From Frigoribacterium sp. PvP032 (GTDB lineage Bacteria > Actinomycetota > Actinomycetes > Actinomycetales > Microbacteriaceae), in the NCBI RefSeq assembly GCF_017833035.1, contig NZ_JAFIBM010000001.1, positions 2,439,762-2,503,761 of the forward strand: a DNA stretch of 64,000 nt. Direction: 5' to 3'. Shown here in pieces: positions 1 through 64,000 of this stretch. Below the pieces are notes generated by a model that was given only the letters and a program-made list of their open reading frames with translations, had not been told where the DNA came from and ran no database searches. How positions within the stretch are numbered: the stretch's first letter is position 1; each line of letters opens with the position of its first letter. The position numbers and the translations under genes are program-made.

Positions 1-605
1 ACGGCGAGGTGTTCCGCCGGTTCACCGCCTCGGTCAGCGTCATCGGCCACGAGCTCGCCCACGGCGTGACGCAGTACACGGCGAACCTCGAGTACCAGGG
101 GCAGTCTGGTGCGCTGAACGAGTCGGTCAGCGACGTCTTCGGCGCGCTGGTCGAGCAGCACCTGTTCGACCAGACGGCCGAGCAGGCGACGTGGCTGATC
201 GGCGAGGGTCTCTTCACCGAGGCCGTCGAGGGCCGCGCGCTCCGCTCGATGTCGGCGCCCGGCACGGCGTACGACGACGACGTGCTCGGCAAGGACCCCC
301 AGCCGGCGCACATGGACGACTACGTCGAGACGACCGACGACAACGGGGGCGTGCACCTCAACTCGGGCATCCCGAACCGGGCGTTCTTCCTCGTCGCCGA
401 CGCCCTCGGCGGCCGCGCGTGGGAGCGTGCGGGGCAGGTCTGGTACGACACGCTCGTCGGCGGGCTCGTGTCGACGACCGCCTCCTTCGCGGAGTTCGCC
501 GCGGCGACCGTCTCGGCCGCCGCCGCCCGGTACGGGGAGGACTCGGAGGAGGCGCGGGCCACGACCGCGGGCTGGCAGGGCGTGGGCGTCGAGCCGGCGG
601 CCTGA
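1..605 (+). CDS. M4 family (thermolysin/protealysin-like) metallopeptidase, 5'-truncated by window edge
   Basis: This is the C-terminal part of a zinc metalloprotease; the reading frame is already open at the first base, so the pro-region and N-terminal catalytic half lie upstream. The zinc-binding HEXXH motif is visible as GHELAHGVTQ. The third zinc ligand lies in the NESVSDVFG motif about 20 residues later. The downstream GGVHLNSGIPNRAF stretch, which carries the family's transition-state histidine, is intact, so the enzyme looks functional. M4 peptidases hydrolyse peptide bonds on the amino side of hydrophobic residues. The next gene encodes an emfourin-type inhibitor, an arrangement known for protealysin-like M4 enzymes. 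Whether this one is secreted cannot be judged without its N-terminus. Confidence 0.93.
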   Translation, partial: GEVFRRFTASVSVIGHELAHGVTQYTANLEYQGQSGALNESVSDVFGALVEQHLFDQTAEQATWLIGEGLFTEAVEGRALRSMSAPGTAYDDDVLGKDPQPAHMDDYVETTDDNGGVHLNSGIPNRAFFLVADALGGRAWERAGQVWYDTLVGGLVSTTASFAEFAAATVSAAAARYGEDSEEARATTAGWQGVGVEPAA

Positions 606-691
606 GCGCTCGGCGGTTCGGCCGGCAGCTCGGACGCTCGGCGCTGCGGCCGCCCGTGCGCCGGGCCCCTCGGCCGCTCGGCGCCGCGGAG

Positions 692-697
692 TAGCAT
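692..697 (+). promoter_or_regulatory. Leaderless -10 box TAGCAT for the emfourin gene
   Basis: TAGCAT fits the actinobacterial TANNNT -10 pattern and ends 7 nt before the ATG at 705. This is the spacing expected of a leaderless transcript, and there is no Shine-Dalgarno sequence in between. Confidence 0.5.
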
Positions 698-704
698 CGC
701 GGCC

Positions 705-1046
705 ATGATGGTGACCGTCCAGAGGTCCGGCGGCTTCGCCGGGCTCACCCGCACCTGGCAGGTCGACGTCGACGCCGAGCCCGACACCGAGTCCTGGCTC
801 GTGCTGCTCGACCTGGTGCCCTGGCAGGAGGCCCCCGCCCCGACCCAGCCGGTGCAGCCCGATCGCTTCGTGTGGGTGATCTCGGCGGAGACGTCGCCGG
901 CCAAGAAGGCGAAGCTGCCCGAGCAGCAGGTGACCGGGCCCTGGCGAGAGCTCGTCGACCGGGTGCGCGAGGTGAGTGACGCCGAGCGGGCTGCCGACGG
1001 ACACGGCACCCGACCGGACTCCGCCGCGCCAGGACGCGAGGGCTAG
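705..1046 (+). CDS. Emfourin-like inhibitor of M4 metalloprotease
   Basis: The 113-residue protein opens with a short beta-rich region containing SGGFAGLTRTW, the signature of emfourins (protealysin inhibitors), and it sits 99 bp downstream of an M4 protease. In Serratia, emfourin binds tightly to the active site of its cognate M4 enzyme and is encoded next to it, so a protease-inhibitor pair is the natural reading. There is no signal peptide, which suggests the inhibitor acts in the cytoplasm, either guarding against premature activation or controlling an intracellular protease. The C-terminal 25 residues are low-complexity. ATG at 705 is chosen because of the -10 box just upstream; a second ATG follows immediately. 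Confidence 0.82.
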   Translation: MMVTVQRSGGFAGLTRTWQVDVDAEPDTESWLVLLDLVPWQEAPAPTQPVQPDRFVWVISAETSPAKKAKLPEQQVTGPWRELVDRVREVSDAERAADGHGTRPDSAAPGREG

Positions 1047-1050
1047 CCGC

Positions 1051-1650
1051 GTGCCCTCTCGAGACACCGTCTTCGCGTCGATCGCCGCGCTCGTCGTCGT
1101 CGGGGGCGCTGTCGGGATCGGGCTCGTCGGGTCGGCGCAGCCGTCCCGGGTCTTCGGCGCCGAGACCGCTCCCCCGTGGCCGGTGCCCGCAGTCGGCGAT
1201 CGGCTCGACCGTGCCGAGCTCGCCGGCATGCAGAACGTCTGGGGCGAGGACCTCGCGATGCACGTCCACACGCACCTCTCGATCACCGTCGACGGGGCGG
1301 CCGTGACGATCCCCGGAGACATCGGGCACGACGCCGACACGAAGCTCGCCGCTCCGCTGCACACCCACGACACGTCCGGCATCGTGCACGTCGAGTCGCC
1401 TCGTCGGGAGTCCTTCGTGCTCGGCCAGCTCTTCACCGAGTGGGACGTGCACCTCGACGCCGTGAGCATCGGCTCGCTCGGACCGGACGACGGCCTCGAG
1501 CTGACGACGTTCGTGGACGGGAGCCGCTGGTCGGGCGACCCGGCCGGCATCCGGCTGAGCGACTTCGAGGACGTCGCGCTCGTGCTCGCGCCCCGGGGCG
1601 AGTCCGTGACCGCGCCTCCTTCGTTCGCCTGGCCGCCCGACTACCGCTAG
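1051..1650 (+). CDS. Membrane-anchored protein with conserved His-rich extracytoplasmic domain, function unknown
   Basis: The product is about 199 residues. One hydrophobic segment (about residues 6-27) acts as signal anchor. The rest is a domain rich in paired histidines: HVHTHLSI near residue 73 and APLHTHDTSGIVHVE about 40 residues later. The histidine spacing suggests metal binding, but I cannot name a characterised family. GTG at 1051 was chosen because it falls 4 nt after the emfourin stop and has a GAGGG purine run 9 nt upstream. A GTG at 976 in the same frame would add 25 residues and overlap the inhibitor gene. The tight spacing implies co-transcription with the inhibitor. Confidence 0.65.
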   Translation: MPSRDTVFASIAALVVVGGAVGIGLVGSAQPSRVFGAETAPPWPVPAVGDRLDRAELAGMQNVWGEDLAMHVHTHLSITVDGAAVTIPGDIGHDADTKLAAPLHTHDTSGIVHVESPRRESFVLGQLFTEWDVHLDAVSIGSLGPDDGLELTTFVDGSRWSGDPAGIRLSDFEDVALVLAPRGESVTAPPSFAWPPDYR

Positions 1651-1764
1651 CGCGTCGGCGTCGGCGTCGGCGTCCGCACCCGCAGGACCCGCGCGCACCC
1701 TCCCGCGCGCCGAAGGGTGCGCGCGGCTTCGGCGGGTGCCGACGATCCAGCGCGGGCGGCGTTG

Positions 1765-1838
1765 CTCGAGGGCGGGTCAACGTCGTCGAGGGCGGGTCCG
1801 CGATGACCCGCCCTCGACGACGGCGACCCGCCCTCGAG
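1765..1838. repeat. Type A four-half-site intergenic element, copy 1
   Basis: CGAGGGCGGGTC occurs at 1767 and 1787, and its reverse complement GACCCGCCCTCG at 1805 and 1825. The spacers are 8, 6 and 8 nt. The same layout recurs at 28006, 39786 (three sites only) and 62607. The spacer sequences differ between copies while their lengths are kept. Confidence 0.9.
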
Positions 1839-1884
1839 CATCAGGAGGCGGAGACGGGCACGCACGGGAGCAGGTGCTCGCGGT

Positions 1885-2008
1885 GGCGGCAGCGCAGGAG
1901 GTGGCGGCAGCGCAGGTGACGGCGGCAGCGCAGGAGGCGGCGGCAGCGCAGGTGACGGCGGCAGCGCAGGAGGCGGCGGAAGAAGTGCAGGAGGCGGCGG
2001 CGCACGGG
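1885..2008. repeat. 18-bp tandem repeat (minisatellite)
   Basis: Five 18-bp units (1885-1974) alternate between GGCGGCAGCGCAGGAGGC-type and GGCGGCAGCGCAGGTGAC versions, then degenerate to about 2008. Every second unit contains AGGAGG. The frame is open through the array into the downstream DinB gene, so the array could in principle encode an Ala/Gln-rich extension. Together with the type A element it fills the 415-bp gap between genes. Confidence 0.85.
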
Positions 2009-2065
2009 GCAGCGGCGGCGCGGGAGGCGGTGGCGGCGGGGGCAAGGAGGCGGCACGCTGGGGGC

Positions 2066-2659
2066 ATGGACGAGAAAGAGACCCTGCAGCGCTACCTCAC
2101 GAAGCAGCGCGCCGACCTGCTGACGAAGCTCGACGGGCTCGACGAGTACGACGTGCGACGGCCGCTCGTGTCCAGCGGCACGAACCTGCTCGGTCTCGTC
2201 AAGCACGTCGCGAGCGTCCAGCTCGGCTATCTCGGCGAGGTGTTCGACCGGCCGTCGCCCCTCGAGATGCCGTGGCTGACGGACACGAGCGAGCCGGAGG
2301 CGGACCTCTGGGCGACCGAGGACGAGACCCGGGAGGCGATCGTCGCGTTCGCGGGACACTCCGCCGAGCACGCCGACGCGACCGTCGCAGCGCTCGACCT
2401 GGACTCCCCCGGCGTGGTGCCCTGGTGGCCGGCGGACCGTCGCGACGTGACCCTGCACTCGATCCTCGTGCACCTGTGCGTCGAGACGGCGCGTCACGCG
2501 GGCCACGCCGACCTCGTCCGCGAGCTGGTCGACGGTCGACTCGGCAACGGAGCGACCGACCAGAACGTCCCCGATCGGGACGTCGAGGGCTGGCGGGCTC
2601 ACCACGACCGGGTGGAGGCGGCGGCCCGGGCCGCCGGGCGCCCGGAAGCGACGCGATAG
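2066..2659 (+). CDS. DinB family protein (DUF664 type)
   Basis: The 197-residue protein has the DinB-like four-helix layout. An N-terminal helix contains LLGLVKHVASVQLGYLGEVF, supplying the first metal-binding histidine, and a later motif VHLCVETARHAGHADLVREL supplies the others. Members of this fold include mycothiol- and bacillithiol-dependent metalloenzymes. The DUF664 branch is uncharacterised, so the reaction is unknown. ATG at 2066 starts the conserved domain; the open frame upstream is the tandem repeat and is not thought to be translated. The stop codon lies inside the left arm of a long palindrome (2646-2709), which probably terminates transcription. Confidence 0.85.
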   Translation: MDEKETLQRYLTKQRADLLTKLDGLDEYDVRRPLVSSGTNLLGLVKHVASVQLGYLGEVFDRPSPLEMPWLTDTSEPEADLWATEDETREAIVAFAGHSAEHADATVAALDLDSPGVVPWWPADRRDVTLHSILVHLCVETARHAGHADLVRELVDGRLGNGATDQNVPDRDVEGWRAHHDRVEAAARAAGRPEATR

Positions 2660-2709
2660 CGACAAGACGACGCGGAACATCGCGTCGTCTTGTCGCTATC
2701 GCGTTGCTT
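2646..2709. terminator. 29-nt-arm inverted repeat between convergent dinB-like gene and helD
   Basis: The arms at 2646-2674 and 2681-2709 are reverse complements except for one position, around a 6-nt loop. The stem is much longer than a normal terminator and has no T-run. It lies between two converging genes and includes the stop codon of the first. Confidence 0.7.
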
Positions 2710-2734
2710 CGCAGCGCAAGCGCGCGGCGCGCGG

Positions 2735-5014
2735 CTAGCCGACGACCGTGAGGCGCTGCGTCGGCCGGGTCATCGCCACGTAGAGGCTCGCCGCGCCGCG
2801 GGCAGCGCCCGTGCGGATGCCCTCGGGGTCGACGATCACGACGCTGTCGAACTCGAGCCCCTTCGACGTCGCGGGGCTGAGCACGGAGATCGGTCGGGTC
2901 AGCGACGCCGTGCCCGGCGCCACCAGCCCGGGGAACAGCGGGTCGAGCCCCGAGACCAGGTCGGCCACGAGGTGCTGGGGGGCGATGACGGCGAGGGTGC
3001 CCTCGGAGTCGATGCCGCGGTCGGCGGCGACCGCCTCGACGACCGCGGCGACGAGGGCGTCGTGCGCCGCGCCTCCTCGGCTGTCGCCCGTGGCGGCGAG
3101 GGCAGGCACCGCGATCTCGCGGACCGGCCACTCGCTCGAGCGGACCGACCGGCTCGCCGTGATCGTCAGCCCGTTCTCGACCGCGAGGCGCTCGGCGTGC
3201 TCGACGATCTGGCTGGGCGTCCGGTAGTTGACCGTCAGTTCTTCGAGGCGCCAGGGCGCCGTGGTGCCGGCGACGCTCGACCCGCGACGACGGCCGAGCA
3301 GGGCCTGGAGCGCCCTGTCCCACGAGGAGGCGGCGGCCGGGCTGGACGCCTGGGCGATGTCCCCGACGACGGTGAACGAGCGCAGCGGGCAGCGGCGCGA
3401 CAGCAGGCGCCACTGCATGGGCGACAGCTCCTGCGCCTCGTCGACGACCACGTGTCCGAAGGCCCAGGTGCGGTCGCCGGCTGCGCGCTCGGAGGTGGTC
3501 ATGGACGCGGCCCGCTCGGCGAAGCCGCCCGCGATCTGCTCGGCCGACACCATGCCCTCGACGCCCATGTTCTCGATCGCGCGCTCGGCGTTCTCGATGT
3601 CGCGCTTGCGCTGCTGCTTGCGGGCCAGCTTGTCGGGGTCGACCCCGGCCTGGAACTCGCCGAGCAGCTCGGCGGCCTCGTCGAGCAGCGGCACGTCGGA
3701 GATCGTGAACTGCGACCCGCGGGGGCGCTGGAGCAGGGCGCGCTGAGCCGGGGTCCAGCGCTGCGTGATGGTCGCGAGCCAGTTCGGGCGCGCGAACAGA
3801 TCTTCGATCAGCTTCTCGGCCGACAGCGGCATCCACGCCGTGTTGAGCAGCACGCGCACGTCGTGCGACTGCCGGATGTCCTCGCGGAGCACCGCCTCGT
3901 CCGACTCGTCGACCGTCGTGCCGTGCTCGCGCATCTGCGACACGAGCAGGCGGGTCAGCGCCGAGAGCGCGGCCTTGTTGAACGTGACCCTGCCGAGGTT
4001 GTGCTGCTTGCCGCGCTCTTGCGCACGCCGCATCGCGTCGCCGATCAGCTCGGGCTGCACGACGAGCCGCTCGCCGTTGATGTCGATCGTCGTCGCCTGC
4101 GTGGGCCGGACCTGCCGCGAGCGCACCGCGCGCTTGATCAGCTCGGCCATCTCGGCCGAGCCCTTGAGGGCTGCCACGTCGGGGGCGTCGTCGACCTGGG
4201 TCTCGAGGTCGGGGTAGAGCCCGCCGAGGCTCGACAGCACGACGCCGCTCTCGCCGAGCGACGGCAGGACCTGCTCGATGTACCGCAGGAACGAGCGGGA
4301 CGGGCCGACGATGAGGACGCCAGAGCCGCGCAGGCGGTCCCGGTGCGAGTAGAGCAGGTACGCGGCGCGGTGGAGGGCCACGGCCGTCTTGCCGGTGCCG
4401 GGCCCGCCCTGGACGACGAGGACGCCGTCGAGCTCCGACCGGATGATCCGGTCCTGCTCGGCCTGGATCGTGGCCACGATGTCGGTCATGCGACCTGTGC
4501 GCTGCGCCGTGAGGGCCGCCATCAGCGCGCCCTCGCCCTGCAGCTGCACGTCGTCGCGGTCGAGCAGGTCGGGGTCGAAGACCTCGTCCTCGAGGCGGGT
4601 GACGGCGCGGCCGGCGAGCGTCAGGTGACGGCGGGCGCGGACGCCCATCGGCGTCGCCGCGGTGGCCTGGTAGAAGGCGCTGGCGCCGGGCACGCGCCAG
4701 TCGAGCAGGATCGGGTGGTGCTGCCGGTCGCGCAGGCCGACGCGGCCGATGTAGCGGAGGGCGCTGCCCGTCTCGTCGGGACGCTCGAGCTCGAGCCGGC
4801 CGAAGGCCAGCCGCTCGTCGACGGCGCCCAGCTGGGTGATCGTGTCCTCGTAGAGCTTCGCGAAGGCGTCTCGCTCGCTGCGGCTCTGGTGGTTGCCGCC
4901 CACGGCCTCTCGCCGGGTGCTCTCGAGACGCACGCGGGCGTCGGCCTTCAGCTCGTCCAGACGCGCGTACAGCGTGGCCACGTAGGCGCGTTCGCGCTCC
5001 AGCTCAGATGACAC
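2735..5014 (-). CDS. helD: HelD-like RNA polymerase recycling ATPase (UvrD/Rep-type helicase fold)
   Basis: The 759-residue protein is an SF1 ATPase: Walker A GGPGTGKT at about residues 203-210, Walker B VVVDEAQEL, and C-terminal motifs NYRT, SPATSKGLEFD and YVAMTRPTQRL. The N-terminal coiled-coil region beginning SSELERERAY is typical of HelD, which inserts arms into RNA polymerase and releases it from stalled or terminated DNA complexes. Actinobacterial relatives (HelD, HelR) also displace rifamycins. Start GTG at 5014 is preferred over GTG at 5047, because GGTGGAG lies just upstream and the family N-terminus begins there. The gene is monocistronic and converges on the DinB-like gene. Confidence 0.92.
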   Translation of the reverse strand: MSSELERERAYVATLYARLDELKADARVRLESTRREAVGGNHQSRSERDAFAKLYEDTITQLGAVDERLAFGRLELERPDETGSALRYIGRVGLRDRQHHPILLDWRVPGASAFYQATAATPMGVRARRHLTLAGRAVTRLEDEVFDPDLLDRDDVQLQGEGALMAALTAQRTGRMTDIVATIQAEQDRIIRSELDGVLVVQGGPGTGKTAVALHRAAYLLYSHRDRLRGSGVLIVGPSRSFLRYIEQVLPSLGESGVVLSSLGGLYPDLETQVDDAPDVAALKGSAEMAELIKRAVRSRQVRPTQATTIDINGERLVVQPELIGDAMRRAQERGKQHNLGRVTFNKAALSALTRLLVSQMREHGTTVDESDEAVLREDIRQSHDVRVLLNTAWMPLSAEKLIEDLFARPNWLATITQRWTPAQRALLQRPRGSQFTISDVPLLDEAAELLGEFQAGVDPDKLARKQQRKRDIENAERAIENMGVEGMVSAEQIAGGFAERAASMTTSERAAGDRTWAFGHVVVDEAQELSPMQWRLLSRRCPLRSFTVVGDIAQASSPAAASSWDRALQALLGRRRGSSVAGTTAPWRLEELTVNYRTPSQIVEHAERLAVENGLTITASRSVRSSEWPVREIAVPALAATGDSRGGAAHDALVAAVVEAVAADRGIDSEGTLAVIAPQHLVADLVSGLDPLFPGLVAPGTASLTRPISVLSPATSKGLEFDSVVIVDPEGIRTGAARGAASLYVAMTRPTQRLTVVG

Positions 5015-5093
5015 CAGGTTTGCTCCACCCCTCGGGAAAGACGGCACGCCAGTCTACCTGTGCGGGGCCGAGCCCCCGCCCCACCCACGACGG

Positions 5094-5123
5094 CGCCCGC
5101 GCCCTCCGGAGAGGACGCGGGCG
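5094..5123. terminator. Hairpin downstream of FKBP-AKR operon
   Basis: CGCCCGCG and CGCGGGCG form an 8-bp GC stem around a 14-nt loop, 49 bp past the aldo/keto reductase stop on the minus strand. It separates that operon from helD. Confidence 0.5.
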
Positions 5124-5171
5124 TGTCGGGCCGACAGGCGGGCGCGGGCGAGCGCGTGCCGGCTGGCGGAG

Positions 5172-6002
5172 CTAGAACTCCTCGTGCGTCTCGGGGTCGC
5201 CGTCCCAGAGCCGGCCGCGCTCGAGGCCGCTGATGCGCGCCACCTCGTCGTCGGACAGCTCGAAGTCGAAGACGTCGAGGTTCTCGCGCTGGCGGCCGGG
5301 GTCGGCCGACTTGGGCACGGGCACGGCGCCGAGCTGGACGTGCCAGCGCAGGACGACCTGCGTGGGCGTCTTGCCGTGGGCACGCGCGATCTCGGTGACC
5401 ACCGCCTCCTGCAGCAGCTCGCTCTGCTTGGCGAGCGGGCTCCAGCTCTCGGTGACGATGCCCATGCGCTCGTGCACGGCGCGCATCCCCGCCTGGGGGA
5501 AGTACGGGTGCAGCTCGATCTGGTTCACCACGGGCACGACGCCGGTCTCGTCGGCGACGCGCTGCAGGTGCTCCTCGGTGAAGTTGGAGACGCCGACGCT
5601 GCCGACGAGGCCGTCCTCCTGCAGCTTCACGAACGCGCGGAACGAGTCGACGTACTTGTCGACCCGCGGCAGCGGCCAGTGGATCAGGTACAGGTCGACG
5701 AAGTCGAGACCCAGGTTCTTCCGGGTCTCCTCGAAGCTCGCGAGCGTCTCGTCGTAGCCGTGGTGGCGGCCCGGCAGCTTCGACGTGACGACGAGCTCGT
5801 CGCGAGGCACGTCGACGCGGCGGACGGCCTCGCCGACCGCCGCCTCGTTGCCGTAGTTCAGGGCCGTGTCGAGGAGGCGGTAGCCGGACTCGATCGCCGT
5901 GGCGACCTGGCCCGCGCCCTCGTCGCCGTCCATCCCGTACGTGCCGAGGCCGAGGGCCGGGATGGTCCGGCCGTCGGCGAGGCCGATCGAGGGGGCCGTC
6001 AT
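5172..6002 (-). CDS. Aldo/keto reductase
   Basis: The 276-residue cytoplasmic NADPH-dependent oxidoreductase has a TIM-barrel fold and belongs to the 2,5-diketo-D-gluconate reductase-like group. The catalytic tetrad is visible: Asp and Tyr in LLDTALNYGNE, Lys in VVTSKLPG, His in YLIHWPLP. The cofactor loop is VPVPKSADPGRQREN. The natural substrate is not predictable beyond small aldehydes, ketones or keto-sugars. The ATG overlaps the FKBP stop codon by one base (TGATG on the minus strand), so the two genes are translationally coupled. Confidence 0.93.
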   Translation of the reverse strand: MTAPSIGLADGRTIPALGLGTYGMDGDEGAGQVATAIESGYRLLDTALNYGNEAAVGEAVRRVDVPRDELVVTSKLPGRHHGYDETLASFEETRKNLGLDFVDLYLIHWPLPRVDKYVDSFRAFVKLQEDGLVGSVGVSNFTEEHLQRVADETGVVPVVNQIELHPYFPQAGMRAVHERMGIVTESWSPLAKQSELLQEAVVTEIARAHGKTPTQVVLRWHVQLGAVPVPKSADPGRQRENLDVFDFELSDDEVARISGLERGRLWDGDPETHEEF

Positions 6003-6376
6003 CAGCTGACGCCGAGGAGGTCGATGACGAAGATCAGGGTCTTGCCGGACAGCGGGTGGCCGCCGCCCGCGGGGCCGTAGGCCAGGTGCGGCGGCACGAC
6101 GAGCTGGCGGCGGCCGCCGACCTTCATGCCGGGGATGCCCTCCTGCCAGCCGCGGACGAGCGCCGCGAGGGGGAAGTTGATGGGCTCGCCGCGGCTCCAC
6201 GACGCGTCGAACTCTTCTCCGGAGTCGAACTCGACGCCGAGGTAGTGGACGTTGACGGTCGAGCCGGACTGGGCCTCGTCGCCGTCGCCGACCGTGATGT
6301 CGGTGATCTCGAGCTCGGAGGGAGCAGGAGCGGTGGGGGCGTCGATCTCGGGCTTGGTGCTGGGGTCGTGAGTCAT
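6002..6376 (-). CDS. FKBP-type peptidyl-prolyl cis-trans isomerase
   Basis: The 124-residue single-domain FKBP catalyses cis-trans isomerisation of prolyl bonds. The domain starts near residue 22. It keeps FDSGEEFDASW, the conserved VRGWQEGIPGMKVGGRR and PPHLAYGPAGGG blocks, and ends FVIDLLGVS. No signal peptide is present, so it is a cytoplasmic protein. ATG at 6376 is the first in-frame start after which the family homology begins. It is first in a two-gene operon with the aldo/keto reductase and divergent from the MFS gene. Confidence 0.93.
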   Translation of the reverse strand: MTHDPSTKPEIDAPTAPAPSELEITDITVGDGDEAQSGSTVNVHYLGVEFDSGEEFDASWSRGEPINFPLAALVRGWQEGIPGMKVGGRRQLVVPPHLAYGPAGGGHPLSGKTLIFVIDLLGVS

Positions 6377-6451
6377 GCGTCCATCCAACCACCGCCTCCT
6401 CGTGTCGTCGGGGGACGCCCGACCGGCCCGCCGCCCGACCGCGCCAGAAGA

Positions 6452-7807
6452 GTGCAGATCGCGCATGATGGAGACTTGTCCACTCCCGCGCCTCCGCCCG
6501 CCCCCGCCAAGCCCCGCCGCCCCGTGCTCGTCGACGTCACCCCGCTGCGGCAGAGCCCGGCCTTCGCGCGCCTCTTCGTCGGCAACACCGTCAGCGGCAT
6601 CGGGACGCAGCTCACCCTCGTCGCCGTCGGGCTCGAGGTCTACGACATCACCCGCTCGACCTTCGCCGTCGCGCTCGTCGGGGTCGTGTCGCTCGTGCCG
6701 ATGATCGTCGCGGGGCTCTGGGGCGGCATGCTCGCCGACGCCTTCGACCGCCGGAAGGTCGCGCTCGTCGCCGCCGTCTTCGCCTGGCTCTCGACCGCCG
6801 CGATCGCCCTGCACGCCTGGCTCGGCCTGCACGAGGTGGGCCTGCTCTACGTGCTGACCTGCGTCAACGCGGTGGCCGGGACGATGATCGCGACCTCGCG
6901 TGCCTCGATCGTGCCGCGCCTCCTGCCGGCCTCGCTGCTGCCCGCCGCCGCGGCGCTCGGCGGGATCGGCACCGGCCTGATGCTCACGGTCGGGCCGGCA
7001 CTCGCCGGAGTGCTCGTCGCGGGCATCGGCTTCGCACCGACGTACACGGTCGACGTCGTGCTCTTCTCGTTCGCGTTCCTCGGGATCGTGACGCTGCCGC
7101 CGATCCGCCCCGAGGGCAACGCTCAGCGGCCGGGCCTGGCGTCGCTGGTCGAGGGGATGCGGTTCCTGCGGCGGGCGCCGACGGTGCGCACGACCTTCGT
7201 CGTCGACATCGTCGCGATGACCTTCGGGCAGCCGCGGGTGCTCTACCCCGTGGTCGGGGCCGTGGTGATCGGAGGAGGTGCGGTGACGGTGGGCGTGCTC
7301 ACCGCCTCCTACGCGGTGGGGGCGCTGCTGAGCAGCGTCTTCTCGGGACGGCTCGGGCACGTGCGCCTGCAGGGCAGGGCCGTCGACCGCGCCATCACCG
7401 TCTACGGGATCTGCATCGCGGCGTTCGGGCTCGTGCTGGCGCTCACCTCGCCGCGCGGCGACGGCGGGCTGACGGAGGGGCTCGGCCAGGCCGACCTCGT
7501 CGCGCTCGGCGCTGCCGCGCTCGCCCTCGCGGGGGCCGGGGCCGCCGACAACGTCAGCTCGATCTTCCGCTCGACCATCCTGCAGACCGCGGCTCCCGAC
7601 CACATGCGGGGCCGCCTCCAGGGCGTGTTCATCGTCGTCGTCACCGGCGGCCCGCGGGTCGGCGACCTGTTCGTCGGGCTCGTCGCGGCAGCGGGCGTCG
7701 CGTGGCCGCCGCTCCTCGGAGGGGCGCTGATCGTCGTGCTGATCGCGGTGGTGGCGCGCCTCACGCCGGCGTTCCGGACGTACGACGCGCTGCACCCGAC
7801 GCCGTAG
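6452..7807 (+). CDS. MFS transporter, enterobactin-exporter (MFS_3) type
   Basis: The protein has about 451 residues and around twelve transmembrane helices. The start of the transporter domain (PLRQSPAFARLFVGNTVSG) and the loop WGGMLADAFDRRKVAL place it in the EntS-like MFS_3 group, proton-driven exporters of siderophores, drugs or other amphiphiles. Substrate is unknown, and no siderophore genes are nearby. The start is uncertain: GTG at 6452 and TTG at 6476 are both possible, and neither has a clean Shine-Dalgarno. The first 30 residues are Pro/Ala-rich and cytoplasmic. The gene runs divergently from the FKBP operon and ends 24 bp from the PrsW stop. Confidence 0.85.
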   Translation: MQIAHDGDLSTPAPPPAPAKPRRPVLVDVTPLRQSPAFARLFVGNTVSGIGTQLTLVAVGLEVYDITRSTFAVALVGVVSLVPMIVAGLWGGMLADAFDRRKVALVAAVFAWLSTAAIALHAWLGLHEVGLLYVLTCVNAVAGTMIATSRASIVPRLLPASLLPAAAALGGIGTGLMLTVGPALAGVLVAGIGFAPTYTVDVVLFSFAFLGIVTLPPIRPEGNAQRPGLASLVEGMRFLRRAPTVRTTFVVDIVAMTFGQPRVLYPVVGAVVIGGGAVTVGVLTASYAVGALLSSVFSGRLGHVRLQGRAVDRAITVYGICIAAFGLVLALTSPRGDGGLTEGLGQADLVALGAAALALAGAGAADNVSSIFRSTILQTAAPDHMRGRLQGVFIVVVTGGPRVGDLFVGLVAAAGVAWPPLLGGALIVVLIAVVARLTPAFRTYDALHPTP

Positions 7808-7831
7808 CGGTGGCTGCCCTCGGCCGTCCGC

Positions 7832-9220
7832 TCACCAGCCGGGCGGCGGGAGGGGGCGACCCCAGGGATCGTGCGTGGGCGGGCCGGACTGCCAGTGCTG
7901 CTGCTCCGGAGCGACCTGCTGCGACTGCTGCACCTGCTGCACCTGCACGGGCTGCTGCTGCCAGGCGAGCGCGGGCTGCTGCGGCCAGCCGACGAACGCC
8001 CCGGGCGGCGCCTGCAGCGCGGCCCGGCTCGCGGCGAGCGCCGCCAGCAGGTCGGCCTCGTCGCGGCGCGCGCCCTCGTCGTGCCCCCGCTTGCTCTTGA
8101 CGAGCCGCTGGCGGGTGAAGGCGAGCCGCGTGGCGTCGGAGACGAAGCGCCCCATGGCGGGCCCCGTCCCGTTCGCGGCGGCCCAGCGTCGGGCACGGCG
8201 ACGACCGGCGGCCGTCGAGAGCATCGCGACCTCGTCGGCGCTGAACCAGCCGACCGCGGCGTACTCGGCGAGCCGTGCGTGGGTCACCCGGCGCTCGTTG
8301 CGGCGCAGGAAGACGACCAGCAGCACCATCGCGACGAAGATCGGCACCTGCACCAGCAGGTAGTAGACGAAGAAGCCGTCGCCGACGACGACGAGGGCGC
8401 CGTTCCAGAGGGCGTGCAGGGCGGCGGCGGGCACGACGCCGAGGGCGAACCAGCCGATCGCGCCGAGGCGGCCCGTGCGGCGGGCCGCCCAGCCGAGCGC
8501 GATGCCGGTGCAGGCCGTGTACATCACATGGGCGAACGGCGACATCAGCGCCCGCACGACGAAGACGAACACGAGGCCGTCGCTGCCGAGGGTCAGGTCG
8601 TCGACGACCTGCAGCGCGAAGTACTGGATGTTCTCGACGAAGGCGAAGCCGGCCGCCACCGTCGCGGCGTAGACGACGCCGTCGACGGGCCCGTCGAAGT
8701 GCCTCCGGAAGATCCAGAGCACCAGCAGCACGCCGAAGCCCTTCGCGACCTCCTCGACGATCGGGGCCTGGACGACCGCGCCGAAGACCTCCGCGCCTCC
8801 TTCGGTCCCGATGCCGACGAGACCCTGCACCGAGCCGACGACGAGGTCCACGATCAGGGCGGTGCCGACCGAGACGGCAGCGCCCCAGAGGAACGCGAAG
8901 AGCAGCGCCACGCGGGGCTCCGGCTCCCAGCGGTCGACGAGCCAGATGCCGACCATGACGATCGCGAGCGGCACGAAGGCGAGCAGGCTCGCGGCGAGGA
9001 TCACGCCCGGCGACAGGAAGATCAGGAAGTACACGACGAGCGCCAGCACGAAGACGCCGATGACGGTGAACCCGACCGCCAGCGCCACGCCGCTCGCGAC
9101 GGGTCGACGCCGAGGCGCCGGCTGGGCGAACACCGGCTGCGCAGGCCACCAGACGGGCTCGGGCGCCCGCGCGGGCTGCCCGGCGACCTGGTGCTGCTGT
9201 CCGGAGTCGTCCCACGTCAT
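7832..9220 (-). CDS. PrsW family intramembrane metalloprotease
   Basis: The 462-residue polytopic membrane protein carries the PrsW motifs: EEVAKG (about residue 156), FAFVENI (about 195), then conserved His in SPFAHVMYT and ALHALWN. In Bacillus, PrsW performs site-1 cleavage of the anti-sigma factor RsiW; many actinobacterial members have unknown targets. About eight membrane helices fill residues 40-330. A long cytoplasmic tail follows, with a Gln-rich stretch (QQQPVQVQQVQQSQQ) ending in a proline-rich C-terminus. The ATG at 9220 is preferred over 9226, because the -10 box TAGGGT sits 7 nt before it and overlaps too closely with the other. No anti-sigma gene is adjacent. Confidence 0.9.
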   Translation of the reverse strand: MTWDDSGQQHQVAGQPARAPEPVWWPAQPVFAQPAPRRRPVASGVALAVGFTVIGVFVLALVVYFLIFLSPGVILAASLLAFVPLAIVMVGIWLVDRWEPEPRVALLFAFLWGAAVSVGTALIVDLVVGSVQGLVGIGTEGGAEVFGAVVQAPIVEEVAKGFGVLLVLWIFRRHFDGPVDGVVYAATVAAGFAFVENIQYFALQVVDDLTLGSDGLVFVFVVRALMSPFAHVMYTACTGIALGWAARRTGRLGAIGWFALGVVPAAALHALWNGALVVVGDGFFVYYLLVQVPIFVAMVLLVVFLRRNERRVTHARLAEYAAVGWFSADEVAMLSTAAGRRRARRWAAANGTGPAMGRFVSDATRLAFTRQRLVKSKRGHDEGARRDEADLLAALAASRAALQAPPGAFVGWPQQPALAWQQQPVQVQQVQQSQQVAPEQQHWQSGPPTHDPWGRPLPPPGW

Positions 9221-9227
9221 GCCCATG

Positions 9228-9233
9228 ACCCTA
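9228..9233 (-). promoter_or_regulatory. Leaderless -10 box TAGGGT for prsW-like gene
   Basis: Minus-strand TAGGGT lies 7 nt upstream of the ATG at 9220 and helps to choose that start over the ATG two codons earlier. Confidence 0.5.
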
Positions 9234-9341
9234 CGGGCCTGCAGGAGGCGGTGGCCGGGTGCGGAGGAGAGGCCGGCCGGGGCACCGGCCGCGGCGCTGG
9301 CCGCGGCGCGCACGGCACGCGCTCCGCCCCCTTCCCCGCTG

Positions 9342-9347
9342 TACCCT
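9342..9347 (+). promoter_or_regulatory. Leaderless -10 box TACCCT for yihY-like gene
   Basis: TACCCT lies 6 nt before the ATG at 9354, with no Shine-Dalgarno sequence between. Confidence 0.5.
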
Positions 9348-9353
9348 CGGGGG

Positions 9354-10535
9354 ATGCCTGCGACGCGGTCCCTCCCCGAGAACCCGTCGCCGACCCGGTA
9401 CGTGGTGATGCGCGTCTGGCACGACTTCCTGAGGCACCGCACGATCGACGCCGCCGCCTCCTTGACGTTCTTCTCGACCCTGGCGATCCTGCCGACCGCG
9501 CTCGCCCTCGTGTCGGGCGTCGCGTTGTTCCAGGACGGCGAGTCGGCCGTGAACGACATCCTCGAGGTTGCCCGCTTCGTGCTCAGCGCCGACGCGATCG
9601 ACACCCTGCGCCGACCGCTCGAGCAGATGCTCAGCCTCTCGAACCCTGGCGTCGCGTTCGGCGTCGGCCTGTGGCTGACGCTCTGGTCGCTGTCGTCGTA
9701 CACGACCGCCTTCGGCCGGGCGATGAACACCGCCTACGAGGTCGAGGAGGGGCGCCGGATCTGGAAGTTCCGCGGCCACATGATGATCGTCACCGTCGTG
9801 CTGATGGTGTCGTTCGCCGTCATCGCCGCGCTGCTGCTCGTGACCCCGACGCTCTTCGTGGGCATCGGCGAGGCCGCGGGCTTCGGCGAGCCCTGGTTCA
9901 CCCTCTACAACGTCGTGAAGTGGCCGGTGATCGCCGCCCTCGCGGTGTTCGCCGTCGCGATGCTCTACTACTTCTCGCCCAACGTGCGGCCGCCGCGGCT
10001 GCGCTGGGTGTCGTACGGCGCGATGTTCGCGCTCGTCATCTGGGCCGTCTGCACGCTCGGCTTCGCCCTCTACGTGTCGACCGTCTCGAACTACGACCGC
10101 TTCTACGGCTGGCTCGGCGGCGTCGTGGTCGTGCTGCTCTACTCGTACATCAGCAACTTCGTGCTCGTCATCGGCGGCGAGCTCGACAGCGAGGTGCTGC
10201 GGATGCGCCAGCTGCGCCGCGGGGTCAAGGCCGAGGAGGTCATCCCCCTGCCGATGCGCGACACCGCCCGCAACCACATCCTCGCGCGCAACAGCGCGTG
10301 GGACGTCCGCGTCGGCCGCGCGCTGCGCGAGCGCGCCCTGCGCGAGAACGGCGGGGTGCTCGACGCCGACGAGCTCCGGCACCTGCACGTGCGGGGCGAG
10401 CGGCTGCAGGTCACCGACCGCGACCACGCGCACTCGGCGGCGCTCGAGCTCGACCTGGACGGCGACGGCAGCCGGGAGCCGGAGCGGACGCCCGAGGTCG
10501 ACGCCGCACGTTCGCCCGAGCCGTCCACGTCCTAG
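9354..10535 (+). CDS. YihY/BrkB family inner membrane protein
   Basis: The 393-residue protein begins with the family block HDFLRHRTIDAAASLTFFSTLAILPTALAL and has about six transmembrane helices up to residue 280. It then has a soluble charged C-terminal tail of about 110 residues. The conserved NYDRFYGWLGGVVVVLLYSYISN block matches YihY/BrkB. The old link to ribonuclease BN is obsolete and the biochemical role is unknown; members are thought to act in envelope integrity or transport. The gene is apparently monocistronic and leaderless. It converges on the GH30 gene across a pair of palindromes. Confidence 0.88.
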   Translation: MPATRSLPENPSPTRYVVMRVWHDFLRHRTIDAAASLTFFSTLAILPTALALVSGVALFQDGESAVNDILEVARFVLSADAIDTLRRPLEQMLSLSNPGVAFGVGLWLTLWSLSSYTTAFGRAMNTAYEVEEGRRIWKFRGHMMIVTVVLMVSFAVIAALLLVTPTLFVGIGEAAGFGEPWFTLYNVVKWPVIAALAVFAVAMLYYFSPNVRPPRLRWVSYGAMFALVIWAVCTLGFALYVSTVSNYDRFYGWLGGVVVVLLYSYISNFVLVIGGELDSEVLRMRQLRRGVKAEEVIPLPMRDTARNHILARNSAWDVRVGRALRERALRENGGVLDADELRHLHVRGERLQVTDRDHAHSAALELDLDGDGSREPERTPEVDAARSPEPSTS

Positions 10536-10576
10536 TCGCTGCCGCCGCGGCTGGTTCCGGCTAGCGCTCCGGCGCT

Positions 10577-10636
10577 GCACCCCGGAGTGGACGATGCACC
10601 CCGTCGTGTCGGGGGTGCGTCGTCCACTCCGGGGTG
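10577..10636. repeat. Type B four-half-site intergenic element, copy 1
   Basis: GCACCCCG occurs at 10577 and 10596, followed by inverted versions at about 10611 and 10629. The whole folds as a 60-nt inverted repeat. The segment AGTGGACGATGCACCCCGTC is identical in the second copy at 14966. It sits between two convergent genes. Confidence 0.8.
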
Positions 10637-10658
10637 TTCCGGCGACGGGCGGACGCGC

Positions 10659-10696
10659 AGGAGGCGCGGTGCCGGTCGACCGGCACCGCGCCTCCT
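10659..10696. terminator. Perfect 38-nt palindrome, bidirectional terminator capped by AGGAGGCG/CGCCTCCT
   Basis: AGGAGGCGCGGTGCCGG, a central TCGA and the exact reverse complement form a 38-nt perfect palindrome 15 bp past the GH30 stop. The outer 8 bp are the overrepresented octamer and its inverse. No T-run follows. Confidence 0.75.
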
Positions 10697-10710
10697 CGAA
10701 GGGGGTCGCG

Positions 10711-13700
10711 TCAGCTGCGCCGACCCACCCGTCGACGGATGACCAGGGCCGTGCCGAGGACGAGCAGGCCGAGGCCCGCCGCGAGCACGACGCCGAGCGC
10801 CGGGCCGGACCCGGTGAACGCGAGTCGACCGTCGTCGGCCGTGACGACCGGCGACGTGCCGGGCTGCCCCGTCCCGACCGAGGGCGAGCCCCCGGAGCCC
10901 GAGCCGGAGCCGGCTCCCGGTCCCGTGCCCGGTGCCGTCGGGTCGCCGCCCGTGCCGGGTCCGGTCGGGTCGCCTCCCCCGACGGGCGGGTCGACGGGTG
11001 CGGCGAGGATCGTCACGCCCGCGGTCTCGACCGGCTCGGCGTCGACGAACCCGGCCGCGGTCGCCGTGACACGTGCCGTGACGACGCTGCCCTCGGCACC
11101 CTCCGGCACCGTGAAGGCACCGGCCAGGACGGCGGCCCTGGTCGACGGGCCGGCCGCGGCAGCCGGGGCGACGGCCTCCCCGTCGACGAACCACTCGACG
11201 GTGACGGCCGCGTCGCCGGGGTCGACGTCGACGCTCACCCGCAGCTCGGAGCCGACCCGCGGCTCCCCCACGACGACCGCCGAGGTCGTCGCGACCTGGC
11301 GCTCGACGCGCACGGCGTACTCGGTCGTCGTCGATCCGTCCGGCGACGTGATCCGCACCCTGGCGACGCCGCCGTTCGTGGCGTCCGCCTGCGTCGTCGT
11401 GACGGTCGACGTCGTGTCGGTCGCGATCGCCGACACGACGGGCCAGCGCGAGCCCTGGGTGACCACGTCGTACGACCCGGCCGCCGGGTCGAAGCCCTCG
11501 ACCTCGACGCCGTCGACGCGCAGGGTCGCGGCCGTGCTCACCGCCGAGTCGGAGGCGACGGGCTCGAAGAGCTGCACCTCGCTGACGGTGAGGTGGGTGT
11601 TCGCGTACGCGTCCATGACGACGCGGACACCCGACGTGCTGACGGTCGGGAACTCCGCCGTCACGACGGGGGCGCCGGCGGTCGGCACCGCGACGGGCTG
11701 CGGCGTCTCGTACCCGGGCAGCGGCTGCCAGGTGCCGTCGGCCGCCTGCTGCTGGAGCTGGATGCTCTCGGCCCAGCTGCGGGCAGAGCCGTCCGCGTAG
11801 AACTGGACGGCGACCTGCGACACGTCACGCGGTGCGTCGAACGAGTAGGTCAGCGTGCTCTGCGCCGGTTTGCCCGACGACACCCAGTTCGACCAGCCCT
11901 TGTCGCCCGACACCCCGTTGCGGGTGCGGTCGGCCGGGTAGCCCGACTCGGTCGACGAGGCCGTGGCCGCGACTCCCGCGTCGGGGGCGAAGTTGCGGAG
12001 GGTCGAGTCGGTGACGATCAGCGACAGCCGGGCCGGCAGCGTGCCGCCGTCGACCGTGGCCGTGCCGGTCAGGGGCACGACGCCCACTGGGACGAGGTCG
12101 TCGTCGGCCAGGTCTGCGGCGTCCCAGGTGACCGGGACGTCGAAGGTCTGCTCGGAGGCGGCCACCCGTGCGGGCACCGTCTCGGGCAGGGCCGCGACGA
12201 CGCCCGCCGAGGGGCTGCCCACGGCGACCGTGAGCGACACCGGGTCGGTGACCGTCAGGCCGCCGACGTCGACGAGCGCGGTGACCGCGAACGACTGCCC
12301 GAAGACGTCGGTCGCCGTGCCGGTCACCTCGACGCGGCCGGGCGTCTGCCAGGCAGCTGCGTCGACGGCGTCCCAGGTCACCGGCGCCGCGGCCCCGGTG
12401 CCCCACGAGTAGCGCGCCACGACCGTGGCGGGCAGCGCAGGAGGCACGCCAGCGTCGGTCCGGACCGCGACGGTCTGGCCAGCGGCCGGCTCGAGGTCAC
12501 GGACGGCCCAGCGCTGGTTCGCGCCGCCGTTCGTGCCGTACACGCCGACCGGGGCGCCCTCGGCGGTCGACTGGCCGCCGACGTCGAGTGACTGGGCGAC
12601 GCCGTCGCCGACGAACGAGAAGGTCCCGCCGTCGGTCGTCGTCACCCACCAGCGCGTGGCCGCGTCGGCGGCAGCCGCCGAGGCGTCGACCGCGCGGAGC
12701 TCGGTGCCGCGGGAGGTCGCCGCGAGGAACCGGCCGTCGCCCGCCTGCAGGGTCACCCTGCGGACGTCGCCGGACGCGGTGGGCACGGCGCGGGCGGTCC
12801 AGGACTGGCCGGCCGCCGCCTCCGTCGTGGTGGCCGAGGAGGCGAGGGCGGGGCCGGTCGAGCCGGCCGCGGCACCCAGCGCCTTGCCGCTCTGGACGCC
12901 CACGAACTGGTACTCGTGGCCGTCGACGACTGCGGGTGCGTCGGCGGCGACGCCGGAGACGCCGCTCACCTCGAAGGTCGTGATCGACTTCGCCGGCACG
13001 GTCAGGGTCGCGGTCCCGGCGGCGACGTCGACAGCGACGGGCGTGCCGGGCACGACGCCCGTCGAGGTGACCTCGGCGCCCTCGGGAGCCTCGGTGGTCG
13101 TGTACGGCGTGACCGACGCCTCCTGGTCGATCGCCCCGAAGCGGGACAGGTCGATCGTGACCGTGCGGTCGACGCTCGTCGTGTTGCGGTGCACGAGCGT
13201 GGCGCCGTCGCCGTCGGGGCGCACGGCGGCGGTGGTGTCGACGTCGTCCACGGCGACCAGGCGGTCGCCCTCGTGGATGAACTTCGTGAAGTTGCGGAGC
13301 GCGGAGAACTTCGAGTTCACCTCGACCGAGCAGGGCTCGACCGCTGTCGAGTCGCCCCCGGCGTCGGCGACGCGACGCTCGCTCTTCCAGACCTCGGCGC
13401 CGTCCTCGGTGAACGGGACGCAGTCGAGGTCGATGAACATCGAGCCCCAGTTGAGGTCCTCGCCCTGCGGCTCCATGTTGTAGAGGTCCTCGACGGGCTG
13501 CCAGAGCACCCAGGCGTCGGGCTCGAGCTCGCGCAGGTCGTCCGTCACGCGGCCGGCCATGCCGAGGCCGTTCTCGATGTTCGCCGGGTCCCAGCCGTTC
13601 ACCCAGCTGCCCTCGATCTCGCTCATCCAGAGCGGCGAGTCCGCCTGCTTGGCGAGGTCGCGGACGCCGAGACGACCGCTCGTGCCGTAGGTGTGCACGT

Positions 13701-14721
13701 TGAGGCGCTCGACCGCGTCGCGGGTCGCCTGGGGGTACGCCGCCCAGTTCGTGGCGAAGATGCCGGGGTTCGTCTCGTCCATCGCCGCGATGAACGCGTC
13801 GGTGGTCGTGCCGGACTCGGCCAGCTCGGCCTGCAGGGCGGCGATCACGCGCACCTGCTGGTCGGGCGAGACGTGCATGCCCTCCTGGCGGCCGGTCGGC
13901 TGGCCGTCGCGGATCGTCGTGCCCCAGTAGTTCGTGTTCGGCTCGTTGAACGGGTCGATCGACTCGACCTCGATGCCCGAGGTCTGCTCGAGCTGCTCGG
14001 TGACCCGGGTGAGGTAGCTGACGAAGTCGGCCTCCGACGTGGTCCTCAGCTGCTGCGCCGTCGAGTTGAACCCGCCCGACACGTAGCCGCTCTCGGTCAT
14101 GAAGTACGGCGCCGAGTTGGCGAACGTCTCCCAGTGCGTGATCTGGTCGTCGGCCGCCAGGCGGTCGACCCACCAGCGCTGCGTCGCGTCGGCGTCGAGG
14201 TCGTACTGCGAGAGGTCGTCGGCGTCGAAGGCCGCGCGCACGGCCTCGCGGTCGGCGTAGGCCGTGGAGGCGCCTCCGTAGACGCCCGCGCTGCCGTCGG
14301 CGTCCGGGGCCCACCAGCCGTCGACCGCGCCGCCGGGCCGCAGGTAGTCGACGACGTCGCTCGCGTTGCCGCCGCCGATGTTGTACCGGGCGATGTTGAG
14401 GTCGAGCCCCTCCTCGCCGAAGACGGCCTGGTAGAGGTCCTCGCGGAGCTCCTCGGGGTAGCCGCCGGTCGCGTTGGCGAACCAGACGAGGCTGGTGCCC
14501 CAGCCCTGGAACGGGTCGCCCGCGTACCAGGGGTTCGGCGTGAGGGTCACCCCCTCCGCCGCCGCAGCCGCCGCCTGCGCTGCGCCTGCCGTCGTCGCTG
14601 CGCCTGCTGGCTCGGCGGTCGGCAGCGCCGTGGCCAGCCCGACGGCGACCAGCGCCGTGGCGCTCGCCCCCGCCAGCAGCCGTGTCGCCGCGCGTCGTAC
14701 AGATCGTGATCGTCGCATCAT
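10711..14721 (-). CDS. Secreted modular GH30 glycoside hydrolase with lectin, Ig-like and CBM-like domains and LAXTG cell-wall anchor
   Basis: The 1336-residue protein is a cell-wall-anchored polysaccharide hydrolase. Signal peptide: residues 1-42. GH30 domain: about 60-540, with WGTSLVWF, NIARYNIGGG, acid/base Glu in DPFNEPN (about residue 260) and nucleophile Glu in WMSE (about 368). The N-terminal blocks resemble endo-beta-1,6-galactanases. Next come a ricin-like lectin domain (about 615-780), Ig-like repeats with VTWDAVDAAAW and VTWDAADLADD, an F5/8-type discoidin domain near 960-1110, and a cadherin-like beta-sandwich. A Gly/Ser/Pro linker leads to LAFTG (about 1300-1304), a membrane helix and an Arg tail, which is the class E sortase signal. 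ATG at 14721 has GAGGGG upstream. Substrate is inferred, perhaps arabinogalactan. Confidence 0.88.
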   Translation of the reverse strand: MMRRSRSVRRAATRLLAGASATALVAVGLATALPTAEPAGAATTAGAAQAAAAAAEGVTLTPNPWYAGDPFQGWGTSLVWFANATGGYPEELREDLYQAVFGEEGLDLNIARYNIGGGNASDVVDYLRPGGAVDGWWAPDADGSAGVYGGASTAYADREAVRAAFDADDLSQYDLDADATQRWWVDRLAADDQITHWETFANSAPYFMTESGYVSGGFNSTAQQLRTTSEADFVSYLTRVTEQLEQTSGIEVESIDPFNEPNTNYWGTTIRDGQPTGRQEGMHVSPDQQVRVIAALQAELAESGTTTDAFIAAMDETNPGIFATNWAAYPQATRDAVERLNVHTYGTSGRLGVRDLAKQADSPLWMSEIEGSWVNGWDPANIENGLGMAGRVTDDLRELEPDAWVLWQPVEDLYNMEPQGEDLNWGSMFIDLDCVPFTEDGAEVWKSERRVADAGGDSTAVEPCSVEVNSKFSALRNFTKFIHEGDRLVAVDDVDTTAAVRPDGDGATLVHRNTTSVDRTVTIDLSRFGAIDQEASVTPYTTTEAPEGAEVTSTGVVPGTPVAVDVAAGTATLTVPAKSITTFEVSGVSGVAADAPAVVDGHEYQFVGVQSGKALGAAAGSTGPALASSATTTEAAAGQSWTARAVPTASGDVRRVTLQAGDGRFLAATSRGTELRAVDASAAAADAATRWWVTTTDGGTFSFVGDGVAQSLDVGGQSTAEGAPVGVYGTNGGANQRWAVRDLEPAAGQTVAVRTDAGVPPALPATVVARYSWGTGAAAPVTWDAVDAAAWQTPGRVEVTGTATDVFGQSFAVTALVDVGGLTVTDPVSLTVAVGSPSAGVVAALPETVPARVAASEQTFDVPVTWDAADLADDDLVPVGVVPLTGTATVDGGTLPARLSLIVTDSTLRNFAPDAGVAATASSTESGYPADRTRNGVSGDKGWSNWVSSGKPAQSTLTYSFDAPRDVSQVAVQFYADGSARSWAESIQLQQQAADGTWQPLPGYETPQPVAVPTAGAPVVTAEFPTVSTSGVRVVMDAYANTHLTVSEVQLFEPVASDSAVSTAATLRVDGVEVEGFDPAAGSYDVVTQGSRWPVVSAIATDTTSTVTTTQADATNGGVARVRITSPDGSTTTEYAVRVERQVATTSAVVVGEPRVGSELRVSVDVDPGDAAVTVEWFVDGEAVAPAAAAGPSTRAAVLAGAFTVPEGAEGSVVTARVTATAAGFVDAEPVETAGVTILAAPVDPPVGGGDPTGPGTGGDPTAPGTGPGAGSGSGSGGSPSVGTGQPGTSPVVTADDGRLAFTGSGPALGVVLAAGLGLLVLGTALVIRRRVGRRS

Positions 14722-14798
14722 CGTCGATGCAGCCCCTCTGTCGAACTGACGGCCGACCCTGACGTCGACCGTGGGGTCGTCGTCGACCCTCTCGTCGA

Positions 14799-14804
14799 CC
14801 CTAC
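14799..14804 (-). promoter_or_regulatory. Candidate -10 box TAGGGT of GH30 gene
   Basis: Minus-strand TAGGGT lies directly downstream of the palindromic operator at 14807-14820. It would give a leader of roughly 70 nt before the ATG at 14721. Confidence 0.4.
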
Positions 14805-14806
14805 GA

Positions 14807-14820
14807 TGTTTGCGCAAACA
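14807..14820. promoter_or_regulatory. LacI-family-type operator TGTTTGCGCAAACA
   Basis: This is a perfect 14-bp palindrome with the central CG and flanking TTTG/CAAA typical of LacI/GalR-family operators. It is placed just upstream of the GH30 -10 box, where a bound repressor would block RNA polymerase. No lacI-type gene is in the window. Confidence 0.65.
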
Positions 14821-14870
14821 CGGCTAGGGGCGGTTCGCTTTCCGTCGCCGGACGCCGGACGCCGGACGCC

Positions 14871-15016
14871 GCACCCCGCGCGCGGCACCCCGCACCCCGT
14901 GCGCGGCACCCTGCACCCCGGATCTCGCACCGGCGGCACCGCGTCCGCCCGGCCTCGAACCCCTCAGTGGACGATGCACCCCGTCCTGGCGGGGTGCATC
15001 GTCCACTACGGGGTGC
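14871..15016. repeat. Type B element, copy 2, with 21-bp tandem GCACCCCG units
   Basis: Three 21-bp units beginning GCACCCCG (14871, 14892, 14913) are followed by a 17-bp perfect inverted repeat (14966-14982 and 14991-15007) containing GCACCCCG and its inverse. A further CGGGGTGC lies at about 15009. The right arm covers the stop codon of the cytidine deaminase gene at 15006-15008. Confidence 0.8.
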
Positions 15017-15431
15017 TCCGCGGGCGAGGCAGCTCCGGCTCGGGCCACTCCCACTCCGGGAGAAGGTCGCGGAGCGGTGCCACCCTGCCGTGGCCGAGGA
15101 CGATCGACGTGTCGAGGTTGGACGGGTCGATCTGCCGGATGAACTCGCGGCAGCGGCCGCAGGGTGCCAGAACCGTGAGCCGGTCTCGGTCGTCCCGCCA
15201 CACGGCGACGATCCTCGCTATCGCGTACTCGCCGCTCGTCACCATCGAGGCGACGGCCGCGTGCTCGGCGCAGAAGCCGGTGCCCGAACCGGTGTCGATG
15301 CAGACGCCCGTGTGGATCGCGCCCGTGGTCGTCTCGAGCGCGGCCGCGACGTCGCCGAAGAGGCGATCGCCCGCCCGATGCGGGTTGATCGTGCGGTGAG
15401 CCACCTCGATGAGATCGTCATGGTCCGTCAT
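15006..15431 (-). CDS. Cytidine/blasticidin-S deaminase-like zinc enzyme
   Basis: The 141-residue protein has the cytidine deaminase fold. Zinc ligand Cys and catalytic Glu lie in GFCAEHAA, and the two further zinc-binding Cys in APCGRCREFIRQI. It would deaminate cytidine or a related nucleoside to the uridine form in pyrimidine salvage. The sequence GVCIDTGSGTGFCAEHAA is closer to the small tetrameric or blasticidin-deaminase branch than to the dimeric type. The C-terminal PEWEWPEPELPRPRSTP tail is a typical extension. The last codons and stop are supplied by the type B repeat, so the repeat may have shaped the C-terminus. Confidence 0.85.
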   Translation of the reverse strand: MTDHDDLIEVAHRTINPHRAGDRLFGDVAAALETTTGAIHTGVCIDTGSGTGFCAEHAAVASMVTSGEYAIARIVAVWRDDRDRLTVLAPCGRCREFIRQIDPSNLDTSIVLGHGRVAPLRDLLPEWEWPEPELPRPRSTP

Positions 15432-15437
15432 CGCCCC

Positions 15438-15443
15438 AGGATA
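15438..15443 (-). promoter_or_regulatory. Leaderless -10 box TATCCT for deaminase gene
   Basis: Minus-strand TATCCT lies 6 nt upstream of the ATG at 15431, with no Shine-Dalgarno in between. Confidence 0.5.
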
Positions 15444-15536
15444 GGCAGGGCCGATCTCTCGGCCGTCCGGTGCTGACAGCCCGGGGCATCCGCCGCTGCT
15501 GCGGCTGGCGACTGGCGATGCAGGAGGATCGAGGCC

Positions 15537-16157
15537 ATGGACTCGGACACGGTGACCACTACACCTCGACTGGCGCTACGCCTCCATCGCTCGAGCGATC
15601 TGGAGCGGCTCGTGGCGATCCACTCCCGGCCGGACGTCGCGAGGTACCTCCTGCAGGAGCCGTGGACCCTCGAAGACGGGAAGGCACAGCTCGAACGGCG
15701 CCTGCTCCGGACGGACCTGGCCGAGCCCGTCGGGGCCCTGGCACTCGTGATCGAGCGTGAGGGCCTGCTGATCGGCACGGTGTCGCTCTGGCGCACCGAG
15801 CAGGAACGACGCACGGTCGAGCTCGGCTGGACCCTCGATCCCGAGCACGGAGGCGCCGGCTACGCGAGCGAGGCGGTCGCAGCCGGCCTGCGTCTCGCGT
15901 TCGGACAGCCCGACGTCCATCGCGTCACCGCGCAGCTGGACGCTCGCAACACGGCCTCCGAGCGTCTCGCTGCGCGTGTGGGCCTGCGGCGGGAGGCACA
16001 CCACCGGCAGGACTTCTGGAGCAAGGGCGAGTGGACCGACACCCTGGTCTTCGCGCTGCTCGCGGACGAGTACCGCGCGCAGTCGGGATCCGGTCAGGCG
16101 GGCTTCGAGCAGCCGGGCTCCGGTCAGTCCGCGAGCACCGACCGCACCGCGTCGTAG
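15537..16157 (+). CDS. GNAT family N-acetyltransferase (RimJ/RimL type)
   Basis: The 206-residue acetyltransferase starts TPRLALRLHRSSDLERLVAIHSRPDVARYL, the pattern of the ribosomal-protein-acetylating RimJ/RimL subfamily. The acetyl-CoA-binding region is ELGWTLDPEHGGAGYASEAVAAGL, and VTAQLDARNTASERLAARVGLRREA is the conserved C-terminal block. The acceptor may be a protein N-terminus or a small amine; it cannot be specified. A strong AGGAGG Shine-Dalgarno lies about 11 nt before the ATG. The last 34 bp overlap the 3' end of the convergent xylanase gene. The Gly/Ser/Gln-rich tail (about 25 residues) that causes the overlap is not part of the fold. Confidence 0.9.
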   Translation: MDSDTVTTTPRLALRLHRSSDLERLVAIHSRPDVARYLLQEPWTLEDGKAQLERRLLRTDLAEPVGALALVIEREGLLIGTVSLWRTEQERRTVELGWTLDPEHGGAGYASEAVAAGLRLAFGQPDVHRVTAQLDARNTASERLAARVGLRREAHHRQDFWSKGEWTDTLVFALLADEYRAQSGSGQAGFEQPGSGQSASTDRTAS

Positions 16158-17830
16158 GCGGGCGTCGCCTCGCCGTCGTCGAAGAGCAGGTCGTGGCCCT
16201 GCTCCACGCCGTCGTCGTCGACGAAGAAGTCGTACCGGTCGTCCACTCCCCACGTCGTGTACGAGACGCAGGTCTCCGAGCCGAGGCAGGTCGAGAGGAT
16301 CGTGGCGAACTGCTCTGCCTGGGCGGCCTGCCCCTGAGCGTCCGTGACGTCGTTCTCCGAGATCCGGACGAGCAGCCCGGCGTCCTCGAAGCTGTCGAGG
16401 GTCTCGCCGAGGTCGTCGGCCGAGACGGCGTCGGTGTCGAGGTCGTAGACGTGGGCCTGGAGGCCGACGCCGTCGACGTGACCACCCGCAGCGTTCGTGT
16501 CGAGGACGAGCTGCCGCAGGGCGTCCTGACGTGGCCCCGGCACGTCGGCGCCGTTCTCGTTGACGAACTGCCGCACGTCCGGGTCCGCGTCGTGGACCGC
16601 CTGCGAGACGACCACGGGATAGTCCTCCCCGAAGACCCGCAGCCAGGTGTTCTCCTGCAGCTCCGTCCCCTGGTCGACGTCGAACGGCTCGTTGACGACG
16701 TCGAGCGAGTCCAGCCGACCCCGGAAGTGCGTGACCACGGTCGTGACGTAGTCGAGCAGGGCGTCGGCGCTGGCCTGGCGCTCCTCCTGGGTGTCGCTGG
16801 GCAGGTCCTGCATCCAGCGCGGCATCGCCTCGGAGAAGGCGATGGTGTGGCCGTGGACGGCGATGCCCTTGCTCTCTGCGAGGTCGAGCAGGGCGTCCGC
16901 CTCCTCGAAGACGTACTCTCCCTGGCGCGGGGAGAGCGCCTGCGGCTTCATCGCGTTCTCGGGCGTGAGGGCGCCGAACTCGCCCACGAACTCGTCGGCG
17001 TAGTCCACGTCCGAGACGAGTGGGCCGAGTGCCACGGCGGCGCCGACGAGGAACTCCGGACGTGAGCGGGCGGCGAGCGCCTGCAGGCCGTCGGGAGACG
17101 GCTCGGCATCGGCGGCCACGGGGCCCGCGGCGGCGAGGTCGCCTCCGGCCGCCGCCGAGGCCGTCAGCGACTCGACCGTGAAGGTCCCCTCTGCGCTCGA
17201 CAGCCCCAGCCAGAGCTCGCCCGAGCCGAGGACGTCGCCGAGCGCCAGGGTCGACACCGTCTCACCGTCGCTCGTGATCTCGAGCCGATCGCCGCGACGG
17301 TCCACGGCGAGCTCGGCCTCGGGATCGGAGATCGTGACGTGCTCGTCCTCGGCCGGCTCGGGGTCGCCCACGTCGTCCGGGGACGAGCCGTCGAAGACGG
17401 TGATGCGCAGGTCGTCGCCGCTGAGGGTGAGGTGCAGCCCGGCGGGCTCGAGGCGGAACTCGTCCGCGATCACCGGCGGGCTGCCGAGGAGGGACAGGGT
17501 CGCGTCGGCGGTGACATCCGTGAAGGAGGCGCGGAGCGAGAAGTCCTGCACGCCCACCAGGTGGGTCCCCGCGAGGTCCACCGGCGGGTCCGGCCGGCCG
17601 CCCCCGCCGTCCTGCTGGACGATGCTCCGGCCGGTCGCGGACACCCGCAGTTCGTCGCCGTCCACGACGACCCCCGGGACCTGCTGCCAGCCCCCGTGCA
17701 GCAGGTCGATCACGGTGTCCCGCTCGGGTGCCGGGTCCGTCGAGCTGCAACCGGCCAGGGCGACGCAGAGACCCACGGCCACGACGCTCACGACGCGGCG
17801 GCGTCGGACGGACCGGCCCGCCGTCAGCAC
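16124..17830 (-). CDS. GH10 endo-1,4-beta-xylanase-like lipoprotein
   Basis: The 568-residue lipoprotein has a signal peptide ending in a lipobox (VALAGCSS, lipidated Cys about residue 28). A beta-sandwich region (about 35-225) resembles a LamG/DUF1080-like carbohydrate-binding fold, and a GH10 barrel spans about 255-568. GH10 motifs: TPENAMKP, acid/base Glu in DVVNEPFD (about 381), GVGLQAHVYD, and nucleophile Glu in RISENDV (about 492). The usual GHTLVWH block is altered to GHTIAFSEAMPRW, so specificity may differ from true xylanases. GTG at 17830 is the only start giving a complete signal peptide. It lacks a Shine-Dalgarno but overlaps the stop of a 19-codon leader ORF (17824-17883), suggesting translational coupling. 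Confidence 0.85.
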   Translation of the reverse strand: MLTAGRSVRRRRVVSVVAVGLCVALAGCSSTDPAPERDTVIDLLHGGWQQVPGVVVDGDELRVSATGRSIVQQDGGGGRPDPPVDLAGTHLVGVQDFSLRASFTDVTADATLSLLGSPPVIADEFRLEPAGLHLTLSGDDLRITVFDGSSPDDVGDPEPAEDEHVTISDPEAELAVDRRGDRLEITSDGETVSTLALGDVLGSGELWLGLSSAEGTFTVESLTASAAAGGDLAAAGPVAADAEPSPDGLQALAARSRPEFLVGAAVALGPLVSDVDYADEFVGEFGALTPENAMKPQALSPRQGEYVFEEADALLDLAESKGIAVHGHTIAFSEAMPRWMQDLPSDTQEERQASADALLDYVTTVVTHFRGRLDSLDVVNEPFDVDQGTELQENTWLRVFGEDYPVVVSQAVHDADPDVRQFVNENGADVPGPRQDALRQLVLDTNAAGGHVDGVGLQAHVYDLDTDAVSADDLGETLDSFEDAGLLVRISENDVTDAQGQAAQAEQFATILSTCLGSETCVSYTTWGVDDRYDFFVDDDGVEQGHDLLFDDGEATPAYDAVRSVLAD

Positions 17831-17883
17831 GCGTCGACCGCGAGGACCGGACTGAGGGGACCGTGTGGAACGTGCGCCGGCAT
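17824..17883 (-). CDS. Putative leaderless 19-aa leader peptide coupled to the GH10 gene
   Basis: On the minus strand, an ATG at 17883 opens a 19-codon frame (begins MPAHVPHGPL, ends VLAVDAC) whose TGA at 17826-17824 falls inside the first codons of the xylanase gene. A -10-like GATACT (complement of 17890-17895) ends 6 nt before the ATG, so the peptide would be translated from a leaderless transcript. Ribosomes ending there could restart at the GTG at 17830. No homologue is known to me; the peptide itself may have no function. Confidence 0.4.
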   Translation of the reverse strand: MPAHVPHGPLSPVLAVDAC

Positions 17884-17889
17884 GCCCCC

Positions 17890-17895
17890 AGTATC
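17890..17895 (-). promoter_or_regulatory. Candidate -10 box GATACT upstream of leader peptide/xylanase
   Basis: Minus-strand GATACT lies 6 nt before the leader ATG at 17883. It differs from TATACT only at the first base. Confidence 0.35.
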
Positions 17896-17937
17896 CCTGC
17901 GCGCATCGCCGCTCGCGGACGGGGGCCGACGGTTCGT

Positions 17938-18837
17938 CTACGGTCTCGCCTCGAGCAGGAGGCTGCGGACCGCGTCGGCCGTGCGCGCGACGCGTTCGGC
18001 TCGCGGCGACGAGAACAACGCCGCGTCGTCGCTCGTGACCACCGCCTCCTCGTGCCACTGCGCGTCGTAGAGGGCCGATCGATAGCCCGACGACACCTGG
18101 CAGCCGACGTCGGCCGAGGCGAACTGGCGGCCTGCGTCGGTGACCGGCACGGGCACGGAGTCGACAGCGGGTGTCAGCAACTCCATCGGGTCGTCGGGCA
18201 GATCGTCGCTCGACGCGGGCGCGGCCTCCGTCAGGCACGCGCGCCAACGCTCGGCTGCGGCTACCACGTCGCCGTCGGCGAGGGCGTCTCGGCGAGCGAC
18301 GAGTCTGAGTTCCCGGGCACGGGACTGCACATCCTGGCCGTCGAAGGGCGTCCCCCAGGAGGTGCCGCGCACCTCCGGGAGGCAGCTGTCGAGAGCGCGT
18401 CCCAGCTCCGCATCGGCGTTGTGCTGCCGCGCCCAGGTGCTCCAGGCCACCTCGGAGTCGTCGGTGACGGGCCCGTGGCCGAAGCGCTCGGCTCGCTCCG
18501 CGTCGAGCGGCGGCACCACGGCCGAGTCGTCGCGCCAGGTGTCCGCGGCGAGGAGGATCGTGGGATCGCGATCGGGAGCCGTGGCCGTCCAGCCCTGCTC
18601 GGCGAGGCACGGACGGAGGCGCAGGTCCTCGGCCCACGACTCTGCGTCTGGGGTGACACCGACAGCGGCGTCGAGGGGCATGCTCCACGCCGCGACGTCA
18701 CGCTGAGGCTGGTGAGGCACAGGCGTCGAGGGCGCTGCCGGCCAGTTCGCGACGGCCACGCCGACGAGGCCGACGGCGACGGCCAGCGCGACTGCGCGGC
18801 GGCCGACCGCGGCGGCGGTGCGGGGTGATGACGTCAT
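17938..18837 (-). CDS. Secreted or membrane-anchored Cys-containing protein of a two-component operon, function unknown
   Basis: The 299-residue protein has a hydrophobic N-terminal signal or anchor (about residues 14-32). A mature part follows with four well-spaced cysteines (RPCLAEQGW, DSCLPEVRG, RACLTEAAP, VGCQVSSGY), likely two disulfides outside the cell. I do not recognise a named family. The ATG overlaps the response regulator stop by 4 bp (ATGA), so it is the third gene of the kinase-regulator operon. It could be an accessory sensor or an output of that system; this is inferred from position only. Confidence 0.75.
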   Translation of the reverse strand: MTSSPRTAAAVGRRAVALAVAVGLVGVAVANWPAAPSTPVPHQPQRDVAAWSMPLDAAVGVTPDAESWAEDLRLRPCLAEQGWTATAPDRDPTILLAADTWRDDSAVVPPLDAERAERFGHGPVTDDSEVAWSTWARQHNADAELGRALDSCLPEVRGTSWGTPFDGQDVQSRARELRLVARRDALADGDVVAAAERWRACLTEAAPASSDDLPDDPMELLTPAVDSVPVPVTDAGRQFASADVGCQVSSGYRSALYDAQWHEEAVVTSDDAALFSSPRAERVARTADAVRSLLLEARP

Positions 18838-19481
18838 GCTCTGACCAGTCCTTCCTCATGGGCGAAGACGACGACCTGGAGGCGGCTGCGCAGCTCGAGC
18901 TTCGCCAGCACCGCCCGGACGTGCGTCTTCACCGTCGCTTCCGAGACGAAGGACGCCTCGGCGATCTCGGTGTTCGTGAGGCCCTTGGCCAGCAGCAGGA
19001 ACGTCTCGCGCTCCCGCGGGGTGAGCACCGCGAGCACGTCGGGGCGGGGTCGTGTCGGCGGCGGTCCGAAGTCGCGGAGCAGCTGCTCCGTGTCGCCGAC
19101 CGCCTCGCCGACCGCCGCCGCGCGGACGGTCGCGAGCAGCACCTCCGGCCGGGCGTCCTTGGTCAGGAACGCGGTGGCCCCGGCGCGCGCCGCGAGGTAG
19201 ACCGCCTCGTCGTGCCGGATGGTGGTCAGGACGACCACGCGCGGGGCGTCGGCCCCGTCGTCACGGAGGGCCGCAGTCGCGGCGAGGCCGTCGAGCACGG
19301 GCATGCGGATGTCCATCAGCACGACGTCAGGCCGTTCGCGGCGGACGAGCTCGAGGCCGGCCACCCCGTCGGAGGCGGTACCCACGCACGTGAGGTCGTC
19401 GGTCGCGTCCAGCTGCATGCGGATCCCGAGTGCGAAGAGGGCCAGGTCGTCGACGACGGCGACGCGCACGAGATCAGGCAC
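18834..19481 (-). CDS. NarL/FixJ (LuxR)-type response regulator
   Basis: The 215-residue regulator has a receiver domain (residues 1-120) with the acidic pair AVVDD, phospho-acceptor Asp in VLMDIRMP (about residue 57), Thr/Ser in VVLTTI and Lys in FLTKDA. A C-terminal LuxR HTH contains LTPRERETFLLLAKGLTNTEIAEA. Phosphorylation by the adjacent kinase should switch DNA binding. GTG at 19481 overlaps the end of the kinase gene by 8 bp, which fits translational coupling; the open frame further upstream has no family similarity. Confidence 0.93.
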   Translation of the reverse strand: MPDLVRVAVVDDLALFALGIRMQLDATDDLTCVGTASDGVAGLELVRRERPDVVLMDIRMPVLDGLAATAALRDDGADAPRVVVLTTIRHDEAVYLAARAGATAFLTKDARPEVLLATVRAAAVGEAVGDTEQLLRDFGPPPTRPRPDVLAVLTPRERETFLLLAKGLTNTEIAEASFVSEATVKTHVRAVLAKLELRSRLQVVVFAHEEGLVRA

Positions 19482-20766
19482 GGGTCCGGTCCTCACCCGC
19501 ACCGGACGCAGCACGGGGCAGTGCCCGCTCGCCGACGCCCGTCCCGACGCTGCCGCCGCCGCTGCCACCGAACGGCAGGTACGCCGTGACGACGAAGTCT
19601 CCTGCGTCACCTGGCTCCGCAGTGAGCCACCCGCCGCTGATCGCGGCTCGCTCCGCCATGCCGGTGATGCCCGCGCCGGGACCGGCCAGCGAGCCACGAG
19701 CGATCAACGGTGTGCCCCCCGACGAGTGCACGAGGAGGGCGAGCCCACCGCCGCGCCAGTCGAGGACGACGGACGCTCGGCTGGCCTGGCCGCCGTGCTT
19801 GAGGGCGTTCGTGAGGCTCTCCTGGACGAGCCGGTAGACCGTCAGCTGCTGGGCGGGCCGCAGCCCGGGACGCTCCCCCAGCTCCTCGACGACAACGGTC
19901 ATCCCGACCCCGCGCATCCGCTCGACCAGGGCGGGCACGTCCGACAGCGACACCAGCTCGTCCCCGGGCTCGGTGATGCGCTCGACGAGACCGCGCACGT
20001 CGGCGAGGGCCTCCCGCGCGACACCGCTGACAGCGGCGAGCACGACGTCCACCACCTCGGGCTCTCGGCGGTGCAGCGCCGTGGCTCCCTCGGACTGCGC
20101 GACCACGATCGTCAGCGCGTGCGCCACGGAGTCGTGCACGTCGCGGGAGATGCGCGACCGCTCCGCCCCGAGACGCAGCTCGAGGTCCGTCTCCGCGAGG
20201 CGGTCCTCCGTCTCCGACAGGACGCTGTCGAGGCGGCGGAGGCGCCCGGCCGCACCGATGCCGTACCCGGTGCCCCAGGCGAGCACCACCAGCCCGACGC
20301 CGGCGAGGAGGAGCACCGTCAGCGAGTCGCGGATCGGGTGCGATCCCGAGAACGAGCTCGTCCAGGACGTCCACCTGTACGGCTCGGCGTCGGTCGGGAC
20401 GGTCATGTTCGCGACGGCCAGGGTCGTGGCCAGGAGCGCGGCGGGCAGGGCGAGGAGGCGTTCTCGTCGAGCTCCGGTCGCGGCGACGACGAGAGCCACG
20501 AGGCAGACGGCGAAGTACATCGGCCACGTGGTCTCGCTCGTTGCGGGCGCTATGCCGACGAGCTGCATCGCCGGGAGGACGGCGACCACGGCGAGCGCGA
20601 CGAGCGGGGCGAACACGCTGAGCCCGATGGCGAGGCCGAGGACGGCCGCCACGGTCACGACGCCCGCGAGCCCGGACCGGCCGGCCTCCGCGATCGTCCA
20701 GAGGGCGATGAAGGAGGCGCCACCGGCCGGGGCGACGACGTGAGCGACGAGGCGGAAGGAGGTCAT
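19474..20766 (-). CDS. NarL-type sensor histidine kinase (HisKA_3)
   Basis: The 430-residue membrane kinase has about five or six transmembrane helices in residues 10-175. A linker coiled coil follows, then a HisKA_3 dimerisation helix with the phospho-accepting His in ISRDVHDSVAHALT (about residue 211) and an HATPase domain with LVQESLTNALKHGG. It has no large extracellular sensor, so it probably senses membrane or envelope state, as LiaS/DesK relatives do. It is first gene of an operon with the response regulator and a secreted Cys protein. A leaderless -10 box lies just upstream. Confidence 0.92.
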   Translation of the reverse strand: MTSFRLVAHVVAPAGGASFIALWTIAEAGRSGLAGVVTVAAVLGLAIGLSVFAPLVALAVVAVLPAMQLVGIAPATSETTWPMYFAVCLVALVVAATGARRERLLALPAALLATTLAVANMTVPTDAEPYRWTSWTSSFSGSHPIRDSLTVLLLAGVGLVVLAWGTGYGIGAAGRLRRLDSVLSETEDRLAETDLELRLGAERSRISRDVHDSVAHALTIVVAQSEGATALHRREPEVVDVVLAAVSGVAREALADVRGLVERITEPGDELVSLSDVPALVERMRGVGMTVVVEELGERPGLRPAQQLTVYRLVQESLTNALKHGGQASRASVVLDWRGGGLALLVHSSGGTPLIARGSLAGPGAGITGMAERAAISGGWLTAEPGDAGDFVVTAYLPFGGSGGGSVGTGVGERALPRAASGAGEDRTRA

Positions 20767-20772
20767 GCACCG

Positions 20773-20778
20773 ACAGTA
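20773..20778 (-). promoter_or_regulatory. Leaderless -10 box TACTGT for kinase operon
   Basis: Minus-strand TACTGT lies 6 nt upstream of the ATG at 20766. Confidence 0.5.
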
Positions 20779-20858
20779 GGAGCGACGCGGGCGCGTTCCG
20801 GCCAGGTCGCGTGAACCTCATCCTGACGAGCGAGGCGCTCAGGACGGACGAAGGCCCT

Positions 20859-21332
20859 TCAGGACCGGGGAGCCTCCGGCTGCAGGCGCTGGCGGACGTC
20901 GTCGACCTGGTGACCCTGCAGCCCGAGCTGGAGGGTCCCGCGATCCGTCTCGACCTCGACGACGTGCAGCGCCGGGTTGACCGACCACAGCTGCTTCTTC
21001 GACGGACGCCGTCCCGTGTCCTCACCCACCGCGAGGACCTCGTACTGCGTCGGCGACCCAGAGATGAACCTGACCTGCCACTTGTAAGGCGTGAACACCA
21101 GGCGACCAGGCGCCGCGTCCACCCTGCCGTGCTGCCACCGGGTCTCCCCCGCTGGCCGGAGTGCCAGCTCGAGGCGCTGCCCGAACACGCGGCGCCCGAT
21201 CAGGAGGCCGACGAAGGTCGCTCCCAGCGCCAGGACGAGCGCGCCGGCACCGATCCCGATCAGCACGCCCACGGGGACGGGTTCGTCCGTGGCGACGGTC
21301 ATGACGATCAGGACGATGCCGAGACCGAGCAC
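20859..21332 (-). CDS. Two-helix membrane protein with small soluble domain, function unknown; start unclear
   Basis: The frame encodes two hydrophobic segments and then a soluble region of about 100 residues (FGQRLELALRPAGETRW, YKWQVRFISGSPTQYEV, VVEVETDRGTLQLGL) that resembles DUF2550 or a PH-like fold only loosely. The nearest conventional start is GTG at 21332, which would cut into the first hydrophobic segment. The upstream coding-like residues (VKGQGVRFASIGVGL) have no ATG, GTG or TTG before the LCP stop at 21397. Either a rare start codon or a shortened first helix must be assumed. It lies 65 bp after the LCP gene, probably in the same transcript. Confidence 0.6.
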   Translation of the reverse strand: MLGLGIVLIVMTVATDEPVPVGVLIGIGAGALVLALGATFVGLLIGRRVFGQRLELALRPAGETRWQHGRVDAAPGRLVFTPYKWQVRFISGSPTQYEVLAVGEDTGRRPSKKQLWSVNPALHVVEVETDRGTLQLGLQGHQVDDVRQRLQPEAPRS

Positions 21333-21396
21333 CAGCCCGACGCCGATGCTGGCGAAGCGGACGCCCTGCCCCTTGACGAGCGGGGCCTCTGCCCGC

Positions 21397-22722
21397 TCAC
21401 TTCTTGACCGCGCAGGTGACCTGGTCCGCGCTCTGGCCGGAGACCGACGAGGGAAGCGGGACCGAGGTGACCGTGGGGGAAGGTGCGGCGGGAGCGCCAG
21501 AGGGACCGGTCGTCGGGCCGGTCGTCGTGGGGGTCTGCTCGGCCGTCGGGTCGTCCCCGGCGGCGGACGGCGTCGGTGCTGGCGCGTTCGGGTCCACGAT
21601 GGCGGACCGGCCCAGGCTGTCCTCGGCCAGGACCACCGGCTGGTTGGCCTGGAGCGTCGCGTTGAGGAGCTCGGCGGCGGTCGCGTCGACGACGACACGG
21701 TTCCTGTTGGCCGGGTCGTCGGCGACCGGGTACTGCAGGAACACCATGTCGGACAGGCCGACGGTGTTCACGGCGATGGCGATCTGGGCGAGGGTCGTGG
21801 GGCTCGAGAGCGTGTCCGAGAGGGTCATGTTCTCGAACGCGGTCCGCGCCAGGCGGAGGACCTTCGTCGGGTCCGTCAGGGTGCCTGCGGAGACGACCTG
21901 TCGGGCGAGCGCGGACATGAAGGTCTGCTGGTTGCTGATCCGGCCGAGGTCGCTCGCGTCGCCGACTCCGTGTCGGGACCGGAGGAACGCTCCGGCCTCC
22001 GCGCCGGTGAGGTTCTGCGTGCCGGCGGGCAGGTCGAGGGCGGGCGTGACGTCGTTGTCCTTGATCGGGGTCGCGAGGCACACGTCGACTCCCCCCACGG
22101 CGTCGGCCATGGAGACGACGCCGCCGAAGGCGATGCTGCCGGCGTAGTCGATCTGCAGCCCGGTGAGCTGGCTGATCGTGCTCGCCACGCAGGCGAGGCC
22201 GTACTGCTCGCCGCCGCGGGCCAGCACGGTGTTGAGCATGGCCTTCGAGGAGGCGGGGGTCGTCTCGCCGGCGTCGTTCGTGCAGGCGGGAACCGGGAGC
22301 ATCAGGTCCCGGGGGAAGCTGATCACGGCCATGTTCGTGTGGTCCTCGGAGATGTGCACGAGGACGGTCGTGTCGTTGTTGCCGACGCCCAGGCTGGCGG
22401 CCTGGTTCGCCGGGTCGTCGAAGCCGGCGCCCTGGTCCTGGCGGGTGTCCGTCGCGACCAGGAGCATGTTCACCTCGCCGGACTGAGCCGTGAGCTCGGG
22501 GACGGGATCGGCCGTCACCCCGGGGACGGCGAGCGACACGGTCGGCTTCGCGGCGCCGAGGACCTGCCACGTCGCGATCGCGGCCACGGAGGTGGAACTC
22601 ACCAGGACGACCGCCAGGGCTGCGGCCAAGCCGCGGACGACCACGCCGGCCGGGCCCCGCTTCTTCAGTCGCCCGTGCCGGGCGACCCCGCCCCGGTTCT
22701 CCGGCGCTCCGTCATCGCTCAT
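21397..22722 (-). CDS. LytR-CpsA-Psr (LCP) family glycopolymer ligase
   Basis: The 441-residue protein has a short basic cytoplasmic N-terminus, one membrane anchor (about residues 27-52) and an extracellular LCP domain with LLVATDTRQDQ, MAVISFPRDLMLPVP, GVDVCLATPIKDND and GAEAGAFLRSRHGVGDASDLGRISNQQ. LCP enzymes move glycopolymers (teichoic acid or arabinogalactan-type) from lipid carriers to peptidoglycan. A Thr/Pro-rich linker of about 70 residues ends the protein. ATG at 22722 is the family-like start. Its neighbour is a small membrane protein of unknown role. Confidence 0.92.
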   Translation of the reverse strand: MSDDGAPENRGGVARHGRLKKRGPAGVVVRGLAAALAVVLVSSTSVAAIATWQVLGAAKPTVSLAVPGVTADPVPELTAQSGEVNMLLVATDTRQDQGAGFDDPANQAASLGVGNNDTTVLVHISEDHTNMAVISFPRDLMLPVPACTNDAGETTPASSKAMLNTVLARGGEQYGLACVASTISQLTGLQIDYAGSIAFGGVVSMADAVGGVDVCLATPIKDNDVTPALDLPAGTQNLTGAEAGAFLRSRHGVGDASDLGRISNQQTFMSALARQVVSAGTLTDPTKVLRLARTAFENMTLSDTLSSPTTLAQIAIAVNTVGLSDMVFLQYPVADDPANRNRVVVDATAAELLNATLQANQPVVLAEDSLGRSAIVDPNAPAPTPSAAGDDPTAEQTPTTTGPTTGPSGAPAAPSPTVTSVPLPSSVSGQSADQVTCAVKK

Positions 22723-22987
22723 GTCTGCCCCTCGCCCCTCGCTCCCCTGTCGGGGTCTCCCTGGGCATCATGCCTCATCGCCGTCACGCTCCCCTGACTC
22801 CGCGACCGCGGCGGTGCGGTCCACAGCACCCGCACCCGGAGCGGACGGCCGCCCTGGGGCCCGGTGACCGTGTCCGGTCCCTCGCCTGTGGTGACGCCCG
22901 AGTGGGCTTGTCCTCCTAGTCGTGGACCGCTTAGCTCATCCCCGTGACGTACGCCGCGCCTCCTTCCACTGGTCCGAGAGCGCCTCG

Positions 22988-23872
22988 ATGAGCATCGACG
23001 AGGTGCAGACGCTCCCTGGCAAGACCCTGACGGCCGTGGTGAGCCCCTGGACCGGTCACGACGCCCGCGAGCTGCAGCGGCGTCGGGCCGAGACCGTGTC
23101 GTTGAACTCGTCGCACGGGTTCCGCGAGCCGACGCTCGACCTCGTCCGGGACCTGCCCGCGACCGTGACGAGCATCGTCGTGCTCGCTCGCTGGATCGAC
23201 GACCTCACGCCCCTGTACGACCTCGGTCGTCGCCTGACGTCGCTGCACCTCCACGTGGCACCCGGAGCGACCATCGACCTGAGTCGTCTGCCCGGACTCA
23301 CGTCGCTCTCGGCCGACTGGCCCACGGTCGAGGGATCGCTGCACGCCGCGACGGGGCTCGACGACCTCTACCTCGGGCACGTCGAGGCCAAGGACCTGAC
23401 ACGTCTCTCCTCGCTCCGGCACCTGCGCCGGCTGAGCATGAAGGACCGGCCGGCCCTGACCTCCCTCGCGGGCCTCGACGCCCTCGAGTCGCTGCGCTCG
23501 CTCACCGTCGCGGGAGGCAGGTACCTGGTCGACATCACGGACCTCGCGGGCCCCGTCGGTGGTCGACTCGAGGAACTCGACCTGGACAGCTGCCGACACA
23601 TCCACGACCTGGACCCGCTGACGCATTGTGGGTCGCTCACCGAGCTCTGTCTGGCCAACATCGGCGACGTCCCCAGCGCCGCTCCGCTGAGGAGCCTCAC
23701 GGAACTGCGCAGGCTCTTCCTGCACGAGTCGACACGCTTCTTGGACGGCGACCTGAGTGCCATCGCCGGGCTGCCGCACCTGCACACGCTCAGCCTGATG
23801 AACCGTCGCCACTACCACCCCGACCGGCGCGAGCTCGAGGCGTCGCTTGCCTCGAGCCCCGACGGGGGCTGA
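22988..23872 (+). CDS. Leucine-rich repeat protein, function unknown
   Basis: The protein has about 294 residues and consists almost wholly of leucine-rich repeats: LTSLHLHV, LTSLSADW, LDDLYLGHV, LRRLSMKDR, LRSLTVAGG, LEELDLDSC, LTELCLANI, LRRLFLHES, LHTLSLMNR. No signal peptide or enzymatic domain is visible, so it is probably a cytoplasmic binding scaffold. ATG at 22988 is preferred because a GAGAG purine run lies at the right distance. GTG at 22922 in the same frame would add 22 residues and has no ribosome-binding site. The partner is unknown. Confidence 0.75.
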   Translation: MSIDEVQTLPGKTLTAVVSPWTGHDARELQRRRAETVSLNSSHGFREPTLDLVRDLPATVTSIVVLARWIDDLTPLYDLGRRLTSLHLHVAPGATIDLSRLPGLTSLSADWPTVEGSLHAATGLDDLYLGHVEAKDLTRLSSLRHLRRLSMKDRPALTSLAGLDALESLRSLTVAGGRYLVDITDLAGPVGGRLEELDLDSCRHIHDLDPLTHCGSLTELCLANIGDVPSAAPLRSLTELRRLFLHESTRFLDGDLSAIAGLPHLHTLSLMNRRHYHPDRRELEASLASSPDGG

Positions 23873-23900
23873 CGGCGGGAGCACCGAGCCCCGGCCACAT

Positions 23901-23917
23901 CGGTGCCGCCGGCACCG
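23901..23917. terminator. Short hairpin between convergent LRR and aspA genes
   Basis: CGGTGCC and GGCACCG form a 7-bp stem around GCC, followed by GCGCCTCCT. It lies in the 65-bp gap between the two stop codons. Confidence 0.5.
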
Positions 23918-23937
23918 CGCCTCCTGCGGACCGGAGG

Positions 23938-25569
23938 TCAGCCCGCGGTCTCGTCGCCCGGGTTGCGCACGCCGGTCGCGTTCGCCGCCCGGGCCACGGC
24001 GGCGGCCGGGTCGTCGACGTCGATGACGGGGATGGCGCTCGTGACGGCCTCGAGGCCGGAGAGGCGGGCCGGCGACAGCACCTTCTGGACCTGTTCCTCA
24101 CTCATCAGGCCCGCCGCGACGACGAGCCGTGCGATCGGCGCGTTCGTCGTGAGCGCCGTGTGCGCGATCGCCGCGGCGGCCGAGTAGCCGATGTAGGGGG
24201 TCAGGGCGGTGACGCTGCCGACGTTCGTCTCGACCTGCTGCGTGAGGCGGGCGCGGTTCGCCTCGATGCCGTCGACGCAGTTCACCCGCAGCGTGCGGCA
24301 GGCGTACGTCATCCACTGGAGGCTCTGCATCACCGAGTGCGTGATGACGGGCTCGAACGCGTTCAGCTGGAGCTGGCCCGCCTCGGCCGCCATCGTGACC
24401 GTCACGTCGGCACCGGCCACGGAGAACGCGACCTGGTTGACGACCTCGGGGATCACCGGGTTGACCTTGCCCGGCATGATCGACGAGCCAGCCTGGCGCG
24501 GCGGCAGCGTGATCTCGCCGATGCCGGCCTGCGGACCGGACGACAGCAGGCGCAGGTCGTTGCAGATCTTCGACAGCTTGATGGCGCTGCGCTTGAGGGC
24601 GCCGCTCAGCGTCATGAACACGCCGGTGTCGCTCGTCGCCTCGATCAGGTCGGGAGCCGTGACGAGCTCCATGCCCGACAGCTCGCTGAGGTGCCGACGC
24701 ACGGCGTCCGCGTACTGGGGGTCGGCCGTGATGCCCGTGCCGATCGCCGTGGCACCGAGGTTGATCTCGCCGAGCAGGGGGATGACGTCACGGAGGCGCT
24801 GCACGTCCTCGCCGAGGGTGTGCGCGAAGCCGACGAACTCCTGGCCGAGGGTCATCGGCACGGCGTCCTGCAGCTGGGTACGGCCGACCTTCAGCACGTC
24901 GTGGAACTCGGCGCCCTTGGTCGCGAACGCCGTGGCGAGCAGGTCGAGCTCGTCGAGGAGGCGGCGGAGCGTCAGGACCATCGCGATCTTCACCGAGGTC
25001 GGGTACGTGTCGTTCGTGCTCTGGCTGCGGTTGACGTCGTCGATGGGGTGCAGGTGCGCGTAGTCGCCCTTCGGGTGGCCCATCAGCTCGAGGGCCCTGT
25101 TCGCGATCACCTCGTTGCTGTTCATGTTCGTGCTCGTGCCCGCGCCTCCCTGGATCACCCCGACCGCGAACTCGTCGTGCAGCGCTCCCCCGCGGATCTC
25201 GACGCAGGCCTGCTCGATGGCGTCGGCCTTGTGGCGCTCGAGCACGCCGATCTCGACGTTCGCCCTGGCGGCGGCCTGCTTGACGAGCGCGAGCGCGATC
25301 ACGAGGTCGGGGTAGACCGAGATGGGCCGCTGGCTGATCGGGAAGTTCTCGAGAGCCCGCGCCGTGTGGATGCCCCAGTAGGCGTCGGCAGGGACCTCGC
25401 GGCTGCCGAGGGAGTCGGTCTCGGTGCGCGTGCTCGGGCCGGCGGCACGTCGCCCCCGCGAGACGGGCTGCTCGCCCGTCTGGTCGGCGGGCCGCTGGTC
25501 GGGCCGCCCGTCGAGGTCGTCGGTGCCGGCGTCGTGCCGGTCGTCGGTGCGGGAGCTGTCGGTCGTCAC
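23938..25569 (-). CDS. aspA: Aspartate ammonia-lyase
   Basis: The enzyme interconverts L-aspartate with fumarate plus ammonia. The fumarase/aspartase superfamily signature is GSSIMPGKVNP, and the conserved blocks GGAGTSTNMNSNEVIANRA and DVNRSQSTNDTYPTS are present. YWGIHTARALENFPIS near the start is characteristic of AspA rather than fumarase C. The product is about 543 residues; roughly the first 60 are a disordered Asp/Arg/Thr-rich extension not found in most AspA proteins. GTG at 25569 has GGAGG nine nt upstream. It may feed nitrogen or the TCA cycle. It is divergent from an MFS gene, with a 16-bp palindrome between them. Confidence 0.93.
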   Translation of the reverse strand: MTTDSSRTDDRHDAGTDDLDGRPDQRPADQTGEQPVSRGRRAAGPSTRTETDSLGSREVPADAYWGIHTARALENFPISQRPISVYPDLVIALALVKQAAARANVEIGVLERHKADAIEQACVEIRGGALHDEFAVGVIQGGAGTSTNMNSNEVIANRALELMGHPKGDYAHLHPIDDVNRSQSTNDTYPTSVKIAMVLTLRRLLDELDLLATAFATKGAEFHDVLKVGRTQLQDAVPMTLGQEFVGFAHTLGEDVQRLRDVIPLLGEINLGATAIGTGITADPQYADAVRRHLSELSGMELVTAPDLIEATSDTGVFMTLSGALKRSAIKLSKICNDLRLLSSGPQAGIGEITLPPRQAGSSIMPGKVNPVIPEVVNQVAFSVAGADVTVTMAAEAGQLQLNAFEPVITHSVMQSLQWMTYACRTLRVNCVDGIEANRARLTQQVETNVGSVTALTPYIGYSAAAAIAHTALTTNAPIARLVVAAGLMSEEQVQKVLSPARLSGLEAVTSAIPVIDVDDPAAAVARAANATGVRNPGDETAG

Positions 25570-25684
25570 GGTGTCGTGCCTCCGTCGTCGTCGTCGTTCG
25601 CCGCCGCGACCTCGTGAGCCGTGACGGTCGGCCGCTGCCGAGCCTACCGAGCCGAGGAGGCGCGGGCCGGGTCGAGCACACATC

Positions 25685-25700
25685 GTCGACACGTGTCGAC
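25685..25700. promoter_or_regulatory. 16-bp perfect palindrome GTCGACACGTGTCGAC, candidate operator
   Basis: The palindrome lies in the 271-bp divergent region between aspA and the MFS gene, roughly 40 bp upstream of an AGCCTA (minus-strand TAGGCT) box at 25641. Its position suits a shared regulator site. Confidence 0.45.
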
Positions 25701-25840
25701 CAGCGTCCCGAACCGTGGGAAGCTTCTCGACGCCAGCCGAGTTGCAGCCTCTGCACCGATGGACAGATGCACCTCAGGACCGCAGCGCCGCGTGCCGCCC
25801 CACCCGACCGCCGCCCCCGGGCCGCCAGCCGAGAAGACGC

Positions 25841-27367
25841 ATGACCACCACGACGCACGACGACGCCCGCCCCGACGCACCCGAGGGCGACCCCGCGCCC
25901 GGAGGCTCGTCGTCGCTCACCCCCGCCGAGCGCCTTCGACTCACGCGGACGCCCGACCCGCGCGTCGTCACCGCGGTGCTCGCCTTCTCGGGCCTCGTCG
26001 CGGCCCTGATGCAGATGCTGGTCATCCCCATCGTCCCGTCGTTCCCCGAGCTGCTCGACGCCGACCCTGCCGACACGACCTGGATCATCACCGCGACCCT
26101 GCTCGCCGGAGCCGTCGTCACCCCGATCGCCGGCCGCCTCGGCGACCTGATGGGCAAGCGCCGCATCGTGCTCGCCCTGGTGATCGTGATGATCGTCGGG
26201 TCGATCATCGCCGCCTCCACGTCGGAGCTCGTGCCCCTGATCGTCGGACGAGCGCTGCAGGGCACCGCACTCGGCATCATCCCGCTCGCGATCAGCATCC
26301 TCCGCGACACGCTGCCCGCCGAGCGTCTCGGCGGCGCCGTCGCCCTCGTCAGCGCCACCCTCGGCTTCGGCGGCGCCGTAGGCCTGCCGCTCAGCGCCTG
26401 GATCTCGGTCACCTTCGACTGGCACGTCCTCTTCTGGACCGCCGCCCTGCTCGGCGTGGTCGTCTTCGCCCTCGTGGCCTGGCTCGTGCCCGCCAGCACC
26501 CTCCGGACCGAGGGCCGCTTCGACCTGCCGGGAGCGATCGGCCTCGCGATCGGCCTCACGGGCGTCCTGCTCGCGGTCTCGAAGGGCAACGACTGGGGCT
26601 GGCTCAGCGGCTCGACCCTCGCCTCCGGCCTGACCGGCCTGGGCGTGCTCGTGCTGTGGGGCTTCTACCAGCTGCGGGTCAGCAGCCCGCTGGTCGACCT
26701 GCGCGTCGCGGTCCGCCCTGCCGTGCTGCTCACGAACCTCGCGTCCGTGGCGCTCGGCTTCGCGCTCTTCGGCAGCAACGTGTCGCTGCCGCAGCTGCTC
26801 GAGCTGCCCGCCGAGACCGGGGTGGGCCTCGGCCAGAGCATCATGGTCGCCTCGCTCTGCCTCGCGCCCTCCGGCGTCGTCATGATGTTGATGGCGCCAG
26901 TGGCCGCCCGTGCGACGGCGCGCTTCGGCGCCCGCCTCTGCCTGATCGTCGGCGGGTCGATCATCGTCGTCAGCTACGCGGTCGCGGCCGTCGCCTTCGA
27001 CCAGGTCTGGCAGATCGTGCTCGTCTCGGTGCTGATCGGCTTCGGCATCGGACTCGCCTACGCGGCCATGCCGACGCTCATCATGCACGCCGTTCCGGCG
27101 ACCGAGACCGCCGCGGCCAACGGCCTCAATACGCTGATGCGCTCGCTCGGCACGACCAGCGCGTCGGCCGTCGTCGGGCTGCTGCTCACCGCCAACTCGA
27201 TGCCGTTCGGCGGCGTCTCCGTGCCGACCGAGGCCGGGTTCCGGCTGACGTTCGTCCTCGGCGCGGCCGTCGCCCTGCTCAGCGTGCTGCTCGCGGTCGC
27301 GATCCCGCGGCGTGAGCCCGTGTACGCGGACGCGGCGCTGCCGACCGGGCCGGTGCGCACGCGCTGA
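25841..27367 (+). CDS. MFS transporter, DHA2-like (14-TMS) drug/metabolite exporter
   Basis: The 508-residue transporter probably has 14 membrane helices. The first-half motif GRLGDLMGKRRIVLAL (motif A) and the helix-five-region motif LGFGGAVGLPLSAW (motif C, antiporter) are visible. These features are typical of DHA2-type proton antiporters exporting drugs or small metabolites. The 40-residue N-terminus is polar and disordered. ATG at 25841 has an AGAAG purine run upstream. Substrate is unknown; position opposite aspA could hint at a shared signal. Confidence 0.88.
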   Translation: MTTTTHDDARPDAPEGDPAPGGSSSLTPAERLRLTRTPDPRVVTAVLAFSGLVAALMQMLVIPIVPSFPELLDADPADTTWIITATLLAGAVVTPIAGRLGDLMGKRRIVLALVIVMIVGSIIAASTSELVPLIVGRALQGTALGIIPLAISILRDTLPAERLGGAVALVSATLGFGGAVGLPLSAWISVTFDWHVLFWTAALLGVVVFALVAWLVPASTLRTEGRFDLPGAIGLAIGLTGVLLAVSKGNDWGWLSGSTLASGLTGLGVLVLWGFYQLRVSSPLVDLRVAVRPAVLLTNLASVALGFALFGSNVSLPQLLELPAETGVGLGQSIMVASLCLAPSGVVMMLMAPVAARATARFGARLCLIVGGSIIVVSYAVAAVAFDQVWQIVLVSVLIGFGIGLAYAAMPTLIMHAVPATETAAANGLNTLMRSLGTTSASAVVGLLLTANSMPFGGVSVPTEAGFRLTFVLGAAVALLSVLLAVAIPRREPVYADAALPTGPVRTR

Positions 27368-27418
27368 CCCGCGCCTCCTCGACTCTGCGCTGCCTCTGCG
27401 CCCCTGCTCTCTCCTCAT

Positions 27419-27930
27419 TCAGGAAGTTCAGTCCTGATCTGCGCGGGCGGGGGCACGCGAGTCCTGAATCGTGCACGAAGCAGGAGTTCACGACGCCCGG
27501 GTCCTGAATTGCGTCGGGTCTGAGCGGAGCTCCCGCACGGTCCCGGTTTCTTGCTCCCGCGTTCTGCTCCCGCGTTCTGCTCCCGCGTTGCCGTGCGCTG
27601 CGCTGCTGTCCCCGTTCCAGGAACCTCGATCCTGAGAACGCGAGGCGCAGGAGCGCGAGTCCTGAACCGTGCACGACACAGGACATCGCTACGCGTGGGT
27701 CCTGGATTGGGAAAGGTCTGAGCGAAGATTCCGCTCGGTCCTGCGTCCTGCTCCCGCCTTGCCCTGCGCTGCCTTGCGCTGCGCTGCTGTCCCCTTTTCA
27801 GGAACCTCGCTCCTGACAACGCGTTGCTCAGGAGCGCGAGTCCTGAATTGTGCACGACACAGGAGATCGCGACGCGTGGGTCCTGAATTGTGCGCGGATT
27901 GTGAGCAGGCGGCTGCGCACGATGCGGATC
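27419..27930. repeat. Type E array: three imperfect tandem units of about 135-195 bp built from TCAGGA/TCCTGA half-sites
   Basis: Units start near 27419, 27615 and 27797. Each holds TTCAGGA, TCCTGA, TCAGGA or CAGGAG, TCCTGAA(T/C)(T/C)GTGCACGA and CGCGTGGGTCCTG in the same order, and the first two end in a CTGCGCTGCTGTCCCC block. No protein-coding potential is evident. With the type A element it fills a 754-bp gap (27368-28121). Confidence 0.8.
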
Positions 27931-28005
27931 GACCGCCAGGCCCCCGAGGAGGCGCTTGCGAGCGAACTCGTTCGAGCGCGCGGCTCCCCGGTGCCACGTA
28001 GCCGC

Positions 28006-28075
28006 CGAGGGCGGGTCAACGTGGTCGAGGGCGGGTCGCCAGCTACCCGCCCTCGGCGCGAGCGACCCGCCCTCG
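28006..28075. repeat. Type A four-half-site intergenic element, copy 2
   Basis: CGAGGGCGGGTC lies at 28006 and 28026, TACCCGCCCTCG at 28044 and GACCCGCCCTCG at 28064. Spacers are again 8, 6 and 8 nt. Confidence 0.9.
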
Positions 28076-28121
28076 AGCAACAGGCGGGCGGAGGGCGGCA
28101 GACGGGCCGGCCGCGACGCGA

Positions 28122-28334
28122 TCAGCGGTGCAGCGCCGGGACGATCAGGTAGATGCCGTAGAGGACTCCGAGTCCGCAGAGCACGAAGCAGGCCCAGCCC
28201 GCGACCGTCCGCACGGTGCTGCGGTCGTCGACCGTGAGGAGGCGGAGCCCCAGCGAGTAGACCGTCACCAGTGCGGCGGCGGAGAACAGCGACACCAGCG
28301 CGACGGTGACGAATGCGGACCAGTCGATGTTCAT
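28122..28334 (-). CDS. Small two-helix membrane protein coupled to PiT transporter
   Basis: The 70-residue protein has two hydrophobic helices (about residues 7-31 and 43-65) separated by LRLLTVDDRSTVRT. Its ATG overlaps the transporter stop by 4 bp (ATGA), so it is translated from the same message. Small proteins of this type are common beside PiT genes in Actinobacteria and may assist the transporter. The function is inferred only from position. Confidence 0.75.
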   Translation of the reverse strand: MNIDWSAFVTVALVSLFSAAALVTVYSLGLRLLTVDDRSTVRTVAGWACFVLCGLGVLYGIYLIVPALHR

Positions 28335-29662
28335 CGGGTCGTCCCGTCGTCGGTGCGGTCAGTGCGGTCGGTGCAGTCAGTGCGGTCGCCGCGGTCGGCA
28401 CGCTCGGCGCGGTCGACGGTCGCCGTCGCGGCGGCGGGCGGGTCGTCCAGGCGCACGAACGGCGCCTCGACTCCCCCGGCGGGAGTGTCGACGCGGCCCT
28501 TCTTCTCGGCGCGGCGAGCTCGCCGGCGCGAGAGCACGCTCGTCGCGGCGACGTCCACCTCCATCGCGGCCGACTGGTCGTGGGGGCGACGACGCGAGAG
28601 CAGGAAGATCCCGGCGATCACGGCGACTCCGACGACGGCGTCGACCACGAGCCCGACGATGCCCGCCGCGGCGATGAACGCCGCGACGGCGCCGACGGCG
28701 GCGCTCGCGGGCAGGGTGATGAACCAGGCGGCGACGATCTTGCCGGCGGTGCTCCACTGGATCTTGGCGCCGCGGCGGCCGAGACCGGCTCCGATGATCG
28801 AGCCGCTCGCGACCTGCGTCGTCGACAGGGCGAAGCCGAGATGGCTCGACGCCAGCACGGTGGCCGTGGTCGACGCCTCGGCGGAGAAGCCCTGGGTCGG
28901 CTTGACCTCGGTGAGGCCGCCTCCCATGGTCTGGATGATGCGCCAGCCGCCGGTGTAGGTGCCGAGCGCGATGGCGAGGGCGCAGACCACGACGACCCAG
29001 AGCGGCGGGCCCGAGCCGGCGCCGAGCGCGCCCGAGGCGATGAGGGTCAGGGTGATGACGCCCATCGTCTTCTGGGCGTCGTTCGTGCCGTGGGCCAGGG
29101 CGACCAGCGACGACGTGAAGATCTGGCCGTAGCGGAAGCCGCCCCGCTCGCTCTTGTCGTCCTTGCGACGCGTGATCCGGTAGGCGAGCCGGGTGGCCGT
29201 GTAGCCGACGAGGCCCGCGATGAGCGGCGCCAGCAGCGCCGGCAGCACGACCTTCGAGAGCACGACCGAGAAGTCGACCGAGCTGAGGCCCGCCCCGACG
29301 ACGGCGGCGCCGATCAGGCCGCCGAAGAGCGCGTGCGACGAGCTCGACGGCAGGCCGCGCAGCCAGGTGAACATGTTCCAGACGACCGCGCCGATCAGCC
29401 CGGCGAAGATCATCTCGGGCGAGATCTGCACCCCGCCGTCGCCCTCGCGGATGATGCCGCCCGACACCGTCTTGGCCACCTCGGTGCTGAGGAAGGCGCC
29501 GACGAGGTTGAGCACGGCCGCCACCGTCACCGCGACCTTGGGCTTCATCGCCCCCGTCGCGATCGGGGTCGCCATGGCGTTGGCCGTGTCGTGGAACCCG
29601 TTGGTGAAGTCGAAGAAGAGGGCCAGGACGATGACCAGGACGACGATGAGCGTGAGATCCAC
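28331..29662 (-). CDS. pit: Inorganic phosphate transporter, PiT family
   Basis: The protein has about 443 residues. The paired PiT signatures are present: FDFTNGFHDTANAMATPIATGAM near the N-terminus and ALAHGTNDAQKTMGVI in the second half, plus GLPSSSSHALFGGLIG. It imports phosphate as a metal-phosphate complex by cation symport, with about ten membrane helices. The last 90 residues are cytoplasmic, charged and end in DRTDCTDRTDRTDD repeats encoded by short tandem DNA. GTG at 29662 starts the first hydrophobic helix directly. The small membrane protein gene is coupled downstream. Confidence 0.92.
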   Translation of the reverse strand: MDLTLIVVLVIVLALFFDFTNGFHDTANAMATPIATGAMKPKVAVTVAAVLNLVGAFLSTEVAKTVSGGIIREGDGGVQISPEMIFAGLIGAVVWNMFTWLRGLPSSSSHALFGGLIGAAVVGAGLSSVDFSVVLSKVVLPALLAPLIAGLVGYTATRLAYRITRRKDDKSERGGFRYGQIFTSSLVALAHGTNDAQKTMGVITLTLIASGALGAGSGPPLWVVVVCALAIALGTYTGGWRIIQTMGGGLTEVKPTQGFSAEASTTATVLASSHLGFALSTTQVASGSIIGAGLGRRGAKIQWSTAGKIVAAWFITLPASAAVGAVAAFIAAAGIVGLVVDAVVGVAVIAGIFLLSRRRPHDQSAAMEVDVAATSVLSRRRARRAEKKGRVDTPAGGVEAPFVRLDDPPAAATATVDRAERADRGDRTDCTDRTDRTDDGTTR

Positions 29663-29776
29663 CGGGCAACACTCGCACCCCGGTGAACGGCGGTCAACTC
29701 GGAGGTGCACGGCACGCAACGAGGAGGTGGACGGCAGGTGTCCGAGGACGACGCGCGCCAGGTCCGCACGCCGGCC

Positions 29777-31327
29777 TCAGACGTGCGGCACGAACTCCTG
29801 CCAGGCGCGGCGGCGGTCGCCGCGCGGGTCCTCCTCGATCCGGTCGACCTCGTCGATGACGAGCGTGCGGCGGCGCTCCGGCTCGTAGGTCGGCCAGTCG
29901 GCGACCGCTCCCGTCAGGACGAACTCGACCCAGCGGGCGCGCATGCGGTCGGCCGTGCGGAGGAACGCGCGACGACCGCCGAGCAGGCTCATCGCCCAGC
30001 CGAAGGGCGTGCGCATCCGGTCGTACAGCGCCCACAGCTCGAGGCCGTGGAACGCGTCCACCCCGGCGACTCGGAGGATGCGCGGTGCCGCGTCGAACCG
30101 GTAGAAGCGCACCGGCTGGTGGCGGGCGTGCCGCTCGGCGACCTTGATCGACGGGAACCAGAACGCGTAGTCGCCGCCGAAGTCGAGGGCCGCCGGGCGG
30201 TCGGGCAGCCCCGGGTACAGCTTCTTCAGGGCCTTGCGCGACGGCTTGGCGGTCGCGGCGAAGATCGCGCGGATGCGCGGCTTGGTCGTCGCGAGGATGT
30301 CCCGCCGGCCGGTGAAGACCGAGCCCTCGCGGTCGTTCGTCCCGATGATGAGCGGCACCGGGTGGGCCCGGCCCGCCTTGAAGGCGTCGAGGGGCCGCTC
30401 CGGCAGCACGTCGCCGTCGATCACCGGGCAGAAGCAGATCGTGCCCGGCTCCTCGTCCGGGGTGCGGAGCTGCAGCTCGGCCGCAGCCCGCACGATCGAG
30501 GCGACCGGCGCCTCCTCGAGCATCTGCGCCGCGTCGTCGAGCGAGGTCGACTCGACGTCGTCGTCGCCGACCTGGTGGCTCAGCAGCTCGAGGAACTCGC
30601 CTGCCCAGCGCTGCGTGACCTCGGGCAGGTAGACGGCGTTCGTCGGCGAGCTCTGGGCGATCGCCCGGGCGAAGAGGCCGCGGGCCGACGGGACGGTCAT
30701 CAGGGTCGTGACCGCGTTGCCGCCCGAGCTCTCGCCGGAGAGGGTGACCGCGCCGGGGTCTCCCCCGAAGGCCGCGACGTTGTCACGCACCCACTCGAGC
30801 GCCGCGACCTGGTCGCGGAGGCCCAGGTTCGACTCGACCGGGCGCTCTGGCGTCGACCAGTGGGAGAGGTCGAGCCAGCCGAGCGCTCCCAACCGGTAGT
30901 TGATGCTCACGTAGACGATCCCGGACTGGCGCACCAGCGTCTCGCCCTGCCTCGGGTACTCGCGCGACGAGCCGACGCTGTAGGCGCCTCCGTGCACGTA
31001 GACGAGCACCGGGAGGCGGTCGCCCGGCTGCGAGCCCCTGGGCGCGAGGACGTTGACGGTCAGGCAGTCCTCGTCGAGGGGCGTGCGGCGGTCGACGCCG
31101 ACGAACTGGCCCCTGTCCTGCGGGGCCGCCGGCCCGAACTCGGCCGCGTCGCGGACGCCCTGCCAGGGAGCGGCCGGGACCGGCGCCCGGAACCGGCGAG
31201 CGCCCGTCGGGGCCGCCGCGTACGGGATGCCGCGCCAGGCGAGCACGCCGCGCTCGCGCACCCCGCGGACGAGGCCGCCGGCAGTCTCGCGCAGCAGGGG
31301 GTCGTCGTCGGGGGCAGGGGTCACCAC
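29777..31327 (-). CDS. Type B carboxylesterase/lipase
   Basis: The 516-residue alpha/beta hydrolase has the carboxylesterase-B layout: N-terminal LAWRGIPYAAAP, EDCLTVNV, the oxyanion-hole VYVHGGAYSVG, nucleophile Ser in TLSGESSGGN, acidic residue in NDREGSVF and catalytic His in AFHGLELW. It hydrolyses carboxylic esters; the substrate is unknown. No signal peptide is present, so it is cytoplasmic. Tandem GTG codons at 31327 and 31324 are both possible starts. It is divergent from the Na+/H+ antiporter. Confidence 0.92.
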   Translation of the reverse strand: MVTPAPDDDPLLRETAGGLVRGVRERGVLAWRGIPYAAAPTGARRFRAPVPAAPWQGVRDAAEFGPAAPQDRGQFVGVDRRTPLDEDCLTVNVLAPRGSQPGDRLPVLVYVHGGAYSVGSSREYPRQGETLVRQSGIVYVSINYRLGALGWLDLSHWSTPERPVESNLGLRDQVAALEWVRDNVAAFGGDPGAVTLSGESSGGNAVTTLMTVPSARGLFARAIAQSSPTNAVYLPEVTQRWAGEFLELLSHQVGDDDVESTSLDDAAQMLEEAPVASIVRAAAELQLRTPDEEPGTICFCPVIDGDVLPERPLDAFKAGRAHPVPLIIGTNDREGSVFTGRRDILATTKPRIRAIFAATAKPSRKALKKLYPGLPDRPAALDFGGDYAFWFPSIKVAERHARHQPVRFYRFDAAPRILRVAGVDAFHGLELWALYDRMRTPFGWAMSLLGGRRAFLRTADRMRARWVEFVLTGAVADWPTYEPERRRTLVIDEVDRIEEDPRGDRRRAWQEFVPHV

Positions 31328-31486
31328 CCGACTCTACGAGCAGGAGGCGGACGCTGCGGGCACGGGTCGCTGGCCCGCCACGCACCCGTCGCGCACCCGT
31401 CGGCCGCCCGACGACCGTCGTTCATCCGGAGTTCTCCGAGGTGCCGCCTGAGAGACTGGTGAACGACTTCACACACTGCACATCTG

Positions 31487-31512
31487 CAGGCCCGCACACT
31501 TCTGCGGGCCTG
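31487..31512. promoter_or_regulatory. 10-bp hairpin in leader of the antiporter gene
   Basis: CAGGCCCGCA and TGCGGGCCTG are perfect inverted repeats around a 6-nt loop, 35 bp before the ATG at 31548. It could be an attenuator-like leader hairpin or an operator; there is no T-run. Confidence 0.45.
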
Positions 31513-31547
31513 CCCAGCCGCGCCGACGGAACGGGGACTCACGCCGC

Positions 31548-33260
31548 ATGGAACTCGCCGAAGTGCTGATCATCCTCTCGGGCTCGCTCCTCGTCACCGG
31601 CTTCGCGCGCTGGAAGGGCCTGCCGGCCCCGCTGCTCACGGTCGCCGTGGCGCTCGCCGTGTCCTTCATCCCGGGGGTGCCCGACATCCAGATCGACAGC
31701 GAGGTCATCCTCACGGTCGTGCTGCCGCCGCTGCTCTACTCGGCGTCGCTCGACGTGTCCCTGCTGAACTTCCGCGAGAGCCGGGTGCAGATCCAGCGGC
31801 TGGGCATCGGCGCGGTCGTCGTGACCGCGTTCGTCGTGGGCGGTGTCGCCTACCTGCTGATCCCCGACATGACGTGGCCGGCCGCCGTGCTCGTCGGCGC
31901 CGTCGTCGCCCCGCCCGACGCGGTCTCGGCCGCCGCGATCGGCCGCAAGCTCGGCCTGCCCCGCAAGGTGATGACCGTCCTGTCGGGCGAGAGCCTGATC
32001 AACGACGCGGCGTCCCTGACGCTGGTGAAGGTGTTCCTCGCGATCGTGGGGGGCGCCTCCTTGACTCTGTGGGAGGACCTCGGGATCTTCGGCCTCGCGA
32101 TCGGCGTGGGCGTCGCGGTCGGCCTCGTGCTCGGCTTCGTCGCCCATCGCGTGCGGATGCGCATCGACGACCCCGTGATCGAGAACGTGATCGGGCTGCT
32201 GCTGCCGTTCATCGCCTACATCACCGCGGAGGAGCTGAGCGGCTCCGGCGTGCTCGCCGTCGTCGCCGCCGGGCTCTACGTGGGCTTCAACTCGCCCCGC
32301 ACCGGCTACGCGACCCGCCTGCAGGAGCGCCCGTTCTGGGCCGCGGCCGACGTGCTGCTCGAGGGCTTCGTCTTCGCCCTCATCGGGCTGCAGCTGCGGA
32401 CAGTCGTCCAGGAGGTGGCCGAGAGCGACCGAGGACTGTCACAGAGCGTCGGGGTCGCCTTCGTGGTCCTCGCGGTGGTGGTGCTCGTCCGGCCGGCCTT
32501 CGTCTTCGCCAGCTACTACGCGGCCCGTGTGCTGCGCTACCTGCTGTTGTCGCGCCTCCTGCGGGGGATGCGGCGGGTGCCGGCGCTGCGACGCGTGCGG
32601 TACCACCCGCAGCCCCGGCTCGACTGGCGGCAGCTGACCGTCATCTCGTGGACGGGCATGCGCGGGGTGGTGACGCTCGCCGCCGTCGTGTCGATCCCGG
32701 CAGTGACGGAGAGCGGGGTGCCCGTGCCGGCCCGCGACACGATGTTCCTGATCGCGTTCGTGGTGACCGTCGGCACTCTGCTGCTGCAGGGGCTGACGCT
32801 GCCGGCCGTGATCCGCCGGCTCGGCGTCCAGGACACCAGCCAGCGCGACCGAGACCTCGCCGCCGAGCTCGCGCTCTTCGCGACGAGCACCGCCGAGACG
32901 CTCGAGCACGTCGAGGCGCGTCGCGCGGCGTGGACGGCGCAGTACGGCCCCGAGCTGACCGAGCGGGCGATCCAGGCGGCCACGGCGCGGCTCGTGCGAC
33001 AGAACGACGCACTGCAGCGCGGCGCCGTCGAGGACGCCTCCGACCGGACCGTCACGGGCGCCGAGCGCGACCGCCGACGAGAGGTGCCGCGGGCGATCAG
33101 CAAGATCCGGCGCGAGCTGCTCGACAAGCGGCGCGAGGTGGTGCTGCGCGAGCGCGACGCCGGCGCCCTCGACGAGGAGGTCATGCGCCACGTGCTGCTC
33201 GGCATCGACGCGGAGGAGCTCGCCATGGACACGAACGCGATGTCGAGCACCCGGTCGTGA
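31548..33260 (+). CDS. Na+/H+ antiporter, CPA1 (NhaP-like) family
   Basis: The 570-residue protein has about twelve membrane helices. It includes LPPLLYSASLDV, VVAPPDAVSAAAIGRKL, SGESLINDAASLTLVKVF and TVISWTGMRGVVTLAAVVSIP, the conserved cores of CPA1 sodium (or potassium)/proton exchangers. It works in pH and salt homeostasis at the plasma membrane. The C-terminal 130 residues are cytoplasmic, rich in Arg/Glu and predicted coiled coil, a common regulatory tail. ATG at 31548 starts the first helix; the ribosome-binding site is weak. Confidence 0.93.
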   Translation: MELAEVLIILSGSLLVTGFARWKGLPAPLLTVAVALAVSFIPGVPDIQIDSEVILTVVLPPLLYSASLDVSLLNFRESRVQIQRLGIGAVVVTAFVVGGVAYLLIPDMTWPAAVLVGAVVAPPDAVSAAAIGRKLGLPRKVMTVLSGESLINDAASLTLVKVFLAIVGGASLTLWEDLGIFGLAIGVGVAVGLVLGFVAHRVRMRIDDPVIENVIGLLLPFIAYITAEELSGSGVLAVVAAGLYVGFNSPRTGYATRLQERPFWAAADVLLEGFVFALIGLQLRTVVQEVAESDRGLSQSVGVAFVVLAVVVLVRPAFVFASYYAARVLRYLLLSRLLRGMRRVPALRRVRYHPQPRLDWRQLTVISWTGMRGVVTLAAVVSIPAVTESGVPVPARDTMFLIAFVVTVGTLLLQGLTLPAVIRRLGVQDTSQRDRDLAAELALFATSTAETLEHVEARRAAWTAQYGPELTERAIQAATARLVRQNDALQRGAVEDASDRTVTGAERDRRREVPRAISKIRRELLDKRREVVLRERDAGALDEEVMRHVLLGIDAEELAMDTNAMSSTRS

Positions 33261-33321
33261 GCACGCCTGGCGCGGCCGCCGCCTCCGCGCGTATCGTGAC
33301 GACGACCGAGAAGGAGCACGC

Positions 33322-34650
33322 GTGACGTCGACGAAGCCCGAGCCGGGCCGCTTCCGCCGCTGGTACTCGACCCTGCACCCGTCGCTGCAGCTGATCGGCC
33401 TGCAGCTCTGGCTGCCGCTGTTCTTCATCGTCGGCTTCTGCCTCTGCTACATCGCCGCCTTCCACGCCCCGCACCCGCACGACGTGCCGATCGCGGTCGT
33501 CGGGTCGTCGTCCGAGCTGCAGCAGGCGCTCGACGAGGCCGACCCCGGCGTCTTCGTCGTCCGCGGCGAGACCAGCGTCGAGGAGGCGCGCGAGGCGGTG
33601 CGCACCGGTCACGCGGCCGTCGCGTGGGACCCGGCCGACTCGACGATCTACAAGGCGAGCGCACATCAGTACCAGGTGTCCGCCCTCATCCCCGCGATGA
33701 TCACGCCGGTGCTCCAGGCAGGAAGCGCGACCCCCGTCGTGCAGGACCTCGCGCCCCTGCCTGCCTACGACGAGTACGGCACGGTGTCGCTCTACCTCAT
33801 GCTCGCCTGGTGCATCGGCGGCTACATGGTCGCGATGTTCATCGGCCTGATGGGGGCGCCGCTGCGGCACCGCACCCGGGTGTCGGTGATCGTCGTCGGC
33901 GCGCTGCTGATCTCCCTGATCACGAACACGCTCGCCGGGCCGGTGATCGGCGCGGTGCAGGGGCACTGGGGCGAGCTGGTGCTGCTCGGCTGGGCCTGGA
34001 TCACGGCCATCGGGCTCACGGTGAACGGGATCAGCTACTTCGCGGGGCGCTTCGTCGCCCTGCCGGCCATGATCGTGTTCGTCTTCCTGTCGATGCCCGC
34101 CTCCGGCGGCGCCTACCCGTCGTGGTTCATGCCGCAGCCCTTCGCCTGGCTGAACGCCGTCGTCGTCGGCAGCGGCATCACCGAGATGTTGAAGCGGGTC
34201 CTCTACGACGTCGGCCCCGGCTACGGCCGCGGCCTGACGATGCTGATCAGCTACGCCGTCGCCGGGGTCGTGCTGATGATCGTCGGCAAGGCGTGGTGGG
34301 AGCGGCGACGCATCCGCCGGATCGTCACGGGACGCACGACGATGTTCGCCGACGCCCAGGCCGCGAACCGCGAGTTCCTCATCAGCGAGCGCGACGACGT
34401 GCTCGCGCGGCACGGGCTGGTCGCGACCGACACGGGCAGCATCGACACGGTGCCGGAGGACGAGCGGCGGCGGTACGAGGCGGGCGCGGACGACGGCTCG
34501 GACGTCGACGGCGACGTGCACGGCGACATGTTCCTGGGGGCTCCGGGCGGGCTCGAGGACACCGGGCTGGACACGCGTCCGGTGCGCGTCGTGCCGCGGC
34601 GGGGCGAGAACGACGGCGAGCGCGACGGCGACCGCGTCCGCGACCGCTAG
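33322..34650 (+). CDS. YhgE/Pip-like (ABC-2-type, DUF3533-like) membrane protein
   Basis: The 442-residue protein has one N-terminal helix (about 28-48), an extracytoplasmic domain of about 110 residues (DVPIAVVGSSSELQQAL), then about five to six helices (145-325). The C-terminal tail is long, acidic and Arg-rich. This arrangement is that of the YhgE/Pip and MmpL-like ABC-2 permease group, whose members form phage receptors or type VII-associated channels. No ATPase gene is adjacent. GTG at 33322 has AAGGAG nine nt upstream. It follows the antiporter by 61 bp, with a TATCGT box at about 33292 that could give its own promoter. Confidence 0.8.
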   Translation: MTSTKPEPGRFRRWYSTLHPSLQLIGLQLWLPLFFIVGFCLCYIAAFHAPHPHDVPIAVVGSSSELQQALDEADPGVFVVRGETSVEEAREAVRTGHAAVAWDPADSTIYKASAHQYQVSALIPAMITPVLQAGSATPVVQDLAPLPAYDEYGTVSLYLMLAWCIGGYMVAMFIGLMGAPLRHRTRVSVIVVGALLISLITNTLAGPVIGAVQGHWGELVLLGWAWITAIGLTVNGISYFAGRFVALPAMIVFVFLSMPASGGAYPSWFMPQPFAWLNAVVVGSGITEMLKRVLYDVGPGYGRGLTMLISYAVAGVVLMIVGKAWWERRRIRRIVTGRTTMFADAQAANREFLISERDDVLARHGLVATDTGSIDTVPEDERRRYEAGADDGSDVDGDVHGDMFLGAPGGLEDTGLDTRPVRVVPRRGENDGERDGDRVRDR

Positions 34651-34680
34651 GAGCGCCGGCCACCGGGCCGGGGACGACGA

Positions 34681-34709
34681 CGGGCCCGTGTGCAGTGCAC
34701 ACGGGCCCG
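34681..34709. terminator. Bidirectional terminator hairpin
   Basis: CGGGCCCGTGTGCA and TGCACACGGGCCCG are exact inverted repeats around one base. The hairpin lies in the 86-bp gap between two convergent stop codons. Confidence 0.75.
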
Positions 34710-34736
34710 CGTCGCGGTCGGCCGTCGGTCGCCTGG

Positions 34737-35042
34737 TCAGCGGCTCCCGGCAGCGACCGCAGCCGCTTCGCGCCTGGCGAGCAGGGCCTGTTCGGCGACC
34801 CGGTCCGAGTGCGCAAAGCGGACGGCGACGACCGCGAAGCGCGTGAGCACCGCGGCGGTGCCGATCAGGGAGAGTGCGAGTCCCGTGCTCCCCAGCACGG
34901 CGCCCACGACGATCGCGGAGATGGCGGCGGCCCACCCGAGGGCCACCACCCATCGCGGTGTCGTCAGGGACAACTCGGCCCACCGCCGCGTGCCACCCGT
35001 CGTGCGTGTCGCACGGATGGTGACCGCCTGGTGTCCGCTCAT
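34737..35042 (-). CDS. Small membrane protein, function unknown
   Basis: The 101-residue protein has two hydrophobic helices (about residues 31-52 and 54-75) flanked by basic ends. No family is recognised. ATG at 35042 follows a GAGAG purine run (minus strand AGGAGAGAGTGCGAC). It is monocistronic; the 157 bp upstream to the Nudix stop may hold its promoter. Confidence 0.65.
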   Translation of the reverse strand: MSGHQAVTIRATRTTGGTRRWAELSLTTPRWVVALGWAAAISAIVVGAVLGSTGLALSLIGTAAVLTRFAVVAVRFAHSDRVAEQALLARREAAAVAAGSR

Positions 35043-35198
35043 GTCGCACTCTCTCCTGATCGTGTTGATCTGTCACCCGAATGACTCGTCGCGATCGACT
35101 GTAGAGATCGCGCCCGGAGCGTGCGTCCCCCTCTTGCGGGGGCACCCGAGAGGGGGCAGAACGCGCCGGAGTCCTCCGTTCTGCGGACCTGCGAGCCC

Positions 35199-35681
35199 TC
35201 AGGAGGCAGGCAGTGGCCGATCGGAGACCACCGTCGCGAGGTCGTCCCCGAAGGTGAACTCGTGCGCCACGTGTCCCCCGGCGAGCACCCCGGGCAGCCA
35301 GCGCCGGGCGTCGTCCCACATCTCGCCGAGGGGCAGGTCGGCCGCGTCGTGCCAGGCCGGCACGAGCTCGTCGCTCTCGGCAGGCTCGCCCTGCCAGCGG
35401 GTCGTCACGAACACGGAGGAGCGCTGGCTCCACGCTTCGCGGTGGGGGAAGAGGTAGAGCAGCTCGCCCCGGGGGTCGAGGTCGACAGGGTCGACCGTCA
35501 CCCCCGCCTCCTCGGCGATCTCGCGGACGGCGGCGTCGAGGGCCGTCTCGTGGGGCTCGAGCTTGCCGCCGAGGCCGACGTGGTAGCCGGTGCCGAGGCC
35601 GGTCTTCTTGCGGCCGAGGAGCACCTGCGCGACCCCGTCGCGCTCGCGGAGCAGGTACGTGACGCAGACGCGGTAGGGCAT
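35199..35681 (-). CDS. Nudix hydrolase (MutT-like, 8-oxo-dGTPase type)
   Basis: The 160-residue protein has an intact Nudix box, GGKLEPHETALDAAVREIAEEAGV, matching GX5EX7REUXEEXGU (residues about 36-58). The KKTGLGTGYHVGLGGKLE context resembles the MTH1/Nudix-1 group that hydrolyses oxidised purine nucleoside triphosphates. ATG at 35681 has the TACTGT -10 box 7 nt upstream and is the conserved start (PYRVCVTYLL). Confidence 0.9.
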   Translation of the reverse strand: MPYRVCVTYLLRERDGVAQVLLGRKKTGLGTGYHVGLGGKLEPHETALDAAVREIAEEAGVTVDPVDLDPRGELLYLFPHREAWSQRSSVFVTTRWQGEPAESDELVPAWHDAADLPLGEMWDDARRWLPGVLAGGHVAHEFTFGDDLATVVSDRPLPAS

Positions 35682-35688
35682 GGCGCCC

Positions 35689-35694
35689 ACAGTA
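35689..35694 (-). promoter_or_regulatory. Leaderless -10 box TACTGT for Nudix gene
   Basis: Minus-strand TACTGT lies 7 nt upstream of the ATG at 35681, with no Shine-Dalgarno between. Confidence 0.5.
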
Positions 35695-35739
35695 CCGAGG
35701 CCGAGGAGGCGCGGAGCAGGCACCCAGGGACTGCCCGCG

Positions 35740-35745
35740 TAGGGT
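35740..35745 (+). promoter_or_regulatory. Leaderless -10 box TAGGGT for 35753 gene
   Basis: TAGGGT lies 7 nt before the ATG at 35753. Confidence 0.5.
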
Positions 35746-35752
35746 CGTCGTC

Positions 35753-36103
35753 ATGTCCGAGACGCCCGACGCACCCCGCGGGGGCGTGCCGGAGTTCCGC
35801 GGGGCCGGCCGAAGCCTCGAGGTGCTGCGGGCCGAGGCGCACGACGAGCTGGCCGCCCTGATCGAGCTGCGCTGCCGCGGCGGCGAGGACCCCTGGGACG
35901 TGGTGCCGTCGCTGCCGACCGTCGACGAGCAGGTCGTGATCGGCATCCGCGCCGATGCCAGGGGCGTCGAGGGCGTGCCCGTCGCGGGCGGGCTCGGAGC
36001 GGAGGACGAGCTGCGGTTCCTCCGCGGGGTGGCGCTGTGGCACCCGGAGCTGTCGCGGGCCGTCTGGTCGCTGATGGGGCGGATCGACGCGGCGTCGCAC
36101 TGA
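35753..36103 (+). CDS. Conserved-looking small soluble protein, function unknown
   Basis: The 116-residue soluble protein has no signal peptide, membrane helix or cysteine cluster. It is predicted mixed alpha/beta, with the most distinctive stretch RFLRGVALWHPELSRAVWSLMGRIDAA at its C-terminus. I do not recognise a family. The leaderless -10 box and good codon use support expression. It is divergent from the Nudix gene by about 70 bp and followed by a separate promoter. Confidence 0.7.
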   Translation: MSETPDAPRGGVPEFRGAGRSLEVLRAEAHDELAALIELRCRGGEDPWDVVPSLPTVDEQVVIGIRADARGVEGVPVAGGLGAEDELRFLRGVALWHPELSRAVWSLMGRIDAASH

Positions 36104-36143
36104 CCGGTCGCGGTGTCCGGCTGGCGCTGTCGGGGGTCGCGGC

Positions 36144-36149
36144 TAGCGT
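36144..36149 (+). promoter_or_regulatory. Leaderless -10 box TAGCGT for 36156 gene
   Basis: TAGCGT lies 6 nt before the ATG at 36156. Confidence 0.5.
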
Positions 36150-36155
36150 GGCCGC

Positions 36156-37001
36156 ATGATCTGGAGCGACGTCCTCACCGTGACGCTCGGCGCCTTCCTC
36201 GGCGCCGGGGCGGCCTTCGCGTCGAACCTGCTCGTGCGCCTGCTCGAGTCGCGCCGGGCCGAGGCCTCGGCCCTCAACGAGCTGGTGACCGAGATCCACT
36301 TCCGGCGGGTGCTCCGTCGTGTCTCGGCGACGCGCAGCCCCGACGCCGCGACGCGTGACCCGGCCTACGCGCACGCCCGGCGGTCCATCGGCGCCCTGCG
36401 GGGCGTCATCCGCTCCGCGCGGCGTCGCACGCGGCCGCGATCGACCGCGCTGCCGGTCCTCAACGAGATGACGCTCGCCTGCAACACGTTCCTCGACGAC
36501 AGCGACGACCAGCCCGATCTCTACCGCCTGCACCTCATGCAGCTGCACGCGCGGCTGAACGCGAGCGTCCGGCGGCTGCGCGACCCGCGCCGTGCGATCG
36601 CCGACCTCGAGCCGGGCGAGGCGCACCTCGCGCCGACCGTGGCGGGGCTGCGGGCCCCGACGACCCTGCTGGCGGACGACGGACTCCGGCCGGGAGGCGC
36701 GGGTACCGTCGCCCGCATGACCAGCGACGCGCACGCCGACCAGCCAGACCCTCCGGACCTGCCCGACCCCGCCGCCCTGCCCGACCCCGCCGACGTGCCC
36801 GACGACGACCTCGACGGCCTCGCCACCCTGCCGGGCGTGCGCACCGCCGGCGGCGCCGAGAAGGCCGGCACCCCCGAGGAGGCGGCCGAGATCCGTCGAC
36901 AGGAGGCGGCTCCCGACCCGGCCGACAGCGACGTCGCCTCCGACGACTACCCCGACGTGCCCGAGCAGGACGGTCTGACGGGGTCCGACCGCCGGGTCTG
37001 A
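36156..37001 (+). CDS. Membrane-anchored protein of unknown function with acidic C-terminal region
   Basis: The frame encodes 281 residues. A single N-terminal helix (about 5-27) is followed by a helical cytoplasmic domain (ESRRAEASALNELVTEIHFRRVL and MTLACNTFLDD) of about 160 residues, then an acidic Pro/Asp-rich tail. No family is recognised. The tail begins at an in-frame ATG at 36717 that has its own -10 box, so the last third may be a separate protein read through in the same frame. Confidence 0.65.
   Translation: MIWSDVLTVTLGAFLGAGAAFASNLLVRLLESRRAEASALNELVTEIHFRRVLRRVSATRSPDAATRDPAYAHARRSIGALRGVIRSARRRTRPRSTALPVLNEMTLACNTFLDDSDDQPDLYRLHLMQLHARLNASVRRLRDPRRAIADLEPGEAHLAPTVAGLRAPTTLLADDGLRPGGAGTVARMTSDAHADQPDPPDLPDPAALPDPADVPDDDLDGLATLPGVRTAGGAEKAGTPEEAAEIRRQEAAPDPADSDVASDDYPDVPEQDGLTGSDRRV
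36704..36709 (+). promoter_or_regulatory. Internal leaderless -10 box TACCGT
   Basis: TACCGT lies 7 nt before the in-frame ATG at 36717, inside the 36156 gene. Confidence 0.4.
36717..37001 (+). CDS. Possible nested 94-aa acidic protein in the frame of the preceding gene
   Basis: ATG at 36717 opens a 94-residue, strongly acidic, Pro/Asp-rich protein beginning MTSDAHADQPDPPDLPD. It contains AEIRRQEAAPDP and ends DGLTGSDRRV. The -10 box TACCGT 7 nt upstream matches the leaderless pattern of true genes here. The composition changes sharply at this point. Either it is an independent gene whose upstream neighbour has lost its stop codon, or it is only the tail of the longer protein. Confidence 0.45.
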   Translation: MTSDAHADQPDPPDLPDPAALPDPADVPDDDLDGLATLPGVRTAGGAEKAGTPEEAAEIRRQEAAPDPADSDVASDDYPDVPEQDGLTGSDRRV

Positions 37002-37033
37002 GCACGAGCCGGAGCACGGACGGGCAGCCTGGC

Positions 37034-37039
37034 TAGGCT
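37034..37039 (+). promoter_or_regulatory. Leaderless -10 box TAGGCT for oligopeptidase gene
   Basis: TAGGCT lies 6 nt before the ATG at 37046. Confidence 0.5.
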
Positions 37040-37045
37040 GGCTGG

Positions 37046-39154
37046 ATGGCCTCCCTCACCCCTCCCCGCGCCCCGCAGAAGCCCGTCGTCCGCAGCCACC
37101 ACGGCCACGACGTCGTGGACGCCTACGAGTGGCTGCGCGACAAGGAGGACCCTGAGGTGATCGCCCACCTCGAGGCCGAGAACGCGTACACCGCCCAGCA
37201 GACCGACCACCTGGCCGCCCTGCGCGAGACGATCTTCGAGGAGATCAAGGGCCGCGTCCAGGAGACCGACCTCGGCGTGCCGGTCCGTGAGGGCTCGTGG
37301 TGGTACTACTCGCGCACCGCGGAGGGCAAGCAGTACGGAATCCACTGCCGCGCCCCGATCTCCGGGCCGGACGACTGGACTCCCCCGGCGATCGCCGCCG
37401 ATCGTCCCGCCGAGGGCGAGCAGGTGCTGCTCGACGGCAACGTCGAGGCCGAGGGGCACGACTTCTTCTCGCTCGGCAGCTTCGACGTCTCGGCCGACGG
37501 CACGCGCCTGGCCTGGGCCGTCGACACGACGGGCGACGAGCGCTACCTGCTGCGCGTCCGCGACCTCGAGACGGGTCGCGACCTCGACGACCGCGTCGAG
37601 GACACCGCGCCCGGCGCCGTGTTCGATGCGACCGGCGAGTGGATCTTCTACCCGACGGTCGACGAGGCGTGGCGGCCCGACACCATCTGGCGGCACCGCG
37701 TCGGCACGACGGGCGACGACGTCGTCGTGATGACCGAGCCCGACGAGCGCTACTGGATCGGCGTCGGCCTCACCCGCAGCCGCCAGTACCTGCTGATCGA
37801 GATGGGCTCGAAGATCACCAGCGAGACCTGGCTGCTGGACGCGACCCACCCGACCGGCGAGTTCCGGGTCGTCTGGCCCCGCCGGGAGGGCGTCGAGTAC
37901 GAGGTGGAGCACGCCGTGATCGCAGGCAGCGACCGCCTCCTCGTGGTGCACAACGACGGTGCCGAGAACTTCGAGCTCGTCGACGTGCCGGCCGACGACC
38001 CGACCTCGACGACCGACCGCCAGGTCGTCGTGCCGCACAGCGCCTCCGTCCGGCTCGAGTCGGTCGACGCGTTCGCCGGGCACCTGGTCGTCGAGTACCG
38101 CCGCGAGGCCCTGCCCCGCTTCTCGGTCGTGCCCCTGGGCCCTGACGGCATCGGCGAGCCCGTCGAGGTCGAGTTCGACGAGCCCCTCTTCTCCGCGGGC
38201 GCGTCGGGCGGCCCCGAGTTCGCCCAGCCGACCGTGCGGTTCGTCCACACCTCGTTCACGACGCCGTCGACCGTCGTCGACCTCGACGTCCGCAACGGCG
38301 AGCGCCGGGTGCTGAAGCGCCAGGTCGTGCTCGGCGACTACGACCCCGCCGACTACCAGCAGGCCCGTGAGTGGGCGACGGCAGCCGACGGCACGCGCAT
38401 CCCGATCTCGCTCGTCTGGCGTCGCGACGCCGTGCGGGTCGGCGAGCCGGCACCGCTGCACCTCTACGGCTACGGCTCGTACGAGCACAGCATCGACCCG
38501 GGCTTCAGCGTCGCGCGGCTCTCGCTGCTCGACCGGGGCGTCGTCTTCGCGGTCGCGCACGTGCGCGGCGGCGGCGAGATGGGCCGCGCCTGGTACGAGC
38601 AGGGCAAGACGCTCTCGAAGAAGAACACCTTCACCGACTTCGTCGACGTCGCCGACCACCTGATCGCCGAGGGGCGCACCAGCCCCGAGCTGCTCGTCGC
38701 CGAGGGCGGCAGCGCGGGCGGCCTGCTGATGGGCGCCGTGGCCAACCTCGCGCCGGAGCGCTTCGCCGGGATCGTCGCGGCCGTCCCGTTCGTCGACGCC
38801 CTGACGAGCATCCTCGACCCGTCGCTGCCCCTCACCGTGATCGAGTGGGACGAGTGGGGCGACCCCCTGCACGACGCCGAGGTCTACGAGTACATGGCGA
38901 GCTACACCCCCTACGAGAACGTGCGCGAGGGCGTGCCGTATCCGCGGATCCTCGCCGTCACGTCGCTGAACGACACCCGGGTGCTCTACGTCGAGCCCGC
39001 GAAGTGGACGGCCCGGCTGCGTGACGTCGGCGCTCCCGTGCTGCTCAAGACCGAGATGTCGGCGGGCCACGGCGGCGTCAGCGGGCGCTACGAGTCGTGG
39101 CGCGAGCGGGCCTTCGAGCTCGCCTGGCTGCTCGACGTGCTCGGCCGCGCCTAG
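37046..39154 (+). CDS. ptrB: Oligopeptidase B (S9 prolyl oligopeptidase family)
   Basis: The 702-residue cytoplasmic serine peptidase cleaves short peptides, typically after Arg or Lys. The beta-propeller spans about residues 70-400, and the alpha/beta hydrolase domain the rest. Family blocks include DAYEWLRDKEDPEV at the N-terminus and AHVRGGGEMGRAWYEQGK before the active site. The nucleophile Ser is in EGGSAGGLLMG, the acid in SLNDTRV and the His in SAGHGGVSG. Length is typical. The DUF1697 gene starts 6 bp after its stop and is probably co-transcribed. Confidence 0.93.
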   Translation: MASLTPPRAPQKPVVRSHHGHDVVDAYEWLRDKEDPEVIAHLEAENAYTAQQTDHLAALRETIFEEIKGRVQETDLGVPVREGSWWYYSRTAEGKQYGIHCRAPISGPDDWTPPAIAADRPAEGEQVLLDGNVEAEGHDFFSLGSFDVSADGTRLAWAVDTTGDERYLLRVRDLETGRDLDDRVEDTAPGAVFDATGEWIFYPTVDEAWRPDTIWRHRVGTTGDDVVVMTEPDERYWIGVGLTRSRQYLLIEMGSKITSETWLLDATHPTGEFRVVWPRREGVEYEVEHAVIAGSDRLLVVHNDGAENFELVDVPADDPTSTTDRQVVVPHSASVRLESVDAFAGHLVVEYRREALPRFSVVPLGPDGIGEPVEVEFDEPLFSAGASGGPEFAQPTVRFVHTSFTTPSTVVDLDVRNGERRVLKRQVVLGDYDPADYQQAREWATAADGTRIPISLVWRRDAVRVGEPAPLHLYGYGSYEHSIDPGFSVARLSLLDRGVVFAVAHVRGGGEMGRAWYEQGKTLSKKNTFTDFVDVADHLIAEGRTSPELLVAEGGSAGGLLMGAVANLAPERFAGIVAAVPFVDALTSILDPSLPLTVIEWDEWGDPLHDAEVYEYMASYTPYENVREGVPYPRILAVTSLNDTRVLYVEPAKWTARLRDVGAPVLLKTEMSAGHGGVSGRYESWRERAFELAWLLDVLGRA

Positions 39155-39160
39155 GACTCC

Positions 39161-39742
39161 GTGGACCACGGCGGGCAGGACCGGATCGGGCTCGACCACG
39201 TCGCGCTGCTGCGCGGCATCAACGTGGGGACGGCGAAGCGCGTCCCGATGGTCGAGCTCCGCGCGGCCGCCGAGGAGCTGGGGCACCAGCGCCCGGCGAC
39301 GTTGCTGAACAGCGGGAACCTCGTGTTCTCCGCCGACCGTCCGCTCGGTGCCGACGACGCCGACGCCCTGCGGGCAGCCGTCCTCGCGCGCACGGGCGTC
39401 GACGCCGAGCTCGTCGTCCTGGCAGGCGACGCGTTCGCGCGGATCGCCGCGGCGAACCCGCTGCGCGACGAGTCACGCGAGGCGAAGTCGTTGTCGGTCG
39501 CGTTCGCCCAGGCGGGGCGTCCCGTGATCGAGGAGGCGCCTCCTGCGTCCGACCTCGCCCCCGAGCTGATGGTCGTGACGGGCGAGGCGGTCTACCAGTG
39601 GCTGCCCGACGGCGTGCTCGCCAGTCGCGTGCCCGCCGCGTGGTGGCGGTCGCTCGCCGTGCCGGTCACCGCGCGCAACGACGCGACGGTGCGCAAGATC
39701 GAGGCGCTGCTCGCGTCGCGCCGCCTCGTCGCCTCCTCCTGA
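39161..39742 (+). CDS. DUF1697 family protein
   Basis: The 193-residue protein begins VALLRGINVGTAKRVPMVELR and has TLLNSGNLVFS and RNDATVRKIEALL, the blocks that define DUF1697. The fold is known from structures but the function is not. GTG at 39161 is only 6 bp past the oligopeptidase stop and has no separate ribosome-binding site, so translation is probably coupled. Confidence 0.88.
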   Translation: MDHGGQDRIGLDHVALLRGINVGTAKRVPMVELRAAAEELGHQRPATLLNSGNLVFSADRPLGADDADALRAAVLARTGVDAELVVLAGDAFARIAAANPLRDESREAKSLSVAFAQAGRPVIEEAPPASDLAPELMVVTGEAVYQWLPDGVLASRVPAAWWRSLAVPVTARNDATVRKIEALLASRRLVASS

Positions 39743-39785
39743 CGCCTGCCGCCGCCTCCTGAGACCCACCGCCTACTCCTGACCT

Positions 39786-39835
39786 CGAGGGCGGGTCGGA
39801 GTCGTCGAGGGCGGGTCCGCGGCGACCCGCCCTCG
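39786..39835. repeat. Type A intergenic element, copy 3 (three half-sites)
   Basis: CGAGGGCGGGTC lies at 39786 and 39806, and GACCCGCCCTCG at 39824. Spacers are 8 and 6 nt; the fourth site is missing. It lies in the 149-bp gap between convergent genes. Confidence 0.85.
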
Positions 39836-39891
39836 ACCGTTCCGTGGCTGCGGGATCACGGACCAGCGCGCAGAGTCGGGGACGGGCGGGC

Positions 39892-40665
39892 TCAGGCGGG
39901 CTCGGCTCCGAGGCCTCGGGCGAGCTTCGACCGGGAGGCGGACGGCACGGCGCCGCCGGCGAGCAGGCGCGCCTCGATCGCGTCGAGCAGGGCGTCTCCC
40001 GACGCGCCGTCGACGCCGGGCGCGAGCTCCGCCTCCCACTCGCGCCAGCGGCGGACGACGGGCTCGGCGCCGTCCCGGCCCGGCACGGTCGCCGTGACGA
40101 CGTCGTCGGCGAGCTCCGCGAGGGCCGCACCCTCCGCGTCGAGGAGCGTCGTCGCCGTGCGCGTCGTCTCGAGCACGACGACCGGCGAGACCGGCCGGCC
40201 TCCGAGCTGCTCCTCGACCCGGGCGAGCAGCTCGGCGGGGACTCCCTCGTCCGCCGAGCCGAGGGGCGCGTGTACCTCGCGCCGCCCCCGGGTGCTCCCG
40301 TCGGGCTCGCCGGTGGTCGAGTCCGCCGCCGAGTGGTCGGCTCCGGTCGCTCCGGGGCCGTCCGACGACGTCTCCTGACCACTCGAGGCCGGGGCGGGCG
40401 GCAGCTTCAGGTGCCAGCCCTCGTCGTGGCCGCCCGTCCGGCGGCGCAGCGTGATGCGCGAGCCCAGCAGGAGGTGGTCGTCCGTGTCGTGATAGACGGC
40501 ACGGAGGTGCGCGGGCGCGGCGCGCTCGACGCGGGCGACCTCGACGACGTGGCCGGCGCCTCCTGCGGGGTCTGCGGGGACCGAGACGTCGTCGAGGTCC
40601 GGGACGACCGCCTCCTCGTCGACGTCGTACTTGCGCTCGATCTCGGTCTGCTCGCTGGTGCTCAT
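39892..40665 (-). CDS. CYTH domain protein (triphosphate-metabolism type)
   Basis: The 257-residue protein starts with EIERKYDV, the EXEXK-type motif that binds metal-triphosphate in CYTH domains. It continues with HLRAVYHDTDDHLL, SRITLRRRTGG and HLKLPPAP, and ends with RRWREWEAEL. The domain is interrupted at about residues 93-130 by a Ser/Gly/Asp-rich insert not usual for the family. Members hydrolyse inorganic triphosphate, form cAMP or transfer phosphates; which applies here is unknown. It is divergent from the maltokinase gene. Confidence 0.88.
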   Translation of the reverse strand: MSTSEQTEIERKYDVDEEAVVPDLDDVSVPADPAGGAGHVVEVARVERAAPAHLRAVYHDTDDHLLLGSRITLRRRTGGHDEGWHLKLPPAPASSGQETSSDGPGATGADHSAADSTTGEPDGSTRGRREVHAPLGSADEGVPAELLARVEEQLGGRPVSPVVVLETTRTATTLLDAEGAALAELADDVVTATVPGRDGAEPVVRRWREWEAELAPGVDGASGDALLDAIEARLLAGGAVPSASRSKLARGLGAEPA

Positions 40666-40672
40666 GCAGACA

Positions 40673-40678
40673 GTTCTA
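40673..40678 (-). promoter_or_regulatory. Candidate -10 box TAGAAC for CYTH gene
   Basis: Minus-strand TAGAAC lies 7 nt upstream of the ATG at 40665. It deviates from TANNNT at the last base. Confidence 0.35.
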
Positions 40679-40741
40679 GTCGGGTGGTCTCCGAGCGTGC
40701 CGGGCTCCGAGCAGGCCGGTCTTCGGAGCGGTCAGCGGGCG

Positions 40742-40747
40742 TAGGGT
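40742..40747 (+). promoter_or_regulatory. Leaderless -10 box TAGGGT for maltokinase gene
   Basis: TAGGGT lies 6 nt before the ATG at 40754. Confidence 0.5.
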
Positions 40748-40753
40748 CGGGGC

Positions 40754-42109
40754 ATGAGCGACGTCGCGCCGACCCTTGCCGGATGGATGGCGCGACAGCG
40801 CTGGTACGCCACGAAGGGCAGCACGCCCGCGATCCGGGTGATCGGGTCGTTCGAGGCCGATCTCGACGGCGTCCTCGCGATGACGCTGCTCGTGATCGAC
40901 GAGGCGCCCGAGCTGCCCGTGCTGTACCAGGTGCCCGTGGTCGCCCGCCGTACCCCGCTGCCCGGCGGCGACGCGGCGTTCATCGGCTCGGCCGACGACC
41001 TCTACCTCTACGACGCCCCGCACGACCCCGCGTACGCCCGGCACCTCTTCGAGCTGATGTCGAGCCGCGCCCACGTGGACGGCTCCGACGTCGTCGTCGA
41101 CGGCACGCCCCTGGTCGAGGCCGGCCGCGTCCGCCGCTCCCGGGTGCTCAAGGGCGAGCAGTCGAACACGTCGATCATCTACGACCTCGAGGGCGGGCCG
41201 GTCGAGCACGCCATCGCGAAGGTGTTCCGGGTGCTGCACCACGGCGACAACCCCGACGTCACGACGCAGGCCGCGCTGACCGAGGGCGGGTCGACCAGGG
41301 TGCCGACCACGTTCGGCTCGCTGCACGCCACCTGGCCAGACCCGGGCCGCGACCACGGCGTCGCCCGCGGCCACCTCGCCTTCTCGCAGGAGTTCCTGGC
41401 CGGGGCCGAGGACGCCTGGCGCGTCGCCCTCGACGCCGCCGGTGCCGGGCAGGACTTCACGGAGTCCGCGAGAGAGCTCGGCACCGCCGTCGCCGAGGTG
41501 CACGCCACCCTCGCCGACCAGCTCGGCACGGTCCCCGCCGACGAGACGGCCGTCGCGGAGGCCCTGACCAGCATGCGGCGCCGCATCTCGATCGCTGCCC
41601 GTGAAGTGCCGGAGATCGCCGAGCACGAGGAGGCGGTCCTCGCCGTCTACGACGCGGCCGAGTCGCTGACGTGGCCGCGCCTGCAGCGGATCCACGGCGA
41701 CCTGCACCTCGGACAGGCGCTCAAGTCGCCCAGCCGCGGCTGGACCCTGCTCGACTTCGAGGGCGAGCCGCTGCGGCCGATGCCCGAGCGCTCGCGCGCC
41801 GATCTCGTGCTGCGGGACATCGCGGGCATGCTGCGGTCGTTCGACTACGTCGCGGGGTCGCTCGCGCAGCAGACGCCGCCGGTCGACGCGGCTGCCTGGG
41901 CGCACGACTCGCGCGTCGCCTTCGTGGACGGGTACATCGCCTCCTCGGGGGTCGACGTGCGGGCCCAGCGCGCACTGCTCGACGCGTTCGAGATCGACAA
42001 GGCCGTGTACGAGGCCATCTACGAGAAGCGGAACCGGCCCGACTGGATCGGCATCCCGCTCGCCGCGGTCGCCCGGCTCGTCGCGCGCTCGGGCCGCCGC
42101 GCGGGCTGA
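40754..42109 (+). CDS. mak: Maltokinase
   Basis: The 451-residue kinase phosphorylates maltose to maltose-1-phosphate, feeding GlgE-type alpha-glucan synthesis from trehalose. Family blocks are WMARQRWYATKG at the N-terminus, VLKGEQSNTSIIYD, the catalytic loop HGDLHLGQ and metal-binding LLDFEGEP, followed by RDIAGMLRSFDYVAGS. Length matches mycobacterial Mak. TreS and GlgE, usual partners, are not in the window. If they are absent from the genome the kinase may act alone on imported maltose. Confidence 0.92.
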   Translation: MSDVAPTLAGWMARQRWYATKGSTPAIRVIGSFEADLDGVLAMTLLVIDEAPELPVLYQVPVVARRTPLPGGDAAFIGSADDLYLYDAPHDPAYARHLFELMSSRAHVDGSDVVVDGTPLVEAGRVRRSRVLKGEQSNTSIIYDLEGGPVEHAIAKVFRVLHHGDNPDVTTQAALTEGGSTRVPTTFGSLHATWPDPGRDHGVARGHLAFSQEFLAGAEDAWRVALDAAGAGQDFTESARELGTAVAEVHATLADQLGTVPADETAVAEALTSMRRRISIAAREVPEIAEHEEAVLAVYDAAESLTWPRLQRIHGDLHLGQALKSPSRGWTLLDFEGEPLRPMPERSRADLVLRDIAGMLRSFDYVAGSLAQQTPPVDAAAWAHDSRVAFVDGYIASSGVDVRAQRALLDAFEIDKAVYEAIYEKRNRPDWIGIPLAAVARLVARSGRRAG

Positions 42110-42184
42110 GCGCCGCGCCGCCGCGCCTCCTCGCCGCCGCGCCGCCGCGCCTCCTCGCCACCTCGCCGCTCCCCTCACGAAGCC

Positions 42185-42383
42185 GGCGGGTCACAGTCGC
42201 GTGCGGCGGGTCACAGTCGTACGCGGCGGGCGGGCGCTGACCCGCCACCGGCGGCAGGAACCCGCCGACATGCTCAGAGCAGACGCACGAGGGCATCACG
42301 AAGCCGGCGGGTCACAGTCGTACGCGGCGGGCGGGCGCTGACCCGCCACCGGCGGCAGGAACCCGCCGACATGCTCAGAGCAG
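42185..42383. repeat. Type C element: GGCGGGTCACAGTCG half-sites with 20-bp period, duplicated
   Basis: GGCGGGTCACAGTCG lies at 42185 and 42205, and GGCGGG at 42225. Inverted CCCGCC lies at 42241 and 42261, all with 20-bp spacing within each orientation. A second unit starts at 42306. A 72-bp segment (42211-42282) is repeated exactly at 42312-42383. Together with the poxB terminator it fills the 393-bp gap between mak and poxB. Confidence 0.88.
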
Positions 42384-42439
42384 CACGCAGCACGACCACG
42401 CTCTGCAGCACCAGCAGGTGCGCAGAGCAGTGCCGGTCA

Positions 42440-42488
42440 CGAAGGAGGCGCGGATCCGGTCCCGGGGACCGGCGCCGCGCCTCCTTCG
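42440..42488. terminator. Terminator hairpin of poxB capped by AGGAGGCG/CGCCTCCT
   Basis: CGAAGGAGGCGCGG pairs with CCGCGCCTCCTTCG, enclosing an inner CCGGTCCC/GGGACCGG stem. It lies 14 bp past the poxB stop. The outer arms carry the overrepresented octamer in inverted orientation. Confidence 0.75.
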
Positions 42489-42502
42489 CGCAGGGTGCAG
42501 CC

Positions 42503-44260
42503 CTACGGCCGCGGCACGTTCCGCAGGTTCGAGCGCGCCATCGACACGACCTCGCCCGCTCCTCCGTTCATGACGATCTTCGACATGGCCAGCGAGAAGC
42601 CCTTCACCTGCGCCCCCGTGATCGCCGGCGGCAGCGAGAGCGCCTGCGGGTCGGTCGCGATGTCGATCAGCGCAGGTCCGTCGTGCTCGAAGACGGCCTC
42701 GAAGCCGTCGCGGAGGTCGCCCGGCTGGTCGACGTGCACGGCGTGGATGCCGATCGAGCGGGCGACGGCGGCGTAGTCGACGTAGGGCACGTCGACGCCG
42801 AAGTCCGGGTACCCGTCGACGAGCATCTCGAGCTTGACCAACCCGAGGGTCGAGTTGTTGAAGACGACGATCTTCACGGGGATCTCGTACATCTTCGCGG
42901 TGATCAGCTCGCCCATCAGCATCGAGAGCCCGCCGTCGCCGGACATCGAGACGACCTGGCGTCCGGGGAACGCGAGCTGCGCGCCGAGGGCGTGCGGCAG
43001 GGCGTTCGCCATCGAGCCGTGCAGGTACGAGCCGAAGACGCGGCGACCGGCCGTCGGCGTGATGTACCGCGCCGCCCACACGTTCGCCATGCCCGTGTCG
43101 GCGGTGAAGATCGCGTCGTCGGCGGCGACGTCGTCCAGGATCGACGCCGCGTACTCCGGGTGGATCGGCACCAGCGTCTCGGCCTTCTTCGTGTACGCGC
43201 CGACGACGCTGCCCATCAGCTTCTCGTGCTTCTTGAGCGTCTTGTCGAGGAACCGGCGGCTCTTCTTCGGCTTCACGAGCGGCTGCAGCATCCGGAGGGT
43301 CGGCAGCACGGCACCGTGCACCGGCACGTGCACCGTCGCCCGACGACCGATCACGGCCGCCTCGACGTCGACCTGGGCGATCTGCGCCTTGTCGCCGTCG
43401 GGCAGGAACTGCGGGTACGGGAAGTCGGTGCCGAGCAGCACGAGCAGGTCCGCGTCGTGGATGCCCGCGTGCGCGGCCCCGTAGCCGAGCAGGCCGGTCA
43501 TGCCCACGTCGTAGGGGTTGTCGTGCTGGATGACGTCCTTGCCGCGCAGGCTGTGCCCGATCGGCGCCCCGACCACACCAGCCAGCTCGATGATCTCGTC
43601 GTGGGCGCCGCGACCGCCCTCGCCGACGAAGAACGCGACGGTGCCCGCGGCGTTGATCGCGTCGGCGAGCGCCTGGACGTCCTCCCGGGCGGGGACGAGC
43701 TCGGGGGCACGGGTCGTGAGGTGCGGCGGCGTGGCACCCTGGGCCTCCAGCTCGGCGATGTCGCCGGGCAGCGTGACGACGCTGACGCCGTGCCCCGCCA
43801 TCGTGTGCCGGATGGCCGACGCGACGACCGACGGCGACTGCACGGCCGTCGAGATCATCTCCGAGTAGCCGGAGCACTCGACGAAGAGCCGGTCGGGGTG
43901 CGTCTCCTGGAAGTAGTCGGTGCCGATCATCGCGCTCGGGATGTGGCTGGCGATCGCGAGCACCTTCGCGCGGCTCCGGTGCGCGTCGTAGAGGCCGTTG
44001 ATGAGGTGCAGGTTGCCGGGGCCGCACGAGCCTGCGCAGACGGCGAGCTCACCGCTCATCTGCGCGTCGCCGGAGGCCATGAAGGCCGCCGCCTCCTCGT
44101 TGCGGACGTGGATCCAGTCGATGCCGCCCTTCGCCGAGCCGCCGGTGCGGCGCACCGCGTCGACGATCGGGTTGAGGCTGTCGCCGACGATGCCGTAGAT
44201 GCGCCGGACCCCGGCGGCCACGAGCTGGGCGATGATCTGGTCGGCGACGGTGTCTGCCAC
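42503..44260 (-). CDS. poxB: Pyruvate dehydrogenase (quinone), ThDP enzyme
   Basis: The 585-residue ThDP-dependent enzyme converts pyruvate to acetate and CO2 and passes electrons to membrane quinone. ThDP-binding motifs: RNEEAAAFMASGDAQMSG and GPGNLHLINGLYDAHRSR in the N-terminal domain. The cofactor-binding GDGGLSMLMGELITA is followed by VFNNSTLGLVKLE in the C-terminal domain. The conserved block TGMANVWAARYI lies between. Length and order match PoxB. A roughly 25-residue C-terminal segment (SLAMSKIVMNGGAGEVV) should bind membrane lipids. It works with acetate metabolism and may complement phosphoketolase. Confidence 0.93.
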   Translation of the reverse strand: MADTVADQIIAQLVAAGVRRIYGIVGDSLNPIVDAVRRTGGSAKGGIDWIHVRNEEAAAFMASGDAQMSGELAVCAGSCGPGNLHLINGLYDAHRSRAKVLAIASHIPSAMIGTDYFQETHPDRLFVECSGYSEMISTAVQSPSVVASAIRHTMAGHGVSVVTLPGDIAELEAQGATPPHLTTRAPELVPAREDVQALADAINAAGTVAFFVGEGGRGAHDEIIELAGVVGAPIGHSLRGKDVIQHDNPYDVGMTGLLGYGAAHAGIHDADLLVLLGTDFPYPQFLPDGDKAQIAQVDVEAAVIGRRATVHVPVHGAVLPTLRMLQPLVKPKKSRRFLDKTLKKHEKLMGSVVGAYTKKAETLVPIHPEYAASILDDVAADDAIFTADTGMANVWAARYITPTAGRRVFGSYLHGSMANALPHALGAQLAFPGRQVVSMSGDGGLSMLMGELITAKMYEIPVKIVVFNNSTLGLVKLEMLVDGYPDFGVDVPYVDYAAVARSIGIHAVHVDQPGDLRDGFEAVFEHDGPALIDIATDPQALSLPPAITGAQVKGFSLAMSKIVMNGGAGEVVSMARSNLRNVPRP

Positions 44261-44374
44261 GGGGTCCTCCTGGTGCGCGATGGTGTCGGGCGAGCGGTGC
44301 AGGCGTCCTCACCCGCGCCTCCTCGACCCGTGTCCTCCCAGCCAACTCCCCCGTCCCTCACCGCCGACCGGGCA

Positions 44375-44380
44375 TAGCCT
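44375..44380 (+). promoter_or_regulatory. Leaderless -10 box TAGCCT for mycoredoxin gene
   Basis: TAGCCT lies 6 nt before the ATG at 44387. Confidence 0.5.
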
Positions 44381-44386
44381 GGGACC

Positions 44387-44659
44387 ATGACCGACACCGC
44401 CACCTCCTACGTCCCCGAAGCCGGCTCCATCACGATCTTCAGCACGTCGTGGTGCGGCTACTGCGCCCGCCTCAAGCAGCAGCTCGGCAAGCAGGGCATC
44501 GGCTTCACCGAGGTGAACATCGAAGAGGTGGCGGGCACCGCCGAGATCGTCGAGAACGTCAACGGCGGCAACCAGACGGTGCCCACGGTGATCTTCCCCG
44601 ACGGCTCGACCGCGACCAACCCGTCGCTCGCCGACGTCAAGGCGAAGCTCGGCCTGTAG
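44387..44659 (+). CDS. mrx1: Mycoredoxin (glutaredoxin-like)
   Basis: The 90-residue thioredoxin-fold protein has the redox motif CGYC (Cys 23 and 26) in IFSTSWCGYCARLKQQL, and the cis-Pro in QTVPTVIFPDGS. It is the mycothiol-dependent glutaredoxin of Actinobacteria, reducing mycothiol-protein mixed disulfides. The N-terminal Cys does the exchange. The leaderless promoter and downstream hairpin mark it as a single-gene unit. Confidence 0.9.
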   Translation: MTDTATSYVPEAGSITIFSTSWCGYCARLKQQLGKQGIGFTEVNIEEVAGTAEIVENVNGGNQTVPTVIFPDGSTATNPSLADVKAKLGL

Positions 44660-44711
44660 CGCTCGTCAGACGCGGGCGCGGACGCAGGCGCGAGCACACA
44701 CGTCTGCAACG

Positions 44712-44756
44712 CGAGAACGCCCCGCTCCTCCCTCAGGAGGCGCGGGGCGTTCTGCT
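44712..44756. terminator. Terminator hairpin between mycoredoxin and VOC gene
   Basis: GAACGCCCCG pairs with CGGGGCGTTC around a stem-loop that contains TCCT/AGGA. The right arm includes AGGAGGCG. It lies between two convergent genes. Confidence 0.7.
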
Positions 44757-44769
44757 GCGACAGGTCGCG

Positions 44770-45165
44770 TCAGCTCTGCGGTGCGGCCGCGAAGAACTCG
44801 ATCTGGTTGCCGTCGGGGTCCTTGACCATGAGGGTCGTGCCGAAGTCCGGGTCCTCGAGGTCGGACTCGATGCCGACCGACGCGGCGTGATCCTGCCAGG
44901 CGACGACGGCGTCGCGGTCGGCCACGGCGAAGCCGATGTGGTCGAGACCGGGGACGGTCGGGTCGAAGGGCACGGCCTTGCCCTCGGTGTAGGCGGTCAC
45001 GCCGAGGATCTGGCCGCCGCCGACCGAGAACAGCCGACGGTCGAGCCCGTCCAGCACGATCTGGCCCACGGGCGGTGCGCCGAGCAGCGACTCGTAGAAC
45101 GCGAGGCTCGCGTCGAGGTCGGACACGGTGATGGCGACGTGGGCGTAGCCCTGGATCTCGGGCAT
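44770..45165 (-). CDS. VOC family protein (glyoxalase/bleomycin resistance fold)
   Basis: The 131-residue VOC protein has paired beta-alpha-beta motifs. The N-terminal half is GYAHVAITVSDLDASLAFYES and the C-terminal half is LDHIGFAVADRDAV, ending LMVKDPDGNQIEFF with the metal-binding Glu. The reaction is unknown. ATG at 45165 has AAGGAG eight nt upstream; a TTG or GTG further upstream would add residues without family similarity. Confidence 0.88.
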   Translation of the reverse strand: MPEIQGYAHVAITVSDLDASLAFYESLLGAPPVGQIVLDGLDRRLFSVGGGQILGVTAYTEGKAVPFDPTVPGLDHIGFAVADRDAVVAWQDHAASVGIESDLEDPDFGTTLMVKDPDGNQIEFFAAAPQS

Positions 45166-45239
45166 GGTGTGCTCCTTCGGGTGCGTGCGTGTGGTGATCT
45201 CCCGACCCAACTCCCGCCTCCTGGGAGGCGTCCCTCCAC

Positions 45240-45301
45240 GGCGGGCGAGTTCGTCGCGTCCGGGCTGTCACGACGGCCCGGGACCGACGAACTCGCCCGC
45301 C
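45240..45301. repeat. Type D nested palindrome GGCGGGCGAGTTCGTCG
   Basis: GGCGGGCGAGTTCGTCG at 45240-45256 is matched by its exact reverse complement at 45285-45301. A second inner stem of roughly CCGGGC/GCCCGG lies between them. The GGCGGG start is shared with type C. It lies between two minus-strand genes. Confidence 0.75.
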
Positions 45302-45342
45302 GCCCCGGCCGATGCAGTGAGCCGGGAACGGCGCGGCCCGAG

Positions 45343-47475
45343 CTAGTCGGAGAGGGCGTCCGTCAGCAGGGCGACCAGCGCGCTGAGCTGGATGTCGCCC
45401 GAGTCGACCACCTCGCTGTCGTCGCCGTCGAGGGCGCGCGCCGCGAGGCCAGCCTTGCTGTCGATCAGCTCGGCGATCTTCGTGTCGATCGTCTGGGCGG
45501 CGATGACGCGCCAGGCGGTGACGGGTTCTTCCTGGCCGATGCGGTGCACGCGGTCGATCGCCTGCGTCTGCTCGGCGTCCGTCCACGAGAGCTCGGCGAG
45601 CACGACGTTCGAGGCGACCTGCAGGTTGAGCCCGACGCCGGCCGCGGTGAGCGAGCAGACGACGACCTCGACCTCGGGGTCGTTCACGAACGCGTCGATC
45701 TGGCGCTGGCGAACGGCCGGCGTCTGGTCGCCACGGATCGAGGCGTACTTGATGCCCCGCTTCGCGAAGGTCTGCTCGGCCGTGTCCATCACGTCGATGT
45801 GCTTGGCGAAGAAGACGACCTTGCCGACGTTGCGGGCGAGCTGCGCGGTGTAGTCCGCGGCCAGCCCGGCCTTGGCCTGGCCGATGCGGCGCACCATGCT
45901 GAACACGTTCTCGCCGTTCTTGGCGGTCGTCGTGTCCTCGAGCTCCCACTTGGCGACCTGGCGCACCAGGTCGTGGTCGATCCCCTCGACCCGGACCCCG
46001 GAGGTGCGGGCCGCGAGCGCTGACCGGTACCGGGACACGAGTCGGCGGGCCAGCTCGCGCTCGGCCTCGCGGATCGAGCGGCCGGCCTCGTCGTCGAGCT
46101 CGACGGGGAGGTCGGCGATGCGGCGGGCCGGGATGTCGGCGGCGACGTCTACCTTGCGCCGTCGGACGATGCCGAGGTCGATGACGATCTCGCGGGCGGA
46201 CGAGAAGAAGCCGGGATCGGCCGGCGTGAGGCCCGCCTCCTCGAGCTGCTCCATGAGCTCGGCGGCGGGCTTCTTGTCGCCGATCCAGCCGAGGAACTCC
46301 CAGATCGCACGGAAATCTTCGATGTCGTTGATCAGCGGCGTGCCGGTGAGCGCCATCAGCAGCGGGTGCGCCGTGCGCGAGCGGATGCGCTCCGACAGCT
46401 GCAGCACGTGCCGGGACCGCTGCGACTCCTTGTTCTTGATGAAGTGCGCCTCGTCGACGATCATGCCCTTGAAGCCGAGGTCGCCGAGCCAGCCGACGTG
46501 CCGGTCGAGCACCTCGTAGTTGACGATCACGACGTCCGCGAAGGCGTCGAGGGTGTCGCCGTCGCCGTGGATCACCGTGGCGGTGCGGGTCGGCGTCCAG
46601 AGCTGCACCTCGCGCGCCCAGTTCGTCTTGACGACGTTCGGCACGACGACGAGCAGCGGGTACGCGCCTGCTGCCTGGGCGGCGAGCAGCGACTGGGCCG
46701 TCTTGCCGAGGCCCGGCTCGTCGGCGAGCAGGTAGGTGCGGTGGCCCTGGCGCGCCGACTCGACGAGCTGTGCCTGGTGGTGCATCAGCGTCGCGCCGGC
46801 CGGGGCGTCGACGGTGGTCGGCTCGGGCAGGGGCATGCAGGCGGACCCGCCGCCGGCGCCGTACTCGAACGACTTGAAGAGCGGGCCGAACAGCTCCCAG
46901 TTGGCGAGGCGCACAGGGTGCACCTCGCGGGCGACCTCGGCGAGCGAGAAGTCCGGCGGCAGGAACGGGTTCGCGAGCTGGCGCGAGACGACCGACTGCG
47001 GCACGACCTGGCGCTCGGACACAGGGGCGACGGGCGCGGCCTCGCGCACGACGACCTGCTCCTCGGGAGCGAGCTCCATGCCGGCGGACATCTGCATGTC
47101 GCGCTTGAGGGCCCTGGCGCTCTCGGAGACGACGGCGTCCTCGCCGAGCAGCGCGATGAGGGAGGTGTCGCGAGCGGCCGTCTTCGCGAGGATCTGAGCG
47201 ACGCCGTCGAGCCGCTTCATCTGCTCGGCGCGCTCGGAGTCGCTGATCGCCTTGTCGACCTTGACCCTGGCGCGCTCCTCGCGCATCAGCAGGGCGATGA
47301 CCTGGAACTTCGTGCGGCTGGACGGCTTCACCTGCCCGCGCTGGGCGGCGGCCTCCACCTCGCGCACGGCGCGGGCGAGGACGGGGATGAGCCCGTCGTT
47401 GTCCACCTCGCGGCGGCGGTGCTTCTGGGGGGCGGTGCGGGTGCCGCCCTGCTGACGCTGGCCTGGTCGAGCCAA
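45343..47475 (-). CDS. SNF2-family DEAH ATPase/helicase
   Basis: The 710-residue SNF2 ATPase has Walker A DEPGLGKT (about residues 252-259), DEAH at about 341-344 and TGTPLINDIEDF (motif III). The C-terminal helicase half has GVGLNLQVASNVV and QAIDRVHRIGQEEPVTAWR. The N-terminal 170 residues are charged and helical and have no known domain. Such proteins translocate on double-stranded DNA and displace bound proteins. TTG at 47475 has GAGGAG five nt upstream; no other start gives this N-terminus. Upstream there is a 334-bp gene-free leader with a 15-bp palindrome. Confidence 0.88.
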   Translation of the reverse strand: MARPGQRQQGGTRTAPQKHRRREVDNDGLIPVLARAVREVEAAAQRGQVKPSSRTKFQVIALLMREERARVKVDKAISDSERAEQMKRLDGVAQILAKTAARDTSLIALLGEDAVVSESARALKRDMQMSAGMELAPEEQVVVREAAPVAPVSERQVVPQSVVSRQLANPFLPPDFSLAEVAREVHPVRLANWELFGPLFKSFEYGAGGGSACMPLPEPTTVDAPAGATLMHHQAQLVESARQGHRTYLLADEPGLGKTAQSLLAAQAAGAYPLLVVVPNVVKTNWAREVQLWTPTRTATVIHGDGDTLDAFADVVIVNYEVLDRHVGWLGDLGFKGMIVDEAHFIKNKESQRSRHVLQLSERIRSRTAHPLLMALTGTPLINDIEDFRAIWEFLGWIGDKKPAAELMEQLEEAGLTPADPGFFSSAREIVIDLGIVRRRKVDVAADIPARRIADLPVELDDEAGRSIREAERELARRLVSRYRSALAARTSGVRVEGIDHDLVRQVAKWELEDTTTAKNGENVFSMVRRIGQAKAGLAADYTAQLARNVGKVVFFAKHIDVMDTAEQTFAKRGIKYASIRGDQTPAVRQRQIDAFVNDPEVEVVVCSLTAAGVGLNLQVASNVVLAELSWTDAEQTQAIDRVHRIGQEEPVTAWRVIAAQTIDTKIAELIDSKAGLAARALDGDDSEVVDSGDIQLSALVALLTDALSD

Positions 47476-47809
47476 GGCTCCTCCTCGTGGTCGACGCGAC
47501 GGTCGACGGTGCTGTGTCGTCGAGCGACGACGGGTGGTGCTGCGGTGCGACGCTGCGGCACCGGGCTGGGCCCCGGCCGCTCGTCTGCCTTGCCGGCGCC
47601 TGCCCTGCCGGGTGTGTCGTGCCCAGCGCCGGTGACGACGCGACGAGCCGCCGCGGTGCGGACACCGGGGCGAGACGGGACACGGCCGGACGATCTCGGA
47701 TCGGACGGCGGAGAGGCACGGACGAAGGGACTCCGTCGCCGCCTCCGGCCGGGTCGGACCATCTGTGCCAGATGACGACACGGACGATGCTGCGCGCTAG
47801 TTTACGCGC
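47476..47809. other. 334-bp gene-free region upstream of SNF2 gene
   Basis: No supported gene is found here. It contains a candidate -10 box TAAACT on the minus strand near 47800 and the inverted repeat CATCTG-TGC-CAGATG at 47760. If the promoter is there, the transcript has a leader of about 320 nt, unlike the leaderless genes around. Confidence 0.4.
47760..47774. promoter_or_regulatory. 15-bp inverted repeat CATCTGTGCCAGATG, candidate operator
   Basis: Six-base arms surround TGC. It lies just downstream of the candidate SNF2 -10 box and could be a protein-binding site. Confidence 0.4.
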
Positions 47810-49075
47810 TCACGCACCCGACACGCCACCGGGCGCCGTCGTGTCGCCTGCGGCGTCCGGAACGACGGGCGAGTCGGGCGCCGGCCAGCCGCCGAGTGCG
47901 CCCGCGGCGGCACCCAGCAGCTGCTCGGCCTTGCGCCGCCCGGTGTCCGTGCCGAGCGTCGCCTGGCCCCCCGCGTGGGCGAGCAGCTGGGCCGCGACCG
48001 CCGGGGCCAGCCGGTCGGCGAGCCCAGGAGCCGCACGCGCCCAGGTGCGGGAGAGCTCGTCCGCGAGACGCTCGCAGGCGCGGGCCTCGGCCTCGTCGCC
48101 GTTGCCGCGGTGCCACTGCCCCGTGACGACGAGGTGGGCGACGAGGGCCGCGGCGTCGCGCGCGGGGTGGCCGAGCCCCGCGGTGTCGATGTCGAGCAGG
48201 CCGGTGACGTGCCACGGCCGCTCGGGGTCGACGAAGAGCTGCTCGAGGTGCAGGTCGCCGTGGATGACGGCGAGGGCGTCGCCCGTCCAGGTCGCTCGTC
48301 GACGCTCGATCTCGCCGTAGAGGGCCTGGATCTCTGGCGCGCGCCCTGGCAGGGCCGTGGAGAGGGTGCCTCGGTGCCAGTCCGCGTGGTCCAGGGCGTC
48401 CGACTGGGCCCGGTTCGTGATGTGCACGCCCGCGACGAGACGGCCGAGGTCGACGATCTGCTGCACGAAACGTGGCTCGTCGGCGAGCTCGGCCACGCGC
48501 TGCCCGGCCGGCACGCCGGGGACCAGCTCGAGCACGAGCAGCCCGTCGGGACGTGACGCGAGCACCCGGGGCACCGGCAGCCCCCGTGCGCGGAACGCCT
48601 CGTGCTGGGCGACGATCGGCGCGACGCGGTCGGGCCGGATGACCTTGAGGAACACCGTGGCCTCGGCCGAGTCGAGCCGGATCACCGCCCGCTTTCCCGG
48701 CCGGTAGGCCGCGACGCTGAGCGTCGGGGCGGTGACCACGATGCCGAGCGCGGCCAGGGACTCGGTGACGCGGTCGGGGTAGGTCACTCCGGCGAGCGCG
48801 GGGAGGAGCGGGTCGGCCGGGTAGGCCCACACGGCGAGCTGCTGGCCCGTCGACGGGTCGGTGGTGAGGACGCTCGTCGCGTCGGCGGTCGACACGTCCG
48901 TGTCGATGAAGGTCAGGACCGTGTCGGAGGCGCCCGCCTCGTCGACCGTGTCGACCTCGTAGCCGTAGAGGAACCCGTGCCCGGAGGGCTCGACCGAGTG
49001 GGGCCGGAAGGCGACGACGGTGAGCCCCGAGCCGGCGAACGCCGCGGGGAGCACCTCTGCTGAGTTCGGCCACAC
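47810..49075 (-). CDS. Aminoglycoside/hydroxyurea phosphotransferase-fold (APH) kinase
   Basis: The protein has about 421 residues. Its kinase domain in the C-terminal two-thirds carries VIHGDLHLEQLFVD as catalytic loop and LLDIDTAGLGHP as metal-binding motif, with ALDHADW preceding. The N-terminal 130 residues (FLYGYEVDTVDEAGASDTVLTF) are an extra domain. Substrates of this fold are aminoglycosides, choline, maltose or others; this one is undefined. GTG at 49075 is the best start. The TTTACT hexamer 6 nt upstream might be a -10 box. It runs divergently from the FUSC gene. Confidence 0.85.
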   Translation of the reverse strand: MWPNSAEVLPAAFAGSGLTVVAFRPHSVEPSGHGFLYGYEVDTVDEAGASDTVLTFIDTDVSTADATSVLTTDPSTGQQLAVWAYPADPLLPALAGVTYPDRVTESLAALGIVVTAPTLSVAAYRPGKRAVIRLDSAEATVFLKVIRPDRVAPIVAQHEAFRARGLPVPRVLASRPDGLLVLELVPGVPAGQRVAELADEPRFVQQIVDLGRLVAGVHITNRAQSDALDHADWHRGTLSTALPGRAPEIQALYGEIERRRATWTGDALAVIHGDLHLEQLFVDPERPWHVTGLLDIDTAGLGHPARDAAALVAHLVVTGQWHRGNGDEAEARACERLADELSRTWARAAPGLADRLAPAVAAQLLAHAGGQATLGTDTGRRKAEQLLGAAAGALGGWPAPDSPVVPDAAGDTTAPGGVSGA

Positions 49076-49156
49076 GCGTCCAGTAAACCGGTGAGGGGGC
49101 CCCCTCGAGCGCCCACGGCGCGGCACGGTTACCCGATCGTGATGCGCGCGCGACGG

Positions 49157-49162
49157 TATCCT
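49157..49162 (+). promoter_or_regulatory. Leaderless -10 box TATCCT for FUSC gene
   Basis: TATCCT lies 7 nt before the GTG at 49170. Confidence 0.5.
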
Positions 49163-49169
49163 CGGAGGC

Positions 49170-50336
49170 GTGCACCTCGTCTCGCGCATTCGTCAGACGC
49201 GGCGCACCCCTCTGCTCCAGGTCGTCAAGACCTCTGCCGCGGTCGTCGTCGCCTGGTTCGCCTCCGTCGCGCTGCTGCAGCAGCCGCTGCCGATCTTCGC
49301 CGCGATCGCCGCCCTGCTGGTCGTCCTGCCGAGCGTCAACCAGTCGCTCGTGCGCGGCCTCGAGCGCAGCGTCGGCGTGGTCGCCGGCGTGCTCATCGCG
49401 TTCGCGGCAGGTCAGCTGTTCGGCGCCTCCACCTGGATCGTGCTCGGCATCGTCGTCGTCAGCCTGCTCGTCTCGTGGGCTCTGCGACTCACCCCGAGCA
49501 GCGCGAACCAGGTGCCGATCTCGGCGATGCTCGTGCTCGCCATCGGGGCGCAGACCCCCGACTACGCCCTCGACCGGGTGCTCGAGACGATCATCGGGGC
49601 CGTGGTCGCACTGGCGATCAACGCCCTCGTCGTGCCGCCCGTGCTGCTCGCGCCGGCCCACCTGGCCGTCGGGCGCCTGACCCGCGATCTCGCCGCCGTG
49701 CTGGACGAGCTCGGGGCCGTGCTGTCGACGCCGAGCGACCGCGAGCGCCTCGGCGCCGTGCTGGTGCAGGCCAGGGGCCTGCGCGACCTCCAGTCGAAGG
49801 CCGCCGCCGCGGTCGCCGCCGGCGAGGAGAGCCTCATGCTCAACCCCCGCGCGAGCCGGCAGCGCACCGTGCTCGAGGCCGACGCCGCGCTGCTCGTCCG
49901 GCTGACGGCGCTCGTGCACCGCGCCGTCGGCATGGCGCGCTCGGTGCACGACAACTACGACGTCGAGCTCGTGGACGACCCGGCCGTGGGGCAGATCGCC
50001 GAGGAGCTGCACCGGGCGGCACACGACCTGAGGCTACGGGGCCGCGAGGCGGAGGCCGGCTCGGGCACCGCCTCCTCGGCCCGCGGCTCCTCGGCCCGCG
50101 GCTCCTCGGCGCCCGGCTCCCCGGCGCCCGACGCCTCGGGGTCCTCGCCCGACGACCGGCGACTGCGCGGCGAGCCCCCGCTCCCCGGCGAGCGGCCGCT
50201 CGACGACGCCGAGCCCGAGGCCCTCGCCCTCACCGCCCCGGTGCGGGTGCTCAGGCCCGACCCCGAGCACTGGGTGCTGATCGGGTCGCTGCTCGAGGAC
50301 ATCCGTCGGGTGCGCGAAGAGATCATCGACGAGTGA
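49170..50336 (+). CDS. FUSC family membrane protein (aromatic acid exporter-like)
   Basis: The 388-residue protein has about five to six N-terminal helices. They include LLQVVKTSAAVVVAWF, VLPSVNQSLVRGLERSVG and LETIIGAVVALAINAL, the FUSC half-module. The cytoplasmic rest is helical, ending with a Ser/Ala/Pro-rich linker and DPEHWVLIGSLLEDIRRVREEI. Relatives include AaeB exporters, but no partner periplasmic protein is nearby. GTG at 49170 follows a -10 box. The next gene overlaps its stop by 4 bp (GTGA). Confidence 0.86.
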   Translation: MHLVSRIRQTRRTPLLQVVKTSAAVVVAWFASVALLQQPLPIFAAIAALLVVLPSVNQSLVRGLERSVGVVAGVLIAFAAGQLFGASTWIVLGIVVVSLLVSWALRLTPSSANQVPISAMLVLAIGAQTPDYALDRVLETIIGAVVALAINALVVPPVLLAPAHLAVGRLTRDLAAVLDELGAVLSTPSDRERLGAVLVQARGLRDLQSKAAAAVAAGEESLMLNPRASRQRTVLEADAALLVRLTALVHRAVGMARSVHDNYDVELVDDPAVGQIAEELHRAAHDLRLRGREAEAGSGTASSARGSSARGSSAPGSPAPDASGSSPDDRRLRGEPPLPGERPLDDAEPEALALTAPVRVLRPDPEHWVLIGSLLEDIRRVREEIIDE

Positions 50337-51316
50337 GCGGCGGCACGGGGGCGGCCCCGGGTGCACGGTCGGTCCCTGGCGACTCCTACGCACCCTTCGG
50401 GCTCGACCCCGAGGAGGCGCGCGACCTGGTCGAGGACGTCGTCGAGACCGCCGACGGCCGGGTGGTGCTGCACAGGTCGGCCGTGCTCGACGACGCGGGC
50501 CCGGCGGGCGACGCGGCCCGCGCCTCCGCGACGGTGATGCTGCACGGGGCGGCCGGCTCGTGGACGACGTGGCTGCCGCTGCGCCGTGCCGTCCGCGAGG
50601 CCGGCGACGACGCGTCCGCCCTGGCCGGCCCGCTCGTGCTGATCGACCTGCCCGGCTGGGGCGCCAGCCCGGCTCCGGCCGTCGCCCTCGACGTGCACGC
50701 GGCGTCGCGGGTCGTGCACGCCGTGGCCGACGCCTGTGGGCTCGACCGCTTCGACCTCGTCGGCCACTCGCTCGGCGCCCTCGTCGCGCTGCACGTCGCC
50801 GCGCAGTCGCCCGAGCGTGTCCGGTCGCTCGGGCTCGTCTCCCCCACGACGTTCTCGGCGCTCGAGGCTGCGTCGCGGCCGTGGCGGGGGCTGCGGACGG
50901 TGCCGGCGCTCGTCCTGCTGCGGGTCGTGTTCCGGGTGCTGCCCCGCGCCTCCGGCCCCCTGCTCGCCGGGGCCGCACGCATCGGGCTGCTGCGCGCCCT
51001 CTCGGCTCCTGTGTTCCGGCACGTGCGCCGGGTGCCGCGGTCGGTGCTCGAGGAATTCGTCGCCGAGATCCGGCCGCGGGCGTTCGTCGCCGCCGTCGCG
51101 TCGGGCGTCGGCTACGACACGGGTGCGTGGGCCCGGATCAGCTGTCCGGTGGCGGTCGTCGCCGGCGCGGAGGACGCGTTCGCGCAGCCCGACGACCTGG
51201 TGCGGCTGCGCGACCTGCTGCCGGAGGCGCGGACGACCGTGCTCGTCGGCTGCGGGCACTTCGCACACGTCGAACGGCCTCGGGAGACGGTCAGGGCGCT
51301 GAGCGCCCTGCGCTGA
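50333..51316 (+). CDS. Alpha/beta fold hydrolase
   Basis: The 327-residue hydrolase has the nucleophile elbow VGHSLGALVAL (Ser), oxyanion region MLHGAAGSWTTW, acid in VVAGAEDAFAQPDD and His in VGCGHFAHVERP. The substrate is unknown. GTG at 50333 overlaps the FUSC stop by 4 bp, so translation is coupled. Its 3' end overlaps the opposite hydrolase gene by 26 bp. Confidence 0.9.
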   Translation: MSGGTGAAPGARSVPGDSYAPFGLDPEEARDLVEDVVETADGRVVLHRSAVLDDAGPAGDAARASATVMLHGAAGSWTTWLPLRRAVREAGDDASALAGPLVLIDLPGWGASPAPAVALDVHAASRVVHAVADACGLDRFDLVGHSLGALVALHVAAQSPERVRSLGLVSPTTFSALEAASRPWRGLRTVPALVLLRVVFRVLPRASGPLLAGAARIGLLRALSAPVFRHVRRVPRSVLEEFVAEIRPRAFVAAVASGVGYDTGAWARISCPVAVVAGAEDAFAQPDDLVRLRDLLPEARTTVLVGCGHFAHVERPRETVRALSALR

Positions 51317-52103
51317 CGTCGCCAGGGTCGACGTCGCCAGGGTCGACCTCGCCAGAGCTGACGTCGCCAGAGCTGACATCGTCTGAGCTGACGTCGCCGC
51401 CCTCGACGGCCGCGACGATCATGTCGACGCACTCCGGGTTCCCGAGGGGCCGGAAGTGGCCGTCGACGGGGAACGTGACGTTGACGGCTCCCGGCAGCAC
51501 GCTGCCCTCGGTGACGTGCGCGTCGAAGCGGGACGCCATCGAGGTGATCCGCTCGTTCGCCTCGAGCTGCTCGGCGAGCTGCAGCAGGGCGGCGTCGCTC
51601 GGCGAGAACGCCCGCAGCGCCGGGTTCGGCAGCACCCGCGACCAGCGCGTGCCCGAGAACGGGCTGTTGACGGCGACCATCCGGTCGATGCGCCCGTCGA
51701 CGTCGGTGCCGACCATCATCGACTTGCCGACCAGGCCGCCCTTGCTGTGGGCGACGACGACGACGCCGCGCAGGTCGTGCGCGTCGAGGATCCGCTGGGC
51801 CGCCTCCGCGGTCTCCGGGATCGGCTGGCGGTTGTGGCGCATGCCCGGCACGACGACCACCGGGTGCCCGAGGTCGGACAGGCGCTCGCCGACCAGCCGG
51901 AGGTGCCGCCAGGTCTCGTAGACACCGGGCAGCAGCAGCACGGGGGCGCGATCGCCGTGCCGCCACCGGGCAGGCACGACCCGCCCCGACCGCGGCACGA
52001 GGTGGACCCGCCAGACGAACGCGTAGTCGGTCACCACGGTCGCGGCGAAGCGCCGGAGGCCGACGCGGCGTCGCCCGCGGCCCCTGGACGGTGCGGAGGT
52101 CAT
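51291..52103 (-). CDS. Lipase-like alpha/beta hydrolase with repetitive C-terminal tail
   Basis: The 270-residue protein resembles PGAP1/triacylglycerol-lipase-type hydrolases: VLLLPGVYETW (oxyanion side), the nucleophile Ser in VVAHSKGGLVGKSM, and an acid/His region around VDGHFRPLGNPECVDM. The last 35 residues are five-residue repeats (DVSSG, EVDPG), encoded by 15-bp tandem DNA repeats. The start has a leaderless -10 box. It converges on another hydrolase gene, with overlapping 3' ends. Confidence 0.86.
   Translation of the reverse strand: MTSAPSRGRGRRRVGLRRFAATVVTDYAFVWRVHLVPRSGRVVPARWRHGDRAPVLLLPGVYETWRHLRLVGERLSDLGHPVVVVPGMRHNRQPIPETAEAAQRILDAHDLRGVVVVAHSKGGLVGKSMMVGTDVDGRIDRMVAVNSPFSGTRWSRVLPNPALRAFSPSDAALLQLAEQLEANERITSMASRFDAHVTEGSVLPGAVNVTFPVDGHFRPLGNPECVDMIVAAVEGGDVSSDDVSSGDVSSGEVDPGDVDPGDVSAGRSAP
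51313..51402. repeat. 15-bp tandem repeat coding for DVSSG/EVDPG-type tail
   Basis: Six 15-bp units resemble CTGACGTCGCCAGAG. They encode the C-terminal repeats of the minus-strand hydrolase and also reach the last codon of the plus-strand hydrolase. Confidence 0.85.
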
Positions 52104-52110
52104 GCCCCTG

Positions 52111-52116
52111 ACGCTA
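52111..52116 (-). promoter_or_regulatory. Leaderless -10 box TAGCGT for lipase-like gene
   Basis: Minus-strand TAGCGT lies 7 nt upstream of the ATG at 52103. Confidence 0.5.
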
Positions 52117-52127
52117 GGCCGAGGTGC

Positions 52128-52514
52128 TCAGGCGACCCTGTGCGCCGTGGCGGCGCCCGCGGAGGCAGGAGAGGTCGTGCCGACGGGCTCGTCGTCGACC
52201 CAGACGGGGGCGTCACGGAACTCGACCGCGGCGCGGGACGCACCGAGCGCCCGCTCCCAGCCGGTGCAGATCGACGCCCACGGCGGCGGGAACCGGGCGG
52301 CGTCGTCGAGGAGGCGGAGCGCCAGCCGGGCGTGCCCGGCACGGGCTGCGGCACTGGCCGCGTCGGGCAGCGCACCGATCACGTAGCGGACGACGAGGAC
52401 TCGGTGGTCCCACTCCATCTGGTCGATGTCGTCGAACGCGCCCCAGGCGCTCTCGATCTCGCGGCGCAGCCGCGTCACCTCGACGGACTCGAAGCCCTGC
52501 GATCCCTTGCTCAT
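52128..52514 (-). CDS. Small soluble protein, function unknown
   Basis: The 128-residue protein is mainly helical, with RLRREIESAWGAFDDIDQMEWDHRVLVVRYVIGAL as its most distinctive part, and has no signal peptide. ATG at 52514 has a GAGGGGGG ribosome-binding run nine nt upstream. No family is recognised. It is 24 bp upstream of the lipase-like gene in the same direction, so the two may be co-transcribed despite the leaderless box. Confidence 0.7.
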   Translation of the reverse strand: MSKGSQGFESVEVTRLRREIESAWGAFDDIDQMEWDHRVLVVRYVIGALPDAASAAARAGHARLALRLLDDAARFPPPWASICTGWERALGASRAAVEFRDAPVWVDDEPVGTTSPASAGAATAHRVA

Positions 52515-52766
52515 GTGCCCCCCTCAGAGCCGGACGGGCGCCGGTGCCCGTCGTACCGCGACCGGTCGGTCGTGTCGAGAAGATACCACGCCACCCGTTT
52601 CGACACAGAGGCCGGCGTCACATGCCGACGCCGCGCCTCCTCCGCCGGGTGTCCCCCGGAACCTGGAACAGCACCCGGCGGGACGGGACTACCGTCCACG
52701 ACGCACCCTGACCGGTGCGACGCAGCGGCTCGACGGCCGCACGCCCCCACGACTGAAGGAGTCCCC

Positions 52767-53306
52767 GTGTTCCAAGGATCCCCCGCCCTGCGCGAGTCCA
52801 TGCAGAAGGTCCTCGTCGACCTCATCGAGCTCCACCTCCAGGGCAAGCAGGCCCACTGGAACCTGCTCGGCAGCAACTTCCGCGACCTGCACCTGCAGCT
52901 CGACGAGATCGTCGACGCGGCCCGCGAGTTCAGCGACGAGATCGCCGAGCGCATGCGCGCCGTCTACCTCGTGCCCGACGGCCGCTCCAACACCGTCGCG
53001 AACGAGACCAGCCTCGTGCAGTTCCCCGCCGGCCCGGTCGAGACCACCGCGGTCGTCGACTTGATCGTCGACCGCATGTACGCCGTCGTCGACACCATGC
53101 GCACGGTGCACGACGACGTCGACGACGAGGACCCCACGACGGCCGACGTGCTGCACAGCATCCTCGAGCGCCTCGAGCAGCTCGCCTGGATGACCGGTGC
53201 CGAGAACCGCCACCCCGAGAAGGACGCCGCGTCGTCGGACACGCGCGGACGTGACGAGGACGCGATGGCCGAGGGCCAGGACCGCGTCGGAGCCGTCGCG
53301 AACTAG
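52767..53306 (+). CDS. dps: Dps family ferritin-like DNA-protecting protein
   Basis: The 179-residue Dps protein has the ferroxidase ligands His30 (QAHWN), His42, Asp46, Asp57 and Glu61. Their spacing is the same as in E. coli Dps (51, 63, 67, 78, 82). Dps forms 12-subunit shells that oxidise iron with peroxide and protect DNA. GTG at 52767 has GAAGGA nine nt upstream. The N-terminus is short and lacks a Lys-rich DNA-binding tail, while the C-terminal 25 residues are charged. It is followed by a terminator. Confidence 0.93.
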   Translation: MFQGSPALRESMQKVLVDLIELHLQGKQAHWNLLGSNFRDLHLQLDEIVDAAREFSDEIAERMRAVYLVPDGRSNTVANETSLVQFPAGPVETTAVVDLIVDRMYAVVDTMRTVHDDVDDEDPTTADVLHSILERLEQLAWMTGAENRHPEKDAASSDTRGRDEDAMAEGQDRVGAVAN

Positions 53307-53341
53307 CGACCCGCCGCCCGCTCCTGCGGGCACCACCGACT

Positions 53342-53389
53342 GGGCACCGCCCCGGAGATCCCCTACGCGACCTCCGGTGCGGTGCCCTT
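53342..53389. terminator. Hairpin between dps and FAD-dependent reductase gene
   Basis: GGGCACCGCCCCGGAG pairs with CTCCGGTGCGGTGCCC, with one mismatch, around a 16-nt loop. Confidence 0.65.
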
Positions 53390-53411
53390 CCCACGACCTG
53401 GAGGCAACACC

Positions 53412-54638
53412 ATGACGGACACGAGCAGCACCACCAGCAGCACACCCACCGGCACCGCTCCCGAGGCCTTCGACCACGTCGTCGTGGGCGGGGGCATGAC
53501 CGCGGACGCCGCGGCGAAGGCGATCCACGAGACGGCCCCCGAGGCGACCGTCCTGATCGTCAGCGACGACGTCGACGAGCCCTACACGCGCCCCGCCCTC
53601 TCGAAGAAGCTCTGGATCGACCCCGACTACAGCGAGGCTGACAACGACCTGGGCACCCGCGAGGCGTCGGGAGCCGAGATCCGCCTGCGCACCTCGGTCA
53701 CCGCCGTCGACCGCGAGGCCCGCACCGTGACGACCGATGACGGACGAACCGTGTCGTGGGGGCGCCTCCTGCTGGCGACCGGCGGCACGCCGACCCGGCT
53801 CGACCTGCCCGAGGACGACCGTGTCGTGCACTTCCGCACCGCGGCCGACTACCGGCGGCTGCGCGAGCTCTCGGGCGAGGGCCGCCGCGCGGTCGTCGTC
53901 GGCGGCAGCTACATCGGCACCGAGCTCGCCGCGGCCCTCGTGCAGAACGACACCCGCGTGACCCTCGTCACGCCCGACGACGTGCTCGGCGGCTCGGTCT
54001 TCCCGGCCGAGATCGCCACGCGTTTCGAGGCGGCCTTCGAGGAGGCGGGCGTCACGCTCGTCAAGGGCCGTCGCGTCGAGAGCGGCTCGGCCTCCGACGC
54101 CGGGGTGCAGGTCGTGCTCGACGACGGCTCGTCGCTCGAGGCCGACGCCGTGGCCGTCGGCCTCGGCATCACGCCGTCGACCGAGCTGGCCGAGGCCGCC
54201 GGCCTCGATGTGTCGGACGGCATCGTCGTGGACGCCTCGCTGCGCACCTCGGACCCGCAGGTCTTCGCCGCCGGCGACGTCGCCTCCTACCCCGACCGCA
54301 TCCTCGGCCGTCGCCGCGTCGAGCACGTCGACAACGCCAAGGAGCAGGGGGCGCTCGTCGGGCGCGTCATGGCCGGGTCCGACGAGACGTACGGCCACAC
54401 GCCGTACTACTACTCGAAGGTCTTCGACATCTCGTACGAGGCGGTCGGCACGCTCGACGCGTCGCTCGAGACCGTCGTCGACGACAAGGGCGACGGCTCG
54501 GCCGTGGCCTACTACCTGTCGGACGGTGCGGTGGCCGGCGTGCTGCTCTGGAACGTCGAGGAGGCGCGCGACGCCGCCCGGGCCGTCGTCGCCGAGGGCA
54601 CGGCCGTCTCGCGCGACGGGCTCGTCGGGCGGATCTGA
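53412..54638 (+). CDS. FAD-dependent NAD(P)H oxidoreductase (ferredoxin reductase/AIF-like)
   Basis: The 408-residue flavoprotein has an FAD-binding region DHVVVGGGMTADAAAKAI near the N-terminus, second nucleotide-binding RRAVVVGGSYIGTELAAAL (about residue 160) and FAAGDVASYPDRILG (about 290). The C-terminal domain (about 315-408) resembles the AIF/ferredoxin-reductase-like dimerisation domain. The first glycine motif is GGGMTAD rather than the usual GGGXAG, a feature seen in some AIF-like proteins. It probably reduces ferredoxin or quinone-type acceptors. ATG at 53412 has TGGAGG seven nt upstream. Confidence 0.9.
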   Translation: MTDTSSTTSSTPTGTAPEAFDHVVVGGGMTADAAAKAIHETAPEATVLIVSDDVDEPYTRPALSKKLWIDPDYSEADNDLGTREASGAEIRLRTSVTAVDREARTVTTDDGRTVSWGRLLLATGGTPTRLDLPEDDRVVHFRTAADYRRLRELSGEGRRAVVVGGSYIGTELAAALVQNDTRVTLVTPDDVLGGSVFPAEIATRFEAAFEEAGVTLVKGRRVESGSASDAGVQVVLDDGSSLEADAVAVGLGITPSTELAEAAGLDVSDGIVVDASLRTSDPQVFAAGDVASYPDRILGRRRVEHVDNAKEQGALVGRVMAGSDETYGHTPYYYSKVFDISYEAVGTLDASLETVVDDKGDGSAVAYYLSDGAVAGVLLWNVEEARDAARAVVAEGTAVSRDGLVGRI

Positions 54639-54655
54639 GCCGGGACGAGGTCTGC

Positions 54656-54702
54656 TCGAAGGGCCCCGGGGACGCGCACCGCGCCTCCTCGGGGCCCTTC
54701 GA
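54656..54702. terminator. Bidirectional terminator with octamer in the loop
   Basis: TCGAAGGGCCCCG pairs with CGGGGCCCTTCGA, arms of 13 bp. The loop contains GCGCCTCCT. It sits between two convergent stops. Confidence 0.75.
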
Positions 54703-54721
54703 CGTGGAGTGGCCTGCGGTC

Positions 54722-55597
54722 TCAGGCCCGCGGGCCGAACAGGAACGGCGCCCGGCCTGCGCGATCGAGGTCGAGCACGAACACGCCGCCGCTGAGGGGG
54801 TGCTCGGCGAGCTGGTCGTCGTCGAGCCCCTCACGGGCCGACAGCACGAAGAGGGTGCGGAGGTCGGCGCCGCCGAACCCGATGCCCGTCAGGTTCGGCA
54901 CGGGGAACTCGACGCGCTCGACGACGTCGCCGTCGCGGTCGAGGTGCACCACGACGCTCTCGCCGTAGATCGCGCCCCAGAACTCGCCGCGCTCGTCGCG
55001 GGCGAGGCCGTCGTGCGAGCCTCCCGACGAGAAGGGGACGAGCTCGCCGAGCTCGCCGTCCGCGTCCCACGACGCACGGTAGATCGTCTCGCGCTCGGTG
55101 TCGGTGAGGTAGATCTCCAACCCGTCGTCGTTCCACTCGAAGCCGTTGGTGGTCGTGAAGTCGTCGCGCAGCAGCGTGACGTCGCCCGTCGGGCCGACCC
55201 TCCAGAGGCCGGCGACCGGGGCGCCGTCGGGGTCGGTGGCGCCGACCACGAACGCGCCGAACGGGTCGCACTTGCCCTCGTTGAGGCGCATGCCCTCCTT
55301 GGCGAGCTCGACCGTGGCCATCACCTGCAGCGACCCGCCGTCGTCGTCGGTGAGCACGACCTGGTCCTCGAGGGCGGCGACGAGCCCCCCGCCGTGTCGG
55401 CGCTGGAAGCTCGGCAGGGGCGGGTCGACCGGCAGCGACCGGTCACGCAGGCCGTCGGCCGAGGTGCGGTGCAGCAGCCCGGGCGGGATGTCGGTCCAGA
55501 GGAGCTCCTGTGCGTCGACGTCCCAGACGGGGCTCTCGCCGAGGGTGGCCCTGGCGTCGAGGAACAGGCGGGGGCGGGGCGTGGTGCTCTCGGTCAT
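54722..55597 (-). CDS. SMP-30/gluconolactonase family protein
   Basis: The 291-residue six-bladed propeller has metal-binding Glu in LGESPVWD, Asn in [11 protein letters not shown] and NGFEWNDD, and Asp in [11 protein letters not shown]. It would hydrolyse sugar lactones such as gluconolactone with a divalent cation in the cytoplasm. It lies convergent to the FAD reductase and divergent from the GH15 gene, so it may work with sugar oxidation. The exact lactone is not inferable. Confidence 0.9.
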
Positions 55598-55603
55598 CCG
55601 TCC

Positions 55604-55609
55604 CGTCTA
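55604..55609 (-). promoter_or_regulatory. Candidate -10 box TAGACG for SMP-30 gene
   Basis: Minus-strand TAGACG lies 6 nt upstream of the ATG at 55597. It deviates from TANNNT at the last base. Confidence 0.35.
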
Positions 55610-55720
55610 CGCGTCCGGCCTGGCCGTCGCCTCCTCCCCAGGGGTACGGACGGGGCGCGTTCCGCACAGACCGCTGGCAGGGGCGAGCACGAGGAGGCGC
55701 GGGAGAGCACCGTAGACACC

Positions 55721-57664
55721 GTGACCGACACCCTGCAGAGCGCCCCCGACGACACCGACGACTTCCACGACGACGCCTGGTCGGCTCCCGACCCCAGGGA
55801 GGACGGCTACGTCGCCCTGCGCTCGTACGGCGCGATCGGCGACGGCCGCACCGTCGCCCTGATCGCGCGGGACGGCCAGATCGACTGGCTGCCGTTCCCG
55901 TCGATGCCGAGCGACCCTGTCTTCTCCGGCATCGTCGACTCCGCCGACGGGGGCCGCGTCGAGCTGCGCCCGGTCGACGACGACTTCGAGGTCCAGCGCG
56001 CGTACGTGCCCGGCACGAACGTGCTGCGCACGCGGTTCCGCACCTCCGCCGGCACCGTCGAGGTCACCGACGCGCTCGTGACCGGCGTGGCCGGCCGGCT
56101 GCCGTGGGGCGAGCTCGCGCGCCGCGTCGACGGCCTCGAGGGCTCGGTCGAGATGCGCTGGGCGGTCGTGCCCGGCAACGCCTTCGGCACGCACCCGGTC
56201 GTCCGGGTCGACACCGTGCACGGGCCCGTGCTCCGCGCGGCGGACATCAACCTCGCGCTGGTCGGCTTCGAGCACGGCCGAACCGACCCCACCGAGCCGG
56301 GCGACGGCGACGCGGAGGGGCCGCTCGAGTTCCGGGGGGCGTTCACGACCTCGCCGGGCTCGCGGTCGTTGCTCTGCCTCTGCGGCACCGAGGACGAGCC
56401 GCTTCACCTGCCCGACCCCCACGTGGTCGACCAGGGCATCGACCGCACCATCGAGAACTGGGAGGGCTGGTCGACCGAGTTCAGCTGGGACGGCCCCTGG
56501 GCCGACGCCGTGCACCGCAGCGCACTCGCCCTGAAGCTGCTCATCTACAGCCCCACCGGCGCCATCGCGGCCGCGGCGACCACCGCCCTGCCCGAGAACT
56601 TCACCGGCAAGAAGAACTGGGACTACCGCTTCGCCTGGGTCCGCGATCTCGCCTACACGGTCAACGCGCTGCTGCGCTTCGGGCTGCGCGAAGAACCGCA
56701 CGCGGCAGTGTCGTGGCTGCTCTCGGCGCTCAAGGCCAACGGCCACGAGATGCACATCTTCCTCGAGCTCGACGGGAGCGTCCCCGGCGGCACCCGCGAG
56801 ACGGAGTCCGAGGGCTGGCGGGGCATCGGGCCCGTCTACGCCGGCAACCCCGCCGGCGGCCAGCTGCAGCTCGGCGTCTTCGCCGACATCATCGCGGTGA
56901 TGAGCCAGTACGCCCACGGCGGCAACATGCTCGACGCCTCCACGCAAGATCTGCTGACCGGCTTCGCCGACGACGCGTGCCGTCGCTGGCAGGAGAAGGA
57001 CAGCGGCATCTGGGAGCTCGGCGACGAGCAGCACTACGTGAGCAGCAAGATGGGCTGCTGGCAGGCGATCGACGCGGCGCTCGGCCTGGCCGAGATCGGT
57101 CAGCTGCACCCCACCGACGACGACCTCGAGCACTGGGGGAAGAACCGCGACCTCATCGTCGAGTGGATCGACGAGCACGGCTGGTCGGAGGAGCGCGGCG
57201 CCTACCTGATGCACCCCGACAGCGACGCCCTGGACGCCTCGGTGCTGCTGCACGCCCCGAGCGGCTTCGACCGCGGCGAGCGGATGTCCCGCACCATCGA
57301 CTCCATCCGTGCCGAGCTCGGCGCCGGCCCGCTCGTCTTCCGCTACAGCGGGGTCGACGCCGAGGAGGGCACCTTCGTGGCCTGCGCCTTCTGGCTGGCC
57401 TCGGCCCTCGCCTGCGTCGGCCGCATCGACGAGGCCGTCGAGCTGATGGACGAGCTCGTCGTGCAGTCGAACGACGTCGGGCTCTTCACCGAGATGATCA
57501 GCGCCGACGACGGGCAGTTCCTCGGCAACATGCCGCAGGGCCTCAGCCACCTCGCCCTCGTCAACGCCGCCATCACCGTCGACGAGATGCGCACCGAGCT
57601 CGGCGTCCAGCCGGACGACCGACGCGACGACGACGACGACGCGAACGACCGCCAGGAGAACTGA
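55721..57664 (+). CDS. GH15 family glycoside hydrolase (glucoamylase/trehalase-type)
   Basis: The 647-residue protein has the actinobacterial GH15 layout. An N-terminal beta-sandwich (about 30-270) starts [33 protein letters not shown]. An (alpha/alpha)6 barrel then contains [44 protein letters not shown] and [19 protein letters not shown]. Such enzymes release glucose from alpha-glucans or trehalose; in mycobacteria a close relative is a trehalase. No signal peptide is present, so the substrate is internal. GTG at 55721 starts the protein. The stop shares one base with the phosphoketolase ATG (TGATG). Confidence 0.9.
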
Positions 57665-60075
57665 TGACCGCCGCTGCCGCCTCCTCGCCCGCCGCCCCTG
57701 CCGTGCCCGCGACGCCGGACGAGCTCCGGCTCGTCGACGCCTGGTGGCGTGCGGCCAACTACCTGACCGTCGGGCAGATCTACCTGCGGGACAACCCGAT
57801 GCTCGACCGCCCGATCGCGCGGGACGACATCAAGCCCCGCCTGCTCGGCCACTGGGGCACGTCGCCGGCGCTGAGCCTCGTCTACGCGCACCTCAACCGC
57901 GTGATCCGCCGCGACGACCGCGACCTGCTCTACGTCTGCGGCCCCGGCCACGGCGGCCCCGCGATGGTCGCGAACACCTGGCTGGAGCGCACCTACTCGG
58001 AGCTGTTCCCGCAGGTGCCCCTCGACCGAGACGGCATGCAGGAGCTGTTCCGGCAGTTCTCGTTCCCGGGCGGCATCCCGTCGCACGCGGCGCCCGAGAC
58101 ACCCGGCTCCATCAACGAGGGCGGCGAGCTCGGCTACTCGCTCAGCCACGCCTACGGGGCCGTGCTCGACGACCCCGACCTGGTCGCCGTGTGCGTGATC
58201 GGCGACGGCGAGGCCGAGACCGGCCCGCTCGCGACGAGCTGGCACGCGAACAAGCTGCTCGACGCCGTCCACGACGGCGCCGTGCTGCCGATCCTGAACC
58301 TCAACGGCTACAAGATCGCGAACCCGACGATCCTCGCGCGCATCCCCGAGGGCGAGCTGCTCGAGCTGATGCGCGGCTACGGCTACCAGCCGATCGTCGT
58401 CTCCGGCGGGTTCGACGGCGAGGACCCGATGGTGGTGCACGCCCAGATGGCGGCGGCGCTCGACGAGGCCTTCGCCCGCATCGACCAGATCCAGCAGGAG
58501 GCGCGCTCGGGCGAGAGCACGGAGCGCCCGCGCTGGCCGATGATCGTCCTGCGCACCCCCAAGGGCTGGACGGGCCCGAAGGTCGTCGACGGCAAGAAGG
58601 TCGAGGGCACCTGGCGTGCCCACCAGGTGCCGCTGAGCGGTGTGCGCGAGAACGACGAGCACCGCGAACAGCTCGACGCCTGGATGCGCTCGTACGGCGC
58701 CGACGACCTGTTCGACGAGAACGGCGCGCCAGCCGCCTTCCTCGACGAGCTGCGCCCCCGCGGCGAGAAGCGGATGAGCGCTATCCCCGCCTCGAACGGC
58801 GGGCTGGTGCGTCGTCCGCTCTCGCTGACCGACTACCGGTCGCACGCCGTCGAGACGAGCGACGACCGCCGCACCACCGCCGAGGCGACCCGGGTGCTCG
58901 GCCGCTGGCTCGCGGACGTCGTGCGCGACAACCCGGCGACCTTCCGGCTCTTCGGCCCGGACGAGACGGTCTCGAACCGCCTCGACCCCGTCTTCGACGT
59001 CACGGACCGCGTCTGGGCGGCCCGCATCGAGGAGGAAGACGAGCACGTCGCGCACAGCGGCCGCGTGATGGAGGTGCTCAGCGAGCACCTGCTGCAGGGC
59101 CTGATGGAGGGCTACCTGCTCACCGGTCGCCACGGCCTGCTGAACACCTACGAGGCGTTCGTGCACATCGTCGACTCGATGTTCAACCAGCACGCGAAGT
59201 GGCTCGAGAGCTCGACGGACATCGCCTGGCGCGAGCCGATCTCGTCGTTCACCTACCTGCTGTCGTCGCACGTCTGGCGCCAAGACCACAACGGCTTCTC
59301 GCACCAGGACCCGGGGTTCCTCGACGTCGTCGTCAACAAGCAAGCGCACCTCGTCCGCATCTACCTCGCGCCCGACGCGAACACGCTGCTCGCCGTAGCC
59401 GACCACGCGCTGCGCACCACGGACACGGTCAACGTGATCGTGGCCGGCAAGCAGGAGGCGCCGGCCTGGCTCTCGCTGCCCGAGGCGGAGGCGCACGTCA
59501 CCGCCGGCGCGGGCATCTGGGAGTGGGCGGGCACGGAAGGCGCGCCCACCGACGGCATCGACCCCGACGTCGTGCTCGCCTGTGCGGGAGACGTGCCGAC
59601 CCTCGAGACGGTGGCCGCCGCGGACATCCTGCGCCAGCGCCTCCCGGACCTCGTGACGCGCGTCGTCAACGTCGTCGACCTGATGCGCCTGCAGGACGCC
59701 GACGAGCACTCGCACGGCCTCGCGAGCGACGACTTCGACGCGCTCTTCACGACGTCGCGGCCGGTGGTCTTCGACTTCCACGGCTACCCGACGCTCGTGC
59801 ACCGGCTCACGTACCGCCGCACGAACCACGACGGCATCCACGTGCGCGGCTTCCAGGAGAAGGGCACGACCACCACGCCCTTCGACATGGCGATGCTCAA
59901 CGACATCGACCGGTACCGGCTGGTGCTCGACGTGCTGCACCGCGTGCCCGGCCTCGCCGAGGCGCACCCCGACCTCGTCGCCGAGTTCGAGGCGAAGCGC
60001 GTCGAGGCCCGCGAGTACGCCTACGAGCACGGCGAGGACCTGCCCGAGGTCGTCGAGTGGGAGTTCGGCCGCTAG
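57664..60075 (+). CDS. xfp: Xylulose-5-phosphate/fructose-6-phosphate phosphoketolase
   Basis: The 803-residue ThDP enzyme splits xylulose-5-P (or fructose-6-P) into acetyl-phosphate and a triose or tetrose phosphate. N-terminal blocks are [38 protein letters not shown] and [21 protein letters not shown]-terminal ones are [27 protein letters not shown] and [14 protein letters not shown]. Length is typical. Its ATG overlaps the GH15 stop by one base, so GH15 glucose release and phosphoketolase are likely made together. Acetate kinase/phosphotransacetylase genes are not in the window. Confidence 0.95.
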
Positions 60076-60092
60076 GCGTTCTCCTGCACGGG

Positions 60093-60126
60093 GGCGTGCG
60101 CCGGTCCTGCGGACCGGTCGCGCGCC
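60093..60126. terminator. Hairpin after xfp
   Basis: CCGGTCC-TGC-GGACCGG forms the core stem at 60101-60117, extended by GGCGTGCG and CGCGCGCC. It lies 17 bp past the stop. Confidence 0.6.
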
Positions 60127-60138
60127 TCCACCCGGGAG

Positions 60139-60144
60139 TACGGT
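60139..60144 (+). promoter_or_regulatory. Leaderless -10 box TACGGT for 60152 gene
   Basis: TACGGT lies 7 nt before the ATG at 60152. Confidence 0.5.
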
Positions 60145-60151
60145 CGCGGGC

Positions 60152-60427
60152 ATGCCGAAGGACGACGCACCCCCGCAGCTGAAGAACCCCGAGATGTACG
60201 AGGCCCTGCGCGACGAGGGCAACTCGAAGGAGAAGTCGGCGCGCATCTCCAACGCTGCTGCTCAGAAGGGCAACAGCGAGGAGAAGGTCGCGGCGAAGGG
60301 CGGCCGGTCGGGCTCGTACGACGACTGGACCGTCGACGACCTGCGCGGCCGCGCGAAGGAGCTTGGGCTCAGCGGCTACAGCGACGCCAAGAAGGACGAC
60401 CTGATCGAGATGCTGCGCGACCACTGA
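60152..60427 (+). CDS. Small SAP/Rho-N-like DNA-associated protein (DUF7218 type)
   Basis: The 91-residue protein has an N-terminal NPEMYEALRDEGNSKEKSARISN stretch, followed by a C-terminal SAP-like helix pair (WTVDDLRGRAKELGLSGYSDAKKDDLIEMLR) typical of Rho-N/SAP motifs that bind nucleic acid. It converges with ku, 25 bp between stops. The same kind of protein is often near ku/ligD in Actinobacteria, suggesting a helper in end-joining, but that role is inferred. Confidence 0.82.
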   Translation: MPKDDAPPQLKNPEMYEALRDEGNSKEKSARISNAAAQKGNSEEKVAAKGGRSGSYDDWTVDDLRGRAKELGLSGYSDAKKDDLIEMLRDH

Positions 60428-60451
60428 GGTCGCGGCGGCGAGGTCGGCCCG

Positions 60452-61489
60452 TCAGCTCGCCTTCTTCTCCGCGGCTGGCTTCTTCTCCGCGGCTGGCTTC
60501 TTCTTCGCTGCCGGCTTCTTCTTCGCCGCCGGCTCCTTCTTGGCGGCCGTCTTCCTCTCGGCGGGCTCCTTCGCGGCGGGCTTCTTGGCGGCAGGCTTCT
60601 TGGCGGCAGGTTCCTTCGTCGCGGCAGGTTCCTTCCTCGCCGCCGGCTTCTTCGCCGGGGCCTTCCTCGCGCCCGACCGGCTGCGCTCCACCGACTGGCG
60701 GAGCGCCTCCATCAGGTCGATCACCTCGCCGTCGCCCGATCCGTCGCCGTCCTCGTCGTCGTCGTCCCCCGAGCGGCCGAAGGTCGCGTCCGTGTCGAGC
60801 GACTCGCCCTGCTCGAGCTTGGCGTCGATGAGCTTGCGGAGCTCCTCCTGGTAGTCGTCGCCGAACTGCGACGGGTCGAAGTCGTCGCCGAGCGACTCGA
60901 CCAGGGAGCCGGACATGTCGAGCTCCTTGCCGCTGATCCGCACCTTGTCGTCCAGCACGGGGAACCGCGCCTCACGGACCTCGTCGTCCCAGAGCAGCGT
61001 CTGCAGCACGAGCACGTTGCCGCGGACGCGCAGCGCGGCGAGCCGGGTCTTCTGCCGCAGCGAGAAGTGCACGATCGCCGTGCGGTCGGTCTCCTCGAGG
61101 GTGCGGCGCAGCAGCACGTAGGCCTTCGGCGACGCCGAGTCGGGCTCGAGGAAGTAGCTGCGGTCGAACATCAGCGGGTCGAGCTGGTCGGTGGGCACGA
61201 ACTCGAGCACGTCGATCTCGCGCGAGCGCTCCTCAGGGAGCGACTTCAGGTCGTCGGCGGTGATCACGACCGTGCGGTCGCCGTCGTCGAACGCCTTGTC
61301 GATGTGCTCGTAGTCGACGACCTTGCCGCAGATCTCGCACTTGCGCTGGTACCGGATCCGACCGCCGTCGGCGTCGTGCACCTGGTGCAGCGAGACGTCG
61401 TGGTCCTCGGTGGCGCTGTAGAGCTTCACGGGCACGTTGACGAGCCCGAACGTGATCGCGCCCTTCCAGATCGATCGCATGACGGTCAT
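60452..61489 (-). CDS. ku: Ku protein, non-homologous end joining
   Basis: The 345-residue Ku homodimer subunit rings DNA ends and recruits LigD. The Ku core starts SIWKGAITFGLVNVPVKLYSATEDHD and has HQVHDADGGRIRYQRKCEICGKVVDYEHIDKAF and the YFLEPDS/KAYVLLRRTLEE block, about residues 5-255. A 75-residue tail follows, made of Lys/Ala/Pro repeats (KKPAA), encoded by imperfect 18-bp repeats. The tail should bind DNA, like lysine-rich Ku tails in other actinobacteria. ATG at 61489 has GGAGG three nt upstream; ATG at 61480 (MRSIWKG) is the alternative. LigD is only about 1.2 kb away, on the other strand. Confidence 0.94.
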   Translation of the reverse strand: MTVMRSIWKGAITFGLVNVPVKLYSATEDHDVSLHQVHDADGGRIRYQRKCEICGKVVDYEHIDKAFDDGDRTVVITADDLKSLPEERSREIDVLEFVPTDQLDPLMFDRSYFLEPDSASPKAYVLLRRTLEETDRTAIVHFSLRQKTRLAALRVRGNVLVLQTLLWDDEVREARFPVLDDKVRISGKELDMSGSLVESLGDDFDPSQFGDDYQEELRKLIDAKLEQGESLDTDATFGRSGDDDDEDGDGSGDGEVIDLMEALRQSVERSRSGARKAPAKKPAARKEPAATKEPAAKKPAAKKPAAKEPAERKTAAKKEPAAKKKPAAKKKPAAEKKPAAEKKAS

Positions 61490-61572
61490 GTTCCTCCGCA
61501 TGCGCTCCGAATGACCGCCGTGCGGGTACAAGGCCCGGACACGTCCCCCGCCAGGCGGGCACCGTGGAGCGC

Positions 61573-62460
61573 ATGAGCCAATACGACAAGAAGAACCCGG
61601 TCGACCTGTACCCCGCACCGCCGTTCCCGAAGCAGGAGCAGTCGCTGCCGGGCGAGGCCTGGAAGATGGACCCGAAGCCCGACCACGGCGAGACCAGCTA
61701 CGTCGGCAAGGAGCGCCTCGTCGGCTTCCGCGGCCTCGTGACCGGCGGCGACTCCGGCATCGGCCGCGCCGCCGCCATCGCCCTCAGCCGCGAGGGCGCC
61801 GACCTCGTGCTGAGCTACCTGCCCAGCGAGCAGGCCGACGCCGAGGAGGTGCGCGATCTGCTCGAGGGCGAGGGCCGTCGCGTCGTCCTGGTGCCCGGCG
61901 ACATCTCGGACGAGCAGTACTGCAGGGACCTCGTCGCGAAGGCCGTCGAGGAGCTCGGCGGGCTCGACACGCTCGTCATGGTCGCCGGCCGCATGAAGAG
62001 CAACGACGACATCCTCACGCTCACCACCGAGGACATCGACTCGACCATCAAGACCAACGTCTACTCGCTGTTCTGGCTGTCGCAGGCGGTCATCCCGCAC
62101 CTCGAGCCCGGCTCGTCGATCGTCACGACCGGCTCGGTGCAGGGCACGCAGCCGAGCCCCGACAAGATCGACTACGCGCTGACGAAGGGTGCCATCGGCG
62201 TCTTCACCGCGGGCCTCGCGCAGCAGCTCGCCCCCAAGGGCATCCGCGTCAACCAGGTCTCGCCCGGCCCGGTGTGGACGCCGCTGCAGCCCGGCTCGGA
62301 CGACGCCGAGACCGTGTCGGAGTTCGGCGGCCAGGCGCCGTACGGCCGCCCCGGCCAGCCGGCCGAGCTGGCCGCGGCCTACGTGCACCTCGTGAGCCCT
62401 GAGTCGAGCTACACCTCGGGTGCGACCATCACGATCGCGGGGGCCATGCCGGCGGTCTGA
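61573..62460 (+). CDS. Short-chain dehydrogenase/reductase (YdaD/GSP39-like)
   Basis: The 295-residue SDR belongs to the longer-N-terminus group of general stress proteins. A 40-residue lead (PFPKQEQSLPGEAWKMDPKPDHGE) is followed by the coenzyme motif VTGGDSGIGRAAAIALS, LVMVAGRM, catalytic Ser in TTGSVQGTQ and Tyr/Lys in YALTKGA. The substrate is unknown. ATG at 61573 is preferred to GTG at 61564. It lies between ku and ligD, possibly part of a stress island. Confidence 0.9.
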   Translation: MSQYDKKNPVDLYPAPPFPKQEQSLPGEAWKMDPKPDHGETSYVGKERLVGFRGLVTGGDSGIGRAAAIALSREGADLVLSYLPSEQADAEEVRDLLEGEGRRVVLVPGDISDEQYCRDLVAKAVEELGGLDTLVMVAGRMKSNDDILTLTTEDIDSTIKTNVYSLFWLSQAVIPHLEPGSSIVTTGSVQGTQPSPDKIDYALTKGAIGVFTAGLAQQLAPKGIRVNQVSPGPVWTPLQPGSDDAETVSEFGGQAPYGRPGQPAELAAAYVHLVSPESSYTSGATITIAGAMPAV

Positions 62461-62489
62461 CCGGCACCGCGCCTCCTCGGCTCCGCTCG

Positions 62490-62521
62490 CGGCCCGCTCC
62501 CCCGTCCAGGCGGGGAGGCGG
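62490..62521. terminator. Hairpin after SDR gene
   Basis: CCCGCTCCCC pairs imperfectly with GGGGAGGCGGG around a short loop, 30-60 bp past the stop. Confidence 0.45.
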
Positions 62522-62606
62522 GCCGCCGCAGTCCGCGGACGCCACCACACACGGTGTGTGCCGCACAGAACACGCCGCGAGCATGATCGAGGTAGCTGCA
62601 CCCCGT

Positions 62607-62676
62607 CGAGGGCGGGTCGCCCGCACCGAGGGCGGGTCGCTCGCTACCCGCCCTCGACGCAACGGACCCGCCCTCG
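62607..62676. repeat. Type A four-half-site intergenic element, copy 4
   Basis: CGAGGGCGGGTC lies at 62607 and 62627, TACCCGCCCTCG at 62645 and GACCCGCCCTCG at 62665. Spacers are 8, 6 and 8 nt. It is followed by GGCA-type short repeats (62705-62723). Confidence 0.9.
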
Positions 62677-62743
62677 ACGAAGCGCGCGGGCGGGAGGCGG
62701 CGGGTAGGCAGGCAGGCAGGCAGACGACACGAGGAGGCGGCGG

Positions 62744-64000
62744 ATGGCCAGCAAGGGACGCGGCGAGCGCGTGCAGGTCGGCGGGCACACGCTGCAGCTC
62801 ACCAACCTCGACAAGGTGCTGTACCCCGCGAGCGGCACGACGAAGGCGGACGTCCTCGGCTACTACGCCTCCGTCGCGGAGTGGATGCTGCCGCACGTCG
62901 AGGGGCGTCCCGCGACGCGGAAGCGCTGGGTGAACGGGGTCGACGGCGAGGTGTTCTTCGAGAAGAACCTGCCCGACTCCGCACCCGACTGGGTCGCCCG
63001 GCACGAGATCGAGCACAAGGACCACGCGAACGTCTACCCGATGGTCAACGACCTCGCGACGCTCACCTGGCTGGCGCAGGTCGCCGCTCTCGAGGTGCAC
63101 GTGCCCCAGTGGCGCTTCGGCCCGCGCGGCGCGCAGCGGAACCCCGACCGGCTCGTGCTCGACCTCGACCCGGGCGAGGGCGTCGGCCTGGCCGAGTGCG
63201 TCGAGGTCGCGCAGCTGCTGCGGCCCCTGCTCGACGGGATGGGCCTCGAGCTCGTGCCGGTGACGAGCGGCAGCAAGGGCGTGCACCTCTACGCGCGGCT
63301 CGACGGGAAGCAGACGAGCGCGCAGGTGAGCGACGTCGCCCACGAGCTCGCCCGGGCCGTCGAGGCCGACCACCCCGACCTCGTGCTGAGCACGATGGGC
63401 AAGGCCGACCGCCACGGCAAGGTGCTGCTCGACTGGTCGCAGAACAACGGCAACAAGACGACGGTCGCGCCGTACTCGCTGCGCGGCCGCGAGCGCCCGA
63501 CCGTCGCGATGCCGCGCACCTGGCGCGAGCTGGCGTCGAAGCAGCTGCGGCAGCTCGAGTACACCGAGGTGCTGGAGCGGCTGAGGCGCCGCGGAGATCC
63601 CCTGGCCGACGTGTCGAGCGGCACTCCGGTGCCCCCAGGAGAGCTCGGCGACGACATGCGCAACACCGAGTCGCCCGAGCACGAGCACGACGACGACACG
63701 GCGACGGGCGGCGACGGAGAGAAGCGCGAGGGGCGCGACCGCCTCGCGAAGTACCGCTCGATGCGCGACGCGTCGAAGACCGCCGAGCCGGTCCCCGCCG
63801 CCGCACCGCCGACGAGCGACGGCCGCAGCTTCGTCATCCAGGAGCACCACGCCAGCCGCCTGCACTGGGACTTCCGCCTCGAGCACGACGGCGTCCTCGT
63901 CAGCTGGGCCCTGCCCAAGGGCGAGCCGGACGACCCCGGCACGAACCACCTCGCGGTGATGACCGAGGACCACCCGCTCGAGTACGGCACCTTCGAGGGC
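62744..64000 (+). CDS. ligD: ATP-dependent DNA ligase LigD (polymerase and phosphoesterase parts), cut by window edge
   Basis: The frame stays open to the last base. Residues about 1-290 are the primase-like polymerase domain, with VLDLDPGEG (catalytic acidic pair), SGSKGVHLYARLDG and KVLLDWSQNN. A linker of about 60 acidic residues leads to the 3'-phosphoesterase domain (SFVIQEHHASRLHWDFRLEHDGVLVSWALPKG), which provides the metal-binding His and Asp. The ligase domain must lie downstream. Polymerase-phosphoesterase-ligase order is the mycobacterial type. The protein joins broken DNA ends held by Ku. ATG at 62744 has GAGGAGG six nt upstream; here the octamer AGGAGGCG doubles as the ribosome-binding site. 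Confidence 0.94.
   Translation, partial: MASKGRGERVQVGGHTLQLTNLDKVLYPASGTTKADVLGYYASVAEWMLPHVEGRPATRKRWVNGVDGEVFFEKNLPDSAPDWVARHEIEHKDHANVYPMVNDLATLTWLAQVAALEVHVPQWRFGPRGAQRNPDRLVLDLDPGEGVGLAECVEVAQLLRPLLDGMGLELVPVTSGSKGVHLYARLDGKQTSAQVSDVAHELARAVEADHPDLVLSTMGKADRHGKVLLDWSQNNGNKTTVAPYSLRGRERPTVAMPRTWRELASKQLRQLEYTEVLERLRRRGDPLADVSSGTPVPPGELGDDMRNTESPEHEHDDDTATGGDGEKREGRDRLAKYRSMRDASKTAEPVPAAAPPTSDGRSFVIQEHHASRLHWDFRLEHDGVLVSWALPKGEPDDPGTNHLAVMTEDHPLEYGTFEG

What the first reader, a model, noticed from the sequence alone, without database searches (positions are those of the whole stretch)
1..64000. Overrepresented octamer AGGAGGCG/CGCCTCCT, in both orientations and all frames
By eye the octamer occurs roughly 70 times in 64 kb, for example near 479, 3065, 6388, 18049, 25655, 32054, 39529, 44309, 50068, 54561 and 62731. 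At this base composition a handful would be expected. The orientations are about balanced, which argues against a polar FtsK/KOPS-type signal. Within genes it is read in different frames (EEA, RLL, ASS), so selection acts on DNA. At 39529 it forms a perfect palindrome. The pattern resembles DNA-uptake sequences of Neisseria and Pasteurellaceae, none of which are known to me in Actinobacteria.
Basis: partly seen in the sequence, partly recalled or inferred. Interest (0 to 1): 0.82.

Follow-up and report, generated by a model that had tools for sequence, protein, structure and literature searches.

The report
DNA uptake-like word with genus dialects
A family of soil and plant bacteria carries thousands of copies of one short DNA word, spelled differently in different genera, in a pattern so far known to me only from the self-recognition tags of a few Gram-negative bacteria that take up DNA.

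Summary
The octamer is real and far beyond chance. AGGAGGCG/CGCCTCCT occurs 36+42=78 times in the window; Markov orders 1-3 predict 6-9. The 3.33 Mb genome has 1490+1492 copies, reversed word 402. All 16 genus genomes have 0.40-0.90 per kb; sampled outside genomes at most about 0.26.

It acts on DNA: threefold over a synonymous-codon null, enriched in every frame, denser between genes (2.1 vs 0.75 per kb), not polar. Inverted pairs form terminator-like hairpins (76 '-> <-' vs 21 '<- ->').

Beyond the window, other Microbacteriaceae (Microbacterium, Cryobacterium, Agromyces, Leifsonia, Herbiconiux) over-use GGATGC with CG flanks, up to 2,931 GGATGCCG per genome, and a 1.4-Mb relative over-uses CATCGGTG. 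This is the anatomy of DNA uptake sequences and their dialects, in a Gram-positive family where I found none described. ComEA, ComEC and pilus genes are present.

Uptake itself is untested. A Chi-like role with AdnAB, or another chromosome-wide binding site, remains possible. Against uptake: gene presence does not track the word, single sites are not kept between distant species, and one phage carries its host's word.

The parts
1..64000 (.). All 78 octamer sites. AGGAGGCG on + starting at 547, 1843, 1932, 1968, 1989, 2045, 3325, 5872, 9243, 10659, 12837, 17524, 20453, 20712, 22248, 24956, 25655, 27947, 28237, 31342, 33581, 35704, 36877, 36901, 39531, 41628, 42443, 44735, 50412, 52309, 54040, 54559, 55692, 58496, 59453, 62732; CGCCTCCT (word on -) starting at 479, 1613, 3070, 5403, 6393, 6917, 7303, 8794, 9455, 10689, 13117, 16898, 18043, 22957, 23918, 27372, 30509, 32054, 32553, 35505, 37934, 39537, 39730, 39753, 40557, 40609, 41938, 42124, 42148, 42478, 44090, 44316, 45215, 46234, 50069, 52634, 53763, 54281, 54682, 55628, 57678, 62470
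   Evidence: exact search; Markov and codon nulls
10659..10696 (.). Inverted pair of the octamer forming a perfect 17-bp stem between convergent called genes (terminator-like; termination not tested)
   Evidence: (fold -39.8 kcal/mol)
42443..42485 (.). Inverted pair of the octamer forming a long stem (11 bp + 7 bp) between convergent called genes (terminator-like; termination not tested)
   Evidence: (fold -38.6 kcal/mol)
39531..39544 (.).
1932..2052 (+). Cluster of four direct octamers in a low-complexity stretch; probably repeat-driven

Best explanation
The octamer is a self-DNA tag that works like the DNA uptake sequences of Neisseriaceae and Pasteurellaceae. Proposed mechanism: an exposed DNA-binding part of the uptake machinery (a Tad/Flp or type IV minor pilin, or ComEA) prefers double-stranded DNA carrying AGGAGGCG. 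Kin DNA enters through ComEC and recombines into the chromosome, so alleles with the word are copied back more often than alleles without it. Copies then build up by point mutation plus biased import, wherever protein coding allows. That gives many sites, on both strands, densest between genes, partly reused as terminator stems, and with turnover of single sites. A change in reader specificity resets the preferred word, giving genus dialects (GGATGC-type in much of the family, AGGAGGCG here). Shown: abundance, DNA-level selection, balance, intergenic and hairpin excess, genus boundary, other such words in sister genera, presence of the uptake genes.
For: Copy number 2982 per 3.33 Mb, 1490/1492 by strand. 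No stretch is polar: 197/232 in 21 stretches, homogeneity p = 0.75. Coding sites 303 vs about 104 under synonymous shuffling (maximum of 20 shuffles 115), enriched in all six frames; 0.75/kb coding vs 2.12/kb noncoding. Present in 16 of 16 genus genomes at 0.40-0.90/kb. Inverted pairs within 30 bp in 16 genomes: 1088 '-> <-' vs 370 '<- ->', same direction in 16 of 16 (sums mine); of 11 '-> <-' pairs in 24 stretches, 8 are intergenic. Sister genera over-use GGATGC-type words, 2.8-6.8 fold over codon shuffles in Microbacterium, Cryobacterium, Agromyces, Leifsonia and Herbiconiux, with hairpins in the same order in Microbacterium and Cryobacterium. A 1.4-Mb family member, G025, has CATCGGTG 107 times in genes vs 18.7 by codon shuffling. 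ComEC in 25 of 25 family genomes searched; an ATPase in the score class of this genome's Tad ATPase in 25 of 25 (only this genome's neighbourhood was looked at); ComEA, PilB-like ATPase, pilin and prepilin peptidase in this genome. Two other Microbacteriaceae transform naturally (PMC11577799, passages), and Micrococcus uses tad genes, with ComEA/EC homologues present (PMC4322843, PMC6370729, passages). Inverted-repeat terminators and family dialects are described as DUS/USS traits (PMC12616744, passages).
Against: No uptake data and no receptor. Presence of ComEC, PilB or Tad does not track the word: it persists in G002, G003 and G006, which gave no PilB-type hit, and ComEC is also in genomes without a known word. 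Of five small genomes (the size class of the known transformers) one shows a strong word; G020, G028 and G030 show none in 120, 180 and 140 kb, and G027 was seen for 20 kb only. Individual sites are not kept in distant genus members (40 of 218 vs 417 of 2141 control words). One of five Microbacterium phages carries the host word at 3.3 times its codon expectation (13 vs 3.9) and two others mildly (13 vs 6.3, 10 vs 6.1), so it is not strictly a chromosomal mark. The nearest genera, Curtobacterium and Frondihabitans, show neither word. G004 and G007 of the genus exceed the reversed control only 2.6 and 2.2 times, and an unrelated test word reaches 5.5 times its reversed control in one genome (G036), so that ratio alone proves little. 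No uptake sequence is known to me in any Gram-positive.
Confidence: 0.5

Rival explanations
1. A Chi-like recombination hotspot: a helicase-nuclease of the AdnAB type meets the word during end resection, stops degrading and loads RecA, so chromosomal DNA is spared; different genera carry different words because the scanning subunit changed.
For: Short, G-rich, non-palindromic word; two neighbouring PDDEXK_1 proteins (AdnAB-like, assignment inferred) in this genome; whether AdnAB answers to Chi was described as unknown in 2016 (PMC4824097, passage); one phage carries the host word.
Against: No RecC in 25 of 25 family genomes searched. No polarity in any stretch, whereas Chi is usually oriented with replication (recalled). 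Denser between genes, and paired in terminator-like stems, for which a Chi role gives no reason.
Confidence: 0.2
2. A binding site of an abundant chromosome-organising or repair protein that needs about one site per kilobase on either strand and whose specificity differs by genus.
For: Even use of both strands, Poisson-like spacing (CV 1.01), genus-wide presence.
Against: No actinobacterial nucleoid protein with such a site is known to me; single sites turn over quickly; the excess of one inverted arrangement is unexplained.
Confidence: 0.17
3. A neutral by-product: context-dependent mutation or biased gene conversion that favours the word without any reader.
For: Fast positional turnover, no excess retention beyond near relatives; enrichment in noncoding DNA where constraint is weak.
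Against: Enrichment is specific to one word: apart from its first base, no single-base neighbour exceeds 1.7 times its order-3 expectation, against 8.3 times for the word. It changes at a genus boundary with little change of base composition.
Confidence: 0.08
4. Protein or codon usage (EEA, RLL, ASS peptides) or Shine-Dalgarno-like AGGAGG.
For: The most frequent frames are those that codon usage favours.
Against: Threefold over synonymous shuffles, and 30-180 fold in the three frames where codon usage predicts almost none. Of 123 fully noncoding sites only 5 sit in ribosome-binding position in the sense orientation. The sister genus Curtobacterium has fewer than its codons predict (17 vs 49.4).
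Confidence: 0.02

Closest known systems
DNA uptake sequences (DUS) of Neisseriaceae and uptake signal sequences (USS) of Pasteurellaceae
   Same: Thousands of copies of a non-palindromic word, near 1 per kb, balanced strands, denser between genes, inverted pairs in terminator-like stems, different words in related genera, competence genes present (terminators and dialects: PMC12616744 passages; copy density, balance and intergenic excess of DUS/USS: recalled)
   Different: Gram-positive Actinobacteria without an outer membrane; an 8-base word against 9-12; the words differ inside the stretch they share (GGATGC vs GGAGGC), while DUS/USS inner cores are conserved (PMC12616744, passage); uptake bias and receptor not shown
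Chi sites of RecBCD/AddAB
   Same: Short, frequent, G-rich, lineage-specific word
   Different: No polarity; RecC absent from the family genomes searched; intergenic and hairpin excess
HIP1 of cyanobacteria (recalled)
   Same: Hyper-abundant octamer across one bacterial group with unknown function
   Different: HIP1 is a palindrome (recalled); this word is not, and other genera use a different one
FtsK/SpoIIIE orienting sequences (KOPS/SRS)
   Same: Short chromosome-wide word
   Different: No strand polarity in any of 21 stretches

Membership tests
DNA uptake sequence (DUS/USS) | Hundreds to thousands of genomic copies, far above composition | tested here: met
   2982 copies; codon and Markov nulls
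DNA uptake sequence (DUS/USS) | No strand polarity | tested here: met
   1490/1492; homogeneity p = 0.75 over 21 stretches
DNA uptake sequence (DUS/USS) | Often in inverted pairs forming terminator stems | tested here: met
   76 vs 21 in this genome; same direction in 16 of 16 genomes; folds. Termination itself not measured
DNA uptake sequence (DUS/USS) | Related dialects in related genera | tested here: met
   GGATGC-type words in sister genera and CATCGGTG in G025; but the genera nearest to this one have neither word, so descent is inferred
DNA uptake sequence (DUS/USS) | Natural competence machinery | tested here: met
   genes only: ComEA, ComEC, Tad-type and type IV pilus genes; the TadE match is below its cut-off
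DNA uptake sequence (DUS/USS) | Word raises DNA binding, uptake or transformation | not testable with these tools
   needs experiment
DNA uptake sequence (DUS/USS) | Sequence-reading minor pilin (ComP or PpdA/ComN type) | not tested
   candidates listed, no binding or coevolution analysis done
DNA uptake sequence (DUS/USS) | Low in foreign DNA such as phages | tested here: inconclusive
   5 of 5 phages below the host genus's density, but 1 of 5 clearly and 2 of 5 mildly above codon expectation
Chi site | Orientation bias along replication | tested here: not met
   no polarity in any stretch; the origin was not located
Chi site | RecBCD or AddAB reader present | tested here: inconclusive
   RecC absent in 25 of 25 family genomes; AdnAB-like pair present; AddAB not searched as such
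KOPS/SRS | Strong strand polarity | tested here: not met
REP/MITE-type repeat | Copies share conserved flanks | tested here: not met
   flank information below 0.4 bit per base

The most novel reading that the evidence does not exclude
A Gram-positive family, Microbacteriaceae, has its own DNA self-recognition system with genus-specific words (AGGAGGCG here, GGATGC-type in Microbacterium, Cryobacterium, Agromyces, Leifsonia and Herbiconiux, CATCGGTG in a small-genome relative), independent of the Neisseria and Haemophilus systems and presumably read by a Tad/Flp pilus or ComEA. It would be the third origin of uptake sequences known to me and the first without an outer membrane.
Probability: 0.45. 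Interest if true: 0.93.

Novelty: new variant of a known kind. Interest (0 to 1): 0.85.

Why it matters
Uptake sequences are known to me from two Gram-negative families only (PMC12616744 treats those two as independent origins; passages), and why they exist is a long-standing question. A third, independent case with genus dialects in Gram-positives would separate what is general (pairing as terminators, intergenic excess, turnover) from what depends on the outer membrane. It would make the evolution of dialects testable across many sequenced genera, and would give a practical handle for transforming Microbacteriaceae. If it proves instead to be a Chi for AdnAB, it answers a stated open question about that enzyme (PMC4824097, passage).

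Tried and rejected
Codon or peptide cause: rejected. Ribosome-binding sites: rejected. Polar signal: rejected. Mobile repeat: rejected, flanks not conserved. RecBCD Chi: RecC absent from the family genomes searched.

First-pass 'dialects' that failed: CTCGGCGA in Curtobacterium, TGCGCGAG in Rathayibacter and GATGCCGA in Planctomonas, Plantibacter and Labedella came up, but are rarer between genes than inside them, and two of the three are strand-biased; I treat them as codon artefacts. Rathayibacter and the window's word: three loci hold 23 copies in 59 kb (0.34-0.45 per kb), 2.2-3.0 times an order-2 model and 1.5-1.8 times order 3, so two of the three passed my loose threshold in the tree; but 22 in genes face 15.9 by codon shuffling (maximum of 10: 20), so I count no dialect. 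A further Rathayibacter candidate, CGGAGTCG (25 in genes vs 11.5), did not exceed 0.24 per kb in any of 60 whole genomes and is left open.

Per-site conservation: octamers were kept in the three nearest relatives in 55 of 75 cases vs 334 of 640 for same-composition words, but no better than control in the twelve others (split mine). I expected stronger conservation. Pilus or ComEC presence as a correlate: no correlation. Small genomes: my first scan found no clear word; on more sequence one of them (G025) did have one. Genus name: the named collection returned no member of the window's genus. I first guessed Clavibacter; flagellar genes and a place beside Frondihabitans in a one-protein tree fit a motile genus such as Frigoribacterium better (Clavibacter's lack of motility is recalled); unproven. 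A plasmid comparison was dropped: one search with a chromosomal stretch gave no plasmid of this genus.
Full report
WHAT WAS CLAIMED.

CHECK. There are 78 (36 on +, 42 on -). Expected by Markov orders 0 to 4: 5.5, 6.1, 6.2, 9.4, 15.5. With order 2 it is the most enriched 8-mer among words counted at least 15 times. Of its 24 single-base neighbours only the three with another first base are clearly raised (29, 13 and 10 vs 13.4, 7.6 and 5.4); of the other 21 none exceeds 1.7 times expectation. So the word is GGAGGCG with a preferred A before it; in 464 kb the four first bases give A 429, C 238, G 107, T 49.

GENOME AND GENUS. The window lies in a 3,327,708-base single contig (G000). It holds 1490 forward and 1492 reverse copies, against 402 of the reversed word. 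In 60 relatives including G000, all 16 of the genus have 0.40-0.90 copies per kb (2.2 to 11.8 times the reversed word, computed; G004 and G007 are weakest). The other 21 family genomes and 23 order genomes reach at most about 0.26 per kb (G055). In a class-wide draw of 394 genomes (393 outside the genus) the highest is about 0.23 per kb (G380). The reversed-word ratio by itself is weak evidence: a test word, CGGAGTCG, spans ratios from about 0.3 to 5.5 in 60 genomes while staying at or below 0.24 per kb. Density is the better measure, and by it the genus stands apart. In named 11-22 kb loci the nearest approach is Rathayibacter (0.34-0.45 per kb), which codon usage mostly explains (22 in genes vs 15.9); Curtobacterium has fewer than its codons predict (17 vs 49.4).

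SELECTION ON DNA. In 464 kb of G000 (window plus 20 evenly spaced stretches) my gene caller gave 435 genes. The word stands at 0.75 per kb inside genes and 2.12 outside. Inside genes 303 sites face about 104 under synonymous shuffling (maximum of 20 shuffles: 115), and each of the six reading positions is enriched, 1.6 to 180 fold. In the window alone 47 face 14.1, maximum 23 of 200. Of 123 fully noncoding sites, 5 sit as sense ribosome-binding sites. Gene calls are mine and unannotated, so the noncoding figure carries some error; the stretch at 1843-2052 is an example.

ARRANGEMENT. Strands are 197/232 over 21 stretches with no heterogeneity (p = 0.75); the origin was not located, but no stretch is polar. 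Spacing is Poisson-like (CV 1.01). Copies per 20 kb vary from 5 to 32 (variance/mean 3.2). Inverted pairs within 30 bp: G000 has 76 as AGGAGGCG...CGCCTCCT and 21 the other way; by my arithmetic from the counts chance gives about 21 of each. The 16 genomes together have 1088 and 370 (sums mine), and all 16 agree in direction; reversed-pattern controls are 0-4 per genome. In the window, 10659-10696 and 42443-42485 are long hairpins of -39.8 and -38.6 kcal/mol between convergent called genes. In 24 stretches (window, 20 and 3 more) 8 of 11 such pairs are intergenic, 5 of them between convergent genes, and 6 of 11 fold at -31 kcal/mol or lower. Whether they stop transcription was not tested.

TURNOVER. 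At aligned places, the three nearest relatives keep 55 of 75 octamers against 334 of 640 control words of the same composition; the twelve others keep 40 of 218 against 417 of 2141 (the split is mine). Abundance is maintained while places change.

THE FAMILY. Named loci around one conserved gene were fetched from 80 genomes (the best 80 of 589). Pooled by genus they revealed another word: GGATGCCG 230 vs 36.6 expected in Microbacterium, CGGATGCC 276 vs 42.8 in Cryobacterium and 59 vs 6.7 in Agromyces, TGGATGCG 33 vs 5.2 in Leifsonia, CGGATGCG 43 vs 8.7 in Herbiconiux. Pooled loci are orthologous, so those counts are not independent; whole genomes are: GGATGCCG reaches 2931, 2906, 2063, 1937, 1570, 1495, 1176 and 1030 copies in eight of the 21 other family genera sampled (0.34-0.85 per kb), 382-557 in the window's genus (0.12-0.16), and at most about 0.24 per kb outside the family. 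Codon shuffles leave a 2.8 to 6.8 fold excess in Microbacterium, Cryobacterium, Agromyces, Leifsonia and Herbiconiux; strands are near balance and noncoding density is 0.9 to 1.6 times coding. Three other candidate words failed these tests and were dropped. A scan that demanded balance and noncoding presence put GGATGC-type words on top in g2, g7, g9, g10, Microbacterium, Cryobacterium, Leifsonia, Agromyces, Herbiconiux and Agreia, and found nothing as strong in Curtobacterium, Rathayibacter, g8 or G020. G025, a 1.43-Mb genome, has its own word: CATCGGTG, 112 copies in 260 kb, 107 in genes vs 18.7 by codon shuffling (maximum of 10: 27); it lies almost wholly in genes, where nearly all of such a small genome lies, and in 260 kb it no longer passes my noncoding filter. 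G028 (180 kb) and G030 (140 kb) showed no comparable word. GGATGC pairs also prefer the '-> <-' order: 21 of 29 in Microbacterium (7 of 8 among stems of 10 or more), 18 of 24 in Cryobacterium, 8 of 10 in Herbiconiux, 3 of 4 in Agromyces; Leifsonia (3 of 7) and Agreia (1 of 4) do not show it, and orthologous loci repeat some pairs. GGATGCG and GGAGGCG differ by one base; that one gave rise to the other is my inference. On a tree of one 702-residue protein (96 rows) the window's genus forms one clade beside Frondihabitans and Curtobacterium, which have neither word.

READERS. ComEC is in 39 of 40 genomes, among them 25 of 25 of the family. T2SSE ATPases are in 40 of 40; a strong PilB-type hit is missing in G002, G003, G006, G018, G020 and G022 of the family, while each of the 25 family genomes has a hit in the score class of G000's Tad ATPase (a capped list; the typing by score is mine). 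In G000, Pfam finds ComEA (HHH_3 and SLBB) next to ComEC, a secretion ATPase followed by a Flp-like DUF4244 protein and a TadE match below cut-off, and a type IV pilus set (PilB-like ATPase, second ATPase, N-methyl pilin, prepilin peptidase). RecC is absent from 25 of 25 family genomes; two neighbouring PDDEXK_1 proteins fit AdnAB (assignment inferred).

PHAGES. Five Microbacterium phage genomes have 5, 3, 13, 13 and 10 GGATGCCG, against 50, 45, 43, 19 and 45 at the density of pooled Microbacterium loci and 6.3, 3.7, 6.3, 3.9 and 6.1 by codon shuffling. All five are poorer than that density, but Efeko is clearly and two others mildly above their codon expectation. This neither makes nor breaks the uptake reading.

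INTERPRETATION. The combination of thousands of copies, balance, intergenic excess, terminator-like pairing and different words in different genera is, among things known to me, that of uptake sequences. No single observation proves uptake. I give uptake-like self-recognition 0.5, a Chi-like role 0.2, another chromosome-wide binding site 0.17, neutral bias 0.08 and codon causes 0.02.

LITERATURE. Searches of the open PMC library: 'DNA uptake sequence' with Actinobacteria gave 7 papers, none on such a word by title or abstract opening; AGGAGGCG one unrelated paper by title; GGATGCCG none; 'DNA uptake sequence' with Microbacterium none; the same with dialect and Gram-positive 13 papers, 12 listed, none on a Gram-positive uptake word by title; Clavibacter with natural transformation and competence 3; overrepresented, octamer, Clavibacter none; four of five terms on oligonucleotide motifs none. 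CATCGGTG was not searched. Subscription papers are mostly not in that library. Passages only were read of PMC11577799, PMC4322843, PMC12616744, PMC6370729 and PMC4824097.

LIMITS. The genus is unnamed. The genes were called by my own script. Words were scored in samples for most genera.

Noticed in passing
G025, L155-L157 and L188-L197: A 1.43-Mb family member over-uses CATCGGTG/CACCGATG: 112 copies in 260 kb, 107 in genes vs 18.7 by codon shuffling; also ACCCCGAT and TCGGTGTT are raised.
   Followed up: partly
L139 (G055:C1:10001-30000): The word CCCGCATA occurs 33 times in 20 kb, with neighbours CCGCGTAT and GCGTATGC, which looks like a repeat array (CRISPR or tandem).
   Followed up: no
G000 stretches L009-L028: Octamer number per 20 kb falls from 32 and 28 at one side of the chromosome to 5-15 around 1.7-2.4 Mb, though the window at 2.44-2.50 Mb is rich; it may follow core versus accessory or highly expressed genes.
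   Followed up: partly
L170 1935-14886 (G000:C1 about 3.252-3.265 Mb): A type IV pilus gene set (PilB-like and second ATPase, N-methyl pilin, large minor-pilin-like proteins, prepilin peptidase); no PilB-type hit in G002, G003 and G006 of the same genus.
   Followed up: partly
L148 (Microbacterium phage Efeko): A 17-kb phage carries 13 GGATGCCG on both strands, 3.3 times its codon expectation, close to the density of Microbacterium loci; it also encodes a protein annotated as Lsr2-like.
   Followed up: partly
flanks of the octamer in G000: Weak discontinuous preference beyond the octamer, chiefly G at the third and C at the sixth base after it, in genes and between genes; hairpins often run on as AGGAGGCGCGGTGC.
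   Followed up: no
Curtobacterium loci L029-L032, L034-L044: AGGAGGCG is rarer than codon usage predicts (17 in genes vs 49.4), i.e. the sister genus seems to avoid the word that the window's genus amasses.
   Followed up: no
window 10711-14817 and 16124-18688 (-): Large proteins: one with GH30 C-terminal, ricin-type lectin, Ig-like and F5/8 domains, one with a GH10 glycosidase domain.
   Followed up: no
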